64,000 nt of DNA, from the NCBI RefSeq assembly GCF_003063375.1, contig NZ_NERY01000002.1:62001-126000 (forward strand), in the 5' to 3' direction. The notes beneath the pieces are model-generated. The model had not been told where the DNA came from and made no database searches. It saw only the letters and a list, made by a program, of their open reading frames with translations. Within the stretch, counting starts at the first letter, position 1, and every line of letters begins with the position of its first letter. Below are positions 1 to 64,000 of the stretch, one piece after another. This DNA is from Limnohabitans sp. MMS-10A-178 (GTDB lineage Bacteria > Pseudomonadota > Gammaproteobacteria > Burkholderiales > Burkholderiaceae_C). The position numbers and the translations under genes are program-made.

Positions 1-542
1 GCTTCGAGCTGCGAGCTTTGAATTTCTTCAATGTCTTCTGCCATTAGTTTGGCCATAAAGCCAACAGTGGCAAAAGTCAAAGTTAGAAATCCGGCGAAAG
101 GGCCAAATCCAAACATGGCCACTAAAAAAATGGCCACAATAATTTCATTGAGGGTGCGAGACAAGGCAATAAAGCCTCTGCACAGAAGGTAGATCCAAAC
201 GGGGGCTAAATTGCGCGAAGCGCCCACAGCCACTGGAATGGACAACAAAACGCCCAGCGCAGTCGACGTGACAGTCATGGTCAAGCTTTCCTGAAACCCT
301 AACTTGATATCGCCCCAACGACTTGAGAAATCAGGAAAAAGAAAGCCTTGTACGAATGCCCAGCCTCGATCCAAGCCAAGCACCATCCTTGCCCAGTTTA
401 TTTCGACAGAACCAATGGCCAAAACCATGTAAAGCAAAGCGCCTGCATAAAGTGCCCAGCGCGTCCATACATTGGCAATGAATGGTTGTGGTGCCCAAGA
501 ACGAAAAGGGCGTTGGCCAACTTGAATGCTTGAGTCGCTCAT
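1..542 (-). CDS. phnE: ABC transporter permease, PhnE family (C-terminus cut by window edge)
   Basis: Inner-membrane permease of a phosphonate/oxyanion-type ABC importer. Reading the minus strand from the ATG at 542 gives an open frame that runs off the window. It shows an N-terminal membrane segment, then a permease core with an EAA-like stretch ([22 protein letters not shown]) typical of binding-protein-dependent permeases. The start overlaps the stop of phnC (ATGA), so the two are probably translationally coupled in the order phnD-phnC-phnE. The real substrate (phosphonate, phosphite, phosphate or an analogue) cannot be read from the sequence. Family assignment is by pattern and neighbours. 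Confidence 0.85.
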
Positions 543-1363
543 ACCGCAGTTGAGGCGAAGTCTGAGCTTTTAAAGTGGCTGTTGGGAACCTCGTTGGCGT
601 GCATGCGTTGTGTGATGGTGGTCCAATCTTCATCGCCATAAATGCTGGTCAGTACATCGCGATTGACCTCTTTGGCTGACCCATCAAACACCACGCAGCC
701 AGCACGCAGACCTACAATGCGTGGCAAAAATTCTGTAGCAAGCACCACGTCATGAATGTTAACAATTGCAGCCAGTCCTCGTTCTTCACAAAGTTCCAAA
801 ATTAAACGCATGACTTGGCGCGAAGTTTTTGGATCAAGGCTGGCAGTAGGCTCGTCTACCAACAACAATTTAGGACTTTGCATTAGCGCACGAGCAATAC
901 CGACACGCTGACGCTGGCCGCCAGACAATGCATCGGCACGCTTGTTTTCCATGCCACCCAAACCCACGCGGTCTAGCAAAGCGAAAGCTTGTTCAATGTC
1001 TTGACCGTCGAATTTTCTAAACCAGCTTGCCCAAAATCCTGTGTAACCAAGTCTGCCCGAAAGCAGGTTTTCCATGACAGTCAGGCGCTCAACCAATGCA
1101 TATTCTTGGAAAATCATGCCAATGTGACGTCTGGCCAAGCGCAACTCAGTTGAGTCAAGCTGACCTAGATCTTGACCTTCTAGAATGATGCGCCCTGCAC
1201 TAGGCTGCACCAGTCGATTGACGCAACGAATAAGCGTGGACTTTCCTGCGCCCGAAGGCCCAATTAAGCCAAGCACCTCACCGGATCCAACTTTGAGGGC
1301 TACGCCTTGTAAAGCGAGATCGCCTGTGGGGTAGCGTTTTTCTAACTGATGCAGTTCTAGCAT
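539..1363 (-). CDS. phnC: ABC transporter ATP-binding protein, PhnC family
   Basis: Cytoplasmic ATPase of the phn-type importer, 274 aa. Walker [10 protein letters not shown] lies at residues 35-43, the signature LSGGQRQR at about 146-153, and Walker B LLLVDEP at about 166-172. This matches the PhnC family in length and spacing. It sits 9 bp after phnD and overlaps phnE by 4 bp, so one operon is likely. The operon diverges from the arsenic operon. Because arsenate and phosphate share chemistry, a role in oxyanion supply during arsenate stress is a reasonable inference, not something the sequence shows. Confidence 0.92.
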
Positions 1364-1372
1364 TAGGGGTGC

Positions 1373-2326
1373 TTATTTGCAGGCGTAACTGACGCTCATG
1401 GCTTGATCAATTTCGCGCACAACAGCCCAATGTTGCTTGTAAGTGATGGGCATGAATTTTTCCTGAGGTGGTTCGGTTTTGTTGAACTCAGCGGCCATTG
1501 TTGTACCTTCCCACTTGAAGGTGAAGAATGCTTGTTTGATTTTTTCAGCCAATTCGGGTTTGAGGTTGTAGACATGACCGTAACCAGTGGTGGGAAAAGA
1601 CTGCGATTTGTAAATGACCTTGGTCTGCTCGGGCTTGACAACACCGCGAGCTTCCATACGCAATTTGACCGAGTTGGCAATGGCTGCAGCCGGATAGTCT
1701 TTGTTGGCTACACCCAAAACAGAGTTATCGTGCTTGCCGCTGAAAACGGGCGTGAAGTCCTTGCCAGCTTCCATTTTGAACTGCTGCCGCATCAAAGCTG
1801 ATGGTGCTTTGTACCCAGAGTTGGATGTTTCTGCCGTGAAGGCCATGCGCTTGCCTTTGATGTCTTCAATTTTCTCGATACCACTGCCTGGGTATGTGAT
1901 GAACTCCATTTCGTAGCCAAAGCGATTGTCTTTAGAGGCCATCATGGCAAAGGGCACAAAGCCAGAGCAATTGACAGCAATGGGATTTGAGCCAGTGTTA
2001 AAACCTGAAACGTGCAATCTGCCAGCACGCATCGCTTCTAATTGCGCAGCGTTGCTTTGCACTGGAAAGAATTGAACCTTCTTGCCAGTTACTTTTGACA
2101 GGTGGTCTAAAAAGGGAGCCCAAACTGGTGCGTAAACGGCGGGGTCTTCAACTGGCGTGTAAGCAAAAACCAAAGTAGAAGGGTCAATCCATTGCTTTGG
2201 GTCTGTAGGGGCGTCAGCCACCATGTCGTTGTTTGCGTCTTGAAAGCGGGGGTCCAAGGCTAAAGTTGGGCCGGCAAAACCCAAGCCGAGTAGCGTAGCG
2301 AAAGCGATGGTTTTACGGAGTTTCAT
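1373..2326 (-). CDS. phnD: Phosphonate/oxyanion ABC transporter periplasmic binding protein, PhnD family
   Basis: Periplasmic receptor of 317 aa. A signal peptide (MKLRKTIAFATLLGLGFAGPTLA) precedes the mature protein. The PhnD-like pattern includes the VFAYTPVEDPAVYAPVW region near the mature N-terminus and RAGRLHVSGFNTG. An AAGGAAG ribosome site precedes the ATG. It is the first gene of phnD-phnC-phnE and lies about 170 bp from the divergent gap-arsJ-ars operon. PhnD-like receptors occur near arsenic gene clusters in proteobacteria, so the ligand could be phosphate, phosphite or a phosphonate. The sequence alone does not decide. Confidence 0.88.
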   Translation of the reverse strand: MKLRKTIAFATLLGLGFAGPTLALDPRFQDANNDMVADAPTDPKQWIDPSTLVFAYTPVEDPAVYAPVWAPFLDHLSKVTGKKVQFFPVQSNAAQLEAMRAGRLHVSGFNTGSNPIAVNCSGFVPFAMMASKDNRFGYEMEFITYPGSGIEKIEDIKGKRMAFTAETSNSGYKAPSALMRQQFKMEAGKDFTPVFSGKHDNSVLGVANKDYPAAAIANSVKLRMEARGVVKPEQTKVIYKSQSFPTTGYGHVYNLKPELAEKIKQAFFTFKWEGTTMAAEFNKTEPPQEKFMPITYKQHWAVVREIDQAMSVSYACK

Positions 2327-2344
2327 AATCTTCCTTAGTAAATA

Positions 2345-2372
2345 TTTTTACATTAACTTTAATTTGTGTCAA
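2345..2372 (-). promoter_or_regulatory. Candidate sigma70 promoter of phnDCE
   Basis: On the minus strand TTGACA (2367-2372) is followed after 16 bp by TAAAAA (2345-2350), about 20 bp before the phnD start. The -35 is perfect and the -10 is weak. The divergent 173-bp region must also hold the ars promoter and the ArsR site. I see only a short CAATA...TATTG inverted repeat near 2467-2486 and cannot assign the operator with confidence. Confidence 0.4.
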
Positions 2373-2499
2373 AACAGTTACAAAGTGAATTCCATATTTT
2401 GATTTCTTTCGCGAGAAATAACCCACTGCATAGTCATAAATTTGTCATGCTTTATTTCTATAGTTCAATAGTCATTCATATATTGGTAAAGGGTTCAGC

Positions 2500-3543
2500 A
2501 TGAAAGTCGGCATCAATGGCATGGGTCGAATCGGTCGTTTAGCTTTGAGAGCTGCAATGGGAGCCGCAGAACGCCCTGAAGATGATCCCCGAGGATTGAA
2601 CCGACTTGATGTTGTTCATGTCAATGAGCTCAAAGGCGGAGCAGCTGCAACGGCACACCTGCTGGCCTTCGATTCAGTCCAAGGTAAATGGAAAGCAGAC
2701 ATTCGCGCAGATGGCGATGAGGCCATTCTGATCAAAGACAAACGTATTCGTTTCACCTCTTTCGGCGCATCTGCCGAAATTCCATGGGGTGAATTGGGCG
2801 TAGAGCTCGTACTTGAATGCACAGGGAAATTTCTCACACCTGAAACCATTCAAGGCCACCTAGATCGGGGCGCAAAGCGAGTGATTGTTGCCGCACCAGT
2901 GAAGGTTGGCGGAGTGCTAAATATTGTGGTCGGCATCAATCATGAGTTGTACAACCCTACCAAAGATTTCATCGTCACAGCAGCATCTTGTACAACCAAT
3001 TGCTTGGCGCCCGTTGTCAAAGTGATTCATGAAAACTTAGGCATCAAGCATGGTCAGATCACAACCATTCACGACCCAACCAACACCAACTTGGTAGTCG
3101 ATGCGCCGCACAAAGATTTGCGCCGCGCGCGCAGCGCTATGGTGAGCTTGGCGCCAACATCAACAGGCAGTGCCACAGCAATTGCATTGATCTACCCTGA
3201 ACTCAAAGGCAAATTGAACGGCCATGCGGTTCGGGCGCCTGTACTGAACGCATCTTTGACAGATTGCGTCTTTGAACTTCAACGATCGACTACGGCAGAG
3301 GAAGTCAACGCACTTTTTGAAAAAGCTGCAAATGGACCATTGCTCGGTATTCTGGGTTACGAAACACGTCCTTTGGTCAGTGTTGACTATGCACGCGACA
3401 CCCGCAGCTCAATCATCGACGCGTTGTCGACCATGGTGACTGACGGAACTCTCCTCAAGGTCTATGCTTGGTATGACAACGAGATGGGCTACGCATGCCG
3501 TATGGTGGATTTGGCGTGCTACATGGAATCAGTTGGTTTTTAA
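2500..3543 (+). CDS. gap: ars-operon glyceraldehyde-3-phosphate dehydrogenase
   Basis: NAD(P)-dependent GAPDH, 347 aa, cytoplasmic. It has the N-terminal nucleotide-binding motif [10 protein letters not shown] (residues 4-13), the catalytic cysteine in SCTTNC (Cys164) and the partner histidine near His191. Its position directly before arsJ identifies it as the arsenate-specific paralogue. With arsenate in place of phosphate, GAPDH forms 1-arseno-3-phosphoglycerate, which ArsJ exports (established for the gapdh-arsJ pair in Pseudomonas). It is first in a seven-gene operon and starts with an ATG after a weak ribosome site. A housekeeping GAPDH is expected elsewhere in the genome. Confidence 0.93.
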
Positions 3544-3544
3544 G

Positions 3545-4825
3545 ATGGAATCACCCAACCGTCAACTTCCCGTTGTAGTACCTGCCGTCCGTAATTACAT
3601 GATCGTCACGGCAGCCTATTGGGGGTTCACACTCACTGATGGGGCACTGCGCATGCTGGTGCTTCTTCATTTCTACAAACTGGGTTACTCACCCTTAATG
3701 TTGTCTTTGTTATTTTTGCTCTACGAAGCAGCTGGCGTGCTGGCCAATTTGATTGGAGGCTGGTTGGCGACAAGATTTGGTATTGCACGAATGCTCACTG
3801 TGGGTCTGATGACTCAGATTATTGGATTCATGCTCTTGTCTCAACTTGATCCGACTTGGACTGCGGCCATGTCTGTCGCATGGGTGGTCATTTCTCAGGG
3901 TATTTGTGGCGTAGCAAAAGATCTAACTAAAACTGCCAGCAAGTCAGCGATCAAGATTACGCAGGCTGAAGCCAAAACCCAAAGTAACGGTCAGTTGTTT
4001 AAGTGGGTCGCTTGGTTTACTGGCAGTAAGAATGCCATGAAAGGGTTTGGTTTTTTCCTTGGTGGCGTTTTACTGCAAGCTGTCGGATTTCAGTGGTCGT
4101 TGATTGCCATGGCTGGATTACTGGCTTTGGTTTTGATCGGCGTCATCAGCAGTTTGCCTCCCATGATCGGCAAAAGCAAAGCCTCCAAATCGGCCAAAGA
4201 ATTGTTTGCAAAAAACCAAGGCCTCAACGCACTTTCTGCTGCTCGCGTTGTACTCTTTGGAGCTCGCGATGTTTGGTTTGTGGTCGGAGTACCAGTATTT
4301 CTTTATTCTGTTGGATGGACCTTCACCATGGTGGGTACATTCTTGGCAACTTGGACAATAGGCTATGGATTAGTTCAAGCCCTCGCCCCAAATATTGTCA
4401 AACGCAGTGAAGACGGCCTCTCGCGCGAAGTACCAGCTGCTCGCTGGTGGTCCTTGATCTTGGCATTGATCCCTGCTGCCATTGCAGTGATTGTCTGGCA
4501 AGACGTTCCCAATCTTGAGTGGTGGGTTGTGGGTGGTCTTGGGTTGTTCGGATTTGCATTTGCGGTTAATTCCTCAGTTCACAGCTATTTGGTATTGGCC
4601 TATGCTGGTTCAGAAAAAGCAGCTGAGGATGTTGGGTTTTACTATGCTGCTAATGCCTTAGGGCGCTTCTTTGGAACCTTGATGTCAGGCTTGTTGTTTC
4701 AGTGGGGTGGTCTGATTTATTCACTCATCGGATCTGCTGCAATGCTTTCCATATGTTGGATGGCAACTTTGCGGTTACCTGTAAAGCCTATGTTGCAACT
4801 AGAGAGCAACAAGGATTCAACATGA
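3545..4825 (+). CDS. arsJ: ArsJ, MFS exporter of 1-arseno-3-phosphoglycerate
   Basis: Inner-membrane MFS protein of 426 aa with about 12 hydrophobic segments. I chose the ATG at 3545, one base after the gap stop; an upstream in-frame start would lie inside gap. The early motif YWGFTLTDGALRMLVLLHFY is characteristic of ArsJ. Partnered with the adjacent GAPDH, it expels the unstable arseno ester, which hydrolyses outside the cell to arsenate. The pair therefore acts as an arsenate efflux system. The 3' end overlaps arsR by 4 bp (ATGA). Confidence 0.92.
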   Translation: MESPNRQLPVVVPAVRNYMIVTAAYWGFTLTDGALRMLVLLHFYKLGYSPLMLSLLFLLYEAAGVLANLIGGWLATRFGIARMLTVGLMTQIIGFMLLSQLDPTWTAAMSVAWVVISQGICGVAKDLTKTASKSAIKITQAEAKTQSNGQLFKWVAWFTGSKNAMKGFGFFLGGVLLQAVGFQWSLIAMAGLLALVLIGVISSLPPMIGKSKASKSAKELFAKNQGLNALSAARVVLFGARDVWFVVGVPVFLYSVGWTFTMVGTFLATWTIGYGLVQALAPNIVKRSEDGLSREVPAARWWSLILALIPAAIAVIVWQDVPNLEWWVVGGLGLFGFAFAVNSSVHSYLVLAYAGSEKAAEDVGFYYAANALGRFFGTLMSGLLFQWGGLIYSLIGSAAMLSICWMATLRLPVKPMLQLESNKDST

Positions 4826-5220
4826 ACACAGTTGTAACGCCAGCAGACCCACAGTGGGTTGTCAAGGCACTTTGCGCTTTAGCGCAAATCAACCGGTTGA
4901 ACGTATTTCGATTGCTGGTTGTTGCAGGGCAGGATGGCATGTATCCAGGTGATATGGCTGTAGCGCTGGGTGTTCCTTCCAACTCACTCTCTTTTCACCT
5001 CAAAGAACTTCTTCATTGCGAACTTGTGTCGCAAGAGCGTGAAGGACGAAACCTGCGCTATAGAGCAAACCTGAGTCGGATGCAAAATTTGTTAGTTTTT
5101 TTAACTGACGAATGTTGCAAAGGCCAAGCATGCTTTGAATTGCCATCCATTGATTGCCAAGATCCTGATTGCGAAAGCGAAAGCGAAAGGAAAGTTAAAA
5201 GCAAGAGTTTGAGCGTTTAA
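4822..5220 (+). CDS. arsR: ArsR-family arsenic-responsive repressor
   Basis: Winged-helix repressor of 132 aa. I use the ATG at 4822 that overlaps the arsJ stop. The DNA-recognition region is GVPSNSLSFHLKELLHCELV (about residues 50-69). Two adjacent cysteines and a third (ECCKGQAC: Cys98, Cys99, Cys104) sit at the end of the core fold, followed by Cys112 and Cys117. The CC-x4-C pattern resembles the C-terminal arsenite site of Acidithiobacillus-type ArsR rather than the classical ELCVCDLC site in the recognition helix. It is the third gene of the operon it presumably controls. Confidence 0.92.
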   Translation: MNTVVTPADPQWVVKALCALAQINRLNVFRLLVVAGQDGMYPGDMAVALGVPSNSLSFHLKELLHCELVSQEREGRNLRYRANLSRMQNLLVFLTDECCKGQACFELPSIDCQDPDCESESERKVKSKSLSV

Positions 5221-5250
5221 CCCCAACCATTGAGTTTTAAAAGGAAAATC

Positions 5251-5745
5251 ATGTCTGATCGAATTCTTAACGTCTTATTTTTGTGCACTGGAAACTCTGC
5301 ACGCAGCATCATGGCTGAAGCCATTCTCAATTCGCTTGGCTCAGACCGCTTTCGCGCCTATAGCGCCGGTAGTCACCCAGTTGGATCGGTCAATCCCATT
5401 GCAATTAATTGGCTTAATAAAAATCATTTTGGTACTGACAATCTTCGCAGCAAAAGCTGGGATGAATTTGCTGTACCTGACGCTCCCGTCATGGACTTTG
5501 TATTGACAGTTTGTGACAACGCAGCCGGCGAAGTTTGCCCAATCTGGCCAGGCCAACCATTTTCCGCTCACTGGGGCGTTGAAGATCCCGCTTCTGTAAA
5601 GGGAACAACAGAAGAGAAAGAAAAAGCATTTAGCAATGTCTTCATGATTTTGAATCGTCGCATTTCTCTTTTCACCAGCTTACCCATCGCCAGTTTGGAT
5701 CGTATTTCTTTGCACCGCGAAGTTAAAAACATCGGTCAGATCTGA
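5251..5745 (+). CDS. arsC1: Arsenate reductase, low-molecular-weight phosphatase (thioredoxin-type) family
   Basis: Cytoplasmic reductase of arsenate to arsenite, 164 aa. The active-site loop CTGNSARS (Cys12 to Arg18) is the LMW-PTPase CX5R signature. The two resolving cysteines are in TVCDNAAGEVCP (Cys88, Cys96), the arrangement of thioredoxin-coupled ArsC. I prefer the ATG at 5251 behind AAGGAAAA over an upstream in-frame start at 5230. It lies between arsR and aqpS. The operon holds a second, unrelated arsenate reductase (6436-6852). Confidence 0.92.
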   Translation: MSDRILNVLFLCTGNSARSIMAEAILNSLGSDRFRAYSAGSHPVGSVNPIAINWLNKNHFGTDNLRSKSWDEFAVPDAPVMDFVLTVCDNAAGEVCPIWPGQPFSAHWGVEDPASVKGTTEEKEKAFSNVFMILNRRISLFTSLPIASLDRISLHREVKNIGQI

Positions 5746-5767
5746 AGCACGAGACCTTGCTTAAAAA

Positions 5768-6427
5768 ATGATAAGTTGGAAGCGATATTTTGCTGAGCTA
5801 GTTGGTACTGCAGCCTTGTTTTGTACTGTCATCGGCTCAGGCATCATGGCAGAGCAATTGGCAGGTGGAAACACAGCAATTGCTCTTCTGGCTAATACAC
5901 TCGCCACTGTCTTTGCTCTGTATGTGCTGATTGAAACAATTGGGCCTATCAGTGGTGCACACTTCAATCCAGTTGTATCGATGGTCATGGCGTTTCGCAA
6001 AGATTTAGCACGACATCATTTAATAGGTTATGTGATTGCTCAGCTCACAGGTGCGGCATTGGGCGCGTGGGCGGCTCATGCAATGTTTGAACTTGAAATT
6101 TTGCAATGGTCTACCAAAGTGAGAACGGGACCGGCACAGTGGTTTGCTGAAGCAGTTGCTACTTGTGGCTTGTTATTCGTGATCTTGCGTTCACCTGAAG
6201 GCAAAGCATCTTCCATAGTTGCTTGCTACATTGGCGCAGCATATTGGTTTACTGCAAGCACGTCTTTTGCAAATCCAGCAGCTGCGTTCGGTCGCATGTT
6301 CTCCAATACATTTGCAGGTATTTCACCAGCAGATGTACCCGCCTTTGTTGTCGCTCAGATCGTTGGCGGATTCCTCGGATTGTTTCTTCATTCATTGTTG
6401 AAGTCCGGCCACCAACAAAGTCATTAA
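5768..6427 (+). CDS. aqpS: Aquaglyceroporin of the arsenic operon (AqpS-like)
   Basis: MIP-family channel of 219 aa with six membrane segments. The first signature loop is GAHFNPVVS (NPV in place of NPA). The second is FANPAAAFGRMFSNTFAGI (NPA with the following R). In Sinorhizobium meliloti an aquaglyceroporin replaces the ArsB pump and lets arsenite leave down its gradient after ArsC reduction. The lack of any ArsB or Acr3 gene here fits that role. It sits between the two arsenate reductases. Confidence 0.9.
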   Translation: MISWKRYFAELVGTAALFCTVIGSGIMAEQLAGGNTAIALLANTLATVFALYVLIETIGPISGAHFNPVVSMVMAFRKDLARHHLIGYVIAQLTGAALGAWAAHAMFELEILQWSTKVRTGPAQWFAEAVATCGLLFVILRSPEGKASSIVACYIGAAYWFTASTSFANPAAAFGRMFSNTFAGISPADVPAFVVAQIVGGFLGLFLHSLLKSGHQQSH

Positions 6428-6435
6428 GAGTTGTT

Positions 6436-6852
6436 ATGGTCAAAATTTTTCATAATCCGAATTGCGGCACTTCTCGCAATACATTAGCCCTGATTAGCAA
6501 CTCAGGCGTTGAACCTGAGGTGGTTCTTTATTTAGAGACACCTCCGTCAAAAGAACAACTCAAAAAGTTGATTTCTGATATGTCTATTCCAGTAAGGGAT
6601 GTGCTTCGTCAAAAGGGCACGCCGTATGAAGAACTGGATTTGGGAAACGCAAAATGGTCTGACGAAGAACTATTGGACTTGATGATGGTTCATCCCATTC
6701 TCATCAATCGTCCAATCGTTGTGACTTCAATTGGTACAAAGTTGTGTCGTCCGTCTGAAGCCGTGCTGGATATCCTTGTAGAACCCCAGCGTGGTGCATT
6801 TACCAAAGAAGATGGTGAAGTTGTGATCAATGAAAAGGGCTTGCGTGTCTGA
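6436..6852 (+). CDS. arsC2: Arsenate reductase, glutaredoxin/ArsC (R773) family
   Basis: Thioredoxin-fold arsenate reductase of 138 aa. Catalytic Cys10 is in NPNCGTSRN, and the three arginines that bind arsenate are at about Arg58, Arg92 (INRPIVV) and Arg105. This is the same spacing as Cys12/Arg60/Arg94/Arg107 of the R773 enzyme, shifted by two. I use the ATG at 6436, 8 bp after aqpS; the frame stays open further upstream but inside aqpS. It uses glutathione and glutaredoxin, unlike arsC1, so arsenate reduction can draw on two thiol systems. Confidence 0.93.
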
Positions 6853-7567
6853 GGTCACTGATAAATTGCCTAATCTGGATGAAGCTTGCTTTGAGTTTCC
6901 GCAGCAAGCTTTGTTAACGCCGCAACAGGTGTCAACTCATCCGCCAAGGATTTTGATGTTGTATGGATCTTTGCGCGAGCGCTCTTACAGCAAGCTATTG
7001 ACTCTGGAGGCAGCGGGATTGCTTGAAGCTATGGGTGCAGAGGTGAGGGTGTTTGATCCTTTGGGTCTGCCGCAACCCGATGCTGCACCTGATACACATG
7101 CAAAGGTAGAAGAATTACGTGATTTGGCTGCATGGTCTGAGGGTATGGTTTGGTGCTCACCCGAGCGTCACGGCGCTATGACAGGCATCTTAAAAAGTCA
7201 GATTGACTGGATACCTTTGTCCGTAGGCGCTGTTCGTCCTACACAGGGAAAAACCTTAGCAGTGATGGAAGTATGCGGCGGTTCGCAATCCTTCAATGCT
7301 GTGAACCAAATGCGGATCCTAGGGCGCTGGATGCGTATGCTTACGATTCCAAATCAAAGCTCAGTTGCCAAAGCGTTCCTAGAGTTTGAGGAAGATGGCC
7401 GTATGAAGCCATCAGCTTATTACGACAGGGTCGTGGATGTGATGGAAGAGTTAGTGAAGTTCACGCTTCTGACTCGTGACGTATCACCGTATCTAGTTGA
7501 TCGATATAGCGAACGCAAAGAATCAGCTGAACAACTTTCTAAAAGAGTTAATCAGAAATCAATCTAA
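6845..7567 (+). CDS. arsH: ArsH, NADPH-dependent FMN organoarsenical oxidoreductase
   Basis: Flavodoxin-fold FMN reductase of about 240 aa. ArsH hallmarks are [14 protein letters not shown] (FMN phosphate loop), [22 protein letters not shown] and [22 protein letters not shown]. ArsH oxidises trivalent organoarsenicals to the less toxic pentavalent forms and also gives redox protection. A GTG at 6845, preceded by AAAAGGG, overlaps the arsC2 stop by 8 bp and is my choice; an ATG at 6830 is the alternative. Last gene of the arsenic operon. Confidence 0.92.
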
Positions 7568-7797
7568 ATTAATTGTTTGAACCCCTGATTAACAGAAAGC
7601 CAGGCTCCTCAAAAACTAATATAAATCAATGACTTACGTGTATTTTTGATAAACGTGTAATAATTCGTGTAATAACCCAAAAGGTTACATAATGTAACTT
7701 TCCAGCCAAAACAGTCAAATTTGCAATTGTCTGAGTCATTATGCAGGTGAAAGTTTGAGGCCACGCTTGGGGCTCGAACTAAGTTTTTGGAAAAGTT
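7568..7797. other. Intergenic stretch between arsH and the IS3 element
   Basis: About 230 bp, AT-rich, without a convincing gene. It holds a perfect 15-bp palindrome with 7-bp arms (GTTACAT a ATGTAAC, 7684-7698) and a nearby tandem CGTGTAATAA pair. These could be a protein-binding site, but no regulator can be tied to them. I see no clear terminator for arsH. Confidence 0.4.
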
Positions 7798-7858
7798 TGG
7801 CATTCCCCCAATTCAGTAGACAAATATTATTGTCAAAATCTGAATGGGAGAAATGCAA

Positions 7859-8143
7859 ATGCAAAAAGCCAAATACACAGCTGAGTTCAAAGAAGAGGCG
7901 GTTCGCCAAGTTATCGACAGGGGCCACTCTGTTGTCGATGTAGCCAAGCGATTAGGAATTGGGGACGGCCTGCTGTACACCTGGGTCAAGAAGTTCAAGG
8001 CCACCAATGAGCCAGTTGCCATTGATGACATGAAGTCTATGCAAGCGGAGCTCAACCGGTTAAAGGCTGAACTCAGGCGCACCACAGAGGAGCGCGACAT
8101 CCTAAAAAAGGCCGCCGCGTACTTTGCCAAACAGTCAGAGTGA
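7859..8143 (+). CDS. IS3-family transposase OrfA
   Basis: Helix-turn-helix DNA-binding subunit of about 94 aa (KYTAEFKEEAVRQV...GHSVVDVAKRLGIGDGLLYTWVKKFK), followed by a leucine-zipper-like helix (MQAELNRLKAELRRTTEERDILKKA). The ATG at 7859 has GGGAGA 7 bp upstream; in-frame ATGs at 7844 and 7853 are alternatives. Near its 3' end the codons CTA AAA AAG contain the slip heptamer that shifts ribosomes into orfB. Confidence 0.92.
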   Translation: MQKAKYTAEFKEEAVRQVIDRGHSVVDVAKRLGIGDGLLYTWVKKFKATNEPVAIDDMKSMQAELNRLKAELRRTTEERDILKKAAAYFAKQSE

Positions 8144-8151
8144 AGTACGCG
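8104..8151 (+). promoter_or_regulatory. Programmed -1 frameshift signal of the IS3 element
   Basis: The heptamer A_AAA_AAG occupies 8104-8110 in the orfA frame. After a 5-nt spacer a perfect 8-bp stem follows (CGCGTACT 8116-8123 with AGTACGCG 8144-8151, 20-nt loop), enclosing the orfA stop and the orfB GTG. This is the standard layout for making an OrfAB fusion transposase in IS3 elements. Confidence 0.85.
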
Positions 8152-9000
8152 TTTATCCAGGAGAACCGGGCAGAGTTCACTCTCAGTGGTATGTGCCGGG
8201 TGCTGGACGTCCACCGCAGTGGCTTCTATGCCTGGCTACTGGAGCCCTTGTCGCCAAGAGCAATGGAGAACCAAGCCCTGACAGCGCAGATAAAAGAGTT
8301 CTACGACCAGAGTATGGGCATCTACGGCAGCCCCCGAATCTTTTATGATTTGAGGGAGGCTGGTGTTCCTTGCAGCGAGAACCGGGTGGCCAGGCTCATG
8401 CGAATGGCTCAAATCAAGTCAGTACGTGGCTACAAAAGGCCACGTTACAAGGTGGGTCGGCCCTCGCAGGTCTCGCCCAACCAGTTGCAGCGCCAATTCC
8501 AGCAAGACGAGGCGGATCAAGTTTGGGTGACCGATATCACGTACATCCGCACGTATGAAGGGTGGCTCTACTTGGCGGTGGTGCTGGACTTGCACTCAAG
8601 GGCTTTGGTGGGGTGGAGCATGCGAGGCAGCATGGAGACCACGCTGGTGCTGGACGCGTTGACGATGGCTGTGTGGCGCCGCCGGCCTAAGGGCTCGGTG
8701 ATCATCCACTCGGACCAGGGCTCACAGTTTGGAAGTGACGAGTTCAGCCGCTGGTGCAAGGAAAACCGTTTAAGTCCCAGTATGAGCCGAAGAGGAAACT
8801 GCTGGGACAACGCGGTGGCCGAATCGTTCTTCAGTAACTTGAAGAGTGAAAAGATCAAAAAGAGGATTTACAAAACAAGACAGGAGGCCAGGTCTGAAGT
8901 CTTTGAGTACATTGAAGGCTTCTACAATCCAGTTCGGCGTCACAAACATCTTGACCAACTCAGCCCCCTTGAGTTCGAGAGACGTCAAATTGCGTTATGA
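8140..9000 (+). CDS. IS3-family transposase OrfB (DDE integrase domain)
   Basis: Catalytic part of the transposase, 286 aa. The N-terminal HTH_21 region is followed by the DDE (rve) core: WVTDITYIRTYEGWLYLAVVLD (first Asp), IIHSDQGSQF (second Asp) and GNCWDNAVAESFFSNLKSE (Glu). An internal GTG start overlaps the orfA stop, but the active enzyme should be the frameshifted OrfAB product. The frame is intact, so the element may still be able to move. Confidence 0.93.
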   Translation: MKYAFIQENRAEFTLSGMCRVLDVHRSGFYAWLLEPLSPRAMENQALTAQIKEFYDQSMGIYGSPRIFYDLREAGVPCSENRVARLMRMAQIKSVRGYKRPRYKVGRPSQVSPNQLQRQFQQDEADQVWVTDITYIRTYEGWLYLAVVLDLHSRALVGWSMRGSMETTLVLDALTMAVWRRRPKGSVIIHSDQGSQFGSDEFSRWCKENRLSPSMSRRGNCWDNAVAESFFSNLKSEKIKKRIYKTRQEARSEVFEYIEGFYNPVRRHKHLDQLSPLEFERRQIAL

Positions 9001-9029
9001 AGAGTGTCTACAAAATTGGGGGAATGCCA

Positions 9030-9269
9030 TACAACTGCGAAGCAACGCAGTGTGTTTATACAGCTGCTGCAGCTGCTTGCGTGTGTGGGGGTAGGTATGC
9101 GTATGCTGCACTTGCAGCAGCACGTTAGCAGCGTGTTTTAGCCACTTGTATACCAAACATACAAAGCAGCAAACGAGTGGGTGGGGGAGTTGGGTAGCAG
9201 AATGGTTGCAAATAACCAAACTTTTTCGCATATAGCTGTGTGCTAAACCGTGCGACAACCGTGTTACAG
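9030..9269. other. Intergenic stretch between the IS3 element and the tRNA-Asn terminator
   Basis: Contains G-rich and GCTGC-rich imperfect hairpins (for example around 9061-9080 and 9105-9135) but no gene or recognised signal. It is on the chromosomal side of the island boundary. Confidence 0.4.
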
Positions 9270-9299
9270 AAAAGGCTAGCACGTTTTCACGTCCTAGCC
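9270..9299 (-). terminator. Rho-independent terminator of tRNA-Asn
   Basis: On the minus strand an 11-bp stem (GGCTAGGACGT / ACGTGCTAGCC, one mismatch, GAAA loop; plus-strand 9274-9299) is followed by TTTTCTG. It lies 10 bp past the CCA end of tRNA-Asn, as expected for a single-gene tRNA transcript. Confidence 0.8.
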
Positions 9300-9308
9300 C
9301 TTATGTAT

Positions 9309-9384
9309 TGGCTCCTCGACCTGGGCTCGAACCAGGGACCTACGGATTAACAGTCCGGCGCTCTACCGACTGAGCTATCGAGGA
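9309..9384 (-). tRNA. tRNA-Asn (anticodon GTT), intact, with encoded CCA
   Basis: A 76-nt cloverleaf. Acceptor TCCTCGA pairs with TCGAGGA, with discriminator G and an encoded CCA. The D-arm is AGCTCAGTCGGTAGAGC, the anticodon loop CTGTTAA reads GTT, and the T-arm contains GGTTCGAGCC. It is the insertion site of both islands: its 5' 41 nucleotides recur at 30631-30671 and 38633-38673. The present 5' half and promoter therefore seem to have come with island 1, while the 3' half is original. Confidence 0.97.
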
Positions 9385-9467
9385 ATATTCGGTTTGTTAG
9401 CAGAAAAGTACACAGAAATTCAGAGTCTTTAGGACTTAGAGCGTCTGTGAAATTCGCTAAGCCTCGC

Positions 9468-9496
9468 ATTGTAGCAAAAAAAATGCAGCTTTTCGA
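9468..9496 (-). promoter_or_regulatory. Promoter driving the reconstituted tRNA-Asn (island-borne copy)
   Basis: On the minus strand TCGAAA (9491-9496) and TACAAT (9468-9473) are 17 bp apart, followed by a GC-rich discriminator. An 83-nt leader leads to the tRNA. The same promoter with the same -35 recurs at 30755-30783, while the copy at 38755-38784 has a different -35 (TTGAAT, 18-bp spacer). Sharing between copies 1 and 2 marks these two as element-borne. Confidence 0.7.
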
Positions 9497-9624
9497 GAGC
9501 TAATCGGATTTGTTGGCACAGGGTTGTTGAAGCGTGGTTTCACTCTGGAAAACATGCCTCGGGGGATCGATTTGCATTGAGCTTTTAGCAAGCAAAAACA
9601 CAACGCAAATAGAACCAAGCAGGG

Positions 9625-9764
9625 CGTCCAGAATCTGGACAGTCGATGTGCTCTGGCCGATATCAGAGCGTCCAGACTCTGGACGCTTGGTTTGCTCTGG
9701 ACGGTACGTGTGCTCTGGACGCTTGGTTACTCTGGACAGGTGGGGGGTGTCCAGAGTCTGGACG
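9625..9764. repeat. Motif array A (TCTGGACG / CGTCCAGA), left end of island 1
   Basis: Ten 8-bp motifs (six exact, four with one mismatch) begin at 9625, 9634, 9652, 9669, 9678, 9696, 9714, 9731, 9748 and 9757. Spacing is 9, 18, 17, 9, 18, 18, 17, 17, 9 bp. Pairs 9 bp apart form a palindrome with a 1-bp centre. The array sits about 240 bp inside the tRNA half, at the same place as array E in island 2. Confidence 0.85.
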
Positions 9765-9877
9765 GTTCGAGTTGATTGCATTAATGTCTTGCTTAGGATT
9801 GAATCGAATAGCTTTCGATTAGCAAAGAGACTATGCTGACGATCCGTAAGCAACCCGTTCACTTTCAAGGGAGTTAT

Positions 9878-10030
9878 ATGACTCTTTGCCCAATTGCCTT
9901 AATGGCTACTTGCAACAAATGTCCTGCTGTAGGCATTTGTCCTCTGAAAGAAGTGCTGGGCGATCACAAGCCAGAGAACCCTGCGTCAGCTGCAAATGAT
10001 GCGTCTATAAAAGATAAAACATCAAACTGA
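9878..10030 (+). CDS. Small cysteine-rich protein of unknown function (50 aa)
   Basis: I choose the ATG at 9878 because AAGGGAG lies 4 bp upstream; an in-frame ATG at 9833 is the alternative. The 50-aa product has four cysteines in its first 24 residues (MTLCPIALMATCNKCPAVGICP), which suggests a metal or redox site, and a polar tail. There is no signal peptide. It is convergent with the uspA-type gene, and both are part of the island core near the left end. No function is recognised. Confidence 0.6.
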   Translation: MTLCPIALMATCNKCPAVGICPLKEVLGDHKPENPASAANDASIKDKTSN

Positions 10031-10055
10031 CAGGGTAGATAACTCGTCATCATTC

Positions 10056-10493
10056 TTATTTGATGATGACCACCAAAACACTGCAAGGCGAGTGCTCAAT
10101 CAAAGCCTTGGGAGTAGAGCTACGCCACCAACGTTCTAGCCAATTGCCATGACGCTTGTGACCTAGCATGATCAAGTCAGCTTCAATGCTAGTTGCGTAT
10201 TTCACGATTTGATCTACCGCATCGCCTTTCAGCAATTCACCAATTGCTTCCAATCCAGCTTCGTTTAGTTGCGCAACGCCTTCATTGAGCGTTTTTCGGC
10301 GACGAAGTTCCTCTACCTGATTTTGTTGCTCGGTGTAGTAAGAAGTCTCGTGACCAATTGGAATCGTGTCGTAGGGAACCACAGACAGTAGATGGACCTT
10401 GGCATGCTCCCATTGCGAGATGTCTTTGCAATTTAGAAGCGCCTGCTGACTTTCAAGAGATCCGTCATAGGCCAGAATGATTTTTTGATACAT
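10056..10493 (-). CDS. Universal stress protein, UspA family
   Basis: Single-domain USP of 145 aa. It begins MYQKIILAYDGSLESQQALL (Asp of the nucleotide-binding site) and ends in the family motif LIMLGHKRHG...(S)TPKALIEHSPCSVLVV. The ATG at 10493 has AAGGAG 7 bp upstream; a longer in-frame start would overlap the next gene. USPs bind ATP and act in stress tolerance. It sits downstream of the small AraC-type gene with a short gap, possibly one operon. Confidence 0.88.
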   Translation of the reverse strand: MYQKIILAYDGSLESQQALLNCKDISQWEHAKVHLLSVVPYDTIPIGHETSYYTEQQNQVEELRRRKTLNEGVAQLNEAGLEAIGELLKGDAVDQIVKYATSIEADLIMLGHKRHGNWLERWWRSSTPKALIEHSPCSVLVVIIK

Positions 10494-10555
10494 CTGCTTC
10501 TCCTTGATCAATCTCAGTTGTGCATGAGTTGGGTTAAACGGTCGCTGTAATTGAC

Positions 10556-10831
10556 TCAATTTTTGATTTTCTCGAAGAGATCAGGCTGTAAGTTGATTGT
10601 TAGATTATTTTTATGCTGTTGCCTGACATGTCTAATGAAGGCCATTGGAGTTACTTGTTTGTACAGTTGAAATAGTTCAACTAGCTGCTCTTTAGAAAAT
10701 CCACTTTTATTGGTCAATTGAGTCCAGCCCAGAGTTTGATCAAAGTTTTCAGTAATCCAGACACATAACTCCTCCAGCCTCTTGGCATTAGAAGCACTTA
10801 GCGGAGATCGCTTTTTCGTTGTGGAGCGCAT
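10556..10831 (-). CDS. Half-size AraC-type helix-turn-helix protein (91 aa)
   Basis: Only the first half of an AraC/XylS DNA-binding domain is present: LEELCVWITENFDQTLGWTQLTNKSGFSKEQLVELFQLY with the linker VTPMAFIRHVRQQ. The second HTH and any effector domain are absent, compared with about 100 aa for a full AraC DNA-binding domain. It may be a stand-alone small regulator or a truncated remnant. Upstream of uspA on the same strand, in the island core. Confidence 0.6.
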   Translation of the reverse strand: MRSTTKKRSPLSASNAKRLEELCVWITENFDQTLGWTQLTNKSGFSKEQLVELFQLYKQVTPMAFIRHVRQQHKNNLTINLQPDLFEKIKN

Positions 10832-11002
10832 GCGTTTCTCTAGTGATCGGTCTATTTGTAGTGTTTCAATTCCAATATGTGGATGGGGGAGTTATATATT
10901 TCCTTTTGTCTTCTTACAAGCTTATTTTGGCATTCTCACAATTTTGTACGCGCACTTCATAACGCACTTTGACGTATCTCGCCCACAAGGGAGCGCAGCT
11001 GC
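10832..11002. other. Intergenic stretch left of array B
   Basis: 170 bp without a gene between the AraC-type gene and motif array B. AT-rich. I recognise nothing specific. Confidence 0.4.
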
Positions 11003-11133
11003 TCTGGACGGTCCAAGTGCTCGGTACGGTTATGGGGTGTCCAGAATCTGGACGCTTAGGGTGCTCTGGCCGGTATCAAAGCGTCCAGACTCTGGACGCT
11101 TGGTTTGCTCTGGACGGTTGTGGGGTGTCCAGA
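11003..11133. repeat. Motif array B (TCTGGACG / CGTCCAGA), inside island 1
   Basis: Eight motifs start at 11003, 11038, 11047, 11065, 11082, 11091, 11109 and 11126. From 11038 on the spacing is 9, 18, 17, 9, 18, 17, that is, a 44-bp unit present twice. It lies exactly between the stress-type core and the catabolic cargo. The 300 bp that follow to the gntR stop hold no gene I can recognise. Confidence 0.85.
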
Positions 11134-11430
11134 GTGAATCAGTCTGATCGCTGCGCATGAGATGCAGGGAGTAAGACGCTATTCCAGGAATTTATTAAAT
11201 TTTGATCCACCACTTTGGTACGGTATGTATGACCTAGGTCAGTTAAATCTGCACCCCAAGAATCAGTCTCTTACCTGACTTACGCAGAACTTAGGCGCTC
11301 TTACTAATTTGCAATTTGAAACGACAGTGATCTTCGCCTACGAAATTGAGTATGAGCCTACTGAGAGACGCCAGCCTGTGCAAAAATATAGAACTGGTCT
11401 TTATTAAAACCTTTGCTTTGCCGGCGTTCG

Positions 11431-12141
11431 TTATTTCAGAATTCCTCGCTGTTTGATTATCGTAAGCGCTAGCTGGATGTGCTGCGCAAGCAATTTCTCG
11501 GCCTTGACGATGTCGCGACTCATAGCGGCCTCAAATATCTGGCGGTGCTCTTCGTGTACCTGTGTCGGGACAATTGAGCTAACGGCTGATAGGCGACGAT
11601 AGCGGCGAGCCTGTCTGTAAAGAATGACGCGAAAGCGCTGGATCCAAGTTGACGGGGATGCAGAAGTAAGAGCTTCGTGAAAGGCGCGATTGCGCTCTTC
11701 CCATTCGTCGAAAACATTAGCCGCATCTTTGGCTAGTCTTACCTCGGTACGCGAAAGCTTGTGATAAGCGCTAACTACGCGGGCCTCCCATTCATCGTCA
11801 CCAAGTTGCATCGAGTCGCGAAACGCGGCGCATTCCAAGACTGTGCGGGTACGCGTGAGGTCTTCAATATCGGCCAGCGACATGGGTGCAACACGAAAGC
11901 CCCTCTGTGACTGCGACACTACAAGTGAGTCGGATACAAGCAGGGCCAACGCTTCACGCAAAGTGCCCGCGCCAACATTATATTGGTCCTTGAGGTGCTC
12001 CACCCGAAGTCGCTCGCCTGGAGCGTGGCGGCCTTCAATGATGGCTTCACGTAGCTGTAGATAAGCGGATTCAATCTGTGACCGCGGCTCGGAGCTGCTA
12101 TCCAGTTCTGCCCAAAAGAAGTTGTTTTGACTTTCCATCAC
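11431..12141 (-). CDS. GntR-family transcriptional regulator (FadR/FCD subfamily)
   Basis: 236 aa. The N-terminal winged helix (LREAIIEGRHAPGERLRVEHLKDQYNVGAGTLREALALLVSDSLV) is followed by an all-helical FCD ligand domain with the metal-site pattern (D..E..N..FHEAL and H..I..A). FCD regulators commonly sense carboxylic acids. It is divergent from the hydrolase-transporter-dioxygenase operon, so it is the likely local regulator, with the aromatic acid or a ring-cleavage product as effector (inference). Confidence 0.88.
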   Translation of the reverse strand: MMESQNNFFWAELDSSSEPRSQIESAYLQLREAIIEGRHAPGERLRVEHLKDQYNVGAGTLREALALLVSDSLVVSQSQRGFRVAPMSLADIEDLTRTRTVLECAAFRDSMQLGDDEWEARVVSAYHKLSRTEVRLAKDAANVFDEWEERNRAFHEALTSASPSTWIQRFRVILYRQARRYRRLSAVSSIVPTQVHEEHRQIFEAAMSRDIVKAEKLLAQHIQLALTIIKQRGILK

Positions 12142-12155
12142 TGCATTGTAGTAGA

Positions 12156-12174
12156 GAGATAATCAATAAATCTC
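12156..12174. promoter_or_regulatory. Candidate GntR operator in the divergent promoter region
   Basis: An inverted repeat GAGAT-N9-ATCTC lies 15 bp upstream of the gntR start in the 109-bp divergent region. The position suits an autoregulatory operator, but the arms are short and no second copy was found, so this is tentative. Confidence 0.3.
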
Positions 12175-12250
12175 GATATTTATCCGCGTTAGTACCTATT
12201 TTATAAATTTTTGATTAATTTAATATTCTCAAAATTATAGAAAAATATAT

Positions 12251-13099
12251 ATGATTACATCGCAAGAAATTGGGAAATCAATCGTCGCAGCTGGTACAAA
12301 AACGAATTACCACGACATGGGTAGTGGCTCGCCAGTAGTATTGATCCATGGATCCGGGCCTGGAGTAAGCGCTTGGGCCAACTGGCGCCTGGCAATCCCA
12401 GAACTTGCCAAGGGACGCAGGGTGTTGGCACTCGACATGGCAGGATTTGGATACAGCGAGAGTTTTGAAAACGGCGCTTACAGCATGGATGCTTGGGTGA
12501 GACAGGCCATCGGTTTTTTGGATGCGTTAAACATCAAACAGGCAGACCTTGTTGGCAACTCTTTCGGTGGAGCCATATCCCTAGCGCTGGCCATCAGGCA
12601 ACCGCAGCGCGTGCGTCGACTTGTCCTTATGGGCGCGGCAGGCTTGAAGTTCGAGCTCACGCCCGCCCTAGATGCCGTTTGGGGCTACACGCCCTCCGTT
12701 GAGAACATGAGTGACATCATGGGCACATTCGCCTATGACACTTCACTTCTTACAGACAGTTTGGCTCGCATGCGCTATGAAGCAAGCGCACGTCCTGGAG
12801 TGCAGGAGGCCTACTCCGCCATGTTTCCGGCACCACGCCAGCGGTGGGTCGACGCTCTTTCAAGCTCAGAGGACCAAATCGCTGCCCTTACTCATCAGAC
12901 TTTGGTGATCCATGGTCGCGAGGATCGTGTTCTGCCATTAGCCACTTCGTTGCGACTTGCGGAACTAATTCCGCGCGCGCAACTGCATGTTTTTGGCCAG
13001 TGTGGCCACTGGACCCAGATAGAGCATGCAGGCCGATTCCATCGGCTGGTCGAAGATTTCTTGGCTGAAGCCGACGCAGTGACTCACATTCTCAATTAA
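12251..13099 (+). CDS. Meta-cleavage product hydrolase (2-hydroxy-6-oxo-dienoate hydrolase, alpha/beta fold)
   Basis: Carbon-carbon bond hydrolase of 282 aa, related to TodF/CmtE/BphD/DmpD. The oxyanion loop is HGSGPG (33-38), the nucleophile is in GNSFGG (Ser104), and the acid and base are about Asp225 (HGREDRVLP) and His253 (GQCGHWTQIE). It splits the ring-cleavage product into 2-hydroxypenta-2,4-dienoate and an acid. No Shine-Dalgarno is visible; an AT-rich -10-like element lies only about a dozen bases before the ATG, so the leader may be very short. First gene of the large plus-strand operon. Confidence 0.88.
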   Translation: MITSQEIGKSIVAAGTKTNYHDMGSGSPVVLIHGSGPGVSAWANWRLAIPELAKGRRVLALDMAGFGYSESFENGAYSMDAWVRQAIGFLDALNIKQADLVGNSFGGAISLALAIRQPQRVRRLVLMGAAGLKFELTPALDAVWGYTPSVENMSDIMGTFAYDTSLLTDSLARMRYEASARPGVQEAYSAMFPAPRQRWVDALSSSEDQIAALTHQTLVIHGREDRVLPLATSLRLAELIPRAQLHVFGQCGHWTQIEHAGRFHRLVEDFLAEADAVTHILN

Positions 13100-13116
13100 C
13101 ACCAACAGGAGACAAT

Positions 13117-14304
13117 ATGAAGCAAACCTTACTCGCTATCAACATCGCCGCCGCATTTTTCCTACCAAACGCCGCTAGCGCTCAGGCCAAGGATCTTAAG
13201 ATCGCCATGCTTTTGCCCACTTCCGCAGTGTTTGCTCTTTATGGAGAGGCCATCATGGAAGGCTTCAATCTTGCACTTGAGGAAGCTGGCGGTCAGGCCG
13301 CAGGCCGTAAAGTCGTTCTTCTAAGCGAAGATAACAAGGAGGATCCAAAGACCTCCCTGAGTCTGGTACGCAAGTACGTGAAAGACGATAACGTCGACTT
13401 CGTAGTTGGCCCGATCGCATCCCACGTGGTCGCGGCGATTCGGGACGACATACACCGCAGTAAGACTTTTCTGATTGTTCCCAACGCGGGCAACAATGAA
13501 GTGACTGGAAAGTCTTGCAGCCCTTACATAATCCGCACATCATTTTCTAACTGGCAAATAAATTACCCGATGGGCCTGTTTGCCGCCGAAACGCTTGGCA
13601 AGTCGGCGCTGACGGTCGGATCCAACTATGACGCCGGTCGGGAGATGGCAGGTGCTTTTGCTCAGGGCTTCCAAGAAAAGGGCGGCAAGGCGCCGGTTGA
13701 AGAATGGCCTGCTCTTGGAACCTCAGACTTTGCGCCAACCATAACCAATGTACGGTCCAAGACAACGAGTCTTGAAACATTGTGGTTCTTTATCCCCGGC
13801 ACTGGCGGCCCGCGCTTTGTCAACCAAGTCCAGCAATCGGGCCTTCGCAGCGGAAAGATGAAGGTTACCGGGCCGGTGTTTATGGCAGACGAGATGTTCT
13901 GGGGAGCAATGGGTGATTCAGCGCTTGGTGTCCTTGGCAGCGGTCACTATGTGGCCAGCATAGACACTGCACGCAACAACGCGTTCCAACTTGCTTTCCG
14001 CAAAAAGTACAACAAGGTTGCCCACGTGATTCACGTTCAAGGCTACGACACAGCCAAGCTAATACTGGCTTCAGTCGAAGCAATGAAGGGTAACTTGACG
14101 GACAAAGTAGCCGTTCGCGAGGCGCTTACCTCTGTGCAGATCGACAGCCCGCGCGGACGTGTAAGCATAGACGCGCGTACAGGCAACGTGGTGCAAAACG
14201 TTTACATCACGGAGGTGGTCAAGAAAGCGGACGGCAGCATGGCGCACAAGGTACTGAAGACCTACGAACAAGTCCGCGATCCGGGCCAGGGATGCGCGTT
14301 GTAA
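13117..14304 (+). CDS. Liv-type ABC transporter periplasmic binding protein
   Basis: 395 aa with a signal peptide ending at about ASAQA. It is a type I periplasmic-binding fold of the branched-chain amino acid/amide class (IAMLLPTSAVFALYGEAIMEGFNLALEEAGGQAAGRKV). Many relatives in catabolic clusters bind aromatic acids rather than amino acids. It begins a five-gene transporter (SBP-H-M-G-F) inside the aromatic operon, so I infer it captures the pathway substrate. Ribosome site AGGAGA precedes the ATG. Confidence 0.85.
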   Translation: MKQTLLAINIAAAFFLPNAASAQAKDLKIAMLLPTSAVFALYGEAIMEGFNLALEEAGGQAAGRKVVLLSEDNKEDPKTSLSLVRKYVKDDNVDFVVGPIASHVVAAIRDDIHRSKTFLIVPNAGNNEVTGKSCSPYIIRTSFSNWQINYPMGLFAAETLGKSALTVGSNYDAGREMAGAFAQGFQEKGGKAPVEEWPALGTSDFAPTITNVRSKTTSLETLWFFIPGTGGPRFVNQVQQSGLRSGKMKVTGPVFMADEMFWGAMGDSALGVLGSGHYVASIDTARNNAFQLAFRKKYNKVAHVIHVQGYDTAKLILASVEAMKGNLTDKVAVREALTSVQIDSPRGRVSIDARTGNVVQNVYITEVVKKADGSMAHKVLKTYEQVRDPGQGCAL

Positions 14305-14318
14305 CGCACAGGTTTTCT

Positions 14319-15185
14319 ATGAACATAATCGCAGAGCAGATACTAAACGCCCTGCAAATGGGGGTGCTGCTGTTCCTGATTTCCTCAGGACTGTCATTGA
14401 TTTTCGGCCTGATGCATGTCGTGAATCTCGCACACGGAGCGCTGTACATGGCGGGAGCATATTTCGCGCTCACCGCAGCGCGGCTCACCGACAGCTTCTT
14501 TCTGGCGCTGGTGCTTGCACCTCTCATGACAGCAGTGCTCGGCGCCATACTCGAGCGGTTGCTACTACGGCGTACTTATGGCCAGGGAATGCACCCGCAG
14601 GTGCTTCTGACTTTTGGGCTAGTTTTCTGTTTTGACGAACTGGTCCGCATCTTGTGGAGCTCGCAAATCCAGATAATCGAATTGCCTCCCTCGCTGGCCG
14701 GCACCCTATCCATAGGCGATATACAGGTGCCGACATACCGTGCGTTCGTAGTTGTTGTCGGAGTATTCGTCGTCGGAGCATTGCTACTGCTGTTCAATCG
14801 CACGCACCTTGGCGCCCAAGTGCGTGGCAGCGTCGACGACCGTGAGATGGCCGCAGCGTTGGGAATCGACGTGAAGCGTCTCTTTACCTTTATGTTCTCG
14901 CTCGGGGCTGCGCTTGCTGGCCTTGGAGGCGCGCTGGCTGTGCCACTCTTTACCGCCTATCCCGGCATGGGCAGCGAGATCCTTATCTCGGCATTAGTAG
15001 TCGTGGTTGTGGGTGGCATGGGTTCGCTAGTCGGATCACTACTTGCCAGCCTTCTGGTTTCCTTCGCGATCGTTTTTGGCCAGGTCGTGCTTGCCGAGTT
15101 CGCAACGGCCATGATCTATGTCGTACTGATCCTTTTTATGCTTTTCCGGCCACAGGGCCTGATGGGCGTAGCGAGGCCAACGTGA
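14319..15185 (+). CDS. Liv-type ABC transporter permease (LivH family)
   Basis: 288-aa inner-membrane permease with the family start QMGVLLFLISSGLSLIFGLMHVVNLAHGALYMAGAY and the C-terminal VVVVGGMGSLVGSLLASLLV. The ATG at 14319 lies 14 bp after the binding-protein stop; the frame remains open further upstream but would overlap that gene. It overlaps the next permease by 4 bp (GTGA). Confidence 0.9.
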   Translation: MNIIAEQILNALQMGVLLFLISSGLSLIFGLMHVVNLAHGALYMAGAYFALTAARLTDSFFLALVLAPLMTAVLGAILERLLLRRTYGQGMHPQVLLTFGLVFCFDELVRILWSSQIQIIELPPSLAGTLSIGDIQVPTYRAFVVVVGVFVVGALLLLFNRTHLGAQVRGSVDDREMAAALGIDVKRLFTFMFSLGAALAGLGGALAVPLFTAYPGMGSEILISALVVVVVGGMGSLVGSLLASLLVSFAIVFGQVVLAEFATAMIYVVLILFMLFRPQGLMGVARPT

Positions 15186-16165
15186 ATCGGTACTTGTTTT
15201 ACATCTTTGCACTGCTTGTTCTTGCTTTACCGCATGTAACTCGTGGCACGCAGACCGAGTTCGCAATTGAGCTGATTCTCACGGGCATCTTCGCTCTGAG
15301 CTTGAACATCCTGATCGGTCGCCTAGGTCTCATCAGTTTCGGCCATGGAATGTTTTTTGGTGTCGGTGCATATCTTGCTGCTTTTCAACTACGTTACATG
15401 ACCGACAATCTTTTCCTACTTCTAATCGTAGCAGTGCTGGTCGGAGCACTAATCGCTTTGCTGGTCGGAGCGCTCGTACTTAGATTGGGCGGCGTTGGAT
15501 TTGTCATGATCACAATTGCAATGTGCCAGTTGGTGTACGTTCTTATTCTTTCGACTCAAACCTTGTCCGGTGGCATCAACGGCCTGACTTCGATACCGCG
15601 TCCGACCTTTTGGAAAGATGCTCCATCCCTGTTGTCCCTAGACACCGGGGCAACCTTCTTTTACGTTGCGCTGGCTTGCTTAGTGAGTTTTATCTGGCTA
15701 CTCAAGAGGCTGGACGCATCGGAGATGGGCGCTGTTTTCGAGGGTATTCGCCAGAATCCTGCTCGTATGCTCGCGCTAGGCTACCCCGTTCGTGCCTTTC
15801 AACTTGCCGGATTCGTCATGGCTGGATCCGCGGCAGCCGTCGCCGGCGCACTTCATGCTTCGCTATTTGGTTTCGTCGATCCTACTGTATTCTTTTGGAC
15901 TACGTCCGGTGAGGTGATCCTGATGGTTATCTTGGGCGGTGCGACTGCTTTATATGGGCCGCTGGTTGGCGCAGCAATTTTTCTATCGCTTTTTCACTAC
16001 CTAAGCGGGCTCACCGACCATTGGCGCCTAGTACTGGGACTGGTGTTCGTTGGGGTCGTGCTCTACGCTCCGCGAGGCCTAGTTCCTTTGTTAGCTGATT
16101 CGCGGACACGCTGGCTAGAACGCCGCGCAAGCGTGTCAAAAATTCAATCTGGGGTGAAGTCATGA
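15182..16165 (+). CDS. Liv-type ABC transporter permease (LivM family)
   Basis: 327-aa inner-membrane permease starting with GTG. The typical LivM motif is ALSLNILIGRLGLISFGHGMFFGVGAYLAA, and the later EAA-like loop is AVFEGIRQNPARMLALGYPV. It is translationally coupled to the genes on both sides (4-bp overlaps). Forms the membrane channel with the LivH-type partner. Confidence 0.9.
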   Translation: MNRYLFYIFALLVLALPHVTRGTQTEFAIELILTGIFALSLNILIGRLGLISFGHGMFFGVGAYLAAFQLRYMTDNLFLLLIVAVLVGALIALLVGALVLRLGGVGFVMITIAMCQLVYVLILSTQTLSGGINGLTSIPRPTFWKDAPSLLSLDTGATFFYVALACLVSFIWLLKRLDASEMGAVFEGIRQNPARMLALGYPVRAFQLAGFVMAGSAAAVAGALHASLFGFVDPTVFFWTTSGEVILMVILGGATALYGPLVGAAIFLSLFHYLSGLTDHWRLVLGLVFVGVVLYAPRGLVPLLADSRTRWLERRASVSKIQSGVKS

Positions 16166-16920
16166 GCCCTGTGCTGCAAACCAACGGGCTCACTTTGCGC
16201 TACGGTCGTTTCATGGCCATCGATAACGTGTCCATCACCCTGCATCAAGGGCGCCGCTACGGAGTGCTTGGTCCGAACGGTGCTGGTAAGACCTCACTGC
16301 TTAACCTTCTTTCAGGTACTGCGCGGGCCTCTGCCGGCAGCATACTGCTGGACGGCATCGACATTACCGCGCAAGGCCCGGCCGAGCGCCGGCGTGCCGG
16401 GCTGGGTCGCAGCTTCCAGAAGACCAGCGTCTTCATGGAGTTGACCGTGCTTGACAACCTTCGCCTGGCGGCTCAGTCCTATCGGGGCTGGCGGCTTTTC
16501 GATCCATGGACCCCCCGCCTGCGCGACCGGGAAGGTATGAGCCGCGTCATTGAATTTGCAGAGCAGGTTGGACTTCAGGCGCGGCTCGATACCTGCGCAG
16601 CCGAACTGTCATATGGAGAACTGCGGCAGCTTGAGGTGGGTCTTGCTTTAGCCACCGAGCCTCGGGTACTTCTTCTTGACGAGCCGACGGCCGGCATGAG
16701 CGAGGAAGAGACACACGCCATAGTCGGGATGCTGCAGCGCAAACTACCATCTTCCCTCACGCTGCTAGTCATTGAGCACGACCTAAGGGTGATCGAGGGT
16801 TTGACAGACCATGTATTCGTGTTGGAGAGTGGTGCTTTGTTTGAGCAGGGTACCCCGGCTGAGATCCGCGCGAGTGAGCGCGTGCAGCAAGCCTATTTTA
16901 AGGGGCCGGCGCATGCTTGA
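16162..16920 (+). CDS. Liv-type ABC transporter ATP-binding protein (LivG family)
   Basis: 252 aa. Walker A is GPNGAGKTS (about 36-44), with the LivG-specific FQKTSVF stretch, a signature written LSYGELRQLEV (Y in place of the second G) and Walker B LLLDEPTAGMS. LivG-type proteins often carry this SYGxxR variant. Start ATGA overlap with the permease; the end overlaps the LivF-type gene. Confidence 0.92.
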   Translation: MSPVLQTNGLTLRYGRFMAIDNVSITLHQGRRYGVLGPNGAGKTSLLNLLSGTARASAGSILLDGIDITAQGPAERRRAGLGRSFQKTSVFMELTVLDNLRLAAQSYRGWRLFDPWTPRLRDREGMSRVIEFAEQVGLQARLDTCAAELSYGELRQLEVGLALATEPRVLLLDEPTAGMSEEETHAIVGMLQRKLPSSLTLLVIEHDLRVIEGLTDHVFVLESGALFEQGTPAEIRASERVQQAYFKGPAHA

Positions 16921-17614
16921 AGCAAGCGAACTTTACGCCTCCTACGGCCGCATCCCAGTACTGCACGGAATTAGCCTTACGGCTTCTCCCGACCGGTACT
17001 TAGGAATAATAGGGCGCAATGGTGTTGGCAAGACGACCCTGCTGCGTAGCCTCATCGGCCTGATGCCGCTTACGCGCGGCGAAGTGCGCCTGAAAGGCAT
17101 GCCCATCAGTGATAGTCAGACACATGAGATAGCGCTTATGGGCGTTGCATATGTACCGGAAAACCGCGGCGTATTCCCTTCGCTTACCGTGCTGGAAAGT
17201 TTGACTCTGGCTGCGCGCAAACCTTTAAGGTCAGGCGAAGAATGGACCTTGGAACGAGTGTTCGAGGTGTTTCCGCGGCTGGCCGAGCGCCGCACCAACC
17301 GTGGCGACCAGTTATCGGGCGGCGAACAGCAAATGCTAGCGATTGGTCGCGCGCTGCTGACTAATCCGCAGTTACTAATTCTCGACGAGCCCACCGAAGG
17401 GCTAGCGCCTCTTATCGTGATACAGATCCGCAAGGTGCTGCGCTCGCTTCGTGGAAGCGGGCTGACAATCGTGATCGTTGACCAGAACCTCGAAACCGTT
17501 TTTTCAATTGCCGACCATGTAGCGCTTATCTCGCGAGGCACAGTGGTCGCCGAGGGATCTACCGAAAAGATGGCGAACGATCATTCCCTGTTGAATCAAT
17601 ACTTGGGCGTCTAG
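16913..17614 (+). CDS. Liv-type ABC transporter ATP-binding protein (LivF family)
   Basis: 233 aa from the ATG at 16913, overlapping the upstream stop by 8 bp; a longer in-frame start would lie inside that gene. Walker A is GRNGVGKTT, the signature [15 protein letters not shown] and Walker [14 protein letters not shown], as usual for LivF. Last of the five transporter genes, 37 bp ahead of the dioxygenase alpha subunit. Confidence 0.92.
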
Positions 17615-17651
17615 CTATGCCTGTATCAAACCCAAAAAAAGAGAGAGAAAT

Positions 17652-18926
17652 ATGAGCCTACTCCAAGAAAAGATTTTGCTACGTGTAGATCAAGAGCGTA
17701 AGCTATTTAAGGTTCCGCGTGTTTCATTCACCTCCCAGGAAGTACTGGAGGCGGAGCGAGAAGTGATTTTTAATAAGTGCTGGCTGTACCTTGGCCACAC
17801 ATCTGAGGTCACCAAGCTGGGGCAGTTCGTTACTCGAACCGTCGGCGGACGCAATATTGTGTTTAGTCGTGACATGGAAAATAACGTTAACGCATTCCTA
17901 AATACCTGCCCGCATCGCGGCGCGACGGTTGTGCGCGACAGAGCCGGTGTCGCCAAGTCGTTCCAGTGCTTTTATCATGGATGGGTCTTCGGTATCGACG
18001 GCGGACTCAAGAGCCAGCCGGGTGTCGAGTCATATTGTGAGTCTATTAATCAAAATGGCGAGGTAGACTTGCCGCGCGTGCCGCGCCTAGAAGAATACCG
18101 CGGCTTTTGGTTCATCTGCTTCAACAAAGAAGCTGTGTCCCTTTTCGACTACCTAGGTAATGCACGCGAATATATCGACCTGGTCGTTGACCATTCCGAA
18201 GCCGGCATGGAAGTGGTGGGCGGCACGCAGGAATACAGCATCCGGGCCAACTGGAAGCTGTTGGTGGAAAATAGTATTGATGGTTACCACGCCGCTACCA
18301 CACATGCGAGCTACCTTGACTACTTGAAAGGCACCGCTGGCGCCTTAGCTGCTGTGCCCCTGAAAGGTTTCGGTGTCGACTTAGGGGGTGGGCATGCAGT
18401 GATCCAGTACTCCGCCCCTTGGGGTCGCCCGATCGCGCAATCGATTCCGGCCTGGGGTGAGACCGGCAAGCAGGATGTCGACCGCCTGCTAGCAGACCTT
18501 ACCGAACGCTTTGGGGAAGAGCGGGCAAGGCGCATCGCGCTTACCAACCGTAACCTGTTGATCTTTCCGAATCTGATCATCAACGACATCATGGCTATCA
18601 CGATTCGGACCTTTTACCCGCTCGCGCCAAACTACCAGCACATAAACGGATGGGCGCTCGCCCCGATAGGCGAGAACGAGTGGGCACGCAAGAACCGACT
18701 CGAGAACTTCCTCGAGTTCCTGGGCCCGGGAGGTTTCGCGACTCCTGATGACGTCGAAGCGTTGCAGCAGTGCCAGACGGGTTACGACAACGCCCGCGAG
18801 GCGGCATGGAACGACATTTCCAAGGGCATGGGTCGAGAGATTCCTGCTATGGACGACGAGGTGCAGATGCGCGCCTTCTGGACTCAGTGGAACCTGATGC
18901 TCAGCAACAGCAACAACCAGGATTGA
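17652..18926 (+). CDS. Aromatic-ring-hydroxylating dioxygenase, large (alpha) subunit
   Basis: 424 aa. The N-terminal Rieske [2Fe-2S] site is CPHRG...CFYHGW (Cys86, His88, Cys106, His109). The C-terminal catalytic domain has the mononuclear iron histidines in [16 protein letters not shown] (His213, His218), the electron-bridging Asp210 and a candidate iron Asp near 366-367 (ATPDDVEAL). It adds O2 to an aromatic ring, giving a cis-dihydrodiol. With the adjacent beta subunit, ferredoxin and diol dehydrogenase it resembles aromatic-carboxylate systems such as p-cumate dioxygenase. The exact substrate is not determinable. Confidence 0.9.
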
Positions 18927-18939
18927 GGAGACACGTCAC

Positions 18940-19428
18940 ATGACAACGAATTTTACACGCCCCGAGATCGAAGACTTTTTGTTCAACGAGGCAGCTCTGC
19001 TTGACGACTGGAAGCTGGAGGAATGGCTTGCACTTTTTACTGACGACGCTCGTTACCTCGTACCTGCCACCGATTTGCCAAAGGACGCGCCTCCCGAGGG
19101 CAACCTTTTTTACATCGCTGACGACTACTTTCGAATTGGAGAGCGTGTCAAGCGGCTAATGAAGAAGACAGCATTTTCCGAACAACCCAGGTCGAAGACG
19201 CGGCACCTAGTAAGTAACGTTCGCGTCTTCTCGCAATCAGCTGATCATTGTGTGGCCAATGCCGCATTCATCACAAGCCGCGCCAAGGGCGGTAACGTGG
19301 ATCTCTATGTGGGCAGCAGCGAATACACCATCGTCCGCAGGGAAGGAGCGCTGCGCATTCGATCCAAGCGCTGCACGCTCGACATGGAAGCCCTGCGCCC
19401 CCACGGCCGAATTAGCATCATCCTTTGA
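18940..19428 (+). CDS. Aromatic-ring-hydroxylating dioxygenase, small (beta) subunit
   Basis: 162 aa, SnoaL/NTF2-like fold of the beta subunits (EIEDFLFNEAALLDDWKLEEWLALFTDDARYLVPATD). The C-terminal WRI-type strand reads LRIRSKRCTLD. It completes an alpha3beta3 oxygenase with the upstream gene (13-bp gap; GGAGACA before the ATG). No catalytic residues are expected; it is structural and may influence substrate range. Confidence 0.9.
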   Translation: MTTNFTRPEIEDFLFNEAALLDDWKLEEWLALFTDDARYLVPATDLPKDAPPEGNLFYIADDYFRIGERVKRLMKKTAFSEQPRSKTRHLVSNVRVFSQSADHCVANAAFITSRAKGGNVDLYVGSSEYTIVRREGALRIRSKRCTLDMEALRPHGRISIIL

Positions 19429-19437
19429 ATGTAATAA

Positions 19438-20208
19438 ATGAAGGCATTTACAGCACATACCCATCAGAACCGCGTGGCGGTTGTTACCGGCGCCGCCCGC
19501 GGCATCGGCCTGGCCGTTGCCACTAGGCTCTCAGCAGACGGTGCGAGGCTGGTCTTGGCTGATTCCGATGAAACAGGCCTGGCCGCAGCGGTTGCATTAA
19601 TAAAGTCAATTGGCGGAGATGCCGTCGGCGTGGCAGGCGACCTATCGCAGGAGCTTGTAGCCATCGAAACCGTCCGCTCGGCAGTCGAAAACTTCGGTCG
19701 CCTCGACATACTGGTAAATAACGCTGGTGGTGGCGTGATTCTCCCTTTCCTTGAGCAGACGCCTGAATCCCTTCGCCTCACCATCGATCGAAACCTTTGG
19801 ACGGTCATTTGGTGTTGCCGCGCGGCGTTACCGGTCATGCGCAAGCAACAATATGGCCGCATAGTGAACATGGGAGCAGATTCGGTGCGCAGCGGACTTT
19901 ATGCCCACGCCGCCTACAACGCTGCGAAAGGCGGAGTACATGCCATTGGCAGCGGCTTGGCGCGCGAATTTGTGCATGACGGTATAACCGTCAACGCCAT
20001 TGCGCCGTGCGCGGTCAACACCCCCCAGTTGGTGGAACTTGTGAAAAATAACGAGGCTCTTTTAAAGAAGTTTATCGAAGTCATCCCCATGGGCCGCGCT
20101 GGCGAAATGGACGAGATCGCATCGTTCGTAAGCTATATTGCTTCTGAAGAGGCTGCCTTCATCACCGGCCAGGTCTTAAGTATCAATGGCGGGACCGCAA
20201 TGCAATGA
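19438..20208 (+). CDS. Short-chain dehydrogenase, probable cis-dihydrodiol dehydrogenase
   Basis: 256-aa SDR. NAD-binding motif TGAARGIG (17-24), NNAG (94-97), catalytic Tyr160 and Lys164 (YNAAK), and the C-terminal GQVLSINGGTAMQ typical of classical SDRs. Directly after the oxygenase subunits, it should rearomatise the cis-dihydrodiol to a catechol-type diol with NAD+ (as CmtB or BenD do). That role comes from position and family, since SDRs are versatile. Its stop codon is the first TGA of a pentanucleotide repeat. Confidence 0.82.
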   Translation: MKAFTAHTHQNRVAVVTGAARGIGLAVATRLSADGARLVLADSDETGLAAAVALIKSIGGDAVGVAGDLSQELVAIETVRSAVENFGRLDILVNNAGGGVILPFLEQTPESLRLTIDRNLWTVIWCCRAALPVMRKQQYGRIVNMGADSVRSGLYAHAAYNAAKGGVHAIGSGLAREFVHDGITVNAIAPCAVNTPQLVELVKNNEALLKKFIEVIPMGRAGEMDEIASFVSYIASEEAAFITGQVLSINGGTAMQ

Positions 20209-20239
20209 ATTGAATTGAATTGAATTGAATTGAATTGAA
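20206..20239. repeat. Pentanucleotide tandem repeat (TGAAT)6 between dehydrogenase and ferredoxin genes
   Basis: Six perfect TGAAT units (20206-20235) plus a partial TGAA. The first unit supplies the dehydrogenase stop. The array ends 9 bp before the ferredoxin ATG and fills the space where a ribosome site is expected; none is visible. Such short tandem repeats can gain or lose units by slippage. Confidence 0.9.
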
Positions 20240-20248
20240 AATTTCTTC

Positions 20249-20620
20249 ATGACCTCCGAACCTGTTTACCTCTGCCGCCTTGACGAACTTGAGAAGGACG
20301 CAATTACCGGTGGCTTGCTGCCTTGCGGGCACCGCGTCGCCATTTATATGATTGAAGGTGAGGTTTACGTCACTGACGACCGTTGTTCGCACGGTGACGC
20401 GTCACTTTCGGAGGAAGGAACCATAGATGGATGCCAGGTGGAATGTTCGTGGCATTTTGGCCGCTTTGACATCCGCACTGGCGAGCCGGTCGCAAGCCCC
20501 TGCACCCAGCCGATTCAGACCTACCGAGTTACAGTTCGAGGCGGATCGATTTACGTTGCAGTCGGAGATGCATTGCGCCTTGCACCCTCGTCTGAACTCT
20601 GTCCTGGTGAAGACGGCTGA
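20249..20620 (+). CDS. Rieske-type [2Fe-2S] ferredoxin of the dioxygenase system
   Basis: 123 aa. Rieske ligands are CSHG (Cys46, His48) and CSWHF (Cys66, His69). It carries electrons to the oxygenase alpha subunit, like CmtAd/BphF/TodB. The C-terminus is about 15 residues longer than the usual 105-110 aa. The ATG at 20249 lacks a recognisable Shine-Dalgarno because the repeat tract precedes it. The stop overlaps the MFS start by one base (TGATG). No matching ferredoxin reductase is seen in the island. Confidence 0.9.
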   Translation: MTSEPVYLCRLDELEKDAITGGLLPCGHRVAIYMIEGEVYVTDDRCSHGDASLSEEGTIDGCQVECSWHFGRFDIRTGEPVASPCTQPIQTYRVTVRGGSIYVAVGDALRLAPSSELCPGEDG

Positions 20621-21819
20621 TGTCAACGGGATCTTCCGCCTGGACGCGAGCAGCGTTGGCGATGCTGTGCGGCATATTCGCCGCCACCCAGATCGGCAAG
20701 CTCCCGCCCGCCATTCCGGCACTGCGTGAAGCCTTTGGTGCGTCGCTGGTGCAGATGGGATGGGTTGCTTCGATCTTTAATTTGGTCGCTGCTTGCGGAG
20801 GGCTTGCGACAGGTATAGTCGCGGACCGGTTTGGTCGCCGCACGCTGCTGAAGGCAGGCTTGGCTTTGCTAGGTTTTGGCGCGCTTACCGGGGTTACAGG
20901 TGACGGCTTGCCGATGCTGTTTGTGTCGCGTATTGTTGAAGGGCTTGGATTCGTGTGCATCGTCGTGGCGGCGCCTGTGCTTGTTCGCGAGTCAGTTGCT
21001 CCAGATACTCAGCGTCTTGCGCTTGGCATTTGGAGTGCCTATACCGCCACTGGCATGACGCTGATGCTGGTAATAGCGCCTTGGTCAGTGCCGGCTTTGG
21101 GCTGGCAGGGTGGCTGGTGGTTGGGTGTGGCTGGCTCGGTCGTGTTGATGGTTGTTATATGGCAGCATTTCCCCGGCGCTGGCACACGCGATAAGGGCGG
21201 TGTGCACAACGCCAGATTGCTCCATGGGTTGAACGAGCCTACTCCATGGTGCTTTGCGGCGTCTTTTGGCCTTTATACCTTCCAGTGGATGTCGTTCATG
21301 GTTTGGATGCCAACCTACCTTTTGGAGCAAGGCATTAGTCTTGAGCAGGTAAGTTCGGCGGTTGCATTAATGATTATTGTGAATGTACCCGGCAACATTG
21401 TCGGTGGCTGGCTGTTGCAGCGAGGTGTGCCAATTGCTACGTTGGTCCTTGTGTCTTCGGTGACACTCTCCGCGGCAGGATTCGCAGTTTTTGCACTTAT
21501 GCCACCAGTTGCTACTGTGATCGGACTTGGCATCCTGTTTTCATTTTTCGGTGGCATCCTTCCAGGCTCTATTTATGCCGCTGTGCCGGCTATTGCATCT
21601 CGTCACCAAAACCTCGGTGCGGTGAATGGACTTGTAGTCCAAGCGTCGAACATCGGCACGCTTGCGGGGCCGCCTTGCGCGGCTGCTCTGGCGAGCGGCA
21701 GTGGATGGCAGGCCATGGCGCCTATGTTCCTGATAGCAGGGCTGACTTGCGCAATGTTGGGTTTCGCGGGCTCTCGGGATATAGCCTTGCGCAATGTGTC
21801 AAATTCCACTGAAAAGTAA
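20620..21819 (+). CDS. MFS transporter, probable aromatic-acid permease
   Basis: 399 aa with about 12 membrane segments. The MFS signature between segments 2 and 3 reads GIVADRFGRRTLLKAG. Last gene of the plus-strand operon and translationally coupled to the ferredoxin. Together with the Liv-type importer it gives the island two uptake systems, or one import and one export route. Substrate is inferred from context only. Confidence 0.82.
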   Translation: MSTGSSAWTRAALAMLCGIFAATQIGKLPPAIPALREAFGASLVQMGWVASIFNLVAACGGLATGIVADRFGRRTLLKAGLALLGFGALTGVTGDGLPMLFVSRIVEGLGFVCIVVAAPVLVRESVAPDTQRLALGIWSAYTATGMTLMLVIAPWSVPALGWQGGWWLGVAGSVVLMVVIWQHFPGAGTRDKGGVHNARLLHGLNEPTPWCFAASFGLYTFQWMSFMVWMPTYLLEQGISLEQVSSAVALMIIVNVPGNIVGGWLLQRGVPIATLVLVSSVTLSAAGFAVFALMPPVATVIGLGILFSFFGGILPGSIYAAVPAIASRHQNLGAVNGLVVQASNIGTLAGPPCAAALASGSGWQAMAPMFLIAGLTCAMLGFAGSRDIALRNVSNSTEK

Positions 21820-22115
21820 TTCCCTAATTGACATACAAATCTTCGACGGTTTAAATTAAAGACACAAGTAATTATCAAGAAGACTTTGTTGGCCTCGCAA
21901 GTATGGATGTATCGTGAGTCGGGCTGGGCCTTACCACACTTCGGCTGAGCAGCATACAAACAGTGCCTGGCAATAATAGGTTATTGAGGAAGGCTCTTTA
22001 GCGACAATGGCGGTATTCTTCATGTATCTGTCCTGAATCAGTATGTTGATATCAGTCCAATGCAATGTCCCTGCCCACGATGAACGCTTTTAGTTTGCGA
22101 TTCATGGAATGTCTT
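21820..22115. other. Intergenic stretch between convergent catabolic operons
   Basis: 296 bp between the convergent MFS and hydratase genes. I see no intact gene and no strong terminator. The sequence has no recognised IS end and is lower in GC than the genes around it. Confidence 0.4.
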
Positions 22116-22904
22116 TCAGATGAAACGGCATGAAACGCCGCCCAGGGCCCCTACTGAAGCCTGAACCAGATCGCCAGCTGCCACTGGGACCATAGGGCCA
22201 AGTGCGCCAGACAGGATTACTTGACCTTGGCGCAGGCCCTGACCACGTTCGGCCATGGTGCGTGCCAGCCAGAAGGCTGCTCGCAAAGGATGGCCGAGGC
22301 AGGCCGCGCCGCTGCCGGTCGATACTGGCTGTCCGTTCTTCTCCATATGCATACCCAATGCGCCAAGCGATAGCTCGCCTATGGCCATAGGTTGGTCGCC
22401 GAGCACGTAAAGACCTGATGAGGCATTGTCTGCAACGGTGTCTACTAAACTGATTTTCCAGTCAGCAATAGCGCTGTCAACGATCTCGATAGCTGGCAGG
22501 GCATAACTCAAGCAAGATAGAAACTCTGAGTAGCTAGGCGCGCTGCCAGTTACATCCCGTCCGAGGACAAATGCGATCTCGGCCTCCACCTTCGGCTGCA
22601 GCAGCCTAGCGGTCGGTACGTCCTGCCCGCTGAGAAACTCCATGTCGTCGAAAAGTACTCCAAAATCGGGCTGGTTTACACCCAGTTGCTGCTGCACTGC
22701 CTTGGAGGTTAACCCCACCTTTAGGCCAACAATACGGCGGCCGGATTCCAACCGAATTCGGGTGTTTATTTCAGCGACCAAGTAAGCAGCATCGAGACTG
22801 TCAATTCCATGACTGATAGATACTGGCGGTATCGGACTGCGGTTGGCTCTTGCTAGCGCCAGCGCTTTTGCTGCCTGATGAATGGCTTCGGATTTTTGGG
22901 GCAT
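22116..22904 (-). CDS. 2-hydroxypenta-2,4-dienoate hydratase (2-oxopent-4-enoate hydratase) family
   Basis: 262 aa from the ATG at 22904 (AAGGAAAA upstream), the usual length of MhpD/DmpE/TodG-type hydratases of the fumarylacetoacetate hydrolase superfamily. Motifs: GRRIVGLKVGLTSKAVQQQLGV, PKVEAEIAFVLGRD (metal-binding E..E) and a C-terminal LSGALGPMVPVAAGD. It hydrates the dienoate released by the hydrolase to 4-hydroxy-2-oxo acid. Last gene of the minus-strand operon started by marR. The aldolase that should follow is absent. Confidence 0.9.
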   Translation of the reverse strand: MPQKSEAIHQAAKALALARANRSPIPPVSISHGIDSLDAAYLVAEINTRIRLESGRRIVGLKVGLTSKAVQQQLGVNQPDFGVLFDDMEFLSGQDVPTARLLQPKVEAEIAFVLGRDVTGSAPSYSEFLSCLSYALPAIEIVDSAIADWKISLVDTVADNASSGLYVLGDQPMAIGELSLGALGMHMEKNGQPVSTGSGAACLGHPLRAAFWLARTMAERGQGLRQGQVILSGALGPMVPVAAGDLVQASVGALGGVSCRFI

Positions 22905-22933
22905 AAGGATTTTCCTTGGGTGGTGAAAGTGGT

Positions 22934-23968
22934 TCAAGCGCTCTCTTTGCCAAGCCATCGCAGCGCATTATTCTGACGTAGCATTTTGCGAGTAGCGTCA
23001 TCCAACGCCAGTTGATCGATACGTTGTGCCGGCTCGCGGTCCATGATTGGGAACGGATAGTCTGTACCGGCTAGCACCTGCGAGGTGCCGAAGACTTTCA
23101 GCAGGATGTGGATTGTGTCTATGTCGTAAACCAGGTTGTCGACGAACAATTTCCGCACTAGCTCGCTAGGCGACTGGTCCATTAACTTGCGAATCGGAGG
23201 CAATTGCTGCCAGCCGTGTTGCAGGCGCGGCAGTAGCATCGCCAGCGAGCCGCCTCCATGGCTGAAAGCGATACGCAGCTTCGGCAAGCGTGCCAGCGTC
23301 CCAGAGGTGAGAAGCGAGGCGGCGGCGAGACCGACTTCACCAGGAAAGGCCAAGACTTGCTCAAGTAGGGGGGGGCCAACCAGCCTGTCCAAGCCCGCGG
23401 GTCGCAAGGCATGAACAAAGATTGCGGCCCCAAGAGATTCGGCTGCAACAAAGAAAGGTTCGTGTTCGCTGTGGCCAAGTGGCTTTCCATTGATGTTGCT
23501 GCCGACCTCTACACCTGCAAGCCCCAGCGCCATGCAGCGCTCTAGCTCTTTGATAGCCAGTTCTACATCTTGCATTGGTACCGCGCCCAAGCCGGTGAAG
23601 TGCGCCGGGTCGGCCTTGACCATTGCAGCTAGCTCCTCATTCATGAAAGAATTGAGCGAAAGGGCGTCATCGGCGGCAAGCCAGTAAGACAGAAGTTCTG
23701 GCATCGGCGATACCACTTGATGAGTGACACCAGTGGGCGTCATTTCCTGAAGCCGACGGCTGCTGTCCCAGCTTGAGTTGGGCACCGTGCGGTAGATGCG
23801 GCCATCTAGCATCACGTTACGGTCGCAGGCTGCAACCCCCGGCGCCATAGAAGGCCAGGCTACACTTTTGCGTTGGCCAACGTAGGCAGGGAACTGGCGC
23901 GGAACCCAGTGGGTGTGGGCATCGACTAAGCCGCAATCGCAGTCAGCACTCTGTAAAACGGCGCTCAC
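22934..23968 (-). CDS. Amidohydrolase-family decarboxylase (ACMSD-like)
   Basis: 344-aa Amidohydrolase_2 protein. Metal ligands: DAHTH (His18, His20), a mid-sequence FVHALRP, FSHGGG and GTDYPFP, the pattern of ACMSD and related non-oxidative decarboxylases. In this cluster the likely job is removing the ring carboxylate from the meta-cleavage product, the step done by CmtD in p-cumate degradation, before the hydrolase acts. That is inference from pathway order; a hydrolytic role is possible. It overlaps the 72-aa gene by 4 bp. Confidence 0.82.
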   Translation of the reverse strand: MSAVLQSADCDCGLVDAHTHWVPRQFPAYVGQRKSVAWPSMAPGVAACDRNVMLDGRIYRTVPNSSWDSSRRLQEMTPTGVTHQVVSPMPELLSYWLAADDALSLNSFMNEELAAMVKADPAHFTGLGAVPMQDVELAIKELERCMALGLAGVEVGSNINGKPLGHSEHEPFFVAAESLGAAIFVHALRPAGLDRLVGPPLLEQVLAFPGEVGLAAASLLTSGTLARLPKLRIAFSHGGGSLAMLLPRLQHGWQQLPPIRKLMDQSPSELVRKLFVDNLVYDIDTIHILLKVFGTSQVLAGTDYPFPIMDREPAQRIDQLALDDATRKMLRQNNALRWLGKESA

Positions 23969-24183
23969 TTATTAAGTACCTTTGCTAGATTTGCATTCAA
24001 TAACATTACTTGGCCGTCGCGCATCGTCACCGGGTAATTTCGCAACTTATGCTCGCTTGGCAAAGAATCCAGTTGCGCCAGTCGGATCGGCCGGGTGCCC
24101 GTGGCAAGCACAAGCCGGTCCCACGATAATTCGGCCTCGACGTTTACTGAGTTTTGTTTTTTTGCTCTCACGGGATTGTTCAT
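23965..24183 (-). CDS. 72-aa protein of unknown function, possible ferredoxin-reductase remnant
   Basis: Coupled at both ends by ATGA overlaps (with the extradiol dioxygenase and the decarboxylase), so it is probably translated. Residues 17-41 (VEAELSWDRLVLATGTRPIRL) resemble the FAD-domain stretch of oxygenase-coupled ferredoxin reductases (yDkLvlATGarPr.L). The rest (YPVTMRDGQVMLLNANLAKVL) is not recognised. It lacks any complete nucleotide-binding motif. Either a degenerate reductase piece or a small accessory subunit of the dioxygenase. Confidence 0.45.
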   Translation of the reverse strand: MNNPVRAKKQNSVNVEAELSWDRLVLATGTRPIRLAQLDSLPSEHKLRNYPVTMRDGQVMLLNANLAKVLNK

Positions 24184-25247
24184 GTTGTCTGATAAACGGC
24201 AAACACTTTGTTTGAGTTGAAGATGTGTGTTTCAATGAAATTGCTCCATTCGAGCTTTGCCCCCAACTCCTCCATCGCCCCTAACATCGGGCACCAGTTC
24301 AGCAGTTCCTGCTGACCCGCGGCCTCGAAGTCCTCCGTTCGGGCGCTGCGCCAGCAAGCGTAATCGCCATCTACCAATGCGCGGTAAAGGTTACGGTCGG
24401 CCGGGGTGTCTGGTCGCAGACGCCATGTACTGTCACACATGAACGCATGCGACCAGCTGGAAGATGCCACAACGGCCACACGCCAAGGCGAATCGCGCAG
24501 AATTCGCGCGGTGGCGGCACCCATATCCATGCATCGTTTAGGAGACGGCCCGGGCGGGTCCAGATCGAGTGGCTTACCAAAATCAGTCATGAATCCTCGA
24601 GCTGAGATCACTTTTCGACCATAGCAATTGATTGGAACTGCAATGGTGGGATAGTCCCACCCCACCCGGTCATAGTCCAAGTAAAGGATCGCGTTGGTGA
24701 AAGCATGTGCAAGGCTTTCATGATGCAGAGGCTTATAAGCATAGGCTATGTCGAAGTCAGCTTCGATCAGACCGCTTACTAGGTGCTTAGCAATATCGCG
24801 CCGACCGCGGAGGCGGTAGTGCTTGTCCAAGTTCTCGCCCCAAGCATTGGGCTTGCCGCTCATCATTGAGGATCCGATCGCGTGCCGCCACGGGTAGACG
24901 TCCATGTCGTCATACGCGCAAACGGTGAAGGGCGGGATCACGTCTTCCTTGAAGTTCTCGTACTGGTCGTCGCCCCAGATCAACACTACATCGGGGTTGA
25001 AATCGTCAAGTGCCTTTCGAACCTTTCGGAACTGTTCCACTAAGGCAGCGCGATGAATAGAAGCAGCTGCCACGCCTTGGTCGCTGCCCCACTCGGCCTG
25101 CGCGGCTGCTGGCCAGTTTTCGGGGGACTTCACACTAATCGGAATACCCGGGTCGGCTAGCGTCATACGAAGGATGGCCGCCATTGACGGGTCTGGAGAT
25201 GCTAAAGGAGGATAGTGGGATAGGCCCAATCCGAGAATTTCCGCCAT
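24180..25247 (-). CDS. Class III (LigB-type) extradiol ring-cleavage dioxygenase
   Basis: 355 aa. The catalytic LigB fold begins ILGLGLSHYPPL (early iron-ligand His) and continues with DVVLIWGDDQYENF, LHHESLAHAFTNAILYLDYD, and VVASSSWSHAFMCDSTW. It inserts O2 into a catechol-type diol using Fe(II). A TTG upstream at 25259 is possible, but the ATG at 25247 follows GGAA at good spacing. It supplies the ring-opening step between the dehydrogenase and the decarboxylase. Class assignment is good; the cleaved bond is inferred. Confidence 0.85.
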   Translation of the reverse strand: MAEILGLGLSHYPPLASPDPSMAAILRMTLADPGIPISVKSPENWPAAAQAEWGSDQGVAAASIHRAALVEQFRKVRKALDDFNPDVVLIWGDDQYENFKEDVIPPFTVCAYDDMDVYPWRHAIGSSMMSGKPNAWGENLDKHYRLRGRRDIAKHLVSGLIEADFDIAYAYKPLHHESLAHAFTNAILYLDYDRVGWDYPTIAVPINCYGRKVISARGFMTDFGKPLDLDPPGPSPKRCMDMGAATARILRDSPWRVAVVASSSWSHAFMCDSTWRLRPDTPADRNLYRALVDGDYACWRSARTEDFEAAGQQELLNWCPMLGAMEELGAKLEWSNFIETHIFNSNKVFAVYQTT

Positions 25248-25292
25248 TGATGTTTCCAATTCTTCAAGGTTAGTAATTTTGCTGCGTCTAGC

Positions 25293-25892
25293 TTAGGCAG
25301 CGCGGGATTTCTTTTCGTTCTTGTCTGCGGTGCGTTCGCGCTCCTGCTCGTCATTGATTGACTCGAGCAGCTCCCTGAGCAAACTAACCAGCTGGATTCG
25401 CTTCTCGCGGGAAAGTCCGTACATCAGCCGCTCCAGCCTACGCCAGTGGTTTGGTAGGTGTTTGGCCAGGAATTCCTTGCCCGCCGGCGTAAGCGCGGCC
25501 AAGAGCCATCGCTGGTCCAACGCGTTTAGCTTGCGCTGGACAAGTCCGCGTTCGATAAGACTATTTATATTGCCTGATAGGTTTGTCGGCTTTACCACCA
25601 GCATGGCTGCCAGTGCGCCCATGGTAGTGGGCTGGCCAGTACGCTGCAGAACTGTAAGTATGTTGAACTGCAGGGGCGACAACCCTATGCCGGCCACTTC
25701 TTCGGATTGATCGCGGTCAAGCACCGCAAATGCTCGGTACAGGCCTAGCAACACCCAAAGGGCTGTCCCGTCCAGGGCCTTATCAAGGGCGGCTGCCACC
25801 GAGACTTGGTCGCTAAGGTGCGAAAACTGCACATCCTCCAAATCCACCTCTATCTCACACTCAATTTGGGTAACTGGATTTGTTTTTTTCAT
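25293..25892 (-). CDS. MarR-family transcriptional regulator
   Basis: 199 aa. The winged-helix core (LSPLQFNILTVLQRTGQPTTMGALAAMLVVKPTNLSGNINSLIERGLVQRKLNALDQRWLLAALTPAGKEFL) is flanked by a longer than usual acidic N-terminus and a charged C-terminus. First gene of the minus-strand operon (marR, ligB-type, 72-aa, decarboxylase, hydratase). MarR proteins in aromatic pathways are often relieved by the substrate or its CoA ester (family knowledge). Confidence 0.9.
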   Translation of the reverse strand: MKKTNPVTQIECEIEVDLEDVQFSHLSDQVSVAAALDKALDGTALWVLLGLYRAFAVLDRDQSEEVAGIGLSPLQFNILTVLQRTGQPTTMGALAAMLVVKPTNLSGNINSLIERGLVQRKLNALDQRWLLAALTPAGKEFLAKHLPNHWRRLERLMYGLSREKRIQLVSLLRELLESINDEQERERTADKNEKKSRAA

Positions 25893-25897
25893 AGTAT

Positions 25898-25910
25898 TTC
25901 ATTTAATGAA
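25898..25910. promoter_or_regulatory. Candidate MarR operator
   Basis: A perfect palindrome with 6-bp arms, TTCATT t AATGAA, lies 6 bp upstream of the marR ATG. A site there would block translation initiation or the promoter and give autoregulation. Position and symmetry support it; no second copy was found upstream of the plus-strand operon. Confidence 0.45.
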
Positions 25911-26123
25911 CAAATATTATTTCGCATAAGGGGCAACTGAATAAGACAATAAGTGTAAAAGTCAAAATGCAGTTGCGGGTAAACCCGCTTATAGGGAAAA
26001 ATAATTATTCATAAATTGAAATACTTATCAAAGTCCAAAACTTACTTTTAAACACCAAAAGTATGAAGGATCGAAAATTTTTTAAAGTCGTAATGAGAAC
26101 ACTCGTCGGAATGACAAGCCAAC
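25911..26123. other. AT-rich upstream region of the marR operon
   Basis: About 210 bp, strongly AT-rich, presumably containing the marR-operon promoter. I cannot single out hexamers with confidence. Its right end carries the 5-bp CCAAC target duplicate (26119-26123) of the neighbouring insertion sequence. Confidence 0.4.
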
Positions 26124-26187
26124 TGAGTTAGCCCCCTGAATGACAGTTCCATCGGTATTCCTTAAACTAACAACTAGGAATACGACT

Positions 26188-26589
26188 ATGGATATGACTA
26201 TGTCATCAATAAGACCTAACAGGGTGGAAGTGGTCACCAGTGTTCAGCGCCGCAGGCGCTGGACCCCGGAGCAAAAGCTTGAAATCGTCAAACAAACTAA
26301 TGAACCAGGCAGCTCTGTGTCTTTGGTGGCCCGCCAGCATGGATTAACTGCAGCCCAGTTGTTTCAGTGGCGCAAAGCTTATTTGGAAGGTTCTTTGGTC
26401 GCAGTCGGTGCCAATGAAACCGTTGTCCCAGCCTCTGAACTTCAAGAGGCCATGAGGCGCATTAAACAACTTGAAGGTGCGCTTGGCCGCAAGACTCTGG
26501 AGAACGAGATTCTCAAGGAGGCTGTGGACTTTGCCAAAGCAAAAAAGTGGATTGTGCGCTCGCCTGTATTGCCCGGGGACGAGCAGTAA
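26188..26589 (+). CDS. IS2-group transposase OrfA
   Basis: 133 aa from the ATG at 26188, 7 bp after AGGAA. N-terminal HTH region ([45 protein letters not shown]) plus a coiled coil ([30 protein letters not shown]), as in IS2 OrfA. The slip site A_AAA_AAG at 26541-26547 in its last quarter leads to the OrfAB fusion. Confidence 0.92.
26541..26547 (+). promoter_or_regulatory. Programmed -1 frameshift slip site of the IS2-group element
   Basis: A_AAA_AAG in the orfA frame (GCA AAA AAG TGG). orfB lies in the -1 frame and opens at a GTG overlapping the last base of the heptamer. Same signal as in the IS3 element at 8104. Confidence 0.75.
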
Positions 26590-27413
26590 GGGCGGTGTGC
26601 ATGGCGTTGAGCATTTCGCGCAGCAACGTATTGACCAAGAAAACGCGTTCATCTGAATGGGCTGATTTGAGAAAGTCACCACCTAGAACTGACGACGCAG
26701 ACCTCAAGGATGCCATTGCCTGCGTGGTCAAAGACCGAGCAACATACGGTTACAGGCGAGTGTGGGCTAGGCTGAAGATCGACGGTCGACAGATTAACCA
26801 TAAGCGGGTTTACCGAGTAATGCGCAATGAGGGCTGGCTACTGTTTAGGCAAGGTCAGAAACCTCTAGACACCAGAAAGCACGAAGGCACAGTGGCGGTA
26901 AAGGAAAGCGACACGCGCTGGTGCTCAGACGGATTGGAGCTGTCGTGCGACAACGGGGAGAGAGTCAGAGTGGCATTTGCACTGGACTGCTGCGACAGAG
27001 AAATCATGAGCTGGGTAGCAACCACCAAAGGTATCGATGCAGGACTGGTTGGAGACTTGATGATGCAAGCTGTGGAGAAACGATTCGGATCAAACGGCAA
27101 GCCGCCCAAAACGATTGAATGGCTGACTGATAACGGCAGCTGCTACACAGCTGCTGAGACAAGAAACTTTGCCAAGGAACTAGGCTTAAAGCCTGTGACA
27201 ACACCGGTGACAAGCCCTCAAAGTAACGGCATGGCTGAAAGCTTCGTGAAGACGCTGAAAAGGGACTACGCCAAGTTGGCTAACAGGCCTGATTCAAAAA
27301 CCGTGATGGCCCAACTGAAAGATTGGTTCGATGACTACAATTCGTATCACCCGCACAGTGCACTTGGTTACTTGCCGCCAAGCCTGTTCAGGGAGAAGCG
27401 ATCGGTAACTTAA
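26547..27413 (+). CDS. IS2-group transposase OrfB (DDE integrase domain)
   Basis: 288 aa. DDE core: [34 protein letters not shown] (first Asp), [11 protein letters not shown] (second Asp) and [19 protein letters not shown] (Glu). The upstream HTH_21 part is [31 protein letters not shown]. The frame is uninterrupted. Expressed mainly as the frameshifted OrfAB. Confidence 0.93.
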
Positions 27414-27669
27414 ACATACCGGCGGTACTGGAATACAGGGTCAAGACCACCAACAACTTGTGAAGCATATTCGTTAACTTTGAAACTAATAAAAAAACAA
27501 TTTTTAAAAATAAAGTAAAGCCATGTTAATTAGAGGTGACGATTACCGAGGGGCCTCTTTGTAATCTTTGTAAACAATGCACTAGAAATTGGTAATAGCA
27601 ATTTAAAGAGGCTGAAGGACGCCAATGAGTATGTAGATAATGTGTTCCTTGGTTTCGGGTTCTACTCAA

Positions 27670-28056
27670 TTAGCGTGACGCAATCACATCGATTTCAACC
27701 TTCCATTCGGGCTTAACCAAGGCGGATACGTAAACGAGAGTAGAGGCAGGCTTGTGGCCTTTCAGCACCTCTGTACGTACTTTCGCAAATGAAGGGTAGT
27801 CAGTTGAGTTTACGAGAAAGATGGTGGTCTTGACGATGTCTTTGAGCGTCATTTCGGCCTCGCTCAGAATGGCTTCAATGTTGCGCCATGCTTGGCGCGT
27901 CTGAGATTCAAAGTCAGTACTGCATATGCCTTTTGTATCCACGCCTATTTGGCCTGAGACATACAAAGTGACCTCAGATGACTTCACTAGGATACCGTTG
28001 GAGTAGGCGCTGGGTTCACCATTCAAGGATGCGGGGTTGATGCGAAAACTTGTCAT
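27670..28056 (-). CDS. RidA/YjgF-family protein (enamine/imine deaminase)
   Basis: 128 aa from the ATG at 28056. Family pattern: LYVSGQIGVDTKG, QTRQAWRNIEAILSEAEMTLKDIVKTTIFLV, and the C-terminal STLVYVSALVKPEWKVEIDVIAS (normally ...vev.alp...veIe..A). Rid proteins hydrolyse reactive imines, and one subgroup (AmnD) deaminates 2-aminomuconate in meta-cleavage pathways. Its place just beyond the IS next to the ring-cleavage operon makes a catabolic role possible. Arg in the usual active-site position was not assigned. Confidence 0.85.
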   Translation of the reverse strand: MTSFRINPASLNGEPSAYSNGILVKSSEVTLYVSGQIGVDTKGICSTDFESQTRQAWRNIEAILSEAEMTLKDIVKTTIFLVNSTDYPSFAKVRTEVLKGHKPASTLVYVSALVKPEWKVEIDVIASR

Positions 28057-28481
28057 TTTTGTCCTATAGTGTTTCAGAAAATGAAGAGACGGCAACTGGG
28101 ATTGTCAATTGATGAAGCCGGTCTATTGCTCCGCAGTGGGAAACTTTCGCAAATAGGTGAGAAGTTGCCCCATTGATTAATCTGCATTTGTAAGCAGATC
28201 CTAGCTTTGTCCGGTGGTGATAATTATGTCCTTGTCTTCTCGGTTGGCCGAGTCTTTTATGGAAAAGGTCAACTGACAACTTGTAATTTAATCAGCGATT
28301 TCCCAATTTTGTAGGCAGTCTTCAAGACGAAATTTTGCGTATATCAAAAGCTAAGCAGGTTGAGTTTCTTTTTTTATGCTAGCCTGCTCTGGACGATTAG
28401 GTGGTATCAAGAGCCTGGACAAATGATTGTTCGTAATTGAATGAACCAGAAATCAATATCTCAATAGAACACTTTTGTAGA
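28057..28481. other. Intergenic stretch with a relic IS end and a degenerate motif
   Basis: 425 bp without a gene. At 28300-28317 the run TTCCCAATTTTGTAGGCA closely matches the reverse complement of the right end of the IS3 element at 7798-9029 (which reads TTCCCCCAATTTTGTAGACA), so it is probably a leftover IS end. At 28388-28395 there is one exact TCTGGACG and at 28414-28421 a weak CCTGGACA. Confidence 0.5.
28388..28421. repeat. Motif cluster C (TCTGGACG family), degenerate
   Basis: One exact TCTGGACG (28388) and a two-mismatch copy (28414). It lies between ridA and the hemerythrin gene. With array B it brackets the catabolic cargo of island 1. Too small to be sure on its own. Confidence 0.5.
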
Positions 28482-28937
28482 TTAAGCTGATTTGCCGTGA
28501 TGAAGATTCAAAGAGCGCTTAATCACAACCGGTTTACCGCCCAATTGTTTTTTACTTATCCAGTGCGAAAGAGCGGAGTCAAGGTGGATAACATGTCCAG
28601 GAAACCATTTCGCTAACTCCTCCACCAAAGATTCAACAATCTTATTTTCCCCCAAAGAGATCAAAGCACGGACTTCTGAAACAGACTTTAAAACAGCGTT
28701 ATGTTCATCAATATGACATGTGCGAGGTGGGAACTCTGTTTCTATCATCAACTTATTCTCATAATCAAAATGAGAACTCGCAATTGATTCAAATTTTTCT
28801 AGAAGATTTGCAAGTTCATCCATATTCGCATCTTGCATACTCTGAATGATTCTGACGAAATCTTGATGATCTTCATCTAGTTTTTTTAAACCAACTAGCC
28901 AATGGTCAGACCAAGAAATATGTTCAGAATTTGTCAT
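28482..28937 (-). CDS. Bacteriohemerythrin-type diiron protein
   Basis: About 151 aa. Hemerythrin ligands: ISWSDHW, KLDEDHQDF, HFDYENKLM, HIDEHNAVL and WFPGHVIHLD, the H...HxxxE...HxxxH...HxxxxD diiron pattern. Such proteins bind O2 or sense and store it. The frame is open from a TTG at 28982 and there is another ATG at 28952; I take the ATG at 28937 because ISWSDHW normally sits near the N-terminus. No good ribosome site at any start. Oxygen binding fits an island with oxygenases. Confidence 0.85.
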   Translation of the reverse strand: MTNSEHISWSDHWLVGLKKLDEDHQDFVRIIQSMQDANMDELANLLEKFESIASSHFDYENKLMIETEFPPRTCHIDEHNAVLKSVSEVRALISLGENKIVESLVEELAKWFPGHVIHLDSALSHWISKKQLGGKPVVIKRSLNLHHGKSA

Positions 28938-29107
28938 AGAGAGGATCAGCATTTTATTTAGATGTTCTCGAATGGTATCCAAATAAAGCTATTGAAGAAA
29001 TTTTTTTAATTTTTTACCGTCACACTTTTCACTGATCTTATTTTTCTATCAGGAAGAATATGGGATCGTAGTTATTTATATCAGTTCAAAACCTCATCAG
29101 TGCGAAA

Positions 29108-29127
29108 GGCACGAGATAGCCCGTGCC
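29108..29127 (-). terminator. Hairpin downstream of integrase 1 (left edge of the right-end module)
   Basis: A 6-bp stem GGCACG/CGTGCC with an 8-nt loop, followed on the minus strand by TTTCG, about 17 bp after the integrase stop. The same hairpin is at 37112-37131 beside integrase 2, and it marks where the two right-end modules begin to be alike. A weak intrinsic terminator is the likely role. Confidence 0.55.
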
Positions 29128-29144
29128 CCAGGATGAATTAGAAA

Positions 29145-30185
29145 TTACATCTCAATCTTTAGAATGACCTGTAGCTTTTGTTCAAGCGTGTAGCCAACGC
29201 TGCCGTAAACCGCGAAGTCAGTTTGTCCGCGTCCATGTCCCGTGATGCTTTCTGCTAACGGCAGGGGAATGTCATTTCGCGCTTTGAGTCTGTCGATGAA
29301 TGCATGCCTGAACATGTGACTGCGAAACTCAAAGGGGCGCATGTTCTTGTTCAAAATTGCTGAACAAGAGCAGCCGCCAAACTCCTTCGCGTATTGAGGC
29401 AGTAGCCAGGGGGAGTTAAGGCGTAATGCTCTAGCGTGCAACTCTTTGGCTGCATCCAGTGATACGCCAACGAGTGGCACAGCTCGAATGCTGGCTTTGG
29501 TTTTTCGATCTGTTAGTCGATTCTTTCGCACCCAAAGATGCGGAATCTCGTGTTCAAGCACCAAGTCTTCAAGCCTTGCCAGAGTGGGCTCTGAAATCCT
29601 TAACCCAGTATTGAGTTGTATCAGTCCCACCAAGCTGGCAGGGGTGTTGTGACGGATCAAGAAGCTTTTGACCTTGGCAATCTTGTCTGGCGTGATGGGT
29701 GGTATTGGTCTTGTGTTTTCTCCTTCACCACGTATCTGCAAGCCTCTGAAGGGGCTAAGCCTGTCAATGTCCAAGTGTTTGAATGCCATATTGATCATGG
29801 CATTCAAGATGTTGTTGTGTTTGCGGATGCTGTTTGGATGCAGTCCCTGCGCCAGCATAGCGTCTCGATATTGAGTGATGTGCCAATGCTTTAGCTCATC
29901 AAGGTATAGATCCCCATACATGGCGCTAAACCTGTTGAAGTATTGATTGGCATTGAGTTTGAACTTTCTGCGATGTGCGGATGTGTTCTCTGCCATGTAG
30001 ATGTCAAAAGCGTCGGAGAGAGTGGGGCGGTCATTTGCATCTACTTGTCTCAAATGTTTAATCAGTAGTTCTTTAACGAAGTCTTCGTCAACATCGATAC
30101 CGCCAACTGAAATTCGCTTTTTGATGTGCGTGCTCAGAAAGGTGCTTTGAGCAATTTGGATTTCATGTGTCATGTGTTTGTTCAA
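29145..30185 (-). CDS. Tyrosine-family site-specific integrase of island 1
   Basis: 346 aa. N-terminal SAM-like core-binding domain (TLSDAFDIYMAEN...LYLDELKHWHITQYRDAMLAQGLHPNSIRKHNNILNAMINMAF). Catalytic residues: Arg in NTGLRISEP, HxxR in HMFRHAFIDRL, His in GHGRG and a Tyr in FAVYGS or VGYT. It is encoded about 450 bp from the tRNA-Asn half and reads away from it. It differs from integrase 2 at 9 of 346 residues (about 97% identical). It should catalyse recombination at the tRNA-Asn anticodon region. Confidence 0.92.
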   Translation of the reverse strand: MNKHMTHEIQIAQSTFLSTHIKKRISVGGIDVDEDFVKELLIKHLRQVDANDRPTLSDAFDIYMAENTSAHRRKFKLNANQYFNRFSAMYGDLYLDELKHWHITQYRDAMLAQGLHPNSIRKHNNILNAMINMAFKHLDIDRLSPFRGLQIRGEGENTRPIPPITPDKIAKVKSFLIRHNTPASLVGLIQLNTGLRISEPTLARLEDLVLEHEIPHLWVRKNRLTDRKTKASIRAVPLVGVSLDAAKELHARALRLNSPWLLPQYAKEFGGCSCSAILNKNMRPFEFRSHMFRHAFIDRLKARNDIPLPLAESITGHGRGQTDFAVYGSVGYTLEQKLQVILKIEM

Positions 30186-30313
30186 AAGTTGCTGAGCCTA
30201 AGCAATCGCAGCAATGAGTTCTTGTGACACAAATTTAGTTTCAGACCGCAGGCTTGGGCAACCGAGATTTGGTGACCCGATGCATTGGAAGGACTTGAAG
30301 ACAACAGTGCAAG

Positions 30314-30486
30314 TGTCCAGAGCTGGACGGTAGTGGGGTGTCCAAAGTACTAGCGGCTATTAATATTAATCGGCTGATAGATTAAATACCTTTATATTAA
30401 TTTGTATTTAAAAAATATTATACGAATTGATATTTTTGAATTAATTGAATAATAAATTTTTATTATTAAAAATGAAAGCGTCCAGA
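30314..30486. repeat. Motif cluster D, upstream of integrase 1
   Basis: TGTCCAGA (30314), GCTGGACG (30322), TGTCCAAA (30339) and CGTCCAGA (30479): four motif copies in the integrase upstream region. An AT-rich tract (30360-30475) separates the last from the others. The same four positions recur in cluster F beside integrase 2. Confidence 0.75.
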
Positions 30487-30590
30487 GTAAATTAATGATT
30501 AACTTGAGAAGCCTGTAAATAAAACTGTGCAATATATGTGTAATTGACAAAAAGCCTGATGTTTCGACCATAACTCCTTGTTTTTAAACG

Positions 30591-30624
30591 AAAAAAATCC
30601 TCTTCAAAATTCTTGAAAAGGCTT
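30591..30624 (-). terminator. Boundary terminator of island 1, facing the displaced tRNA promoter
   Basis: On the minus strand CCTTTTCAA/TTGAAGAGG pair (plus-strand 30599-30621), followed by a T tract (complement of 30591-30597). It lies just inside the island, right after the tRNA half (30631-30671), and would stop transcripts started at 30755-30783. The copy at 38594-38626 has a full 12-bp stem. Confidence 0.7.
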
Positions 30625-30630
30625 TATTGT

Positions 30631-30671
30631 GGATTAACAGTCCGGCGCTCTACCGACTGAGCTATCGAGGA
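30631..30671 (-). pseudogene. tRNA-Asn 5' half (junction between islands 1 and 2)
   Basis: 41 bp identical to the 5' half of the intact tRNA-Asn, from the mature 5' end through the anticodon. The sequence beyond the anticodon stem is island DNA, so no tRNA can form. It is a direct-repeat attachment remnant and carries its promoter (30755-30783) and 83-nt leader. The leader has only 4 differences from the one at 9385-9467. Confidence 0.9.
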
Positions 30672-30754
30672 ATATTCGGTTTGTTAGCTTAAAAGTACAC
30701 AGAAATTCAGAGTGTTTAAGACTTAGAGCGTCTGTGAAATTCGCTAAGCCTCGC

Positions 30755-30783
30755 ATTGTAGCAAAAAAAATGCAGCTTTTCGA
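30755..30783 (-). promoter_or_regulatory. tRNA-type promoter copy at the island junction
   Basis: TCGAAA (30778-30783), 17 bp, TACAAT (30755-30760) on the minus strand, identical in layout to 9468-9496. It now drives only a truncated tRNA half and should be stopped by the terminator at 30591-30624. Confidence 0.65.
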
Positions 30784-30910
30784 GTGCTCTAGGGTTTTGT
30801 TAGCCAGGGGTTATTTAGGCTCGGTTTCACTCGGGAAACATGCCTCGGGGGAAACATTTGCTTTGATCATTTTGTAAGCTAAAACACAACGCAATTAGAA
30901 CCAAGCAGAG

Positions 30911-31174
30911 CGTCCAGAAACTGGACGGTCAAGGTGCTCTGGACGGTATCAGAGCGTCCAGAGTCTGGACGCTTGAGTTGCTCTGGACGGTTAGAGGGTG
31001 TCCAGAGTGAATGCAATTTTGAAGGTATTGATTAGTTCGACTCCGTACTCGGGAACATAGTGTCAAGAATCTTGACGCTTAGGGTGCTCTGGACAGGTAG
31101 GGGGTGTCCAGAGTCTGGACGCTTGAGTTGGTCTGGACGATAGCGGTGCTCTGGACGGGTAGGAGGTGTCCAGA
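30911..31174. repeat. Motif array E (TCTGGACG / CGTCCAGA), left end of island 2
   Basis: Fifteen motifs in two blocks. Block 1 starts at 30911, 30920, 30938, 30955, 30964, 30982 and 30999 (spacing 9, 18, 17, 9, 18, 17). Block 2 starts at 31061, 31070, 31088, 31105, 31114, 31132, 31150 and 31167 (9, 18, 17, 9, 18, 18, 17). Both match the spacing of arrays A and B, although the bases between motifs vary. Confidence 0.88.
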
Positions 31175-31257
31175 GTTAGTGCAAGTTTGAAGGTAAAGAT
31201 TAGTTCAATTCCTGATCTCGGATAAATAACTGACTGCTGCTGAAATCCTAATAGCAA

Positions 31258-31731
31258 CTATCTTGTTTTTTCTATCACTTTGAGGATGCTTTCGTCCTCG
31301 AACTCCTCAATGAACTCTTCGCGAAAAACTCCTTCATATGCAAATTCACTGTCGCATTCGTTATGTGGAGACTTCATGTAAACCGACATTGGTTTGCCAA
31401 TGCCGCCTTTGAATTCCCATGAGTCCCAACAAAAAAGTTCATCATTTGGATCTGGTTGGACTCCCTCTTCCGGAACCCAACCGTTGCCAGCGACCTTTAC
31501 ATGCTCTCCTGCTTTGATACGCATCCAAGTTTCAGCAGGCAGTTTGATTTGGACGAACATCCATTCGTAGCCGCATTCAGGAAATAAATAAGCGCCCATC
31601 CGCTTTGGCTTTGTCTGCTCAATTAGGGCATTTAAGTTATTTTTAATCTGTTTGATTTCTTCCGATTGCTCTTTTAGGATCTTTGATAGCTCAGCGAACT
31701 TTTCACTAATGTCTAAAGTCTGATCTTTCAT
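31258..31731 (-). CDS. Hypothetical protein with N-terminal coiled coil (157 aa)
   Basis: The first 40 residues (ISEKFAELSKILKEQSEEIKQIKNNLNALIEQ) look like a coiled coil. The remainder is a soluble, acidic, Trp-rich domain (CGYEWMFVQIKLPAETWMRIKAG...DELFCWDSWEFKGG) ending in an acidic stretch. I do not recognise the family. No signal peptide or membrane segment. It directly follows array E and precedes the GC-rich cargo, so it may belong to the element core rather than to the cargo. Confidence 0.65.
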   Translation of the reverse strand: MKDQTLDISEKFAELSKILKEQSEEIKQIKNNLNALIEQTKPKRMGAYLFPECGYEWMFVQIKLPAETWMRIKAGEHVKVAGNGWVPEEGVQPDPNDELFCWDSWEFKGGIGKPMSVYMKSPHNECDSEFAYEGVFREEFIEEFEDESILKVIEKTR

Positions 31732-31947
31732 TTGCTTACTCTTTCAAATCTAATCTTGGCATTCCCCAGTGTAGATTTACAACTACTGAAGTCTGGGGTG
31801 TGGAGTGCGAGATCCCAAACTTTGCTTCTGCACTACTTTCACACTCGGAATCAGCATCTCGATCGAGGTGCGCCCATATCAACTCCTGATGTGTCTCCAA
31901 AAGACTGGAATTAGCCTGCATGAAGCCATCAATCTAAGATTGCATCA
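31732..31947. other. Junction between AT-rich element core and GC-rich cargo, with a possible IS-end relic
   Basis: About 215 bp without a clear gene. At 31757-31774 the sequence TGGCATTCCCCAGTGTAGA resembles the left end of the IS3 element at 7798 (first 11 bases identical). Base composition rises sharply just after it. This could be the scar of the event that brought in the lyase-amidase cargo. Confidence 0.45.
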
Positions 31948-33486
31948 ATGGATACCTCGATCCCGCTCCAAAACCAGTCGTCCCGCGCATCTACACCGCG
32001 GGCGAGCGGCAGGCTCGTACAGTCGGCGCTTGATGAAGTCTGTTCGATCATCTACTCGCAGCGTTTCGTCGACGTACCTGCGGCGTTGGACCACCTGCAC
32101 CAGCTGAACGCTGCGCACCTGCTGATGTTGCATACCACCGGGATCATCGACGAAACAGCGGCTAGGGCTTTGGCGGCCGAACTCTTGGCCATTCGCGAGT
32201 CAGGTTCTTCGTCAATCCCGATGGACGCGAGCAAGGAAGACGTATATTTCAATTTCGAGGCTCACCTAATCGCACGGGTGGGCGAGCTCGTTGGTGGCAA
32301 ACTGCACACGGCGCGAAGCCGCAACGAAATGATGGCGACAGCCGAGCGATTGGCGGCCCGAGAAAGCCTTCTGCAGCTGATCGACACTATGCTCGGCATG
32401 CTCGACACCTTGCTCGAACAGGCGCAGCGCCATGCCTCCACGGTGATGCCGGGCTACACGCACCTCCAGCCGGCGCAGCCAATGACCTACGGCTTCTACC
32501 TCCATGCTCTGGCCAGCGCGTTCCTGCGAGACATTGATCGCCTGATGGCATGCTATCCGCGCGTCAATCAGTGTCCGATGGGTGGCGGGGCCTTTGCGGG
32601 AGTGACGTTTCCCATCGATCGGCAGGCTACTGCGAAGCTCCTGGGCTTTGATCTTGTGATGAACAACACCCTGGATGCCATCGCGTCGCGAGACTTCTCG
32701 TTGGAGATCCTCGCGGCCTTGCACATTTTTTCCCTGACAAGTAGCCGGGTCGCGCAGGACTACTACATCTGGGGCTCACAGGAATTCGGGTTCTTCGACT
32801 TTCCCGACTCGATTGCCAGCACTTCGAGCATCATGCCGCAGAAGAAGAACCCGGTGGTGCTCGAGTACCTCAAGGGCAGAGCCGGACACGCGATGGGCGC
32901 TCTCTTCAACGCGTCTGCCGCCATCAAGGGCAGCGGCTTCAGTCATGCAGGCGATGCCAATCGCGAGAGCCTAACGGGGTTTAAGGCCTGCGTCAAAGAA
33001 TGCGTGGACGCCGCACAGCTGCTTCGGCTGATCTTTGAGCACGCGGCGCCGAAAGCTGTGTTCATGAGGCAACGGGCCGAAGAGAACTTCTGCTGCGTCA
33101 CCGACGTGGCTGACTTGCTCGTACGCGACGCCGGACTGTCCTTTCGGCAGGCACACCATGTCGTGGGGCAAGTCGTTCGAAAGGCCATCGAACGGGGTTT
33201 GACAGCTACAGGCATTACCTCCGACATGGTGATGCAGGCCGGCTTAGAAGTCCTCGGTCATCCCCTGATTATCAAAGGCAGCAGTCTGGAAGAAGCGCTG
33301 AACCCGGATAACTGCGTTAGGGCGAGGCCCCAAGGTGGGCCCGATCCTGACACGACACGAGCCTCAATCGCATCGCTTCAACAAAGGACTCACCAGCTCA
33401 AACAGGAGACCATCGCTTGGGCCTGCAAGCTGGACAAAGCGAACAGTGCAGCAGAGCACCGGCTACGCCAACTGGCGAGCGTATGA
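31948..33486 (+). CDS. Argininosuccinate lyase-family (fumarase/aspartase superfamily) enzyme
   Basis: 512 aa. Superfamily signatures: HTARSRNEMMATAERL, MPGYTHLQPAQPMTYG (His of the active site), and TSSIMPQKKNPVVLEYLKGRAG (catalytic Ser loop). Argininosuccinate lyases are about 460 aa; the extra length is mainly at the N-terminus. There is no arginine gene nearby; the next genes are a Bug receptor, an amidase and LysR. I therefore infer a catabolic lyase that splits an N-substituted aspartate or similar substrate into fumarate plus amine, not arginine synthesis. Confidence 0.8.
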   Translation: MDTSIPLQNQSSRASTPRASGRLVQSALDEVCSIIYSQRFVDVPAALDHLHQLNAAHLLMLHTTGIIDETAARALAAELLAIRESGSSSIPMDASKEDVYFNFEAHLIARVGELVGGKLHTARSRNEMMATAERLAARESLLQLIDTMLGMLDTLLEQAQRHASTVMPGYTHLQPAQPMTYGFYLHALASAFLRDIDRLMACYPRVNQCPMGGGAFAGVTFPIDRQATAKLLGFDLVMNNTLDAIASRDFSLEILAALHIFSLTSSRVAQDYYIWGSQEFGFFDFPDSIASTSSIMPQKKNPVVLEYLKGRAGHAMGALFNASAAIKGSGFSHAGDANRESLTGFKACVKECVDAAQLLRLIFEHAAPKAVFMRQRAEENFCCVTDVADLLVRDAGLSFRQAHHVVGQVVRKAIERGLTATGITSDMVMQAGLEVLGHPLIIKGSSLEEALNPDNCVRARPQGGPDPDTTRASIASLQQRTHQLKQETIAWACKLDKANSAAEHRLRQLASV

Positions 33487-33607
33487 GACTCAAGTACCAA
33501 AGGCACTACTTACAGATTCTGCGCAAATCGCAGGACCTGAACACCGAAGATCAGCTCGAACGATCGGCTCAGTATCCCACCCTCCCTCGTCACTTTGAAA
33601 GGTTGTC

Positions 33608-34600
33608 ATGAATCATATCGAAATGCGTCGCAATTTGCTCAGCATCGTGCTGGTTGCCGGGGCCGCAGCGGCATGCCCCGCGCTGGCCCAGCCATTACAG
33701 GCATCGGACTTCCCAAGCCGCGCCATCACAATCGTGGTTCCCTACCCCGCTGGAGGGGGAACCGACCGCATCGCCAGGCTGCTTGCGCAAGAGCTGGGCA
33801 AATCCCTGAATCAGACTGTCATCGTAGATAACAAGGCCGGGGGCGGCGGCGTGATCGGTACCAGCTTCGTGGCCAGGGCGCAACCCGACGGCTACACGTT
33901 GATGGTGACGGCCTCCGCGCACGCGGTTAACCCAGGGCTACGGGACGACTTGCCTTACTCAGTGAAGACGTCCTTCACCAACGTGGCCCTCATGGCCGAC
34001 GAGCCCGGCGTTCTTTTGACACCGCTGGACAGGCCTTTCAAGAGCCTGCAGGACGTGATCAACGCGGCCAAACGCAGTCCGGGTAAGCTCAGCTATGGCT
34101 CCACCGGCATCGGCACCACAACGCACCTAACGGGCGAATTATTCAAGAGCATGGCGCAGGTCGACATTCTTCACGTGCCTTACAAGGGCGGCTCGCCGCA
34201 GATGGCGGATGTCGTCGGCGGCCAGATAGATCTCGCGTTCGCCACCACGGGAACAGCGGGCGCCATGATCAAAGGAGGCAAGGTTCGTGCTCTGGCCGTC
34301 ACGACCCAGCAGCGCGTGCCCACGCTTCCTGACTTGCCGACCTTCGACGAAGCGGGCGTGAAGGGCTACTCGGCAGCCCTGTGGTACGGCGTCTTCGGGC
34401 CTGCCGGCCTGCCACCGGCGGTCGTCGCCAAGCTCAATGCGGCGATCGTCAAAGCGATGCACTCGGATGCTGTCAAAAAGCCGCTTGAAGATTTCGGTTT
34501 CACTGTGCGCACCCAAGGTGCAGCGGAGTTCGACCGCTATGTTAACGATGAAGTCGAGCGCTGGGGGAAGATCATCAAGGCGAACAACATCAAGCCGTAA
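33608..34600 (+). CDS. Bug/TctC-family periplasmic solute-binding protein
   Basis: 330 aa with a signal peptide ending near ALAQP. Family motifs: FPSRAITIVVPYPAGGGTDRIARLLAQ, VDNKAGGGGVIGT, YGSTGIGTTTHLTGELFK and ILHVPYKGGSPQMADVVGGQIDLAF. Receptor of a tripartite tricarboxylate-type transporter binding carboxylates or amides. No membrane partners are in the island, as is common for Bug proteins, which share chromosomal TctAB. 120 bp after the lyase. Confidence 0.9.
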   Translation: MNHIEMRRNLLSIVLVAGAAAACPALAQPLQASDFPSRAITIVVPYPAGGGTDRIARLLAQELGKSLNQTVIVDNKAGGGGVIGTSFVARAQPDGYTLMVTASAHAVNPGLRDDLPYSVKTSFTNVALMADEPGVLLTPLDRPFKSLQDVINAAKRSPGKLSYGSTGIGTTTHLTGELFKSMAQVDILHVPYKGGSPQMADVVGGQIDLAFATTGTAGAMIKGGKVRALAVTTQQRVPTLPDLPTFDEAGVKGYSAALWYGVFGPAGLPPAVVAKLNAAIVKAMHSDAVKKPLEDFGFTVRTQGAAEFDRYVNDEVERWGKIIKANNIKP

Positions 34601-34603
34601 ACG

Positions 34604-36076
34604 ATGACGCAGACACCGGCCGGGCTTGTCATCCCGGAGGATCCGTTCGGCGATGGACTGCATCGGTTCGGCGACCGCTTGCGCGTGGGGCAGGTCTCGA
34701 TTCACGGGGCTCTGTCGGCCTGCTTGGCGCGCGCCGCACTCCTGAATCCGACGCTCGGCGCTTACGTTCAGGTTCTCTCTAGCAGCGCTCTGGCCCAGGC
34801 TAGCCATCTGGACAGCCTCCTGCAACAGCGCATCGACCTGGGCCCGCTGATGGGCGTGCCGGTCGCTGTGAAGGAGAACTTTTACGTCAACGGAGCCGAC
34901 TGCCGTGGCGGCACGCCGGTGGACGTCTCCGACATACTCGCGTTCGAAGGAGAGTTCATCGCAGCGTTGCGGCGCGCGGGGGCAATCGTCATCGGCATCA
35001 CCGCCATGTGCGAACTGGCCATGGGCGGGGTCGGCATCAACCTGTTCCGGGGCACGACCCGCAACCCGTGGGACAGCCGAGTCGCGCGGGCCTGTGGTGG
35101 GTCGTCCAACGGGTCGGCCGCAGCGGTGGCTGCCGGGCTGTGCGGGTTCGCTGTGGGCACCGACACCGGCGGATCGGTGAGGTCACCCGCGGCGTTTACA
35201 GGCGTGGTCGGCTACAAGCCGACGCAATCGCTGTGGAGCCGCGATGGTGTGCTGCCTTTGTCGGAATCGTTCGACGCCATTGGCACACTGGCGCGGTCCG
35301 TTGAAGATACACGGCTCATCTGCTCTGTACTTGCGACCGCTGTGGTTTCACCTGTTTGGACCTCTGCCCGATGGCGGATCGGGTATGCGTTCGATGAATT
35401 CGAGAGGTGTGCCCCTCAGGTGCGTCAGGCCATCGACCGGGCGACGGTGCAGCTAAGGCGTCTTGGGGCCGAGTTCGTACCCCTGTCGATGCCTCCCGCA
35501 CCTTCGGTGGACGCGTTCTACGAGCATCGCCTACGACGCGAGTTCTTTTCGGTTTACGGACAGGGCCGCTTCGACATCGAGCCCAGGCTTGCCAATCCTG
35601 ACGTTGCTGGCAGAATCGCCCGCATGCGACAGGAAAACAATATCGAGCCGGGCCACGAATCTCTTGACACGATGAGCATAGCGGAATCAATATTTAGCCA
35701 ATGCGATGTGCTGATGCAGCCGACAAAGTTTCATCTTGCCCCGACTTTGCCCCAACGTGGCGATGCGCAGGCACTGCTCAACACCGCCGAGCTGTGCAAG
35801 GGTCCTACGCGGCTGGCGAACGTGCTCGGACTATGTGCCATCAGTTTGCCGGTGCTCGAGCCAGCGTCCGGGCTTCCCGTTGGTTTGCAGTTTTCATGCG
35901 CGCCGGGCAATGACGACAGACTACTGGACTTTGCCGGCCACGCAGAGTCTGCGATCGGTGTAATGGCCGCTGCGCCTGTGGGTCAATTCCTGCGAGCTGC
36001 GCAGGTTGGGGTGACACGTCGCTGGCAAGGCCCCGACCCGACCCATCGCACCAGCGAGGAAGGTTATGCCCACTGA
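34604..36076 (+). CDS. Amidase signature-family hydrolase
   Basis: 490 aa. The catalytic Ser-cisSer-Lys triad is visible: Lys90 in PVAVKENF, cis-Ser167 in CGGSSNGSAAAVAAG and nucleophile Ser191 in GTDTGGSVRSPAAFTG. It hydrolyses an amide or related C-N bond to release ammonia or an amine. Starts 3 bp after the Bug gene and overlaps LysR by 11 bp, so the four genes look like one unit. Substrate unknown; it could act before or after the lyase. Confidence 0.88.
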   Translation: MTQTPAGLVIPEDPFGDGLHRFGDRLRVGQVSIHGALSACLARAALLNPTLGAYVQVLSSSALAQASHLDSLLQQRIDLGPLMGVPVAVKENFYVNGADCRGGTPVDVSDILAFEGEFIAALRRAGAIVIGITAMCELAMGGVGINLFRGTTRNPWDSRVARACGGSSNGSAAAVAAGLCGFAVGTDTGGSVRSPAAFTGVVGYKPTQSLWSRDGVLPLSESFDAIGTLARSVEDTRLICSVLATAVVSPVWTSARWRIGYAFDEFERCAPQVRQAIDRATVQLRRLGAEFVPLSMPPAPSVDAFYEHRLRREFFSVYGQGRFDIEPRLANPDVAGRIARMRQENNIEPGHESLDTMSIAESIFSQCDVLMQPTKFHLAPTLPQRGDAQALLNTAELCKGPTRLANVLGLCAISLPVLEPASGLPVGLQFSCAPGNDDRLLDFAGHAESAIGVMAAAPVGQFLRAAQVGVTRRWQGPDPTHRTSEEGYAH

Positions 36077-37031
36077 ACTGCCAACCGTCGGCGCCGAGAT
36101 GCTGTTTAACGAGATTCGGGCCTTTCGCGCCGTCATTCGGACGGGCTCGATGACCCGCGCGGCAGCCACGCTGCACATGTCGCAGCCCAACATCAGCCGA
36201 CTTGTATCACGCCTGGAAAACAAGACCGGGCTGGCCCTGTTCACCCGTCTCCCCGGCAAGCTGGTGCCGACCTTGGAAGCGCACGTGCTGTTCCAGGATG
36301 TGGAGCGGCTGTTCGTCGGGCTGGAGGGGTTGGAGCTTTCGGTGGAAAACATCCGTAAGTTCGGTAATGGCCGGCTGCGCATCGCGAGCGTGCCTTCGTT
36401 GTCTTACAGCCTGCTGCCCAAGACGATCGCCCGCTTCAACGCGCTGACACCGGATGTGCCGATCTCAGTACACACCGATAGCACCTCCATGGTGATGCAG
36501 TGGGTGGGATCGCGCTTCTGCGACTTCGGCCTGGTGTCTTATCTGGACGACGCAGCCATCTTGACGCAACCGACCGACGTCATGGTGGAACGCACGTTCA
36601 ACCTCGAGGCCGCTTGCATCCTGCCGGCCGATCATCCATTGCGGCACAAAACGGTCATCCGAGCTGAAATGCTGACTGGGATGAGCTTTGTCTCGATGGC
36701 GTCCTCGGATCCGTTGCGGGCGAAAGTGGATCAGGCCTTTCAACCCAACGATAAACGCAGGCTGCTTTATGACACGCCGCATGCGGTCACGATCTGTCGG
36801 ATGGTCGGGCTGGGGCTGGGCGTAAGCATCGTCAATCCGCTAGTGGCTATCGCGGCCGATCACACCGGCTTGTGCATCAGGCGCTTCGAGCCATCCATCG
36901 TCTTCGCCAGCCACGTGGTCGCTCCCCGGCACCGCCCCGAAAGCAGACTGGTGACGCGCTTCTTGGGCGTTATGGACGAAGTTCTGGCCGAGGATCTCGC
37001 CGCAGTCAATGCGGTAATGGCGACTGCCTGA
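36066..37031 (+). CDS. LysR-family transcriptional regulator
   Basis: 321 aa. N-terminal winged helix (EIRAFRAVIRTGSMTRAAATLHMSQPNISRLVSRLENKTGLALFTRLPGKLVPT) and a periplasmic-binding-like effector domain (LRIASVPSLSYSLLPKTIARF). GAGGAAGG precedes the ATG. Unusually for LysR, it is co-directional at the end of the operon and not divergent from it. It probably controls the lyase-Bug-amidase genes in response to their substrate. Confidence 0.9.
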   Translation: MPTELPTVGAEMLFNEIRAFRAVIRTGSMTRAAATLHMSQPNISRLVSRLENKTGLALFTRLPGKLVPTLEAHVLFQDVERLFVGLEGLELSVENIRKFGNGRLRIASVPSLSYSLLPKTIARFNALTPDVPISVHTDSTSMVMQWVGSRFCDFGLVSYLDDAAILTQPTDVMVERTFNLEAACILPADHPLRHKTVIRAEMLTGMSFVSMASSDPLRAKVDQAFQPNDKRRLLYDTPHAVTICRMVGLGLGVSIVNPLVAIAADHTGLCIRRFEPSIVFASHVVAPRHRPESRLVTRFLGVMDEVLAEDLAAVNAVMATA

Positions 37032-37111
37032 GGCAAGTGGTCTTAGAGGCGATGCCTTGCCCGAAGCTGCCAGGGTCGTGAACTGCGCTTCATTGGCGTA
37101 TCCGTGATTAA

Positions 37112-37131
37112 GGCACGAGATAGCCCGTGCC
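37112..37131 (-). terminator. Hairpin downstream of integrase 2 (left edge of the right-end module)
   Basis: Same GGCACG/CGTGCC hairpin as at 29108-29127. It lies between the convergent lysR and integrase 2 genes, with TTT following on the plus strand, so it may end both transcripts. Confidence 0.55.
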
Positions 37132-37148
37132 TTTGGATGTCTTGAAAA

Positions 37149-38189
37149 TTAGACCTCTATTTTTTGAATGACCTGTAGCTTTTGCTCGAGCGTGTAGCCA
37201 ACACTGCCGTAAACCGCGAAGTCAGTTTGCCCGCGACCATGCCCAGTGATGCTTTCCGCCAATGGCAATGGAATGTCATTTCGCGCTTTGAGTCTGTCGA
37301 TGAATGCATGCCTAAACATGTGACTGCGAAACTCAAAGGGCCGCAGGTTCTTGTTCAAAATAGCTGAACAAGAGCAAGCTCCAAACTCCTTCGCGTATTG
37401 GGGCAGTAGCCAGGGAGAGTTGAGATGTAAAGCTCTAGCTTGTAACTCTTTAGCTGCATCCAGTGATACGCCAACTAGTGGCACAGCTCTAATGCTGGCT
37501 TTGGTTTTGCGATCTGTCAGTCGGTTCTTTCGTACCCAAAGATGCGGAATCTCATGTTCAAGCACCAAGTCTTCAAGCCTTGCCAGAGTTGGCTCTGAAA
37601 TCCGTAACCCAGTATTGAGTTGTATCAGTCCCACCAAGCTGGCAGGTGTGTTGTGACAGATCAAGAAGCTTTTGACCTTGGCAATCTTCTCTGGCGTAAT
37701 GGGTGGTATTGGCCTTGTGTTTTCTCCCTCACCACGTATCTGCAAGCCTCTGAAGGGGCTAAGCCTGTCAATGTCCAAGTGTTTGAATGCCATATTGATC
37801 ATGGCATTCAAGATGTTGTTGTGTTTGCGGACGCTGTTTGGATGCAGTCCCTGCGCCAGCATGGCGTCTCGATATTGGGTGATATGCCAGTGCTTTAGCT
37901 CATCAAGGTATAGGTCCCCATACATGGCGCTAAACCTGTTGAAGTATTGATTGGCATTGAGTTTGAACTTTCTGCGATGCGCGGATGTGTTCTCTGCCAT
38001 GTAGATGTCAAAAGCGTCCGAGAGAGTGGGGCGGTCATTTGCATCTACTTGTCTCAAATGTTTAATCAGTAGTTCTTTAACGAAGTCTTCGTCAACATCG
38101 ATACCGCCAACTGAAATACGCTTTTTGATGTGCGTGCTCAGAAAGGTGCTTTGAGCAATTTGGATTTCATGTGTCATGTGTTTGTTCAA
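37149..38189 (-). CDS. Tyrosine-family site-specific integrase of island 2
   Basis: 346 aa, nearly identical to integrase 1; the 9 changes are conservative or away from the catalytic motifs. The NTGLRISEP, HMFRHAFIDRL and GHGRG motifs are all kept, so both enzymes should be active. It lies about 440 bp from the native tRNA-Asn half. The 1.5-kb modules containing the two integrases are direct repeats about 8 kb apart, so homologous recombination could delete or swap island 2. Confidence 0.92.
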   Translation of the reverse strand: MNKHMTHEIQIAQSTFLSTHIKKRISVGGIDVDEDFVKELLIKHLRQVDANDRPTLSDAFDIYMAENTSAHRRKFKLNANQYFNRFSAMYGDLYLDELKHWHITQYRDAMLAQGLHPNSVRKHNNILNAMINMAFKHLDIDRLSPFRGLQIRGEGENTRPIPPITPEKIAKVKSFLICHNTPASLVGLIQLNTGLRISEPTLARLEDLVLEHEIPHLWVRKNRLTDRKTKASIRAVPLVGVSLDAAKELQARALHLNSPWLLPQYAKEFGACSCSAILNKNLRPFEFRSHMFRHAFIDRLKARNDIPLPLAESITGHGRGQTDFAVYGSVGYTLEQKLQVIQKIEV

Positions 38190-38317
38190 AAGTTGCTGAG
38201 CCTAAGCATTCGCAGCAATGAGTTCTTGTGACACAAATTTAGTTTCAGACCGCAGGCTTGGGCAACCGAGATTTGGTGACCCGATGCATTGGAAGGACTT
38301 GAACGGGACAGTGCAGG

Positions 38318-38489
38318 TGTCCAGAGCTGGACGGTAGTGGGGCGTCCAGAGTACTAGCTGTTATTAATATTAATCTTCTGATGGATTAAATTCCTGCATA
38401 TTAATTTCAATTTAAAAATATCATATTAATTGATATTTTTGAATTAATTGAATAATCAATTTTTATTATTAAAAATCAAAGCGTCCAGA
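38318..38489. repeat. Motif cluster F, upstream of integrase 2
   Basis: TGTCCAGA (38318), GCTGGACG (38326), CGTCCAGA (38343) and CGTCCAGA (38482), matching cluster D position by position. Where D has the degenerate TGTCCAAA, F has an exact motif. The AT-rich tract between the third and fourth copies is also conserved. Confidence 0.75.
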
Positions 38490-38593
38490 GTAAATTAATG
38501 ATTAACTTGAGAGGCCTGTAAATAAAACTGTGCAATATATGTGTAATTGACAAAAAGCCTCAATCTCATAACATAACTTGTTGTTTTTAAACG

Positions 38594-38626
38594 AAAAAAG
38601 CCTCTTCAAAAATCTTGAAAAGGCTT
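38594..38626 (-). terminator. Boundary terminator of island 2, facing the native tRNA promoter
   Basis: On the minus strand AAGCCTTTTCAA pairs with TTGAAGAGGCTT (12 bp, 5-nt loop; plus-strand 38598-38626) and is followed by a T tract. It begins only 7 bp inside the island edge at 38632 and lies directly downstream of the displaced tRNA half. It should prevent read-through from the tRNA promoter towards the island. Confidence 0.8.
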
Positions 38627-38632
38627 TATTGT

Positions 38633-38673
38633 GGATTAACAGTCCGGCGCTCTACCGACTGAGCTATCGAGGA
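38633..38673 (-). pseudogene. tRNA-Asn 5' half (original chromosomal copy, displaced)
   Basis: 41 bp identical to the tRNA-Asn 5' half. The leader after it shares only the first 18 bases and the promoter core with the other two copies, which resemble each other closely. This copy is therefore most likely the host's own 5' half, cut off from the 3' half by about 29 kb of inserted DNA. Confidence 0.88.
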
Positions 38674-38754
38674 ATATTCGGTTTGTTAGCTAAAAATACA
38701 CAAAATTGAGAAGTCTTTAAGACTAAGCAACTGTGCTGTTCAGCTAAGCCTCGC

Positions 38755-38784
38755 ATTGTAGCAAAAAAAATTGTGACTATTCAA
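38755..38784 (-). promoter_or_regulatory. Original tRNA-Asn promoter, now orphaned
   Basis: TTGAAT (38779-38784), 18 bp, TACAAT (38755-38760) on the minus strand, then GCGAGG discriminator. The -10 and discriminator match the other two copies; the -35 and most of the leader do not. It should still initiate transcription of the truncated tRNA half. Confidence 0.65.
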
Positions 38785-38851
38785 GGTGAGCAGCTTTTTT
38801 ACGCAGGATTAAAAAACGCTTGATTTCAAGTAACTGGGATAGCCTTGGTTC

Positions 38852-39139
38852 TTAACCCTGATGAGGGTCACTTCGTCTTTTCTCCCGCAGCATAAACAAA
38901 TAAAGCCCCTCTACCTTGTCTCTGGCCCAGGGGGTCTTGCGCAAAAACTTGAGGCTAGATTTGACGCTAGGGTCATGGGTGAAGCACCTAACGGGTATGC
39001 GTTGGCCAAGCTCCTCCCACCCAAAATAAGCCTCTAGCTCGCAAACAATGGCCTCAAGTGTGAGGCCATGCAGAGGGTCACGAGCCGAAGGCGTAGCTTT
39101 TCGATCGCCAGATTTAGCGAGGATGAATTCTGGACGCAA
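38852..39139 (-). CDS. VF530-family DNA-binding protein (DUF2132)
   Basis: 95 aa with the family core DPLHGLTLEAIVCELEAYFGWEELGQRIPVRCFTHDPSVKSSLKFLRKTPWARDKVEGLYL, nearly the complete domain. VF530-type proteins are small SAP-like putative DNA-binding proteins without a firm role. The N-terminal 20 residues overlap the end of the upstream gene by 26 bp; a shorter start may be used. First gene of the chromosome beyond the islands. Confidence 0.88.
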   Translation of the reverse strand: MRPEFILAKSGDRKATPSARDPLHGLTLEAIVCELEAYFGWEELGQRIPVRCFTHDPSVKSSLKFLRKTPWARDKVEGLYLFMLREKRRSDPHQG

Positions 39140-40436
39140 TTGGCTTCACTGCATAGTTGGGTAGGAAGCGGCAATCGGCTGGCTTGGGTGAGCTGAGCTG
39201 CTTGCATTGCTGATCAATGTCTGAGGGGGATGGCTTCTGTCTTTTTTCTACCCACTGCAACAGAGCGTTAAAAAGAGGAGGGTAGTGAGCGTCGCCCCAA
39301 TAGCTGTGCTCCCGAGAATCGACATAAGTTTGAACCAGCAGGTGATCTTTGCCTGCTGCTTTCATTTTTTGGCGCAACACATCTTGACCTTCTACAAACA
39401 CCGTAGCGTCGTTAATGGCATGGGCACTGATAACGGGAACTACAAAACGACCTTCGTGATTGACATCCGCAGAAAATCTGGCAACAGCTTTGGGGTCTGC
39501 TGTAAATCGTGGAATAGCAGCATTCAATTTGACATCATCGGAAGAGCCCACATAACGAACACCAGCGTTGCCAAATGGACTCACACCACCATTTTTAGTT
39601 ACCACATCTTGAAGCGAAAAAGTACCCCAATTGAGATGGCTCAAAACGGAGTTTTCGGGCATTTTGAGCACGTCAACAATTGTTTTAAGTTTTTGCGCTT
39701 GTTCAGGTGTTCTTTGAGCCGCTGGCGTACCCGTTCCCAAGCATTCATTGGCACGTTTTGCTAGTTCTGCATGAGTGAGTTTGCTGTCTATGGGTAGTCC
39801 AATGGACAAGGGGTAGGCTTGCTCCGTAGGACGTGGGTGGTTGTTGCACAAATGCTGATAAAGGGCACGAATGTCGAGCCTAAAGTCGTATGTGGTGGGG
39901 CCTGCCACCACACCGCTTGTCAAAAGAATGCCATCCCAAGATTTTGGAAACATTTCGCCTGCGCGCGTAGCAACCATGGCACCCCAAGATTGACCGTGAA
40001 GGAGTGTTGTGCGCGGTTTTGCCACATGATCAATGAAGATGCGTCGAACACGCTCTGTGTCTTCTGCTGCAGTGGTCACTGCAAAACCACCTTGACGAAA
40101 TACGGAGCCAGCCCATGCATGGCCCTCCTGAACCGTAATGGCCCAGCGTTTGATGTCTTCGTCAGCACGAGTTGTTTTTGGGGTGCCGAGGCTTGGGCCG
40201 CCGTGCGCATGCACCACCAAAACGCCTGTCCATTTGGCTGGCATGACAATGAGGTAATGCGAAGTGGCTGAGTCTTGTCCTCTGAGGCATGTTGCGCCAG
40301 CAGGAACACCCTCAGGGCAAACTTGCTTTGTAGGTGCAACTTCTGTGGAAAGTGGTGTGTTGACGCATGCCGTCAAAGTTAGAGCGACTAAGCTGGATAA
40401 AACTAAGCGTAAAGGCTTGAATTTTTGATGAGTCAT
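39114..40436 (-). CDS. Lipoprotein alpha/beta hydrolase of unknown specificity
   Basis: 440 aa. A signal peptide with lipobox LTAC (Cys24) marks it as a lipoprotein. VLVVHAHGGPS resembles an oxyanion loop, HGQSWGAMVATRAGE is the nucleophile elbow, and a late EHSYWGDAHYP could give the histidine. It is downstream of a sulfatase and a Bug receptor on the same strand with a 56-bp gap, so it may act in the periplasm on the same ester-type compounds. Substrate unknown. Confidence 0.7.
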   Translation of the reverse strand: MTHQKFKPLRLVLSSLVALTLTACVNTPLSTEVAPTKQVCPEGVPAGATCLRGQDSATSHYLIVMPAKWTGVLVVHAHGGPSLGTPKTTRADEDIKRWAITVQEGHAWAGSVFRQGGFAVTTAAEDTERVRRIFIDHVAKPRTTLLHGQSWGAMVATRAGEMFPKSWDGILLTSGVVAGPTTYDFRLDIRALYQHLCNNHPRPTEQAYPLSIGLPIDSKLTHAELAKRANECLGTGTPAAQRTPEQAQKLKTIVDVLKMPENSVLSHLNWGTFSLQDVVTKNGGVSPFGNAGVRYVGSSDDVKLNAAIPRFTADPKAVARFSADVNHEGRFVVPVISAHAINDATVFVEGQDVLRQKMKAAGKDHLLVQTYVDSREHSYWGDAHYPPLFNALLQWVEKRQKPSPSDIDQQCKQLSSPKPADCRFLPNYAVKPIASRIHPR

Positions 40437-40492
40437 GTTTTGTAGTTTCTAGTTAGGTTGAAAGATTAAAACTGCTGAGAACATTGAGGGTC

Positions 40493-41851
40493 TCAGTACT
40501 TTGGCTTAAATTCGTCAGGGGCTCCAGGTGGAATAGGGGGATGTATCTTTAAAGATTTTTCAAAAGCGATCATCATTTTTCGCATTGGACCGCGAACCCA
40601 TCCGTCTTCCATAGCGGCATCAGTTTCTTCTTTAGGATCGCGTTTGATGTTAAAAAGCCAAGGCGTTTCAAGGTGTTTGGTTCCCGAGTTGGGTTCACTC
40701 TCAAAAATAAAATGCAATTTCCAGTGACGCCATTTAACGGCGCGCAACTCTGACTTAATATAGAAGAGAAATCCTTCTCGAGCAGAATTTTCTGTTCGTC
40801 CAGTCCACCAATTCATTTGACTCACGCCATCAATTGGCCTATCGCTAGGTAAGTTTGCACCAGCCGCCTCAATGAGAGTTGAAAAGAGATCGGTAACATG
40901 AATGATGTCATCACTCTCTTGTGCTTTTTCAACGTGACCTGGCCATCTCACAATCAGAGGAACACGAAGACCACCTTCCATGGCGGTGTGATAGGTGCCC
41001 GACCAAGGACCAGCAGTTCCGCGCCATGGCCGTCTGAATTCTGGGCCGTTGTCACTTGCGAATATAAACAAGGTATCCTCATAAATACCTAAGTTTTTCA
41101 CTGCGTCGATTAGTTGGCCCACCCTGTGGTCCATTTCCATCATGGAGTCTGCAAATTCACCAACTCCACTTTTGCCAGCAAAGTCTGGATGAGGCAAGGT
41201 TGGGAAATGCAAATGGGTCAGAGGTACATAAAGAAAAAAGGGCGCATCTCCATTGGCATTACGGCGCATGAAATCAATGGATTTTTCTGTCAATTCACTG
41301 TCTATCAAGCGACGTTTAGCCAGATCATATTCCGCTACATTTTTAGCTGCTTGCCCTTTCATGCCCTCCATGACTTGAGGTACGTCAACTACAGACGGGT
41401 CAAAACCAGGTGATTGAGTAAAGAGGGTTTCATTGGTGGTTCGAGGTATGCCGTACCACTCGTCAAATCCTCTTTGATGCGGATAACGGCCTTCACGATC
41501 ACCCAGATGCCACTTACCAAACATACCAGTGGCATAACCTGCTTCCTGAAGTACCTGAGGTAAGGTGATTTCCCAGGGGTGAATACCTTGTGGTAGACCA
41601 GCGGGGACCGACTGCAAAGCACCTGTACGAATAGGATGCCTACCGGTCATTAACGCAGATCGTGTAGGGACGCAATCACTTTCGACATTGAAGTTCAAAC
41701 ATTTCAAACCTTCTTTAGAGAGTTCGTCGATGCGAGGTGTAGGGGCTCCACGCATGGCTCCACCGCCATAGCAACCTAGTTCGCCCCAACCTAAGTTGTC
41801 TGCTAGAACCAGAACAATATGGGGTCGTTTCTGAGTTCGAGTCATGGTCAC
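40493..41851 (-). CDS. Sulfatase (arylsulfatase family, formylglycine type)
   Basis: 452 aa. The active-site motif CVPTRSALMTGRHP (Cys60) is the C-x-P-x-R site converted to formylglycine. N-terminal metal residues are in VLADNLGWGE, and the later GKWHLGD and FIFASDNGPEF motifs complete the set. No signal peptide is evident, so the enzyme may be cytoplasmic or exported by another route. The start overlaps the Bug gene stop (ATGA). It would free sulfate from organic sulfate esters. Confidence 0.9.
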   Translation of the reverse strand: MTMTRTQKRPHIVLVLADNLGWGELGCYGGGAMRGAPTPRIDELSKEGLKCLNFNVESDCVPTRSALMTGRHPIRTGALQSVPAGLPQGIHPWEITLPQVLQEAGYATGMFGKWHLGDREGRYPHQRGFDEWYGIPRTTNETLFTQSPGFDPSVVDVPQVMEGMKGQAAKNVAEYDLAKRRLIDSELTEKSIDFMRRNANGDAPFFLYVPLTHLHFPTLPHPDFAGKSGVGEFADSMMEMDHRVGQLIDAVKNLGIYEDTLFIFASDNGPEFRRPWRGTAGPWSGTYHTAMEGGLRVPLIVRWPGHVEKAQESDDIIHVTDLFSTLIEAAGANLPSDRPIDGVSQMNWWTGRTENSAREGFLFYIKSELRAVKWRHWKLHFIFESEPNSGTKHLETPWLFNIKRDPKEETDAAMEDGWVRGPMRKMMIAFEKSLKIHPPIPPGAPDEFKPKY

Positions 41852-42831
41852 TCCATGGCGATCTTGCGATCTTTAATGAGTTTGGCCCATCGCTCACGGT
41901 CTTGAATCATGCGCTGCTGAAAAGAATCTGGTGTCATGGCCACTGTTTCCATGGCCAGTCCAAGCAGTTGTTGTTTTAAGGCTGTTTCGGCAAGCGACTC
42001 TTCAACGACCTTTCTCATTTGCGAAATGATTGGCGCAGGAGTGCCTTCGACTGCAAAAAGTGCAGACCATTGCGGAACATCAATGTCGCCTGCACCGCTT
42101 TCAGAAAGAGTAGGGGTATCGGGCAGAATGCTAGAGCGACGCTTCGTGCTCACTGCCAATGCAATTAGTTTTCCTGATTTGATGTGCGGCAACACAGCGG
42201 CAGCACCTAGAACAGCCAAATTAACTTGACCCGAAATAACGTCATTCACTGCCTGCCCACCCCCCTTGTATGGAATGTGCAGCAAGTTAACACCAAGGTT
42301 TTGAGAAAATAATTCTCCAACCAAATGTTGAATAGAGCCTTGACCGGAACTGGCGTAAGACACTTGGTCGGGTTTGCCTTTGGCGCGTGCTTGTAAATCT
42401 TGGATTGTTTTCAGACCAGATGAGGGTGCTGTCACGACAACAATGGGCTGAAACGACAAAACAGCAATTGGGGTGAATGTTTTGGTTAAGTCCCAGGGCA
42501 TTGTACGAAACAAGGGCAGCAAGGAGACCGAGTCAGAAGCTACCAAAAAAGTATGCTGATCTTTGGCTGCGCGAAGCGTGGTCTCTACGCCCAATGAACC
42601 GTTGGCACCGGGCTTGTTGTCTACCAAAACTGCTTGCCCAAGTCGTTTCCTTGCGCTTTCACCTACCAATCGAGCTACAACGTCATTAGAGCCGCCCGCT
42701 GGAAATGGAACAACTAAGTTGATTGCTTTGCTAGGCCAATCCTGTGCCAAGGCTCCCTTGGACATTAACATTGCTGTTAAGGCAGTCCAACCCAAGCGTT
42801 GAGTAAATTGTCGTTTTGAAATGGCAGTCAT
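41848..42831 (-). CDS. Bug/TctC-family periplasmic solute-binding protein
   Basis: 327 aa with a signal peptide ending at about GALAQ. Motifs: DWPSKAINLVVPFPAGGSNDVVARLVGE, VDNKPGANGSLGVE, YASSGQGSIQHLVGELFSQ, LLHIPYKGGGQAVNDVISGQVNLAV. Coupled to the sulfatase by a 4-bp overlap. I infer it captures a sulfated or related organic acid for the sulfatase. No TctA/TctB membrane genes nearby. Confidence 0.9.
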   Translation of the reverse strand: MTAISKRQFTQRLGWTALTAMLMSKGALAQDWPSKAINLVVPFPAGGSNDVVARLVGESARKRLGQAVLVDNKPGANGSLGVETTLRAAKDQHTFLVASDSVSLLPLFRTMPWDLTKTFTPIAVLSFQPIVVVTAPSSGLKTIQDLQARAKGKPDQVSYASSGQGSIQHLVGELFSQNLGVNLLHIPYKGGGQAVNDVISGQVNLAVLGAAAVLPHIKSGKLIALAVSTKRRSSILPDTPTLSESGAGDIDVPQWSALFAVEGTPAPIISQMRKVVEESLAETALKQQLLGLAMETVAMTPDSFQQRMIQDRERWAKLIKDRKIAME

Positions 42832-42891
42832 AGTTCTGGTGTTTCATGGATAACCACTCCAGTTTAACGGGTTGTAGATGCTTTGAAATCA

Positions 42892-45006
42892 TCAATAGAC
42901 AAAACGAACGGTCAGTCTCAGGTTTCTAGGGGCCCCCGCATACAAGTAGTAATGGCCATACTGCTTAGGTGATTCTCTCCAATAAGCCCGATTGGTGGCG
43001 TTTTCCAACGCCAGCGACCAGTCGATGCTCTTGCCTGCAACTTTGGTGCTGTAGTGAGCCGCCAAATCTGCGGTGGTCCAAGCTGGCAAAGTCATGGCGC
43101 CGCCTTCCATCAAGTCGCGTTGGCCTTCATGGCTTAAGCGCACAGTGGTGCGCAGGCCAGGCACTTGGGTCCAGCGGTATTCCGCTGCAGCACGCACCAC
43201 CATTGACGGCACGTTCAAGGGACGTTGGCCGTTTTGGCCAGGATCGATAACAGCATCAGCACGTTTTGCATCAAGCCAAGTGGCAGCGGTGTCCAGTCTC
43301 CACTGCTTGCTGCGGTAGCCCATGCCCAATTCCACACCTTTGTGGTTGGCAACACCATCTAATTGTCGGGTGCATGAGTTGGCCTCTTCGCACGCACCTT
43401 GATCGCCCCAAACGGGGCGTGTGATGTCAAACAAAGCGGCGTTCCAAAGCCATTCACCTTGCGCGCCTTTGAAGCCCAATTCTTTCTGAGTACTTTTCGC
43501 AGAAGGCAGTGCTACGCCAGCATTGGTATAGCGGCTGCGATTGGGGGTAACTTGTGCCTCTACACCCTGGCCATAGCTGACATAGCCCGTGGTGTTGTAA
43601 GGCAGTTTGCGGCTGAAGGCAAGCCAGGGCGTGGTGAAGGTGCGCGCGTCGTGCGTCGCTCGGCTGCCATCTGTGCGTTGGCTGTCTCGTTGAATCTGGC
43701 TTGTTCGTAGACCCAACCAAAGGTCGGCCATTGGATGAACACGAACGCGATCTTTGACGCTGATTTCGGTTGAGTACTCCTGGCGGTTGGTGTTCAGTTC
43801 TGTTGGCTCAGGTGCAGCGGTACTTTCCCCAACACCCATCAAGCTGCCAGTGCCAGCCCAGTTGTAGGCTTGCATAGGAGAGAGCTTGTCGATTTGTCGT
43901 TGGCGCAACCAAGAGAAGCTAAGGTCGTGTTGAATACCAGCCAGCTTGACTTGGCCCGTCAATTCTGTCTTCAAGGCATCGTTGATGCGGCGCTCGTTTT
44001 CACTGCGATAGTCGTACAAGTCAAATGTTTTGTCGCTGCAAAAACGATCGTAATTCCCCTCTGCATAGCAGCCGTAGGCGTAGCTTAAGCGGTCGTCTGT
44101 TTTTAAACGTTGCGCGCCAAGTTGGGTGGTCCACATCCAACCGTTGTCTAAGCGATGCTTCAAGCGCATGCTGCCTGTGAGGCCATCAAAGACGCCAGGT
44201 ACCGACCAGCTTTGTTTGGAAAAATTGGTGTGTCCCAAAACAGGTGAGGGCAGTGTGTTGCCCGTGATGCTTGCCGCATTCACGCCCATTTGTTGCCTGC
44301 TGCTGCTTTCCATTTCCCATTCAAGGCGAGTGTTTGCATTGATGCGCCAGTCCATGGCCAATGCCAACAACTGGCGATGGCCTTTTGCATTACGCACATA
44401 GGGATTGAGATCCTCGTAGGCAGCATTGACTCGGTAACCCACAGCATTGTTTTCACCAAATCGACCGCCAAGATCGAGTGCGACGGCGCTGTTGTTGCCA
44501 TTGCCATAACTAAAGGTGAGGCTTCGAGTGCCAACTTCTCCAGAGTTGGGTGGTCGCTTCAGCACGTAGTTGGCCAAACCACCTGGTGCGCTGGTGCCCG
44601 CTTGAATGCCGCTGGTGCCTTTGAAGAGTTCGATGCGCTCTTTGTTGTCCAAGGGAATCATGGTTTCGGCGTTGATGGGCAAGCCCTCACGGCGATAGTT
44701 GTATCGATTGTCCAGCATGAAACCACGCACGCTTAGCATGTCCCAATAAGCGGGCGAGTTGTAGCTGTCGGTTACCGAGGAATCTAAACGCAAGGCATCA
44801 GAAATGCGTTGTGCGCCCAAATCGCGCAAAGTGGCGTTGTCTATATTAATGGCGCTGAACGGTGCTTCACGCAACCTGAGGCCTTCAAAACCACTGACTT
44901 GTTGTGCTGCAGGGCTGGTGATCAAAACGGTGTTGTTTTGGGCAATAGCAGAGGCACTGGCAAGCAGCAGCGCGTGGCAAGTTAATTTTGGCAAATGGTG
45001 TGCCAT
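42892..45006 (-). CDS. TonB-dependent outer-membrane receptor under thiamine-pyrophosphate control
   Basis: About 704 aa. A signal peptide is followed by a plug domain (ALRLDSSVTDSYNSPAYWDMLSVRGFMLDNR...GLANYVLKRPP) and a 22-strand-type barrel ending in aromatic FVY. The plug is of the siderophore-receptor type. I use the ATG at 45006 (GAAGGAAA upstream); another ATG lies 5 codons earlier. A TPP riboswitch lies about 80 bp upstream, so the likely ligand is thiamine, a thiamine precursor or a related compound and not iron-siderophore. Confidence 0.88.
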   Translation of the reverse strand: MAHHLPKLTCHALLLASASAIAQNNTVLITSPAAQQVSGFEGLRLREAPFSAINIDNATLRDLGAQRISDALRLDSSVTDSYNSPAYWDMLSVRGFMLDNRYNYRREGLPINAETMIPLDNKERIELFKGTSGIQAGTSAPGGLANYVLKRPPNSGEVGTRSLTFSYGNGNNSAVALDLGGRFGENNAVGYRVNAAYEDLNPYVRNAKGHRQLLALAMDWRINANTRLEWEMESSSRQQMGVNAASITGNTLPSPVLGHTNFSKQSWSVPGVFDGLTGSMRLKHRLDNGWMWTTQLGAQRLKTDDRLSYAYGCYAEGNYDRFCSDKTFDLYDYRSENERRINDALKTELTGQVKLAGIQHDLSFSWLRQRQIDKLSPMQAYNWAGTGSLMGVGESTAAPEPTELNTNRQEYSTEISVKDRVRVHPMADLWLGLRTSQIQRDSQRTDGSRATHDARTFTTPWLAFSRKLPYNTTGYVSYGQGVEAQVTPNRSRYTNAGVALPSAKSTQKELGFKGAQGEWLWNAALFDITRPVWGDQGACEEANSCTRQLDGVANHKGVELGMGYRSKQWRLDTAATWLDAKRADAVIDPGQNGQRPLNVPSMVVRAAAEYRWTQVPGLRTTVRLSHEGQRDLMEGGAMTLPAWTTADLAAHYSTKVAGKSIDWSLALENATNRAYWRESPKQYGHYYLYAGAPRNLRLTVRFVY

Positions 45007-45088
45007 TGCGTTTTCCTTCAACGAAATGGCAGGTCGGCTGGATCATTCAACGTGTGTTGGCAATTGAGTATTTGCCTCGTTGTTTAGA

Positions 45089-45180
45089 CAAGCTTCCCTG
45101 CGCGAGGATTACCTCAATCAGGTTCAAAGGGACTTTCTCAGTCTTAGCTTTTCAGCTAAAACACCCCTAGCGGTTGCGGC
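45089..45180 (-). promoter_or_regulatory. TPP (thi-box) riboswitch
   Basis: On the minus strand the conserved elements appear in order: CTAGGGGTG, then GACTGAGA, then AACCTGATT, GGTAAT and CGCGCAGGGAAGC, which close the P1-P5 architecture. A variable stem TTTTAGCTGAAAAGCTAA forms P3. It precedes the TonB-dependent receptor by about 80 nt. High TPP should shut the gene off. No strong terminator follows, so control of translation is more likely. Confidence 0.92.
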
Positions 45181-45225
45181 TACAAACTGTCTTATGCAGT
45201 GTCGTTTGCGGTTGCGGGTTGAATT

Positions 45226-46254
45226 CTACGACACACCCAAGAGCTTGTGAAGCTGGGTAGAAGTTGTGGTGTATTGAAGTAGGGTTTTTTGGTTGGGACG
45301 AAGCAGGGCAGATGCGCCAAAAGCCGCCAAGGTTGCTTCATGAAACCCACAAACAATAAGTTTCTTTTTACCAGGGTAGGTGTTGATGTCGCCTACCGCA
45401 AAGATGCCGTGGGCTTGTGTGGCATAGGTCTCGGTGTTGACCGGCAATTGCTTTCGCTCCATAGCCAAACCCCAATCGCTAATAGGGCCGAGCTTGGGTG
45501 AGATACCCAGACACAAGAGCATTGCATCTGCAGGCAAAACTTCTGTATCGCCCTGCGCGTTGAGAATTTCCAAGCCTGTGAGTTGGTCACCCGTTTGGTT
45601 CAAGGCTGTAGGCTGCCCGGCCACAAAACGCATTGTCTTGTCAGCGCATGCTTGCCGCATCTGTTCGATGGCTTGAGGGGCGGCCTGAAACTGATCGCGC
45701 CTGTGAAGCAGGGTCACACTGGCAGCGGCATTGACCCCCATGCGCCAGCGAGTGCAAGCTTCTAGTGCGGCATCATTGTCGCCCAGCACCACCAAGTGTT
45801 TGCCTTTGAAGCTTGTCTCGTCTGCCGCTTCATGAAAGATGTGTTTGCCCAACAGTGTTTCAAAACCTGCCAAGCTCAGTGTGCGCTTAACGAATGCACC
45901 CACACCTGCGGCGATGAAAACAGTGGCTGCTTTGAATTGTGTGCCTTTGTCGGTTTGCACATGCCACTGGCCATCTTCTGTGGGCTTGAGCAGACTGACC
46001 AATTCTTGAAGATGAAACTGTGGCGAAAAGGGCTTGATTTGCTTTTGCAGTTGGTCAATCAGTTCTTGACCTGTGCAAAGCGGAATACCAGGAATATCGT
46101 AGATGGGTTTGTCGGCATAAAGTTCTGCACATTGGCCGCCCACCTGCGGCAACGCATCCACCACATGGCAGCGGATGTCTTGAAGCCCTAGTTGAAACGC
46201 TTGGAACAGGCCCACAGGCCCTGCGCCAATGATCAAGGCTTCGGTTTGAATCAA
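45226..46254 (-). CDS. Ferredoxin--NADP reductase (thioredoxin-reductase-like type)
   Basis: 342 aa from a TTG at 46254 that overlaps the ferredoxin stop; a longer frame would run through the ferredoxin gene. FAD motif [35 protein letters not shown], the NADPH loop [12 protein letters not shown], and the C-terminal [18 protein letters not shown]. There is no CxxC redox site between the domains, as expected for type 2 FNR. Cotranscribed with fdxA, near the sulfate-assimilation operon, where it may reduce ferredoxin for sulfite reductase. Confidence 0.88.
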
Positions 46255-46580
46255 CGGATCAACTCGCTCAGTTTGCCTGTCTTGTCTTTCCAATCGTCTG
46301 CATCTGGCATGGGCGTTTTGCGCTTGGTGATGCTTTTCCATGTGGGCAGCAAGGCCAACTCGGCATTGAGCTTGGTCATGTGAACTTGGTCGGCTGGCAG
46401 GTCTTCTTCTGCATAGATGGCATTGACGGGGCATTCGGGAATGCACACGGCGCAATCGATGCACTCGTCGGGGTCAATGGTGAGGAAATTGGGGCCTTCA
46501 CGGAAGCAGTCAACTGGGCAGACATCCACACAGTCGGTGTATTTGCAACGGATACAGGATTCAGAAACAACGTGGGTCAT
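46251..46580 (-). CDS. fdxA: 7Fe-8S ferredoxin FdxA
   Basis: 109 aa, [29 protein letters not shown]...[16 protein letters not shown]. The [3Fe-4S] and [4Fe-4S] cysteines match FdxA, with the usual polar C-terminal extension. The stop overlaps the start of the FAD reductase by 4 bp (TTGA). Small electron carrier in the cytoplasm. Confidence 0.93.
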
Positions 46581-46667
46581 GACAGTTTGAAATAGCTAGA
46601 ACGTTAATGAACACCATGGGGAAGGTGTTCGAAAGTGGGCATTTTAAGGCAGTTAAGAGGGTCTGTC

Positions 46668-47921
46668 TCAATTCACCAACACTGCGCCTGAGGTCTTATG
46701 ACTGGCCGTATCAACCAAAATCAGGGCTCCCAAGATGCGAGATTGGTTAAATGGCAGCGTCATAAGGGGTTCTTGGAAGGCCAAAGTGACGAGACCCACG
46801 GCATTGGCGGGCAATTCTGTAGCCTCCTCTTCGGCCAAAGTATGGATGTTCAAGCGGTGCAAGATGCGTTGGACTTTGGCCTTGACCCAGCGGTGACCAT
46901 GCAAGGCCCAATAAAGTCGACCTGCTACCAAGGGCTCGTCGTCCATCCAGTCCACAGTGCCATCAATTTGACGTTGACCTTCCAAGTTGGAGTCAGAGGC
47001 AACAAGCCAATCGCCCCTAGACACATCTACCTCGCGGTCTAATACCAGGCCGGCGCTTTGGCCTGAGACATTGGATTTGTCTTGGCGAGTTGCCGATAGC
47101 ACCTGCGCCACTGTGGCAGTTTGTCCACTTGGGAAAACTTTGACCGCTTGGCCTACACGCAAGGTACCTGTGGCCACTCTGCCCCAGAAAACACGGCGGC
47201 CCTGAGAGGTGACGTTGGAGTCGTGGAATTTTTCAACCCATTGCACTGGAAAGCTCAAGGCAATTTCGGACTCAGCAGGGGTGCTGGGCAAGGTTTCCAA
47301 AATTTGCAACAAATTGGGGCCGCTGTAGCCACACCAGTGATCTTGACTGTCCACCACATTCCAGCCTTTGAGCGCATAAATGGGGACCCATGCATTGACC
47401 TTGATGCCGGCTTCGGTGGCAAATTTAGCCAATGCACCTTGAATGTTCCGATACGCCAAAGCGGCGTCATCAACTGCATCGAGTTTGTTGATTGCAAACA
47501 CCACCGAAGGAACACGGAGCAACTTCAAGAGCAAGCTGTGACGGCGTGTTTGAGGCAACAAGGAAAGTTGGGCATCTTTCCAATCGAGCTTGGTGGCATC
47601 CACCAATACCACTGCCGCATCGGCACTGGAAGCGGCTGTGACCATGTTGCGGGTGTATTGTTCGTGTCCTGGTGCGTCACCAATGATGAACTTGCGTGTT
47701 TCGGTGCTGAAGTAGCGGTAGGCCACATCGATGGTAATGCCCTGTTCGCGTTCAGCCGACAAGCCATCGGTGAGCAAGGCCAAATCGGTTTCGCCTTGGC
47801 GCTGCACGCCAGCCAGATGGTCTTGCAATACAGCTTTGGTGTCTACCAGCAAACGGCCAATGAGGGTGCTCTTGCCATCGTCAACAGACCCGCATGTGAT
47901 GAATTTGAGTGCGTTGGTCAT
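46668..47921 (-). CDS. cysN: Sulfate adenylyltransferase subunit 1 (GTPase)
   Basis: 417 aa. GTPase motifs: GSVDDGKST (G1), DAPGH (G3) and NKLD (G4), followed by EF-Tu-like domains. It lacks a CysC kinase extension. With CysD it makes APS from ATP and sulfate, driven by GTP hydrolysis. The ATG overlaps the cysD stop by one base (TAATG). No cysC gene appears nearby, in line with direct APS reduction by the adjacent cysH. Confidence 0.94.
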   Translation of the reverse strand: MTNALKFITCGSVDDGKSTLIGRLLVDTKAVLQDHLAGVQRQGETDLALLTDGLSAEREQGITIDVAYRYFSTETRKFIIGDAPGHEQYTRNMVTAASSADAAVVLVDATKLDWKDAQLSLLPQTRRHSLLLKLLRVPSVVFAINKLDAVDDAALAYRNIQGALAKFATEAGIKVNAWVPIYALKGWNVVDSQDHWCGYSGPNLLQILETLPSTPAESEIALSFPVQWVEKFHDSNVTSQGRRVFWGRVATGTLRVGQAVKVFPSGQTATVAQVLSATRQDKSNVSGQSAGLVLDREVDVSRGDWLVASDSNLEGQRQIDGTVDWMDDEPLVAGRLYWALHGHRWVKAKVQRILHRLNIHTLAEEEATELPANAVGLVTLAFQEPLMTLPFNQSRILGALILVDTASHKTSGAVLVN

Positions 47922-48865
47922 TAAAAGTATCCGTCTTTTTTGCGCTTTTCCATGGAGGCTTCAGAGGTCTTGTCGTCCATGCGCGTGGCGCCGCGTTCGC
48001 TCACTTCTGCAGCCAATGTTTCAATCACAATTTCTTCTGGGGTGGCTGCGGTGCTTGCCACTGGGCAGGTGCAGGTGATATCGCCAACGGTTCGAAAGCG
48101 GACGTCTCTCATTTCAACCTGCTCGCCATCTTTGGGAGGCGTGAGGTCTGTGACAGGGACCAACAGGCCGCGGCGGTCAACCACCTCCCGCTTGTGCGTG
48201 TAGTAGATGGACGGCAACGCAATGTTCTCGCGGGCAATGTATTGCCACACATCGAGCTCGGTCCAATTGGAGATGGGAAACACGCGAAAGTGCTCGCCAG
48301 GTTGCAATTTGGTATTGAACAAGGACCACAGCTCGGGGCGCTGTGATTTGGGTTGCCATTGGCCAAAGCTGTCACGGTGACTAAAAATGCGCTCTTTGGC
48401 GCGGGCCTTTTCTTCGTCACGCCGCGCACCCCCAATGAGTGCGTCAAACTTAAATTCATCAATGGCTTCAAGCAAGGTAACCGATTGGTGCACGTTGCGA
48501 GATTCGCCTGGATGTGCCAAGCGCACAGTGCCTCGTTTCATGGAATCTTCTACGCTGCGGACAATCAGTTCGGCGCCCAATTGCTTGGCGCGGAAATCTC
48601 GGAAGTCGGTCACTTCTTTGAAGTTGTGACCGGTGTCAATCATCAGCAATGGATAAGGAATACGACCGCCTTTTTGTTTGTCGACAAAGGCTTTTTCGGC
48701 ACACTTGAGCATGACCAAGGAATCTTTGCCTCCAGAGAAAAGCAAGGTGGGACGTTCAAAGGCGGCAGCCACTTCGCGCAAGATAAAAATAGTTTCTTCT
48801 TCTAGAGCATCGAGGTGGGCGTTGCTGAGGTGATGCAACAGTTCGGGTTCAGTGCGTGCGTTCAT
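47921..48865 (-). CDS. cysD: Sulfate adenylyltransferase subunit 2
   Basis: 314 aa, PP-loop ATP pyrophosphatase LLFSGGKDSLVML, with IDTGHNFKEVTDFRD and the C-terminal FRTVGDITCTCPVAS. It catalyses the adenylyl transfer step of sulfate activation. Third to last in cysI-DUF934-cysH-cysD-cysN, 15 bp after cysH. Confidence 0.94.
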   Translation of the reverse strand: MNARTEPELLHHLSNAHLDALEEETIFILREVAAAFERPTLLFSGGKDSLVMLKCAEKAFVDKQKGGRIPYPLLMIDTGHNFKEVTDFRDFRAKQLGAELIVRSVEDSMKRGTVRLAHPGESRNVHQSVTLLEAIDEFKFDALIGGARRDEEKARAKERIFSHRDSFGQWQPKSQRPELWSLFNTKLQPGEHFRVFPISNWTELDVWQYIARENIALPSIYYTHKREVVDRRGLLVPVTDLTPPKDGEQVEMRDVRFRTVGDITCTCPVASTAATPEEIVIETLAAEVSERGATRMDDKTSEASMEKRKKDGYF

Positions 48866-48880
48866 ATGTTTTCCGTAGCC

Positions 48881-49642
48881 TTATTTCTGGGCATGCAAGC
48901 CACACTCTTTAGCGGCTTCGTCTTCCCACCACCAGCGGCCAGCGCGAAACTCCTCGCCCAAACTGATGGCGCGTGTGCAAGGTGCGCAGCCGATGCTTGG
49001 GAAAAACTGATCGTGCAGGGGGTTGTAGTCAACCTTGTTGACTGCGATGTACTGCCACACATCACCCCATGTCCAGTTGGCCAAGGGGTTGAGTTTGATT
49101 TGGCCTTTGGTGGCTTCGTCGCTACGGTCAATTAACGGCACTTCAGCGCGGTTGCTCGATTGTTCGCGGCGCAAACCTGTCACCCAAGCTCTTTGACCTT
49201 TGAGAGCCTCTGCCAAAGGCTCGAGTTTGCGAACTTGGCAGCAAGCCTTGCGAAGTTCTAGACTTTCGTACATGGCGTTTTGGCCATGCGTTTTGACGAA
49301 AGCAATGACTTTTTCTGTGGATGGCCGAAAAACATTCACGGCTCCTACCGAATGCGCTTGAGTGCGCTCTAAAAGCGCAAGCGTTTCGCGATGCAATGCA
49401 CCAGTTTCCAACACAAACACAGGAATGTTCAATGCATGGTGGTTGATCAAGTGCGTGATCACGACATCTTCTGCACCCAAGCTAGAGGCTTGCGTCACAG
49501 GGCTGAATTGACTTACCGCTTGTTTCAGAAGAGCCAATGTCTCTTCAACTTTTTCAGCATAGTTGACACTAGGATTGGCGTGCAAAGCAATGGCTTTTGG
49601 GAGATTGCCTTGAGGGCTGCGGCTTAATGATGACACGCTCAT
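48881..49642 (-). CDS. cysH: Assimilatory adenylylsulfate (APS) reductase
   Basis: 253 aa. Besides the PP-loop core and the C-terminal IGCAPCTRA, it carries the paired cysteines ACCQVRKLEPL, so the CC...CxxC set of the [4Fe-4S] APS reductase type is present, unlike enterobacterial PAPS reductase. It reduces APS to sulfite with thioredoxin. The start overlaps the DUF934 gene by 4 bp. Confidence 0.92.
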   Translation of the reverse strand: MSVSSLSRSPQGNLPKAIALHANPSVNYAEKVEETLALLKQAVSQFSPVTQASSLGAEDVVITHLINHHALNIPVFVLETGALHRETLALLERTQAHSVGAVNVFRPSTEKVIAFVKTHGQNAMYESLELRKACCQVRKLEPLAEALKGQRAWVTGLRREQSSNRAEVPLIDRSDEATKGQIKLNPLANWTWGDVWQYIAVNKVDYNPLHDQFFPSIGCAPCTRAISLGEEFRAGRWWWEDEAAKECGLHAQK

Positions 49643-50019
49643 GCTGCTGCCTTTGCAAACAAGGGCTGTGTGTCAACTGCTGAGCCTTGGTAAAAGGCGG
49701 GAAAGCGATCAAATTGCCGTTGGGCAGCGCTAGCATCCAGGCCTTCACGCAATACAGCGACATCAAATCCTGTGCGTGCCATGGCCACCAGCTGATCAAT
49801 GAGGACATCGCCCGTAGCGCGAATTTCACCTTGGAAACCCAAGCGGCGTCGAAGTAAAAAAGCTTGACTGTAAGCGCGGCCATCGGTGAATTTGGGAAAG
49901 TGCAAGTCGATGCGCTTAACCCCATCTAGCGAGACTGCGCGCGGATCAGCATCATTGGCCAAGCTGATGATGCTGGCGTCTGTGCCGGTTAAATGTTCTT
50001 GGAAAGATAAAATTTTCAT
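49639..50019 (-). CDS. DUF934 protein of the sulfate-assimilation operon
   Basis: 126 aa from the ATG at 50019; a TTG at 50040, overlapping the cysI stop, is possible. Family pattern: SLANDADPRAV...IDLHFPKFTDGRAYSQAFLLRRRLGFQGEIRATGDVLIDQLVAMARTGFDVAVL. It always travels with cysI and cysH in betaproteobacteria and is thought to assist sulfite reduction. The biochemical role is not settled. Confidence 0.88.
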   Translation of the reverse strand: MKILSFQEHLTGTDASIISLANDADPRAVSLDGVKRIDLHFPKFTDGRAYSQAFLLRRRLGFQGEIRATGDVLIDQLVAMARTGFDVAVLREGLDASAAQRQFDRFPAFYQGSAVDTQPLFAKAAA

Positions 50020-50036
50020 CACATTGAATCCGTGTT

Positions 50037-51821
50037 TCAAGCAGTGACAGGGTCGACAGGGTCGGTGTGACGCGCTGCATTGGCTTCTAGCTTGAAAGGT
50101 TCTTGGCCCACACGGCGCAAGGTCTCGACGAAGTATTCGGCACGGCCATTGTTGGTTGGTGCGCGCAGTTCAAGGTACTTGTTGAGCACGGCCTCTATCA
50201 CGCCAGGTACTTCAGCAGCAGAGAACGAAGGTCCCACCACTTTGCCCGGACCTGCTGTGCCAGACAGTGTTGAACCATCGGAGCCTCCTAAAGTAACTTG
50301 GTACCACTCTTTGCCGTCTTTGTCGACGCCTAAGATGCCAATATGGCCGCTGTGGTGGTGGCCGCAAGAGTTGATGCAACCGCTGATGTGCAAGTCGATG
50401 GGGCCCAAATCGTCTAGCTCATCAATGTCTTGATAACGCTCTGAAATAGCAGCAGCAACCGGAATGGCACGTGCATTGGCCAAGGCACAGTAGTCGCCGC
50501 CAGGGCAGGCAATCATGTCGTTCAATAAACCAATGTTGGGGCTTGCCAAGCCCAATGCTTTGGCGTCTTGCCAAAGGTCAAACAGTTGGCTTTCGGGCAC
50601 CCAAGGCAGCACCAAGTTTTGTGAATGCGTTACACGTGCTTCGCCCCGTGAGTACTTTGCTACCAATTGCGCCGAGGCCTCAAGTTGTTCTGCTGTGGCA
50701 TCACCCGGCGCCAATCCCAAGCGTTTGAAAGACAAAGAAACTGCCCGCAAAGTTGGATTTTTGTGCGGTGCAACGTTTTGATGCAGCCAGCGTTGGAACG
50801 CAGGATCTTGTAGCTTGCTCTGATCAGATGCCGCCGTATTGGCAGGCGCTGGGGGCTCAACAAAGCAAGCTGCGACACGATCGAATTCAGCCTGTGAAAT
50901 GGTGTGAGGACCACCATCTTTGTTGACCACATCGTCAAATTCAGCCTCCACCTCATCGATGTAACGCTGACCTTCAGCCTTCACCAATATTTTGATGCGC
51001 GCTTTGTACAAGTTGTCGCGTCTGCCCCAGCGGTTGTAGACGCGCACTACGGCTTCGAGGTAGTTCATGATTTGTTGCCAAGGCAAGAACTCGCGCACCA
51101 AGGTGCCGATGATGGGGGTACGGCCCATGCCGCCGCCCACCCATATCTTGAAGCCAACTTCACCATTTGTATTTTTAACAAGCTGCAAGCCGACATCGTG
51201 CCAACCAATGGCGGCCCGGTCTTCTTTGGCGCCTGTGATGGCAATTTTGAACTTGCGGGGCAAGAATGCGAACTCGGGGTGCAAGGTGCTCCACTGACGC
51301 AAAATTTCAGCGTAGGGCCGGGAGTCGACCACCTCATCTACGGCCACACCCGCCAATTCGTCAGTGGTGATGTTGCGAATGCAATTGCCGCTGGTTTGAA
51401 TGCCGTGCATGTCCACTGTGGCCAAAAGGTCCATGACGTCGGCCGACTTGTCTAGGGGAATCCAGTTGAATTGAACGTTTTGGCGAGTTGTGAAGTGGCC
51501 GTAGCCTTTGATGAGCTTGGGTGATTTGCCAGGCAGCAGGTCTTGTTGCGCTTGGGCTTTGGCAAACAATGTTTCTTCAGGTTGGTCGAAATCTTTTGCA
51601 ATGGTGGCCAGAACACTCAATTGTTTGGCGGAAATTTCGCCATAAGGCACAGCCACGCGCAGCATGGGTGCGTAGCGCTGCACGTACCAGCCGTTTTGTA
51701 GGCGAAGCGGACGAAATTCTTCATCTGACAATTGGCCTTTTTGCCAACGCTCCAGTTGGTCGCGGTGCTGCGCTGCTCGCAGTTTGACAAACTGGCGGTC
51801 GAAATCTGTGTATTGGTACAT
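50037..51821 (-). CDS. cysI: Sulfite reductase hemoprotein (siroheme/[4Fe-4S])
   Basis: 594 aa. The siroheme and [4Fe-4S] cysteines are in CPGGDYCALANARA and CINSCGHHHSGHIG, and both nitrite/sulfite reductase half-domains are present. First gene of the operon. There is no cysJ flavoprotein, so electrons probably come from ferredoxin; fdxA and an FNR lie just beyond cysN. Reduces sulfite to sulfide. Confidence 0.93.
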   Translation of the reverse strand: MYQYTDFDRQFVKLRAAQHRDQLERWQKGQLSDEEFRPLRLQNGWYVQRYAPMLRVAVPYGEISAKQLSVLATIAKDFDQPEETLFAKAQAQQDLLPGKSPKLIKGYGHFTTRQNVQFNWIPLDKSADVMDLLATVDMHGIQTSGNCIRNITTDELAGVAVDEVVDSRPYAEILRQWSTLHPEFAFLPRKFKIAITGAKEDRAAIGWHDVGLQLVKNTNGEVGFKIWVGGGMGRTPIIGTLVREFLPWQQIMNYLEAVVRVYNRWGRRDNLYKARIKILVKAEGQRYIDEVEAEFDDVVNKDGGPHTISQAEFDRVAACFVEPPAPANTAASDQSKLQDPAFQRWLHQNVAPHKNPTLRAVSLSFKRLGLAPGDATAEQLEASAQLVAKYSRGEARVTHSQNLVLPWVPESQLFDLWQDAKALGLASPNIGLLNDMIACPGGDYCALANARAIPVAAAISERYQDIDELDDLGPIDLHISGCINSCGHHHSGHIGILGVDKDGKEWYQVTLGGSDGSTLSGTAGPGKVVGPSFSAAEVPGVIEAVLNKYLELRAPTNNGRAEYFVETLRRVGQEPFKLEANAARHTDPVDPVTA

Positions 51822-51919
51822 GGGGTGGAAAAAAAGTGGTGGTGGCGGCCAATGCCGACCAAGTGTTGAACTCTACGGGTTCTTTATGCCATTTCAAACT
51901 ACTTAATCGTTTGACATAT

Positions 51920-51940
51920 ATGCTTTTTGATCATAAGCAT
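51920..51940. promoter_or_regulatory. Inverted repeat in the cysI / binding-protein divergent region
   Basis: ATGCTT-N9-AAGCAT lies about 100 bp upstream of cysI and 84 bp before the divergent binding protein gene. It could bind a LysR-type sulfur regulator such as CysB, but the CysB consensus is loose and I cannot confirm it. Confidence 0.3.
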
Positions 51941-52023
51941 TAAGCCGAGCCGAGGTAGGGAAATGTCTCCAAAGTGACTGGAATTGGACTAACTGATACA
52001 GTTTCACTTTTCAGGAGTACGAA

Positions 52024-53232
52024 ATGAAGTCTTGGTTATTGGGTGTTTGTGCAGTGGCAATGGGCGCCACATCGGCTTTGTCTGTGCAAGCGCAGGCCCC
52101 CATTCGAATTGGTGAAATCAACAGTTATTCAGCCATTCCTCAATTCACAATACCTTACAAGCAAGGCTGGCAATTGGCGGTGGAGGAAATCAATGCTTCC
52201 GGTGGATTGCTGGGTCGCAAAGTTGAAGTGATTGCGCGAGATGACGCCGGTAAGCCAGAAGACGCATTGCGACATGCCATTGAGTTGACCAGCCAAGAAA
52301 AGGTAGATGTTTTGGCAGGTGGTTTCTTGTCCAACGTGGGTTTGGCCTTGGCCGATCATGCATTGCGAACCAAGCGCCTATTTGTAGCCAGCGAACCCCT
52401 CACAGATGCCATCGTTTGGGACAAAGGCAATCGCTATACCTTCAGATTGCGCGCCAGCACCTACATGCAAGCCGCCATGTTGGTAGAAGAGGCTGCCAAA
52501 TTGCCGGCCAAGCGCTGGGCCACCTTGGCACCCAATTATGAGTACGGTCAAAGTGCCGTGGCCAGTTTCAAAGAACTTCTGAAGGCCAAAAGGCCTGACG
52601 TGGAATTTGTTGGAGAGCAATGGCCCGCACTTGGAAAAATTGATGCGGGTAGCAGCTTGAGCGCACTCATGCAAAGCAAGCCCGATGCCATTTTCAATGT
52701 GACCTTTGGCGCTGACTTGGCCAAATTGGTTCGAGAAGGCAACCAGCGCGGTATTTTCCCAAAAGTACCCGTGGTGTCGATGTTGTCTGGTGAACCCGAA
52801 TACCTAGAGGTGCTGAAGGATGAAACGCCCAAGGGTTGGATCGTGACAGGCTACCCATGGGATCAAATTGACACCAAGGAGCATGGTTCTTTTGCAGCCA
52901 ACTATTACAAGAAATTCAAAGAGAATCCCAAGCTGGGTTCGGTGGTGGGCTATGCCACCATGCAAGCTATTTTTGCGGGCATCAAAAAAGCGGGCAGCAC
53001 TGACAATGAAAAATTGATTGTGGCCATGCGGGGTCTGAAGTTCAGCACACCCTTTGGCCCTGCCGAGTTCCGCGCCATTGATCAACAGTCGACCATGGGT
53101 GCGTATGTGGGCAAGTTGGATTTGCGTGGCAATCAGGGCACCATGACGCAGTGGCGTTATGCCGATGGCAAAAATTATCAGCCTACCGATGCTTATGTCA
53201 AAGCGCGCCGCCCAGCAGCAGCACAGCAATAA
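52024..53232 (+). CDS. Liv-type ABC transporter periplasmic binding protein (orphan)
   Basis: 402 aa with a signal peptide ending at VQAQA. Type I binding fold (IRIGEINSYSAIPQFTIPYKQGWQLAVEEINASGGLLGRKVEV...DVLAGGFLSNVGLALADHALRTKRLFVASEPL). No permease or ATPase genes are adjacent. The two Liv-type ATPase genes at the right edge of the window are 10 kb away. Ligand unknown. It ends 2 bp before the convergent mnmC. Confidence 0.88.
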   Translation: MKSWLLGVCAVAMGATSALSVQAQAPIRIGEINSYSAIPQFTIPYKQGWQLAVEEINASGGLLGRKVEVIARDDAGKPEDALRHAIELTSQEKVDVLAGGFLSNVGLALADHALRTKRLFVASEPLTDAIVWDKGNRYTFRLRASTYMQAAMLVEEAAKLPAKRWATLAPNYEYGQSAVASFKELLKAKRPDVEFVGEQWPALGKIDAGSSLSALMQSKPDAIFNVTFGADLAKLVREGNQRGIFPKVPVVSMLSGEPEYLEVLKDETPKGWIVTGYPWDQIDTKEHGSFAANYYKKFKENPKLGSVVGYATMQAIFAGIKKAGSTDNEKLIVAMRGLKFSTPFGPAEFRAIDQQSTMGAYVGKLDLRGNQGTMTQWRYADGKNYQPTDAYVKARRPAAAQQ

Positions 53233-53234
53233 GG

Positions 53235-54944
53235 TCAGCCAAATCGGTTAGCAGCCATCAGTTTGGCCAAAGAGGCAGCCATGGGCAAGGGCTCATGGTT
53301 GACTTGTGCAGCCAATAGCTCTCCACACAAAACAGACCAACTGATGCCTCTGGCCCCGAGCCCAGTGCAAACAGTCAGCCCCTTGAGTTCGGGGTGAGAG
53401 AAAGCGCCAACCGCTGGAAGCCTGTCAGGCAGTGCCATGCGGATGGCTGCCCAGGCTGTAGTTTGCTCCAAATCAATTTGATTCAAGATCTCATCTTTCC
53501 AAGCAGGCATGAGTTCAGCCCATTGCTGCATATTTGAGACTTGATCTTCATGGCGTGTTTGCAAATCAAAGTCGTTGCGCTGAAAGCTAGATCCAACAAC
53601 CCAATACGGTTCTTGACATTGCTGATGGCAGATCAAACTCCCATGACCATTCACAGGAAAATGCGGCAATGACTGTTGCATGTTTGGGGGCAACAAGCGC
53701 ATTGGCCCGATGCTCACTTGTCCACGCAAAGCAGTGGCGGGCAGGTGAGGGAGGGGCGCAACTTGCGTTGAAGGCTTGATGCTGTCGATCAGTGCTTGAG
53801 CATCATAGGCATTTGCCAATACCAACAGTGGAGCTTGCGCAATGAGCTTGCCTTGAGCGTCTGAGCATTGCCACTGCTGATTGTGTGCATGGAGCTGGGC
53901 TACTTTTTGCTCAGTGAGTAATTCAATGTTGTGGTGCTTTAACTGGGCTTTCACCAAGCTTTGGGGCTGAAGCCAACCAGCCAAGTTGTGCCATAGCGCT
54001 GCGGTCTGCTCCGTCAGACCTGCTGCCAGTTTTTGTGGCGTGGTGGCTTGTGTGCTCCATTCGTGACCTGCCTCAGGCCAGCGATGGCCCTTTGGCAACT
54101 CGCGTTTGCCGGCATAGCGATGCTCAAGCAAACTCGACAAACTCCAATCTAGGCCATGGTCAAGTAGCGCTTGTGCCCTTTGAATGGTTGCTCGCACACC
54201 ATCCCGCGTGATGCGAGACAGCACATTGTTGTCGGGTGAAACATGGGTTGCCAAAATACCCGCCGGTAAGCCAGAAGCGCCTGCACCCAACGTCTCACCT
54301 TGATCTAGAACTTGTACTTTCCAACCCCGGGTAGCAAGGCTGTGCGCCACAGCCGAGCCAGCTAAGCCCGCCCCAACGACAATTGCATTCTTGAACAACT
54401 CTGGGGGTTGACGCATGGCCGACTTGACTTGCCAAGGCGGTTGGTAGCAGGCGTTTTGTTTGGATGAGTCGATTTGAAAACCAGCGCTCTGGAGCTCGGC
54501 CATGCAATCTGAAGAAGCGTTGTGCCATTGCAGATGTGTGCCAGGCTTGCACAGTCTTGCTAAGGTTTTCACACCCCAAGTGTCGATATGGTCAACGCAG
54601 ATGCTGTGACTTGCAATGTCAATTTCTTTGGCTATTTGGGGTGTATCCCCAATACAAAGTGTCAATTGAATTTGGCCCTGTTCAAAGACAAATCGATGAA
54701 CACCTGGCAGTAAACCCACGCAGGCAGACCTCAGCCTAGGGTCAAGATTTTGTGGGACCTGAGTGCTGAATGCCGTGTAAAAAAGATGAGTGGGTGAATT
54801 AGGATCTTGGCACCACGCATCCAGGGTGTGTAGAAACGATTCTCCCCCACCAAATTCAGTGTCTAAAGCATGCCAATTGCTTTGCTCAGGTGCTCTATTT
54901 TGCCAATGGCTTGCGTGAAAATTAGGCGCTGGGAGGGGGGACAT
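53235..54944 (-). CDS. mnmC: MnmC-type tRNA-modification enzyme with reduced methyltransferase half
   Basis: 569 aa from the ATG at 54944. The C-terminal FAD oxidase half is complete ([30 protein letters not shown]; late [16 protein letters not shown]). It removes the carboxymethyl group of cmnm5s2U34 in tRNA. The N-terminal methyltransferase half is recognisable ([39 protein letters not shown]) but lacks a clear DxFxPxxNPxxW region, so the methyl-transfer step may be lost or altered. Overlaps yggX by 23 bp. Confidence 0.82.
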
Positions 54945-55197
54945 AACCTTGGGCTGCGTCGGCGCCGGCGCCAAAGAAATGGTTTTCCATTTGGCGTGCC
55001 AAGTATTGGCGTGCTCGGGCATCTGCCAAGTTCAAGCGGTTTTCATTGACCAACATGGTTTGGTGCTTGAGCCATGCGGCCCATGCTTCTTTGCTGACAT
55101 TTTCCCAAATGCGTTTGCCCAATTCACCGGGATAGGGTGGAAAGTCCAGACCCTCGGCTTCTGCTTCTAATTTGATGCATTTGACTGTACGTGCCAT
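54922..55197 (-). CDS. yggX: Oxidative damage protection / Fe(II) trafficking protein YggX
   Basis: 91 aa, complete family: [66 protein letters not shown]. Protects Fe-S clusters from oxidative damage (family knowledge). Near mnmC and a ferredoxin reductase; the context fits Fe-S maintenance. Confidence 0.95.
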
Positions 55198-55313
55198 GAT
55201 GTTCCTTGATTATTCTTACGATGAGTGAGGTATAGGGATATAAAATTATTGTATTTCCAATACCAGCAGATAAGTCTGAAAATGGCTTGTTTTGTTTAAA
55301 TCCCCTAGGCTTT

Positions 55314-56090
55314 ATGAGTGCATTTTTAGAAGAAAAAGTTCTCAGTGTTCATCACTGGACGGACCGTTTGTTTAGCTTCACCACCACACGCGATCAGGCT
55401 TTGCGTTTTTCTAATGGTCATTTCACCATGATTGGCCTTCGAGGTGACAACGGCAAACCCTTGCTTAGAGCCTATAGCATTGCCAGTGCCAATTATGAAG
55501 AACACCTCGAGTTTTTGAGCATCAAAGTGCCAGATGGCCCGCTCACATCGAAACTGCAACACATCCAAGTGGGCGACACCATTGTGGTGGGTCGCAAACC
55601 CACGGGCACACTTCTCATTGATTACCTCACACCCGCCAAGCGTCTCTACCTCATTGGCACGGGCACCGGTCTGGCCCCTTTCATGAGCATCATCCGCGAC
55701 CCTGAAACCTATGAACGGTTTGAGCAAGTGGTGTTGTTGCATGGGGTGCGCGAAGTCAAAGAACTGGCCTACCACGACTACATTACCCAAGAGCTTCCGC
55801 AAAATGAGTTTTTGGGGGAGATGGTTAGCAAGCAACTTTTGTACTATCCCACAGTCACTCGGGAGGCGTTTGAGCATCAAGGCCGAGTGACGGAGTTGTT
55901 AGAAAACGGCACCATCGGTTCAGACCTAGGAATACCAACTTTGAATCCTGCAGAAGATCGCGTCATGATCTGCGGCAGTCCCGAAATGTTGCGCGACCTC
56001 AAAGCGTTGTGTGAAAAACTTGGCTTTGTCGAAGGCAATACCAGTATCCCTGGTCAGTTCGTGATAGAACGAGCTTTTGTTGAAAGCTAA
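55314..56090 (+). CDS. fpr: Ferredoxin/flavodoxin--NADP reductase, plant-type (Fpr)
   Basis: 258 aa from the ATG at 55314 (an earlier in-frame start at 55287 has no support). FAD-binding RAYSIAS, NADP-binding GTGTGLAPFMSIIRD and the C-terminal MICGSPEMLRDLKALCEKLGF...IERAFVES. This is a second, unrelated NADP-ferredoxin reductase in the window. Three bases ahead of dsbB. Confidence 0.93.
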   Translation: MSAFLEEKVLSVHHWTDRLFSFTTTRDQALRFSNGHFTMIGLRGDNGKPLLRAYSIASANYEEHLEFLSIKVPDGPLTSKLQHIQVGDTIVVGRKPTGTLLIDYLTPAKRLYLIGTGTGLAPFMSIIRDPETYERFEQVVLLHGVREVKELAYHDYITQELPQNEFLGEMVSKQLLYYPTVTREAFEHQGRVTELLENGTIGSDLGIPTLNPAEDRVMICGSPEMLRDLKALCEKLGFVEGNTSIPGQFVIERAFVES

Positions 56091-56093
56091 TTC

Positions 56094-56618
56094 TTGATCT
56101 ACCTCCCCACTCACCGTTGGCTCGCCTTGGTTGCGCTTGCTTGTCTAGGTATGCTGGCTTTCGGTATTTTGTATTTGCAAAATCATTTGGGCCTAGAGCC
56201 TTGCCCCATGTGCATTGTTCAGCGTTATGCACTCATTGGCGTCTTGGTGTGGTGTGTGCTGGGTGCCGGTGCCAATTCGCCTAGGCGCACTTTAATCATG
56301 TCGTGGATGGCCTTGCTCACAGCGGGCTTTGGGGCTTTCGTGGCTGCGCGACAAACATGGCTTCAGTGGTATCCCCCTGAGGTGGTTTCATGTGGTCGTG
56401 ATTTTTACGGCATGATTGAAAACTTTCCCCTGCAACGCGCCGTGCCTATGATTTTTAAGGGCAGTGGCGATTGCAGCAAGATCGATTGGAGCTTTCTGGG
56501 AGGCTCCATTGCCAACTGGTCTTTTGTTGCCTTCGCAGGCATCTTTGTGCTGATCCTTCTGCTTCGTTGGCGCGATGGCTTGTTTAGAGCAACGCCACCA
56601 TCTGAGCAAATTAGCTGA
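56094..56618 (+). CDS. dsbB: Disulfide-bond formation protein DsbB
   Basis: 174 aa, four membrane segments. The redox pairs are CPMC (Cys37, Cys40) and Cys100/Cys127 in the second periplasmic loop. Reoxidises DsbA and passes electrons to quinone. A TTG start at 56094, 3 bp after fpr, is needed to keep the first membrane segment. The 3' end overlaps argA convergently by 8 bp. Confidence 0.9.
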   Translation: MIYLPTHRWLALVALACLGMLAFGILYLQNHLGLEPCPMCIVQRYALIGVLVWCVLGAGANSPRRTLIMSWMALLTAGFGAFVAARQTWLQWYPPEVVSCGRDFYGMIENFPLQRAVPMIFKGSGDCSKIDWSFLGGSIANWSFVAFAGIFVLILLLRWRDGLFRATPPSEQIS

Positions 56619-57960
56619 GCTTTTTAACCAGCACTTGGCTGCGCCTGTCCCAGTTGTATTTGCGTTTGCGTCCATCTGGCAGCCAGTCGGGGTCCATTTG
56701 TACAAAGCCACGCTTGATAAACCAATGCATGGTGCGGGTGGTGAGTACAAAAATACTTTTCAAACCCATGGCCCGCGCGCGTTGTTCGATGCGCTTCAAT
56801 ATTTTTTCACCATCCCCTTGACCTTGAGATTGAGGCAACACAGTGAGCGCTGCCATTTCCGCAGTTTGAGCTTCAGCGTAGGGGTAGAGGGCAGCACAGG
56901 CAAAGATCACGCCGTCGTGTTCAATGATGGTGTAGTGATCGACATCACGCTCAATTTCTGTGCGATTGCGCTTGACCAAAGTACCGTCGTTTTCAAAGGG
57001 CTCAATGAGCTGCAAAATGCCGCCCACGTCATCTGACGTTGCTTCGCGCAACTCTTCGAGTTTTTCATCGATCACCATGGTGCCAATGCCATCGTGCACG
57101 TAGATCTCTAAAAGCAATGCACCATCAACTGCAAACGGCAAAATATGGCTTCGCTCAACACCTTCTTTGCAAGCTTTCACGCAATGTTGCAAGTAAAAAG
57201 CGATGTCTGTTGGCAAAAGTGCTGGCGGCAGTTTCTTCAATAAACTTTCTGCTGCAGCCAACGGCAGTTCTGTGTCGATGGGATTGTCTTCAGACTCGGG
57301 TTCTTCAGGCTTGATGCGCAAACCAGGAATCTCGGTTAAGAAAATCAGTTTGTCAGCTTGAAGTTCAATGGCCACGCTGGTGGCCACCTCTTCCATCGAC
57401 AAGTTAAAGGCTTCCCCTGTTGGCGAAAAACCAAAAGGAGACAGCAACACCATGGCACCCATGTTGAGTGTTTGGGTGATGCCGGCCACATCTACTTTGC
57501 GAACCAAGCCTGAGTGCTGAAAATCGACGCCATCGACAATGCCAACGGGCCTGGCTGTGAGGAAGTTGCCGCTGATGACCCGCACCGTTGAGCCAGCCAT
57601 GGGCGTGTTGGGCAAGCCTTGACTGAATGCTGCTTCGATTTCATAGCGCAGTTGACCGGCTGCTTCTTGGGCGCAGTCGAGTGCCACTTCGTCTGTAATT
57701 CTGATGCCTTGAGAGTATTTGGGCACATGCCCTTTGGCCAACAGCTGCTCGTTCACTTGAGGCCTGAAGCCGTGAACCAGCACAATTTTCACGCCCATGC
57801 TCTGAATTAAGGCCAAATCTTGGGCCAAGTGCTGAAGTTTGCCCGCCGCAATGGCTTCACCTGCAATGCCCACCACAAAGGTTTTGCCGCGGTGCATGTG
57901 AATATACGGCGCCACCGAGCGAAACCAAGGTACGAAGGTGAAGTTAAAGACAGTGGACAT
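56611..57960 (-). CDS. argA: N-acetylglutamate synthase ArgA
   Basis: 449 aa. An N-terminal amino-acid-kinase-like domain (FVVGIAGEAIAAGKLQHLAQDLALIQSMGVKIVLVHGFRPQV) is followed by a GNAT acetyltransferase domain (AEMAALTVLPQSQGQGDGEKILKRIEQRARAMGLKSIFVLTT). The first step of arginine synthesis, usually inhibited by arginine. The length is typical. Confidence 0.93.
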   Translation of the reverse strand: MSTVFNFTFVPWFRSVAPYIHMHRGKTFVVGIAGEAIAAGKLQHLAQDLALIQSMGVKIVLVHGFRPQVNEQLLAKGHVPKYSQGIRITDEVALDCAQEAAGQLRYEIEAAFSQGLPNTPMAGSTVRVISGNFLTARPVGIVDGVDFQHSGLVRKVDVAGITQTLNMGAMVLLSPFGFSPTGEAFNLSMEEVATSVAIELQADKLIFLTEIPGLRIKPEEPESEDNPIDTELPLAAAESLLKKLPPALLPTDIAFYLQHCVKACKEGVERSHILPFAVDGALLLEIYVHDGIGTMVIDEKLEELREATSDDVGGILQLIEPFENDGTLVKRNRTEIERDVDHYTIIEHDGVIFACAALYPYAEAQTAEMAALTVLPQSQGQGDGEKILKRIEQRARAMGLKSIFVLTTRTMHWFIKRGFVQMDPDWLPDGRKRKYNWDRRSQVLVKKLS

Positions 57961-58038
57961 GAACTTGTGAATCTCTAGAAAAGGGCCAAGACAGCGGATA
58001 ATTCAGGCCTTACGCCATCCCTGATTTTTACAGAAGTT

Positions 58039-61000
58039 TTGCCTTTGTCTGCCACCCCTTTGAAAATCGAGTTCCCAGAGTCTTTGCCGGTGTCGGCAAA
58101 GCGCGACGAAATCGCTAAAGCCATGGCGGAACATCAGGTCATCATTGTCTGCGGTGAGACCGGATCGGGCAAAACCACACAGCTGCCCAAAATTGCCCTG
58201 ACTTTGGGCCGCGGTCGACTGAATGCGCCGCCAGGCCAAAGAGGCAAGTGGATTGGTCATACGCAACCCAGGCGTATTGCGGCCAGCAGTGTGGCCAAAA
58301 GAATTGCCGAAGAGCTCAAAACGCCACTGGGCGACGTGGTGGGCTACAAAGTGCGATTTCAAGATCGGCTGTCTAGAGACGCATCGGTCAAGCTCATGAC
58401 AGACGGTATCTTGCTGGCTGAAACTCAAAACGACCCCCTTTTAGAAGCTTACGACACCCTCATCATTGACGAAGCGCACGAGCGCAGTTTGAACATTGAT
58501 TTCTTGCTGGGCTATTTGCGCCAAATTTTGCCCCGCCGACCCGACCTCAAAGTGGTGGTCACTTCTGCCACCATTGACGCCGATCGGTTTGCTCAGCACT
58601 TTGCTTCAAGCAAAGGGCCAGCTCCCGTCATCATGGTATCGGGCCGCACTTTTCCCGTTGAAATGCGTTGGCGTCCCTTTGAAGAAACGCGTGACCACGA
58701 TTTGAACGATGCCATTGCTGAGGCCGTAGACGAGCTGTGGTCTGGTAACGCGGCCGGCGATATTCTGGTGTTCTTGCCAGGTGAGCGTGAAATTCGAGAA
58801 GCAGCAGACCATTTGCGCAAGCATCTTTCGCACAGCGCCGTCACAAGAGGCGCTGAAGTACTGCCGCTGTTCTCTCGCTTGTCGCAGGCAGACCAAGAGC
58901 GGGTGTTTGATTCACACTCAGGCCGACGCATTGTGCTGGCCACCAACGTGGCTGAAACGTCACTCACGGTGCCTGGCATTCGGTATGTGATCGATGTGGG
59001 CACTGCACGTGTTAAGCGTTATAGCTTGCGAAGCAAGGTAGAGCAATTGATGGTAGAGCCCATTAGCCAAGCTGCGGCCAACCAGCGTGCGGGTCGATGC
59101 GGCCGCGTCGCCAACGGCATTTGCATCCGCTTGTATGAAGAAAAAGATTTCAATGGTCGTCCAAGTTTTACCGATCCAGAAATCTTGCGTTCTTCATTGG
59201 CTGGTGTGATTCTGCGCATGAAGTCTTTGCATTTGGGTGTGGTTGACGATTTCCCATTCATTGAGGCGCCCTCTAAACGTGCCATCACAGATGGGTATCA
59301 GTTGTTGGCTGAGTTGGGTGCTGTTGACGATGCCAATGACCTCACTCGAATTGGTGTTGAGTTGGCCAGGTTGCCTTTGGACCCCCGCGTAGGCCGAATG
59401 ATTTTGGAAGCTCGCGACAGACAGGCTTTAGACGAAGTGTTGGTGATTGCCAGCGCTTTGTCAGTGCAAGACGTTCGAGACAGGCCACTTGAGGCGCAGG
59501 CGCAAGCCGATCAGGCGCATGTCAAATTTGACGATGAGAAAAGTGAGTTCACCGGCTACTTGAAACTCTGGCAGTGGTTGGGCGAAGCACGCGGCGGTAA
59601 AACACCTGCTGGGGCAGAGCACAAGCTCAGTAATCGGCAGTATGAACAATTGCTTCGGCAAAACTTTGTCAACATTCGTCGTGTGAGAGAGTGGCGCGAT
59701 ACCCACACTCAACTTCACACCACGGTGGCAGAGCATCGTTGGCAGTTGAATACCAAGCCAGCCAGCTACGAGCAAATTCACATGTCGATGTTGGCGGGTT
59801 TGCTGGGCAACGTAGGTTGCAAGCAAGATGATGAGGAGGTTTACTTAGGTGCTCGTGGCATTAAGTTTTATCGCCATCCAGGTGCCCATTTGTCGAAAAA
59901 ACCTGGCCGCTGGACGGTGGTCTCTGAGCTGGTCGAAACCACGCGTTTGTTTGGCCGTGGCATTGCCAATATTGAGGCTTCCTGGCTAGAGCAAGTGGGT
60001 GCCCATTTGCTTCGCAAGCAACTTTTAGATCCGCATTGGGAAAAGAAATCGGCTGAAGTCATTGCGCTTGAGCGAGCCACACTTTATGGCTTGGTCATTT
60101 ACAGTGGCAGGCGAGTGCCTTTTGGCAAGGTCGACCCGCAATCTGCTCGTGAAATTTTTATTCGTGAAGCCTTGGTTCATGGCCAATGGGAAACCAATTT
60201 GCCCTTCTTGGCGGCCAATCACAAGATGATTGCCAAAGTGGAGGAGCTTGAACACAAGTCGCGCAGGCAAGATGTGTTGGTTGACGATGAACTTATTTTT
60301 GCTTTTTACGATCAACAAATTCCTGCTGATGTCTGCTCTGGTCGATTGTTAGAAGCCTGGTATCGCAAAGAGTATCAGCGCCAGCCCCAACTGCTTTTGC
60401 TAACACGTGAAGAGCTGATGCGCCACGAAGCGGCGGGCATTACGACGCAGGCATTTCCCAAAACCATTCGTTTGGGGGGTACCGATTGCACAGCCACATA
60501 TTTGCATGAGCCAGGCGATGCTCGCGACGGTGTGACGGTAACTGTTCCCTTGTTTGTGTTGAACCAGGTGAATGAAGAGCGTTGTGAGTGGCTGGTGCCT
60601 GGCTTGCTCAAGGACAAAATTCATGCGCTACTAAAAAGCTTGCCGCAAAAGCCGCGTTCAAGGTTTGTACCCTTGCCTGATTCGGCGGGCAAGTTGGCAG
60701 AGGCCTTGGGCCAAGCTGAAATTTTTGGGTCTGGTTCATTGACCGATGTGCTTTTGAAAAAAGTGCGCGACATCTCCAGCCTCGATGTGAAACGGGCCGA
60801 CTTCAAGTTGGACATGCTGAGCGCGCACTTGTTCATGAACCTGCGAGTGGTCGATGAGCATGGCAGACAACTGGGGATGGGGCGCAATTTGGGCGCCCTG
60901 AAAGCCGAATGGGGTTCGCAAGCGCGAGGTGCTTTTCAAGCTTTGGCACAACTCAAGGTTCAAGCGACGACCGGCGCTAATCACGATGCTCCCAAGACAA

Positions 61001-61929
61001 TTGTTGTGAATGCTAATGTCAATGCCAAGCCAGATCAGGCTTTAGCGAATTCCAAATCAAGCCAAGTCTCCTCTGTTGCTCAACAACGTTACACAGCTTG
61101 GAGCTTTGGAGATTTACCGGAACTCATGGAGATCAAGAAGGGTGGCCAAAGTTTGATTGGTTTTCCAGCCTTGGTAGACCTTGTCGATGCAGTCCAAATT
61201 GAAGTGTTTGACGAACCTGAAGTGGCTGCGCAAAAGCATCGTGAGGGTTTGCGTCGTTTGTTCGCTTTGCAGATCAAGGACGCCTTGAAGTATTTGGAAA
61301 AGAACATTCCTGATTTGCAGAAGATGGCTGTGGCCTACATGCCCCTGGGAACTGCCGACGAGTTGCGCCAGCAAATCATCGAAGTGGCCCTAGACCGTGC
61401 CTTTTTGATGGACCCGCTGCCTGCTGATGAATTGAGCTTTAAGAAACGCATTGACGAGGGACGCGGGCGGCTGACGCTCATTGCCAATGAAGTAGCCCGT
61501 TTGGCCGGCGTCATTCTGATCGAGTATGCATTGGCTATTCGCAAGATCAAGGACACCAAAAATGCGCCCGAAGCTGTTGCAGATTGTGCACAGCAGTTGC
61601 AGCGCCTAGTTCCCAAACGATTCTTGGCACTCACTCCTTGGGGTCAATTGCAACATTTCTCACGCTACTTGAAGGCCATTGTCTTGCGCCTAGACAAGTG
61701 GCGTGCCGATCCTGCAAGAGATGCAGCTAAGTTGTTGGAGCTAAAACCTCAAGATCAACGCTATTGGCGCCTTGTAGCTGAACGCAAAGGTGCCGTGGAC
61801 GAAAGGATGTTGGAGTTTCGGTGGTTATTGGAAGAGCTGCGTGTGAGTTTCTTTGCGCAAGAACTGCGAACGCCACAACCCGTCAGTGTGAAGCGTCTTG
61901 ACAAAGCATGGGCGCAGCTCAACCACTGA
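58039..61929 (+). CDS. hrpA: ATP-dependent RNA helicase HrpA (DEAH box)
   Basis: 1296 aa, the usual size. Motif I is GETGSGKTTQLPK, motif II DEAHERS, motif III TSATID, and motif VI NQRAGRCGRVANG; then winged-helix, ratchet, OB and the long C-terminal DUF3418 part. Acts on mRNA and stalled ribosomes. Start TTG at 58039; no ATG precedes the helicase core with a good ribosome site. Divergent from argA. Confidence 0.95.
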   Translation: MPLSATPLKIEFPESLPVSAKRDEIAKAMAEHQVIIVCGETGSGKTTQLPKIALTLGRGRLNAPPGQRGKWIGHTQPRRIAASSVAKRIAEELKTPLGDVVGYKVRFQDRLSRDASVKLMTDGILLAETQNDPLLEAYDTLIIDEAHERSLNIDFLLGYLRQILPRRPDLKVVVTSATIDADRFAQHFASSKGPAPVIMVSGRTFPVEMRWRPFEETRDHDLNDAIAEAVDELWSGNAAGDILVFLPGEREIREAADHLRKHLSHSAVTRGAEVLPLFSRLSQADQERVFDSHSGRRIVLATNVAETSLTVPGIRYVIDVGTARVKRYSLRSKVEQLMVEPISQAAANQRAGRCGRVANGICIRLYEEKDFNGRPSFTDPEILRSSLAGVILRMKSLHLGVVDDFPFIEAPSKRAITDGYQLLAELGAVDDANDLTRIGVELARLPLDPRVGRMILEARDRQALDEVLVIASALSVQDVRDRPLEAQAQADQAHVKFDDEKSEFTGYLKLWQWLGEARGGKTPAGAEHKLSNRQYEQLLRQNFVNIRRVREWRDTHTQLHTTVAEHRWQLNTKPASYEQIHMSMLAGLLGNVGCKQDDEEVYLGARGIKFYRHPGAHLSKKPGRWTVVSELVETTRLFGRGIANIEASWLEQVGAHLLRKQLLDPHWEKKSAEVIALERATLYGLVIYSGRRVPFGKVDPQSAREIFIREALVHGQWETNLPFLAANHKMIAKVEELEHKSRRQDVLVDDELIFAFYDQQIPADVCSGRLLEAWYRKEYQRQPQLLLLTREELMRHEAAGITTQAFPKTIRLGGTDCTATYLHEPGDARDGVTVTVPLFVLNQVNEERCEWLVPGLLKDKIHALLKSLPQKPRSRFVPLPDSAGKLAEALGQAEIFGSGSLTDVLLKKVRDISSLDVKRADFKLDMLSAHLFMNLRVVDEHGRQLGMGRNLGALKAEWGSQARGAFQALAQLKVQATTGANHDAPKTIVVNANVNAKPDQALANSKSSQVSSVAQQRYTAWSFGDLPELMEIKKGGQSLIGFPALVDLVDAVQIEVFDEPEVAAQKHREGLRRLFALQIKDALKYLEKNIPDLQKMAVAYMPLGTADELRQQIIEVALDRAFLMDPLPADELSFKKRIDEGRGRLTLIANEVARLAGVILIEYALAIRKIKDTKNAPEAVADCAQQLQRLVPKRFLALTPWGQLQHFSRYLKAIVLRLDKWRADPARDAAKLLELKPQDQRYWRLVAERKGAVDERMLEFRWLLEELRVSFFAQELRTPQPVSVKRLDKAWAQLNH

Positions 61930-61942
61930 TCGTTCAGTGAAT

Positions 61943-62815
61943 TTAGCTGGCTTTGGGCAAGGTCATCAAGGGGATGTCTTTCTCTGCCGCCAACTTGTCT
62001 AACTGTTGCCGTGTCTTGCTGGCTAAAAAGCTGGCAATGGCCACGTGAGTTGATTTGGCAAACAAAGACTTGGGGTCTGACACCTTAATGCCTGCGGCAT
62101 CACACAATGACTTGGCAAAGTGCGGCTCAAGGGCCGCCACAGCCACGCGGCCGTTTTTGCAAGCATAAATTTGGTAGCCTGCGTGTGCACCACCCACAGC
62201 GCCCTTGGGCAAAGTCATGCCCCATTGTCTTGGTAAGGCCAGCCACGCAGCAGCATCACTGAGGGCCACTTCATGAAAGCTGCCCTTGCCAGAGCTGCGT
62301 TGAATTAGAGTGGCCTTTAAAACAGCTTCACTGGCCATCATGGCACCGCCCATATCTGCAAACAGGCTGGTAGGTAAATTCATGCCAGGTACCAAATCAA
62401 CTTCTGCTTGATACGTTAAGTCGTGACCTGGAATTTCTGCCAGTGACCCTGGCGCGCCCACTACGCTCACGCAGCTGAGTTGTGGGAACTGAAGGTGCAG
62501 GGTCTTCCAGCTCAAGCCCAATTTGTTCAAGGCAGAGGGTCTGAACGATGTGAGTAAAACATCCGTTTTTTCGAGTAGCCGATGAAGGGCCTTTTGGCCT
62601 TTCAGATCTTTCAAATCACATGAAATTTGTTTCACGCCCTTGTGGAGGGTTTCGTAACCCTCGGGCGTGTAGTGAGCCATGGGATCGCCTTGTGGCGGAT
62701 TGACCTTGGTGCAGGTGGCGCCCATTTGTGCCAAACGCATGATTGCAGCAGGGCCGGGTAAATTCAGTGCCAAGCTGACAACGCGCACGCCGCGCAAAGT
62801 GGAGTCATTGGACAT
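61943..62815 (-). CDS. CaiB/BaiF CoA-transferase family protein, short form
   Basis: 290 aa from the ATG at 62815, against 360-400 aa for most CaiB/BaiF or alpha-methylacyl-CoA racemase proteins. The N-terminus (LRGVRVVSLALNLPGPAAIMRLAQMGATCTKVNPPQGDPM) is familiar but VNPP replaces the usual VEpP. The helical C-terminal half is shortened. It may still transfer CoA between carboxylic acids or racemise acyl-CoAs, or be in decay. Same strand as, and 27 bp after, the LivF-type gene. Confidence 0.75.
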   Translation of the reverse strand: MSNDSTLRGVRVVSLALNLPGPAAIMRLAQMGATCTKVNPPQGDPMAHYTPEGYETLHKGVKQISCDLKDLKGQKALHRLLEKTDVLLTSFRPSALNKLGLSWKTLHLQFPQLSCVSVVGAPGSLAEIPGHDLTYQAEVDLVPGMNLPTSLFADMGGAMMASEAVLKATLIQRSSGKGSFHEVALSDAAAWLALPRQWGMTLPKGAVGGAHAGYQIYACKNGRVAVAALEPHFAKSLCDAAGIKVSDPKSLFAKSTHVAIASFLASKTRQQLDKLAAEKDIPLMTLPKAS

Positions 62816-62842
62816 AAGGGCGTTGAATGTCAAAGCGATGGT

Positions 62843-63556
62843 TTAAACACCCAGATGCTGGGCCATGATTTCTGGCTGAGATTGAAGCAAGTCGGAAGAG
62901 CCTTCAAAGACCACTTCACCTTTGACCAAAATCACATTGCGATCGGTAATTTTTGTCACATGCTTCCAGTTCTTGTCGACAATGACGCTGCTGATGCCGC
63001 TTTCTTTGATGACGCTGCAGATCCGCCAAATTTCTCGGGCAATGAGTGGCGCCAAACCTTCGGTGGCTTCATCCAAAATCAACACATCCGGGTTGGTCAT
63101 CAGGGCGCGGCCAATGGTTAGCATTTGTTGCTCACCCCCCGACAGTTGTTGGCCGCCATGACCCAAGCGCTCTTTCAAGCGCGGAAAAGTATCGAGCACT
63201 CTGTCGTAGGTCCAATCGTTTTGGCCCTGGGTGCCTGGGCGTGCAGCCATCTTGAGGTTTTCAACCACACTCAAATTGGCAAAAATACCGCGGCCTTCTG
63301 GCACATAGGCGATGCCTTGTTGTGCTACTTCAAAGATGGCACGATTGTTCATGCGCTGACCTTTGATGTGCACTTCGCCAGATCTGGGTGTCACGATGCC
63401 CATGATGGATTTAAGCAATGTACTTTTGCCCATACCATTGCGACCCATGAGGCCGATGGTTTCACCACGCTTCACATCAAAATTGACATTGCGAAGAATG
63501 TGACTGGCCCCGTAAAAGCTGTTGAGGTCCTTCACTTGAATCAATGTGTCACTCAT
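62843..63556 (-). CDS. Liv-type ABC transporter ATP-binding protein (LivF family)
   Basis: 237 aa from the ATG at 63556, one base after the LivG-type stop; a GTG 5 codons earlier is possible. Walker [26 protein letters not shown], and Walker B VLILDEATEGLAP. DEAT in place of DEPT is a known variant. It probably works with the adjacent LivG-type ATPase; permeases would be beyond the window. Confidence 0.92.
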   Translation of the reverse strand: MSDTLIQVKDLNSFYGASHILRNVNFDVKRGETIGLMGRNGMGKSTLLKSIMGIVTPRSGEVHIKGQRMNNRAIFEVAQQGIAYVPEGRGIFANLSVVENLKMAARPGTQGQNDWTYDRVLDTFPRLKERLGHGGQQLSGGEQQMLTIGRALMTNPDVLILDEATEGLAPLIAREIWRICSVIKESGISSVIVDKNWKHVTKITDRNVILVKGEVVFEGSSDLLQSQPEIMAQHLGV

Positions 63557-63557
63557 C

Positions 63558-64000
63558 TCAATGATCCTCACCCAAGTAGGCTGCTTGAACGCTTGCGTCG
63601 GCTCTCACTGCTGCAGGCAGACCGCTTGCAATCACTTGACCGTTGAACATCACGGTAAGCTGATCGGCCAAAGCAAACACCGCATCCATGTCATGCTCGA
63701 CCAGCATCATGGCGTGTGAAACTTTTAAGCGCAGCAGCAACTGCACCATGCTTTCGGCCTCTGCCTGGCCCATGCCCGCCAAGGGTTCGTCTAGCAGCAG
63801 CACCTGTGGCTCGGTGGCCAAGGTCATGGCTATTTCAAGCTGGCGTTGCTCGCCATGGCTGGCAGCACCTGCCATGGCATGACGTCGATTTTCCAAACCG
63901 GCCAATTCAATGGCGCGCTCTGCACGAGCATTCACATCGTTCATGAGACCTGCTTGCGTGAGCCAAGCCATTGGGTTGAAGGGGCCTGGTTGGCTGCGCG
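63558..64000 (-). CDS. Liv-type ABC transporter ATP-binding protein (LivG family), N-terminus beyond window
   Basis: The C-terminal part of a LivG-type ATPase. It shows a signature region ASHGEQRQLEIAMTL, Walker B VLLLDEPLAGMG and switch His in VEHDMD. The Walker A region lies past the window edge. Same operon as the LivF-type gene. Confidence 0.9.
   Translation of the reverse strand, partial: RSQPGPFNPMAWLTQAGLMNDVNARAERAIELAGLENRRHAMAGAASHGEQRQLEIAMTLATEPQVLLLDEPLAGMGQAEAESMVQLLLRLKVSHAMMLVEHDMDAVFALADQLTVMFNGQVIASGLPAAVRADASVQAAYLGEDH

Follow-up and report, generated by a model that had tools for sequence, protein, structure and literature searches.

The window, a stretch of 64,000 nt from a freshwater bacterium corresponding to C2:62001-126000, contains a single tRNA recognised by ARAGORN, a tRNA-Asn(GTT) on the minus strand, which is also the only full-length tRNA-Asn match in the genome. 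On its 5' side lie two islands of 21.3 and 8.0 kb in tandem, and each carries the gene of a tyrosine integrase (Table 1). The R, K, HxxR, H and Y positions of the tyrosine-recombinase motif are present in the integrase of island 1. No transfer or virion genes were found among the scanned island proteins, a set from which several shorter ORFs are excluded, and no excisionase was recognised among the scanned proteins. A pattern for the attachment end of another element had no match in the window.

Table 1 Features of the tRNA-Asn locus (positions in the window; anticodon-loop coordinates were counted from the gene start)
Feature	Position	Strand	Remark
Probable 3'-side island, right part of C2:60593-71308	1..9308	.	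Bounded by a 3'-half copy
Whole tRNA-Asn(GTT), the genome's only one	9309..9384	-	9309-9343 is the chromosomal 3' half
Copy 1: 5' half, leader and promoter from island 1	9344..9496	-	Leader 96% identical to that of the G068 working gene
Anticodon loop CTGTTAA, likely crossover region	9347..9353	-	Repeated in copy 2 (30634-30640) and copy 3 (38636-38642)
Putative copy 1 promoter	-10 9473-9468; -35 9496-9491	-	Consensus matches
Island 1 (about 21.3 kb), with cargo for aromatic catabolism	9354..30640	.	Copies 1 and 2 at its ends
P0001 (346 aa), tyrosine recombinase, integrase of island 1	29145..30185	-	Pfam Phage_integrase 2.9e-07
Island 1 arm-like repeat pair	30526..30544	-	Starts 89 nt past the loop
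Terminator-like hairpin after displaced copy 2	30599..30621	-	Fold no better than shuffles, z -0.57 over 68 nt
Displaced 5' half (copy 2) with island 2 leader and promoter	30631..30783	-	-10 30760-30755; -35 30783-30778
Island 2, about 8.0 kb	30641..38642	.	Copies 2 and 3 at its ends
P0002 (346 aa), integrase of island 2	37149..38189	-	98% identical to P0001
Island 2 arm-like repeat pair	38529..38547	-	Starts 88 nt past the loop
Terminator-like hairpin after displaced copy 3	38597..38627	-	z -2.50 against shuffles
Copy 3: displaced 5' half, host-side leader	38633..38784	-	-10 38760-38755; -35 38784-38779; flank synteny
VF530 gene, host flank	38852..39139	-	Pfam VF530 2.1e-32; same place in G002, G011, G030
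TonB receptor, host flank	42892..45021	-	Synteny with intact loci of relatives

As given in a preliminary description of this DNA, the 41-bp 5' half of tRNA-Asn occurs three times in direct orientation, exactly at 9344-9384, 30631-30671 and 38633-38673 in plus-strand numbering, and only copy 1 is joined to a 3' half; the other strand of the window has no match to these 41 bp. The match common to all three copies is identical over 58 bp and comprises the anticodon core, the 5' half and 17 nt of leader. Copies 2 and 3 have a further 20 bp in common on the left and one base on the right. Copy 1 ceases to match copies 2 and 3 at 9344, and because the match ends there the crossover probably lies at the anticodon loop, as had been proposed. 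A putative extended -10 (TGCTACAAT) is found upstream of every copy. Copies 1 and 2 are alike in their -35 (TCGAAA, 17-nt spacer) and copy 3 differs (TTGAAT, 18-nt spacer); this too agrees with the preliminary description, and all these boxes are consensus matches. Past the leader, copies 1 and 2 have island-end sequence in common (89% over 276 nt); copy 3 matches in its leader part only. A chance origin of the three copies is ruled out by the length of the match and by the integrase genes, 98% identical, that adjoin both distal copies.

Two features had escaped the preliminary description. Both distal halves are followed by a terminator-like hairpin on the minus strand, and to the left of the window there are two 3'-half copies of tRNA-Asn (C2:1811-1858 and C2:60548-60592), which stop at the same core. 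No tyrosine integrase was recognised in the stretch C2:60593-71308.

The same end structure was found in other genomes. Versions of 1.6-1.7 kb, which consist of an integrase, a promoter and a half tRNA, are present in other Burkholderiales. In the complete minimal elements (L082-L086, n=5) the order of the parts is unchanged, and in the smallest the stop codon of the integrase lies within the -10 box of the tRNA promoter. In 17 of 19 rows of 5'-side elements an arm-like repeat pair follows the loop at a distance of 88-90 nt, and in 9 of 11 rows of 3'-side elements the same motif precedes the loop by 78 nt; randomised arms never reproduced the repeat geometry (0/15,000). Among the copies listed, no 5'-side element has arm repeats upstream within 600 nt, save the decayed element of G038, whose upstream repeat proved to be its own downstream arm. 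To the eye, the leader may resemble degenerate arm sites.

The integrases of 5'-side and 3'-side elements of relatives form one clade (support 100/100). Placing the 5'-side integrases on the tree takes two changes, and a single 5'-side clade, neither established nor rejected, gives an AU p of 0.251 in a test for which five rows had been left out before the build. Two further integrases (L097, L101) adjoin a 3' half of tRNA-Lys, and no half of the query tRNAs, drawn from 30 of the 37 tRNA hits in the genome, was found near the distant integrases L017-L028 (53-58% identity). The integrase lineage is not bound to one side of the tRNA: its close relatives adjoin displaced 3' halves with the same core at their end. 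It could be argued that the two sides are unrelated, the 3'-side islands using other integrases and the clade members near 3' halves being coincidental or mere remnants. Integrase and 3' half are indeed variably spaced, about 0.2 to 3.6 kb apart, and the 3'-half stretches of this genome show no integrase of the P0001/P0002 family. We nevertheless regard this as improbable, though deserving of consideration: in six distinct records (L091-L094, L096, L100) the displaced 3' half lies downstream of a clade integrase, always in a single orientation, and the common repeat motif and the clade support speak against it as well.

Which of the three copies belongs to the host is decided by the flanks. 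The genes to the right of copy 3, encoding the VF530 protein and the TonB receptor, adjoin an intact tRNA-Asn in G002 and G011. The same flank leads to an intact tRNA-Asn in G030, with one additional gene between, and in G041 an MFS gene stands between the TonB receptor and the intact tRNA-Asn; no VF530 gene was seen at the G041 locus. Since it is beyond copy 3 that the genes flanking intact loci are met, copy 3 is on the host flank. The proposal that copy 3 is native therefore holds as regards position, but the long leader of copy 3 departs from the promoter usual in this genus and may stem from an older element. In the proposed comparison with leaders of empty loci, the G002 leader is 75, 75 and 76% identical to copies 1, 2 and 3 over 160 nt; it is synteny that places copy 3 on the host side. 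Leader identity thus fails as a marker of the native copy within the window's own clade, and synteny was used instead.

In two pairs of relatives the leaders do discriminate. Over 160 nt, G068 has a displaced leader with 91% identity to that of the empty site in G041, and a working leader with 96% identity to copy 1 of the window and 75% to G041; over 400 nt, the displaced and the working leader of the G038/G010 pair give 92.5 and 51%. In both pairs the displaced half has retained the host leader and the working gene has a different one, which supports the earlier suggestion that the element supplies both the 5' half and a promoter. Compared as sequences, empty and filled loci of relatives show the replacement structure; the empty site is recognised by flank synteny for the window and by leader identity for the two pairs. 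The opposite arrangement, in which copy 1 is the host promoter, the islands joined on the outer side at displaced halves and the working gene is unchanged, would fit the G002 leader, which does not favour copy 3 over copies 1 or 2; it is very unlikely, as the host genes lie beyond copy 3 and not copy 1 and the two pairs have a foreign leader at the working gene. Very unlikely, too, is an origin of the extra halves by homologous recombination or gene conversion among tRNA fragments: the leaders are alike within Limnohabitans, so that exchange between copies would be possible there, but part order and repeat distance are constant in distant elements with barely alignable leaders, and the integrase adjoins the displaced half in 5/5 of the complete minimal elements.

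With a probability of about 0.87, we regard the elements as site-specific integrative islands that recombine, by means of their tyrosine integrase, at the anticodon loop of tRNA-Asn, the 5' half and promoter of the island replacing those of the host. On this reading, insertion cuts the 3' half off from the host's promoter and 5' half, for which the island versions are substituted, so that the only whole tRNA-Asn is kept and presumably expressed from the island promoter. A second island would repeat the swap and leave a record of promoters: that of the host (copy 3), of island 2 (copy 2) and of island 1 (copy 1, the working one). Each displaced promoter faces, across its half tRNA, the integrase of the island. 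In the Limnohabitans elements the terminator-like hairpin directly past the half tRNA probably limits read-through into int; a strong terminator is missing at 10 of 18 readable displaced 5' ends. The side of its attachment site that has tRNA sequence would determine the half that an island needs to carry.

Searches of viral contigs by integrase, 5'-half pattern and arm pattern gave no attP and no free form. Plasmid and phage collections gave no free form either, only integrases of 27-35% identity, and solved structures gave no sequence match at E 0.01. In the literature, judged by titles and abstract openings, no bacterial element of this kind was recognised, which is no proof of absence; the rare bacterial cases for which Williams 2002 is reportedly the source lie outside this comparison.

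Related arrangements are found in the parts of published accounts compared here. Most islands use the tRNA 3' end, as the preliminary description held: 5'-side tRNA islands are already known but are a minority, with a 5' fragment in 159 of 3,919 Islander islands; an anticodon-centred site is given for 2,083 of the 3,919 (PMC4383910). The displaced 5' fragments of the window lie upstream of the whole gene in the same orientation, as in that class, which likewise has an integrase and an anticodon-centred site and allows tandem members; promoters do not figure in the parts of the Islander treatment compared (PMC4383910). Islander rejected candidates below 2 kb, so that forms of 1.6-1.7 kb would be missed (PMC4383910). 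Archaeal pTN3-like integrases also have the tRNA 5' half as attB, and the rebuilt tRNA is expressed from an element promoter; there, integration splits the integrase gene, whose promoter is used (PMC8371274), whereas here both P0001 and P0002 are intact, with the att copies outside the two genes, and the tRNA promoter is at the opposite island end, unlike in such suicidal elements. Islands at dusA bring putative promoter boxes and replace the 5' end of their target, which is of an essential type but protein-coding (PMC4482086). In ICEKp1 and its kin at tRNA-asn, the tRNA-Asn promoter faces int and stem-loops in between limit transcription; these are 3'-side elements with the promoter of an intact host gene, whereas here the int-facing promoter is that of the displaced half (PMC13023037). 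Phages with tRNA-dependent lysogeny also use a short core in a single-copy tRNA gene and make good its loss, but the whole tRNA gene that they supply sits elsewhere in the phage, whereas here the target gene itself is rebuilt (PMC10865867).

Relative to the known 5'-side islands, what is new here is that empty sites resolve the promoter replacement, that a single integrase lineage comprises both polarities, and that minimal elements carry a promoter; at 1.6-1.7 kb, these last are very small candidate integrating elements. Rebuilt tRNA genes of bacteria use the original promoter with very few exceptions, according to the review part compared (PMC8371274), and the tandem promoter exchange at the genome's one whole tRNA-Asn, made visible by empty/filled pairs, is the reverse of this rule. 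The fixed geometry, together with 5'-side and 3'-side members mixed in one integrase clade, is a natural experiment on integration polarity. It is tempting to speculate, at even odds, that one integrase lineage switched the displaced side of the tRNA, that element promoters outlive their elements and that integrase and tRNA promoter are one unit, the last because the stop codon of the smallest integrases lies inside the -10 box. Since 3'-side and 5'-side elements have the anticodon-loop core and the arm motif in common, polarity would then be a switchable property of attP, and such a switch would force promoter carriage. One Limnohabitans lineage would express tRNA-Asn from a domesticated mobile promoter, and most of the genus from the ancestral one. 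Under the island reading itself, a gene indispensable to the cell would come to depend on the promoter of a mobile element, and it becomes a testable question whether an element may hold an essential gene through ownership of its promoter, its clean loss requiring exact excision.

Three copies of the 5' half of tRNA-Asn, all in the same orientation, are present in the window, and only copy 1 belongs to a whole gene, which confirms what the preliminary description had stated. A stretch of 58 bp is identical across the three copies; it begins in the anticodon arm, covers the 5' half and takes in 17 nt of leader, and past it island sequence adjoins copies 2 and 3. The -35 box is TCGAAA in copies 1 and 2 versus TTGAAT in copy 3, which bears out the earlier claim that only the former two share it, and TGCTACAAT is common to all three leaders. 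A cell needs tRNA-Asn, and the source genome (2.89 Mb, five contigs searched) has a single full-length match, so that this gene is presumably essential.

In two genus genomes (G002, G011) the VF530 and TonB receptor genes run directly into an intact tRNA-Asn; in G030 they reach it with one extra gene between, and in G041 the TonB receptor reaches it with an MFS gene between. Since the same genes lie to the right of copy 3, this copy stands on the host flank, as expected if it is the native one. Comparison with the empty loci of relatives placed copy 3 on the host side by synteny, the leaders within the window's own clade being too alike to discriminate. Two other pairs of filled and empty sites were more telling. 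Over 160 nt, the displaced leader of G068 (filled) is 91% identical to the leader of G041 (empty) and the working leader 75%; over the same length this working leader is 96% identical to copy 1. For G038 and G010 the corresponding values over 400 nt are 92.5% and 51%. At the level of sequence, these two pairs decide cleanly for replacement, the working leader being the foreign one. The insert in G038 spans 709 bp, has no recognisable integrase and is a decayed element. The window stretch that separates the VF530 gene from the TonB receptor (39084-42907, approximately 3.8 kb) encodes a sulfatase, a TctC receptor and a 440-aa protein to which no Pfam family matched; it may be older cargo.

Island 1 (copy 1 to copy 2) spans 21.3 kb and island 2 (copy 2 to copy 3) 8.0 kb. 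In both, a tyrosine integrase adjoins the distal half; the two integrases are 98% identical to each other, and their named relatives are in records of Limnohabitans and other Comamonadaceae or Burkholderiales. The cargo of both islands is of catabolic type, and no transfer or virion genes were recognised among the island proteins scanned. The palindrome GTCCAGAGTCTGGAC has eight sites in the genome (one mismatch allowed), all on the source contig C2 and mostly near island ends, including window 9626-9763, 11039-11097 and 30956-31120 and C2:52255; the reversed pattern has none.

Features at the tRNA-Asn locus and in related elements (C2, source contig; L, records with related integrases; sizes, from displaced half to working gene, by subtraction of coordinates)
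Feature	Position or size	Remarks
Whole tRNA-Asn gene	9309-9384	minus strand
Island 1 cargo		branched-chain type ABC transporter, Rieske dioxygenase subunits, SDR, MFS; hydratase-like, amidohydrolase, LigB-type proteins; transposase
Island 2 cargo		lyase, TctC receptor, amidase, LysR
Host flank right of copy 3		VF530 gene, then ~3.8 kb absent from G002, then TonB receptor
3'-half copies in source genome (G000)	C2:1811-1858, C2:60548-60592	both end at same core as 5' halves
L082	1,734 bp
L083	1,577 bp
L084	1,677 bp
L085, inner element	1,677 bp
L086	1,581 bp
NCJK01000002.1, displaced halves	287483, 295225, 297378
NCJK01000002.1, tRNA-Asn gene	299055

Of 18 non-empty displaced 5' ends, 8 have a hairpin with a T-rich tail that begins 5-12 nt past the anticodon loop, namely 7 of the 8 Limnohabitans ends (the exception being G038) and L085:3413; four others have only weaker, more distant hairpins and six have none. 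Compared with shuffled sequences, the stretch at copy 3 folds better (z -2.50) and that at copy 2 does not (z -0.57). Since the displaced promoter points at the integrase, a terminator at this place would restrict int transcription, by analogy to ICEKp1, where stem-loops are reported to do so (PMC13023037).

Displaced 3' halves occur as well. On our reading of the matches, copies of the 3' half were found in 17 of 90 genus genomes, a count that omits rows of G003, G031, G049, G076, G084 and G086 because they are truncated, shorter or less similar; copies of the 5' half were found in 6 of 90 (G000, G005, G008, G038, G068, G076), with G003 kept out as its intact gene is interrupted by a contig end. 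Integrases upstream of displaced 3' halves are 62-64% identical to P0001, an integrase of the window, in L091-L094 and L096 (L016 and L093 being one record), and a partial one in L100 is 71% identical. In a tree of 36 rows, a single clade (100/100) unites 12 5'-side Asn, 6 3'-side Asn and 3 unassigned rows, apart from tRNA-Lys and other rows; the unassigned L090 has a 5'-side end at a contig edge. The 5'-side rows require two changes on the tree, and a single 5'-side clade is not rejected (AU p 0.251). Beside integrases of a neighbouring branch lie tRNA-Lys(TTT) 3' halves (L097:5691-5735; L101:5780-5824 and 9218-9262), ending at the same region of the gene. A protein in a probable 3'-side island (window 539-1363) matches PADLOC mad3/mad8 and other defence-system ATPases (best match 7.9e-27, partial). 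The viral contig L135 (1-700) starts with a whole tRNA-Asn that is preceded by a leader end resembling that of the islands, so that the 3' side of this gene may also serve a prophage.

Both kinds of end carry repeats at a fixed distance from the core. At 5'-side ends the pair ATTACAC(A/G)...ATT(A/G)CAC(A/G) follows the loop, beginning 88-90 nt after it in 17 of 19 rows; of the two misses, L070 deviates from the motif and L089:7123 lies at the end of a contig and is empty. At 3'-side ends the same pair precedes the loop by 78 nt in 9 of 11 rows, all but L086:8321 and L096; it was not found upstream in 5'-side elements. Randomised arms gave it in 0 of 15,000 cases, the observed rows being not independent because they are related. 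Beyond the 3' half, the downstream pair lies at +88 at C2:60592 and +89 in L091, farther off in L083, and is missing from the other eight of 11 rows, L073 spanning only 19 nt; in L085 it follows the whole gene at +89. Our reading is a single attachment system in which repeats flank the core on both sides and either side could be given to a tRNA half. The upstream pair also stands 78 nt before CTGTTAAACC at L092:4605 and L094:144, where no tRNA half follows; these sites may mark where further elements end, or a different target.

Some elements are minimal. A 346-aa integrase is present in each of those in L082, L083, L084, L085 (inner) and L086, and in L083, L086 and L089 the integrase stop codon TAA falls within TATAAT, the -10 box of the tRNA leader. 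In NCJK01000002.1 the outermost displaced half is accompanied by the end of a TonB receptor and by a short promoter; its element retains only an integrase remnant (residues 4-140), and a search of the middle element gave no integrase match.

For the leader, 70 loci were read (30 and 40 from two sets, six further full-length matches left out), and 65 whole tRNA-Asn genes were found. A TATAAT-like box (one mismatch allowed) lies within 26 nt of the gene in 47 of the 65, TTGCTA with a long leader in 12, G074 (TTGTTACAAT) being one more added by eye, and 5 stand behind another tRNA. The long leader occurs in genomes carrying 5'-side elements, and was seen with no displaced 5' half in nine (G002, G011, G030, G033, G041, G070, G074, G078, G086), drafts among which may conceal some. 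In G003 the TonB receptor abuts the gene and the promoter is of the short type. We infer that the long leader arrived with an older element and was then retained. Many of the genomes are drafts, and the MAG labels Opitutae and Rhodospirillales on some may, at a guess, be binning errors. For an alignment of 23 element-type leaders, the host-type displaced leaders (L084, L104, G038) and the G008 copies were set aside. All 23 contain TTGCTA, which starts 89-94 nt upstream of the gene in 18, 53 nt in 4 and 125 nt in 1; the stretch from -10 to the gene is scarcely alignable among distant elements.

The kind of element is known, since 5'-side islands (159 of 3,919 in Islander, PMC4383910), the 5'-half sites of archaeal pTN3-like integrases (PMC8371274) and dusA islands have been described. 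The last, like the islands here, substitute their own sequence for the 5' end of the target and supply promoter boxes (PMC4482086). A review states that in all but very few cases the rebuilt tRNA genes of bacteria use the original promoter (PMC8371274). All evidence here is sequence; movement and expression are predicted. Within the literature searched for such bacterial elements, promoter replacement made visible by empty sites, use of both sides inside one integrase clade and minimal overlapping elements appear to be new.
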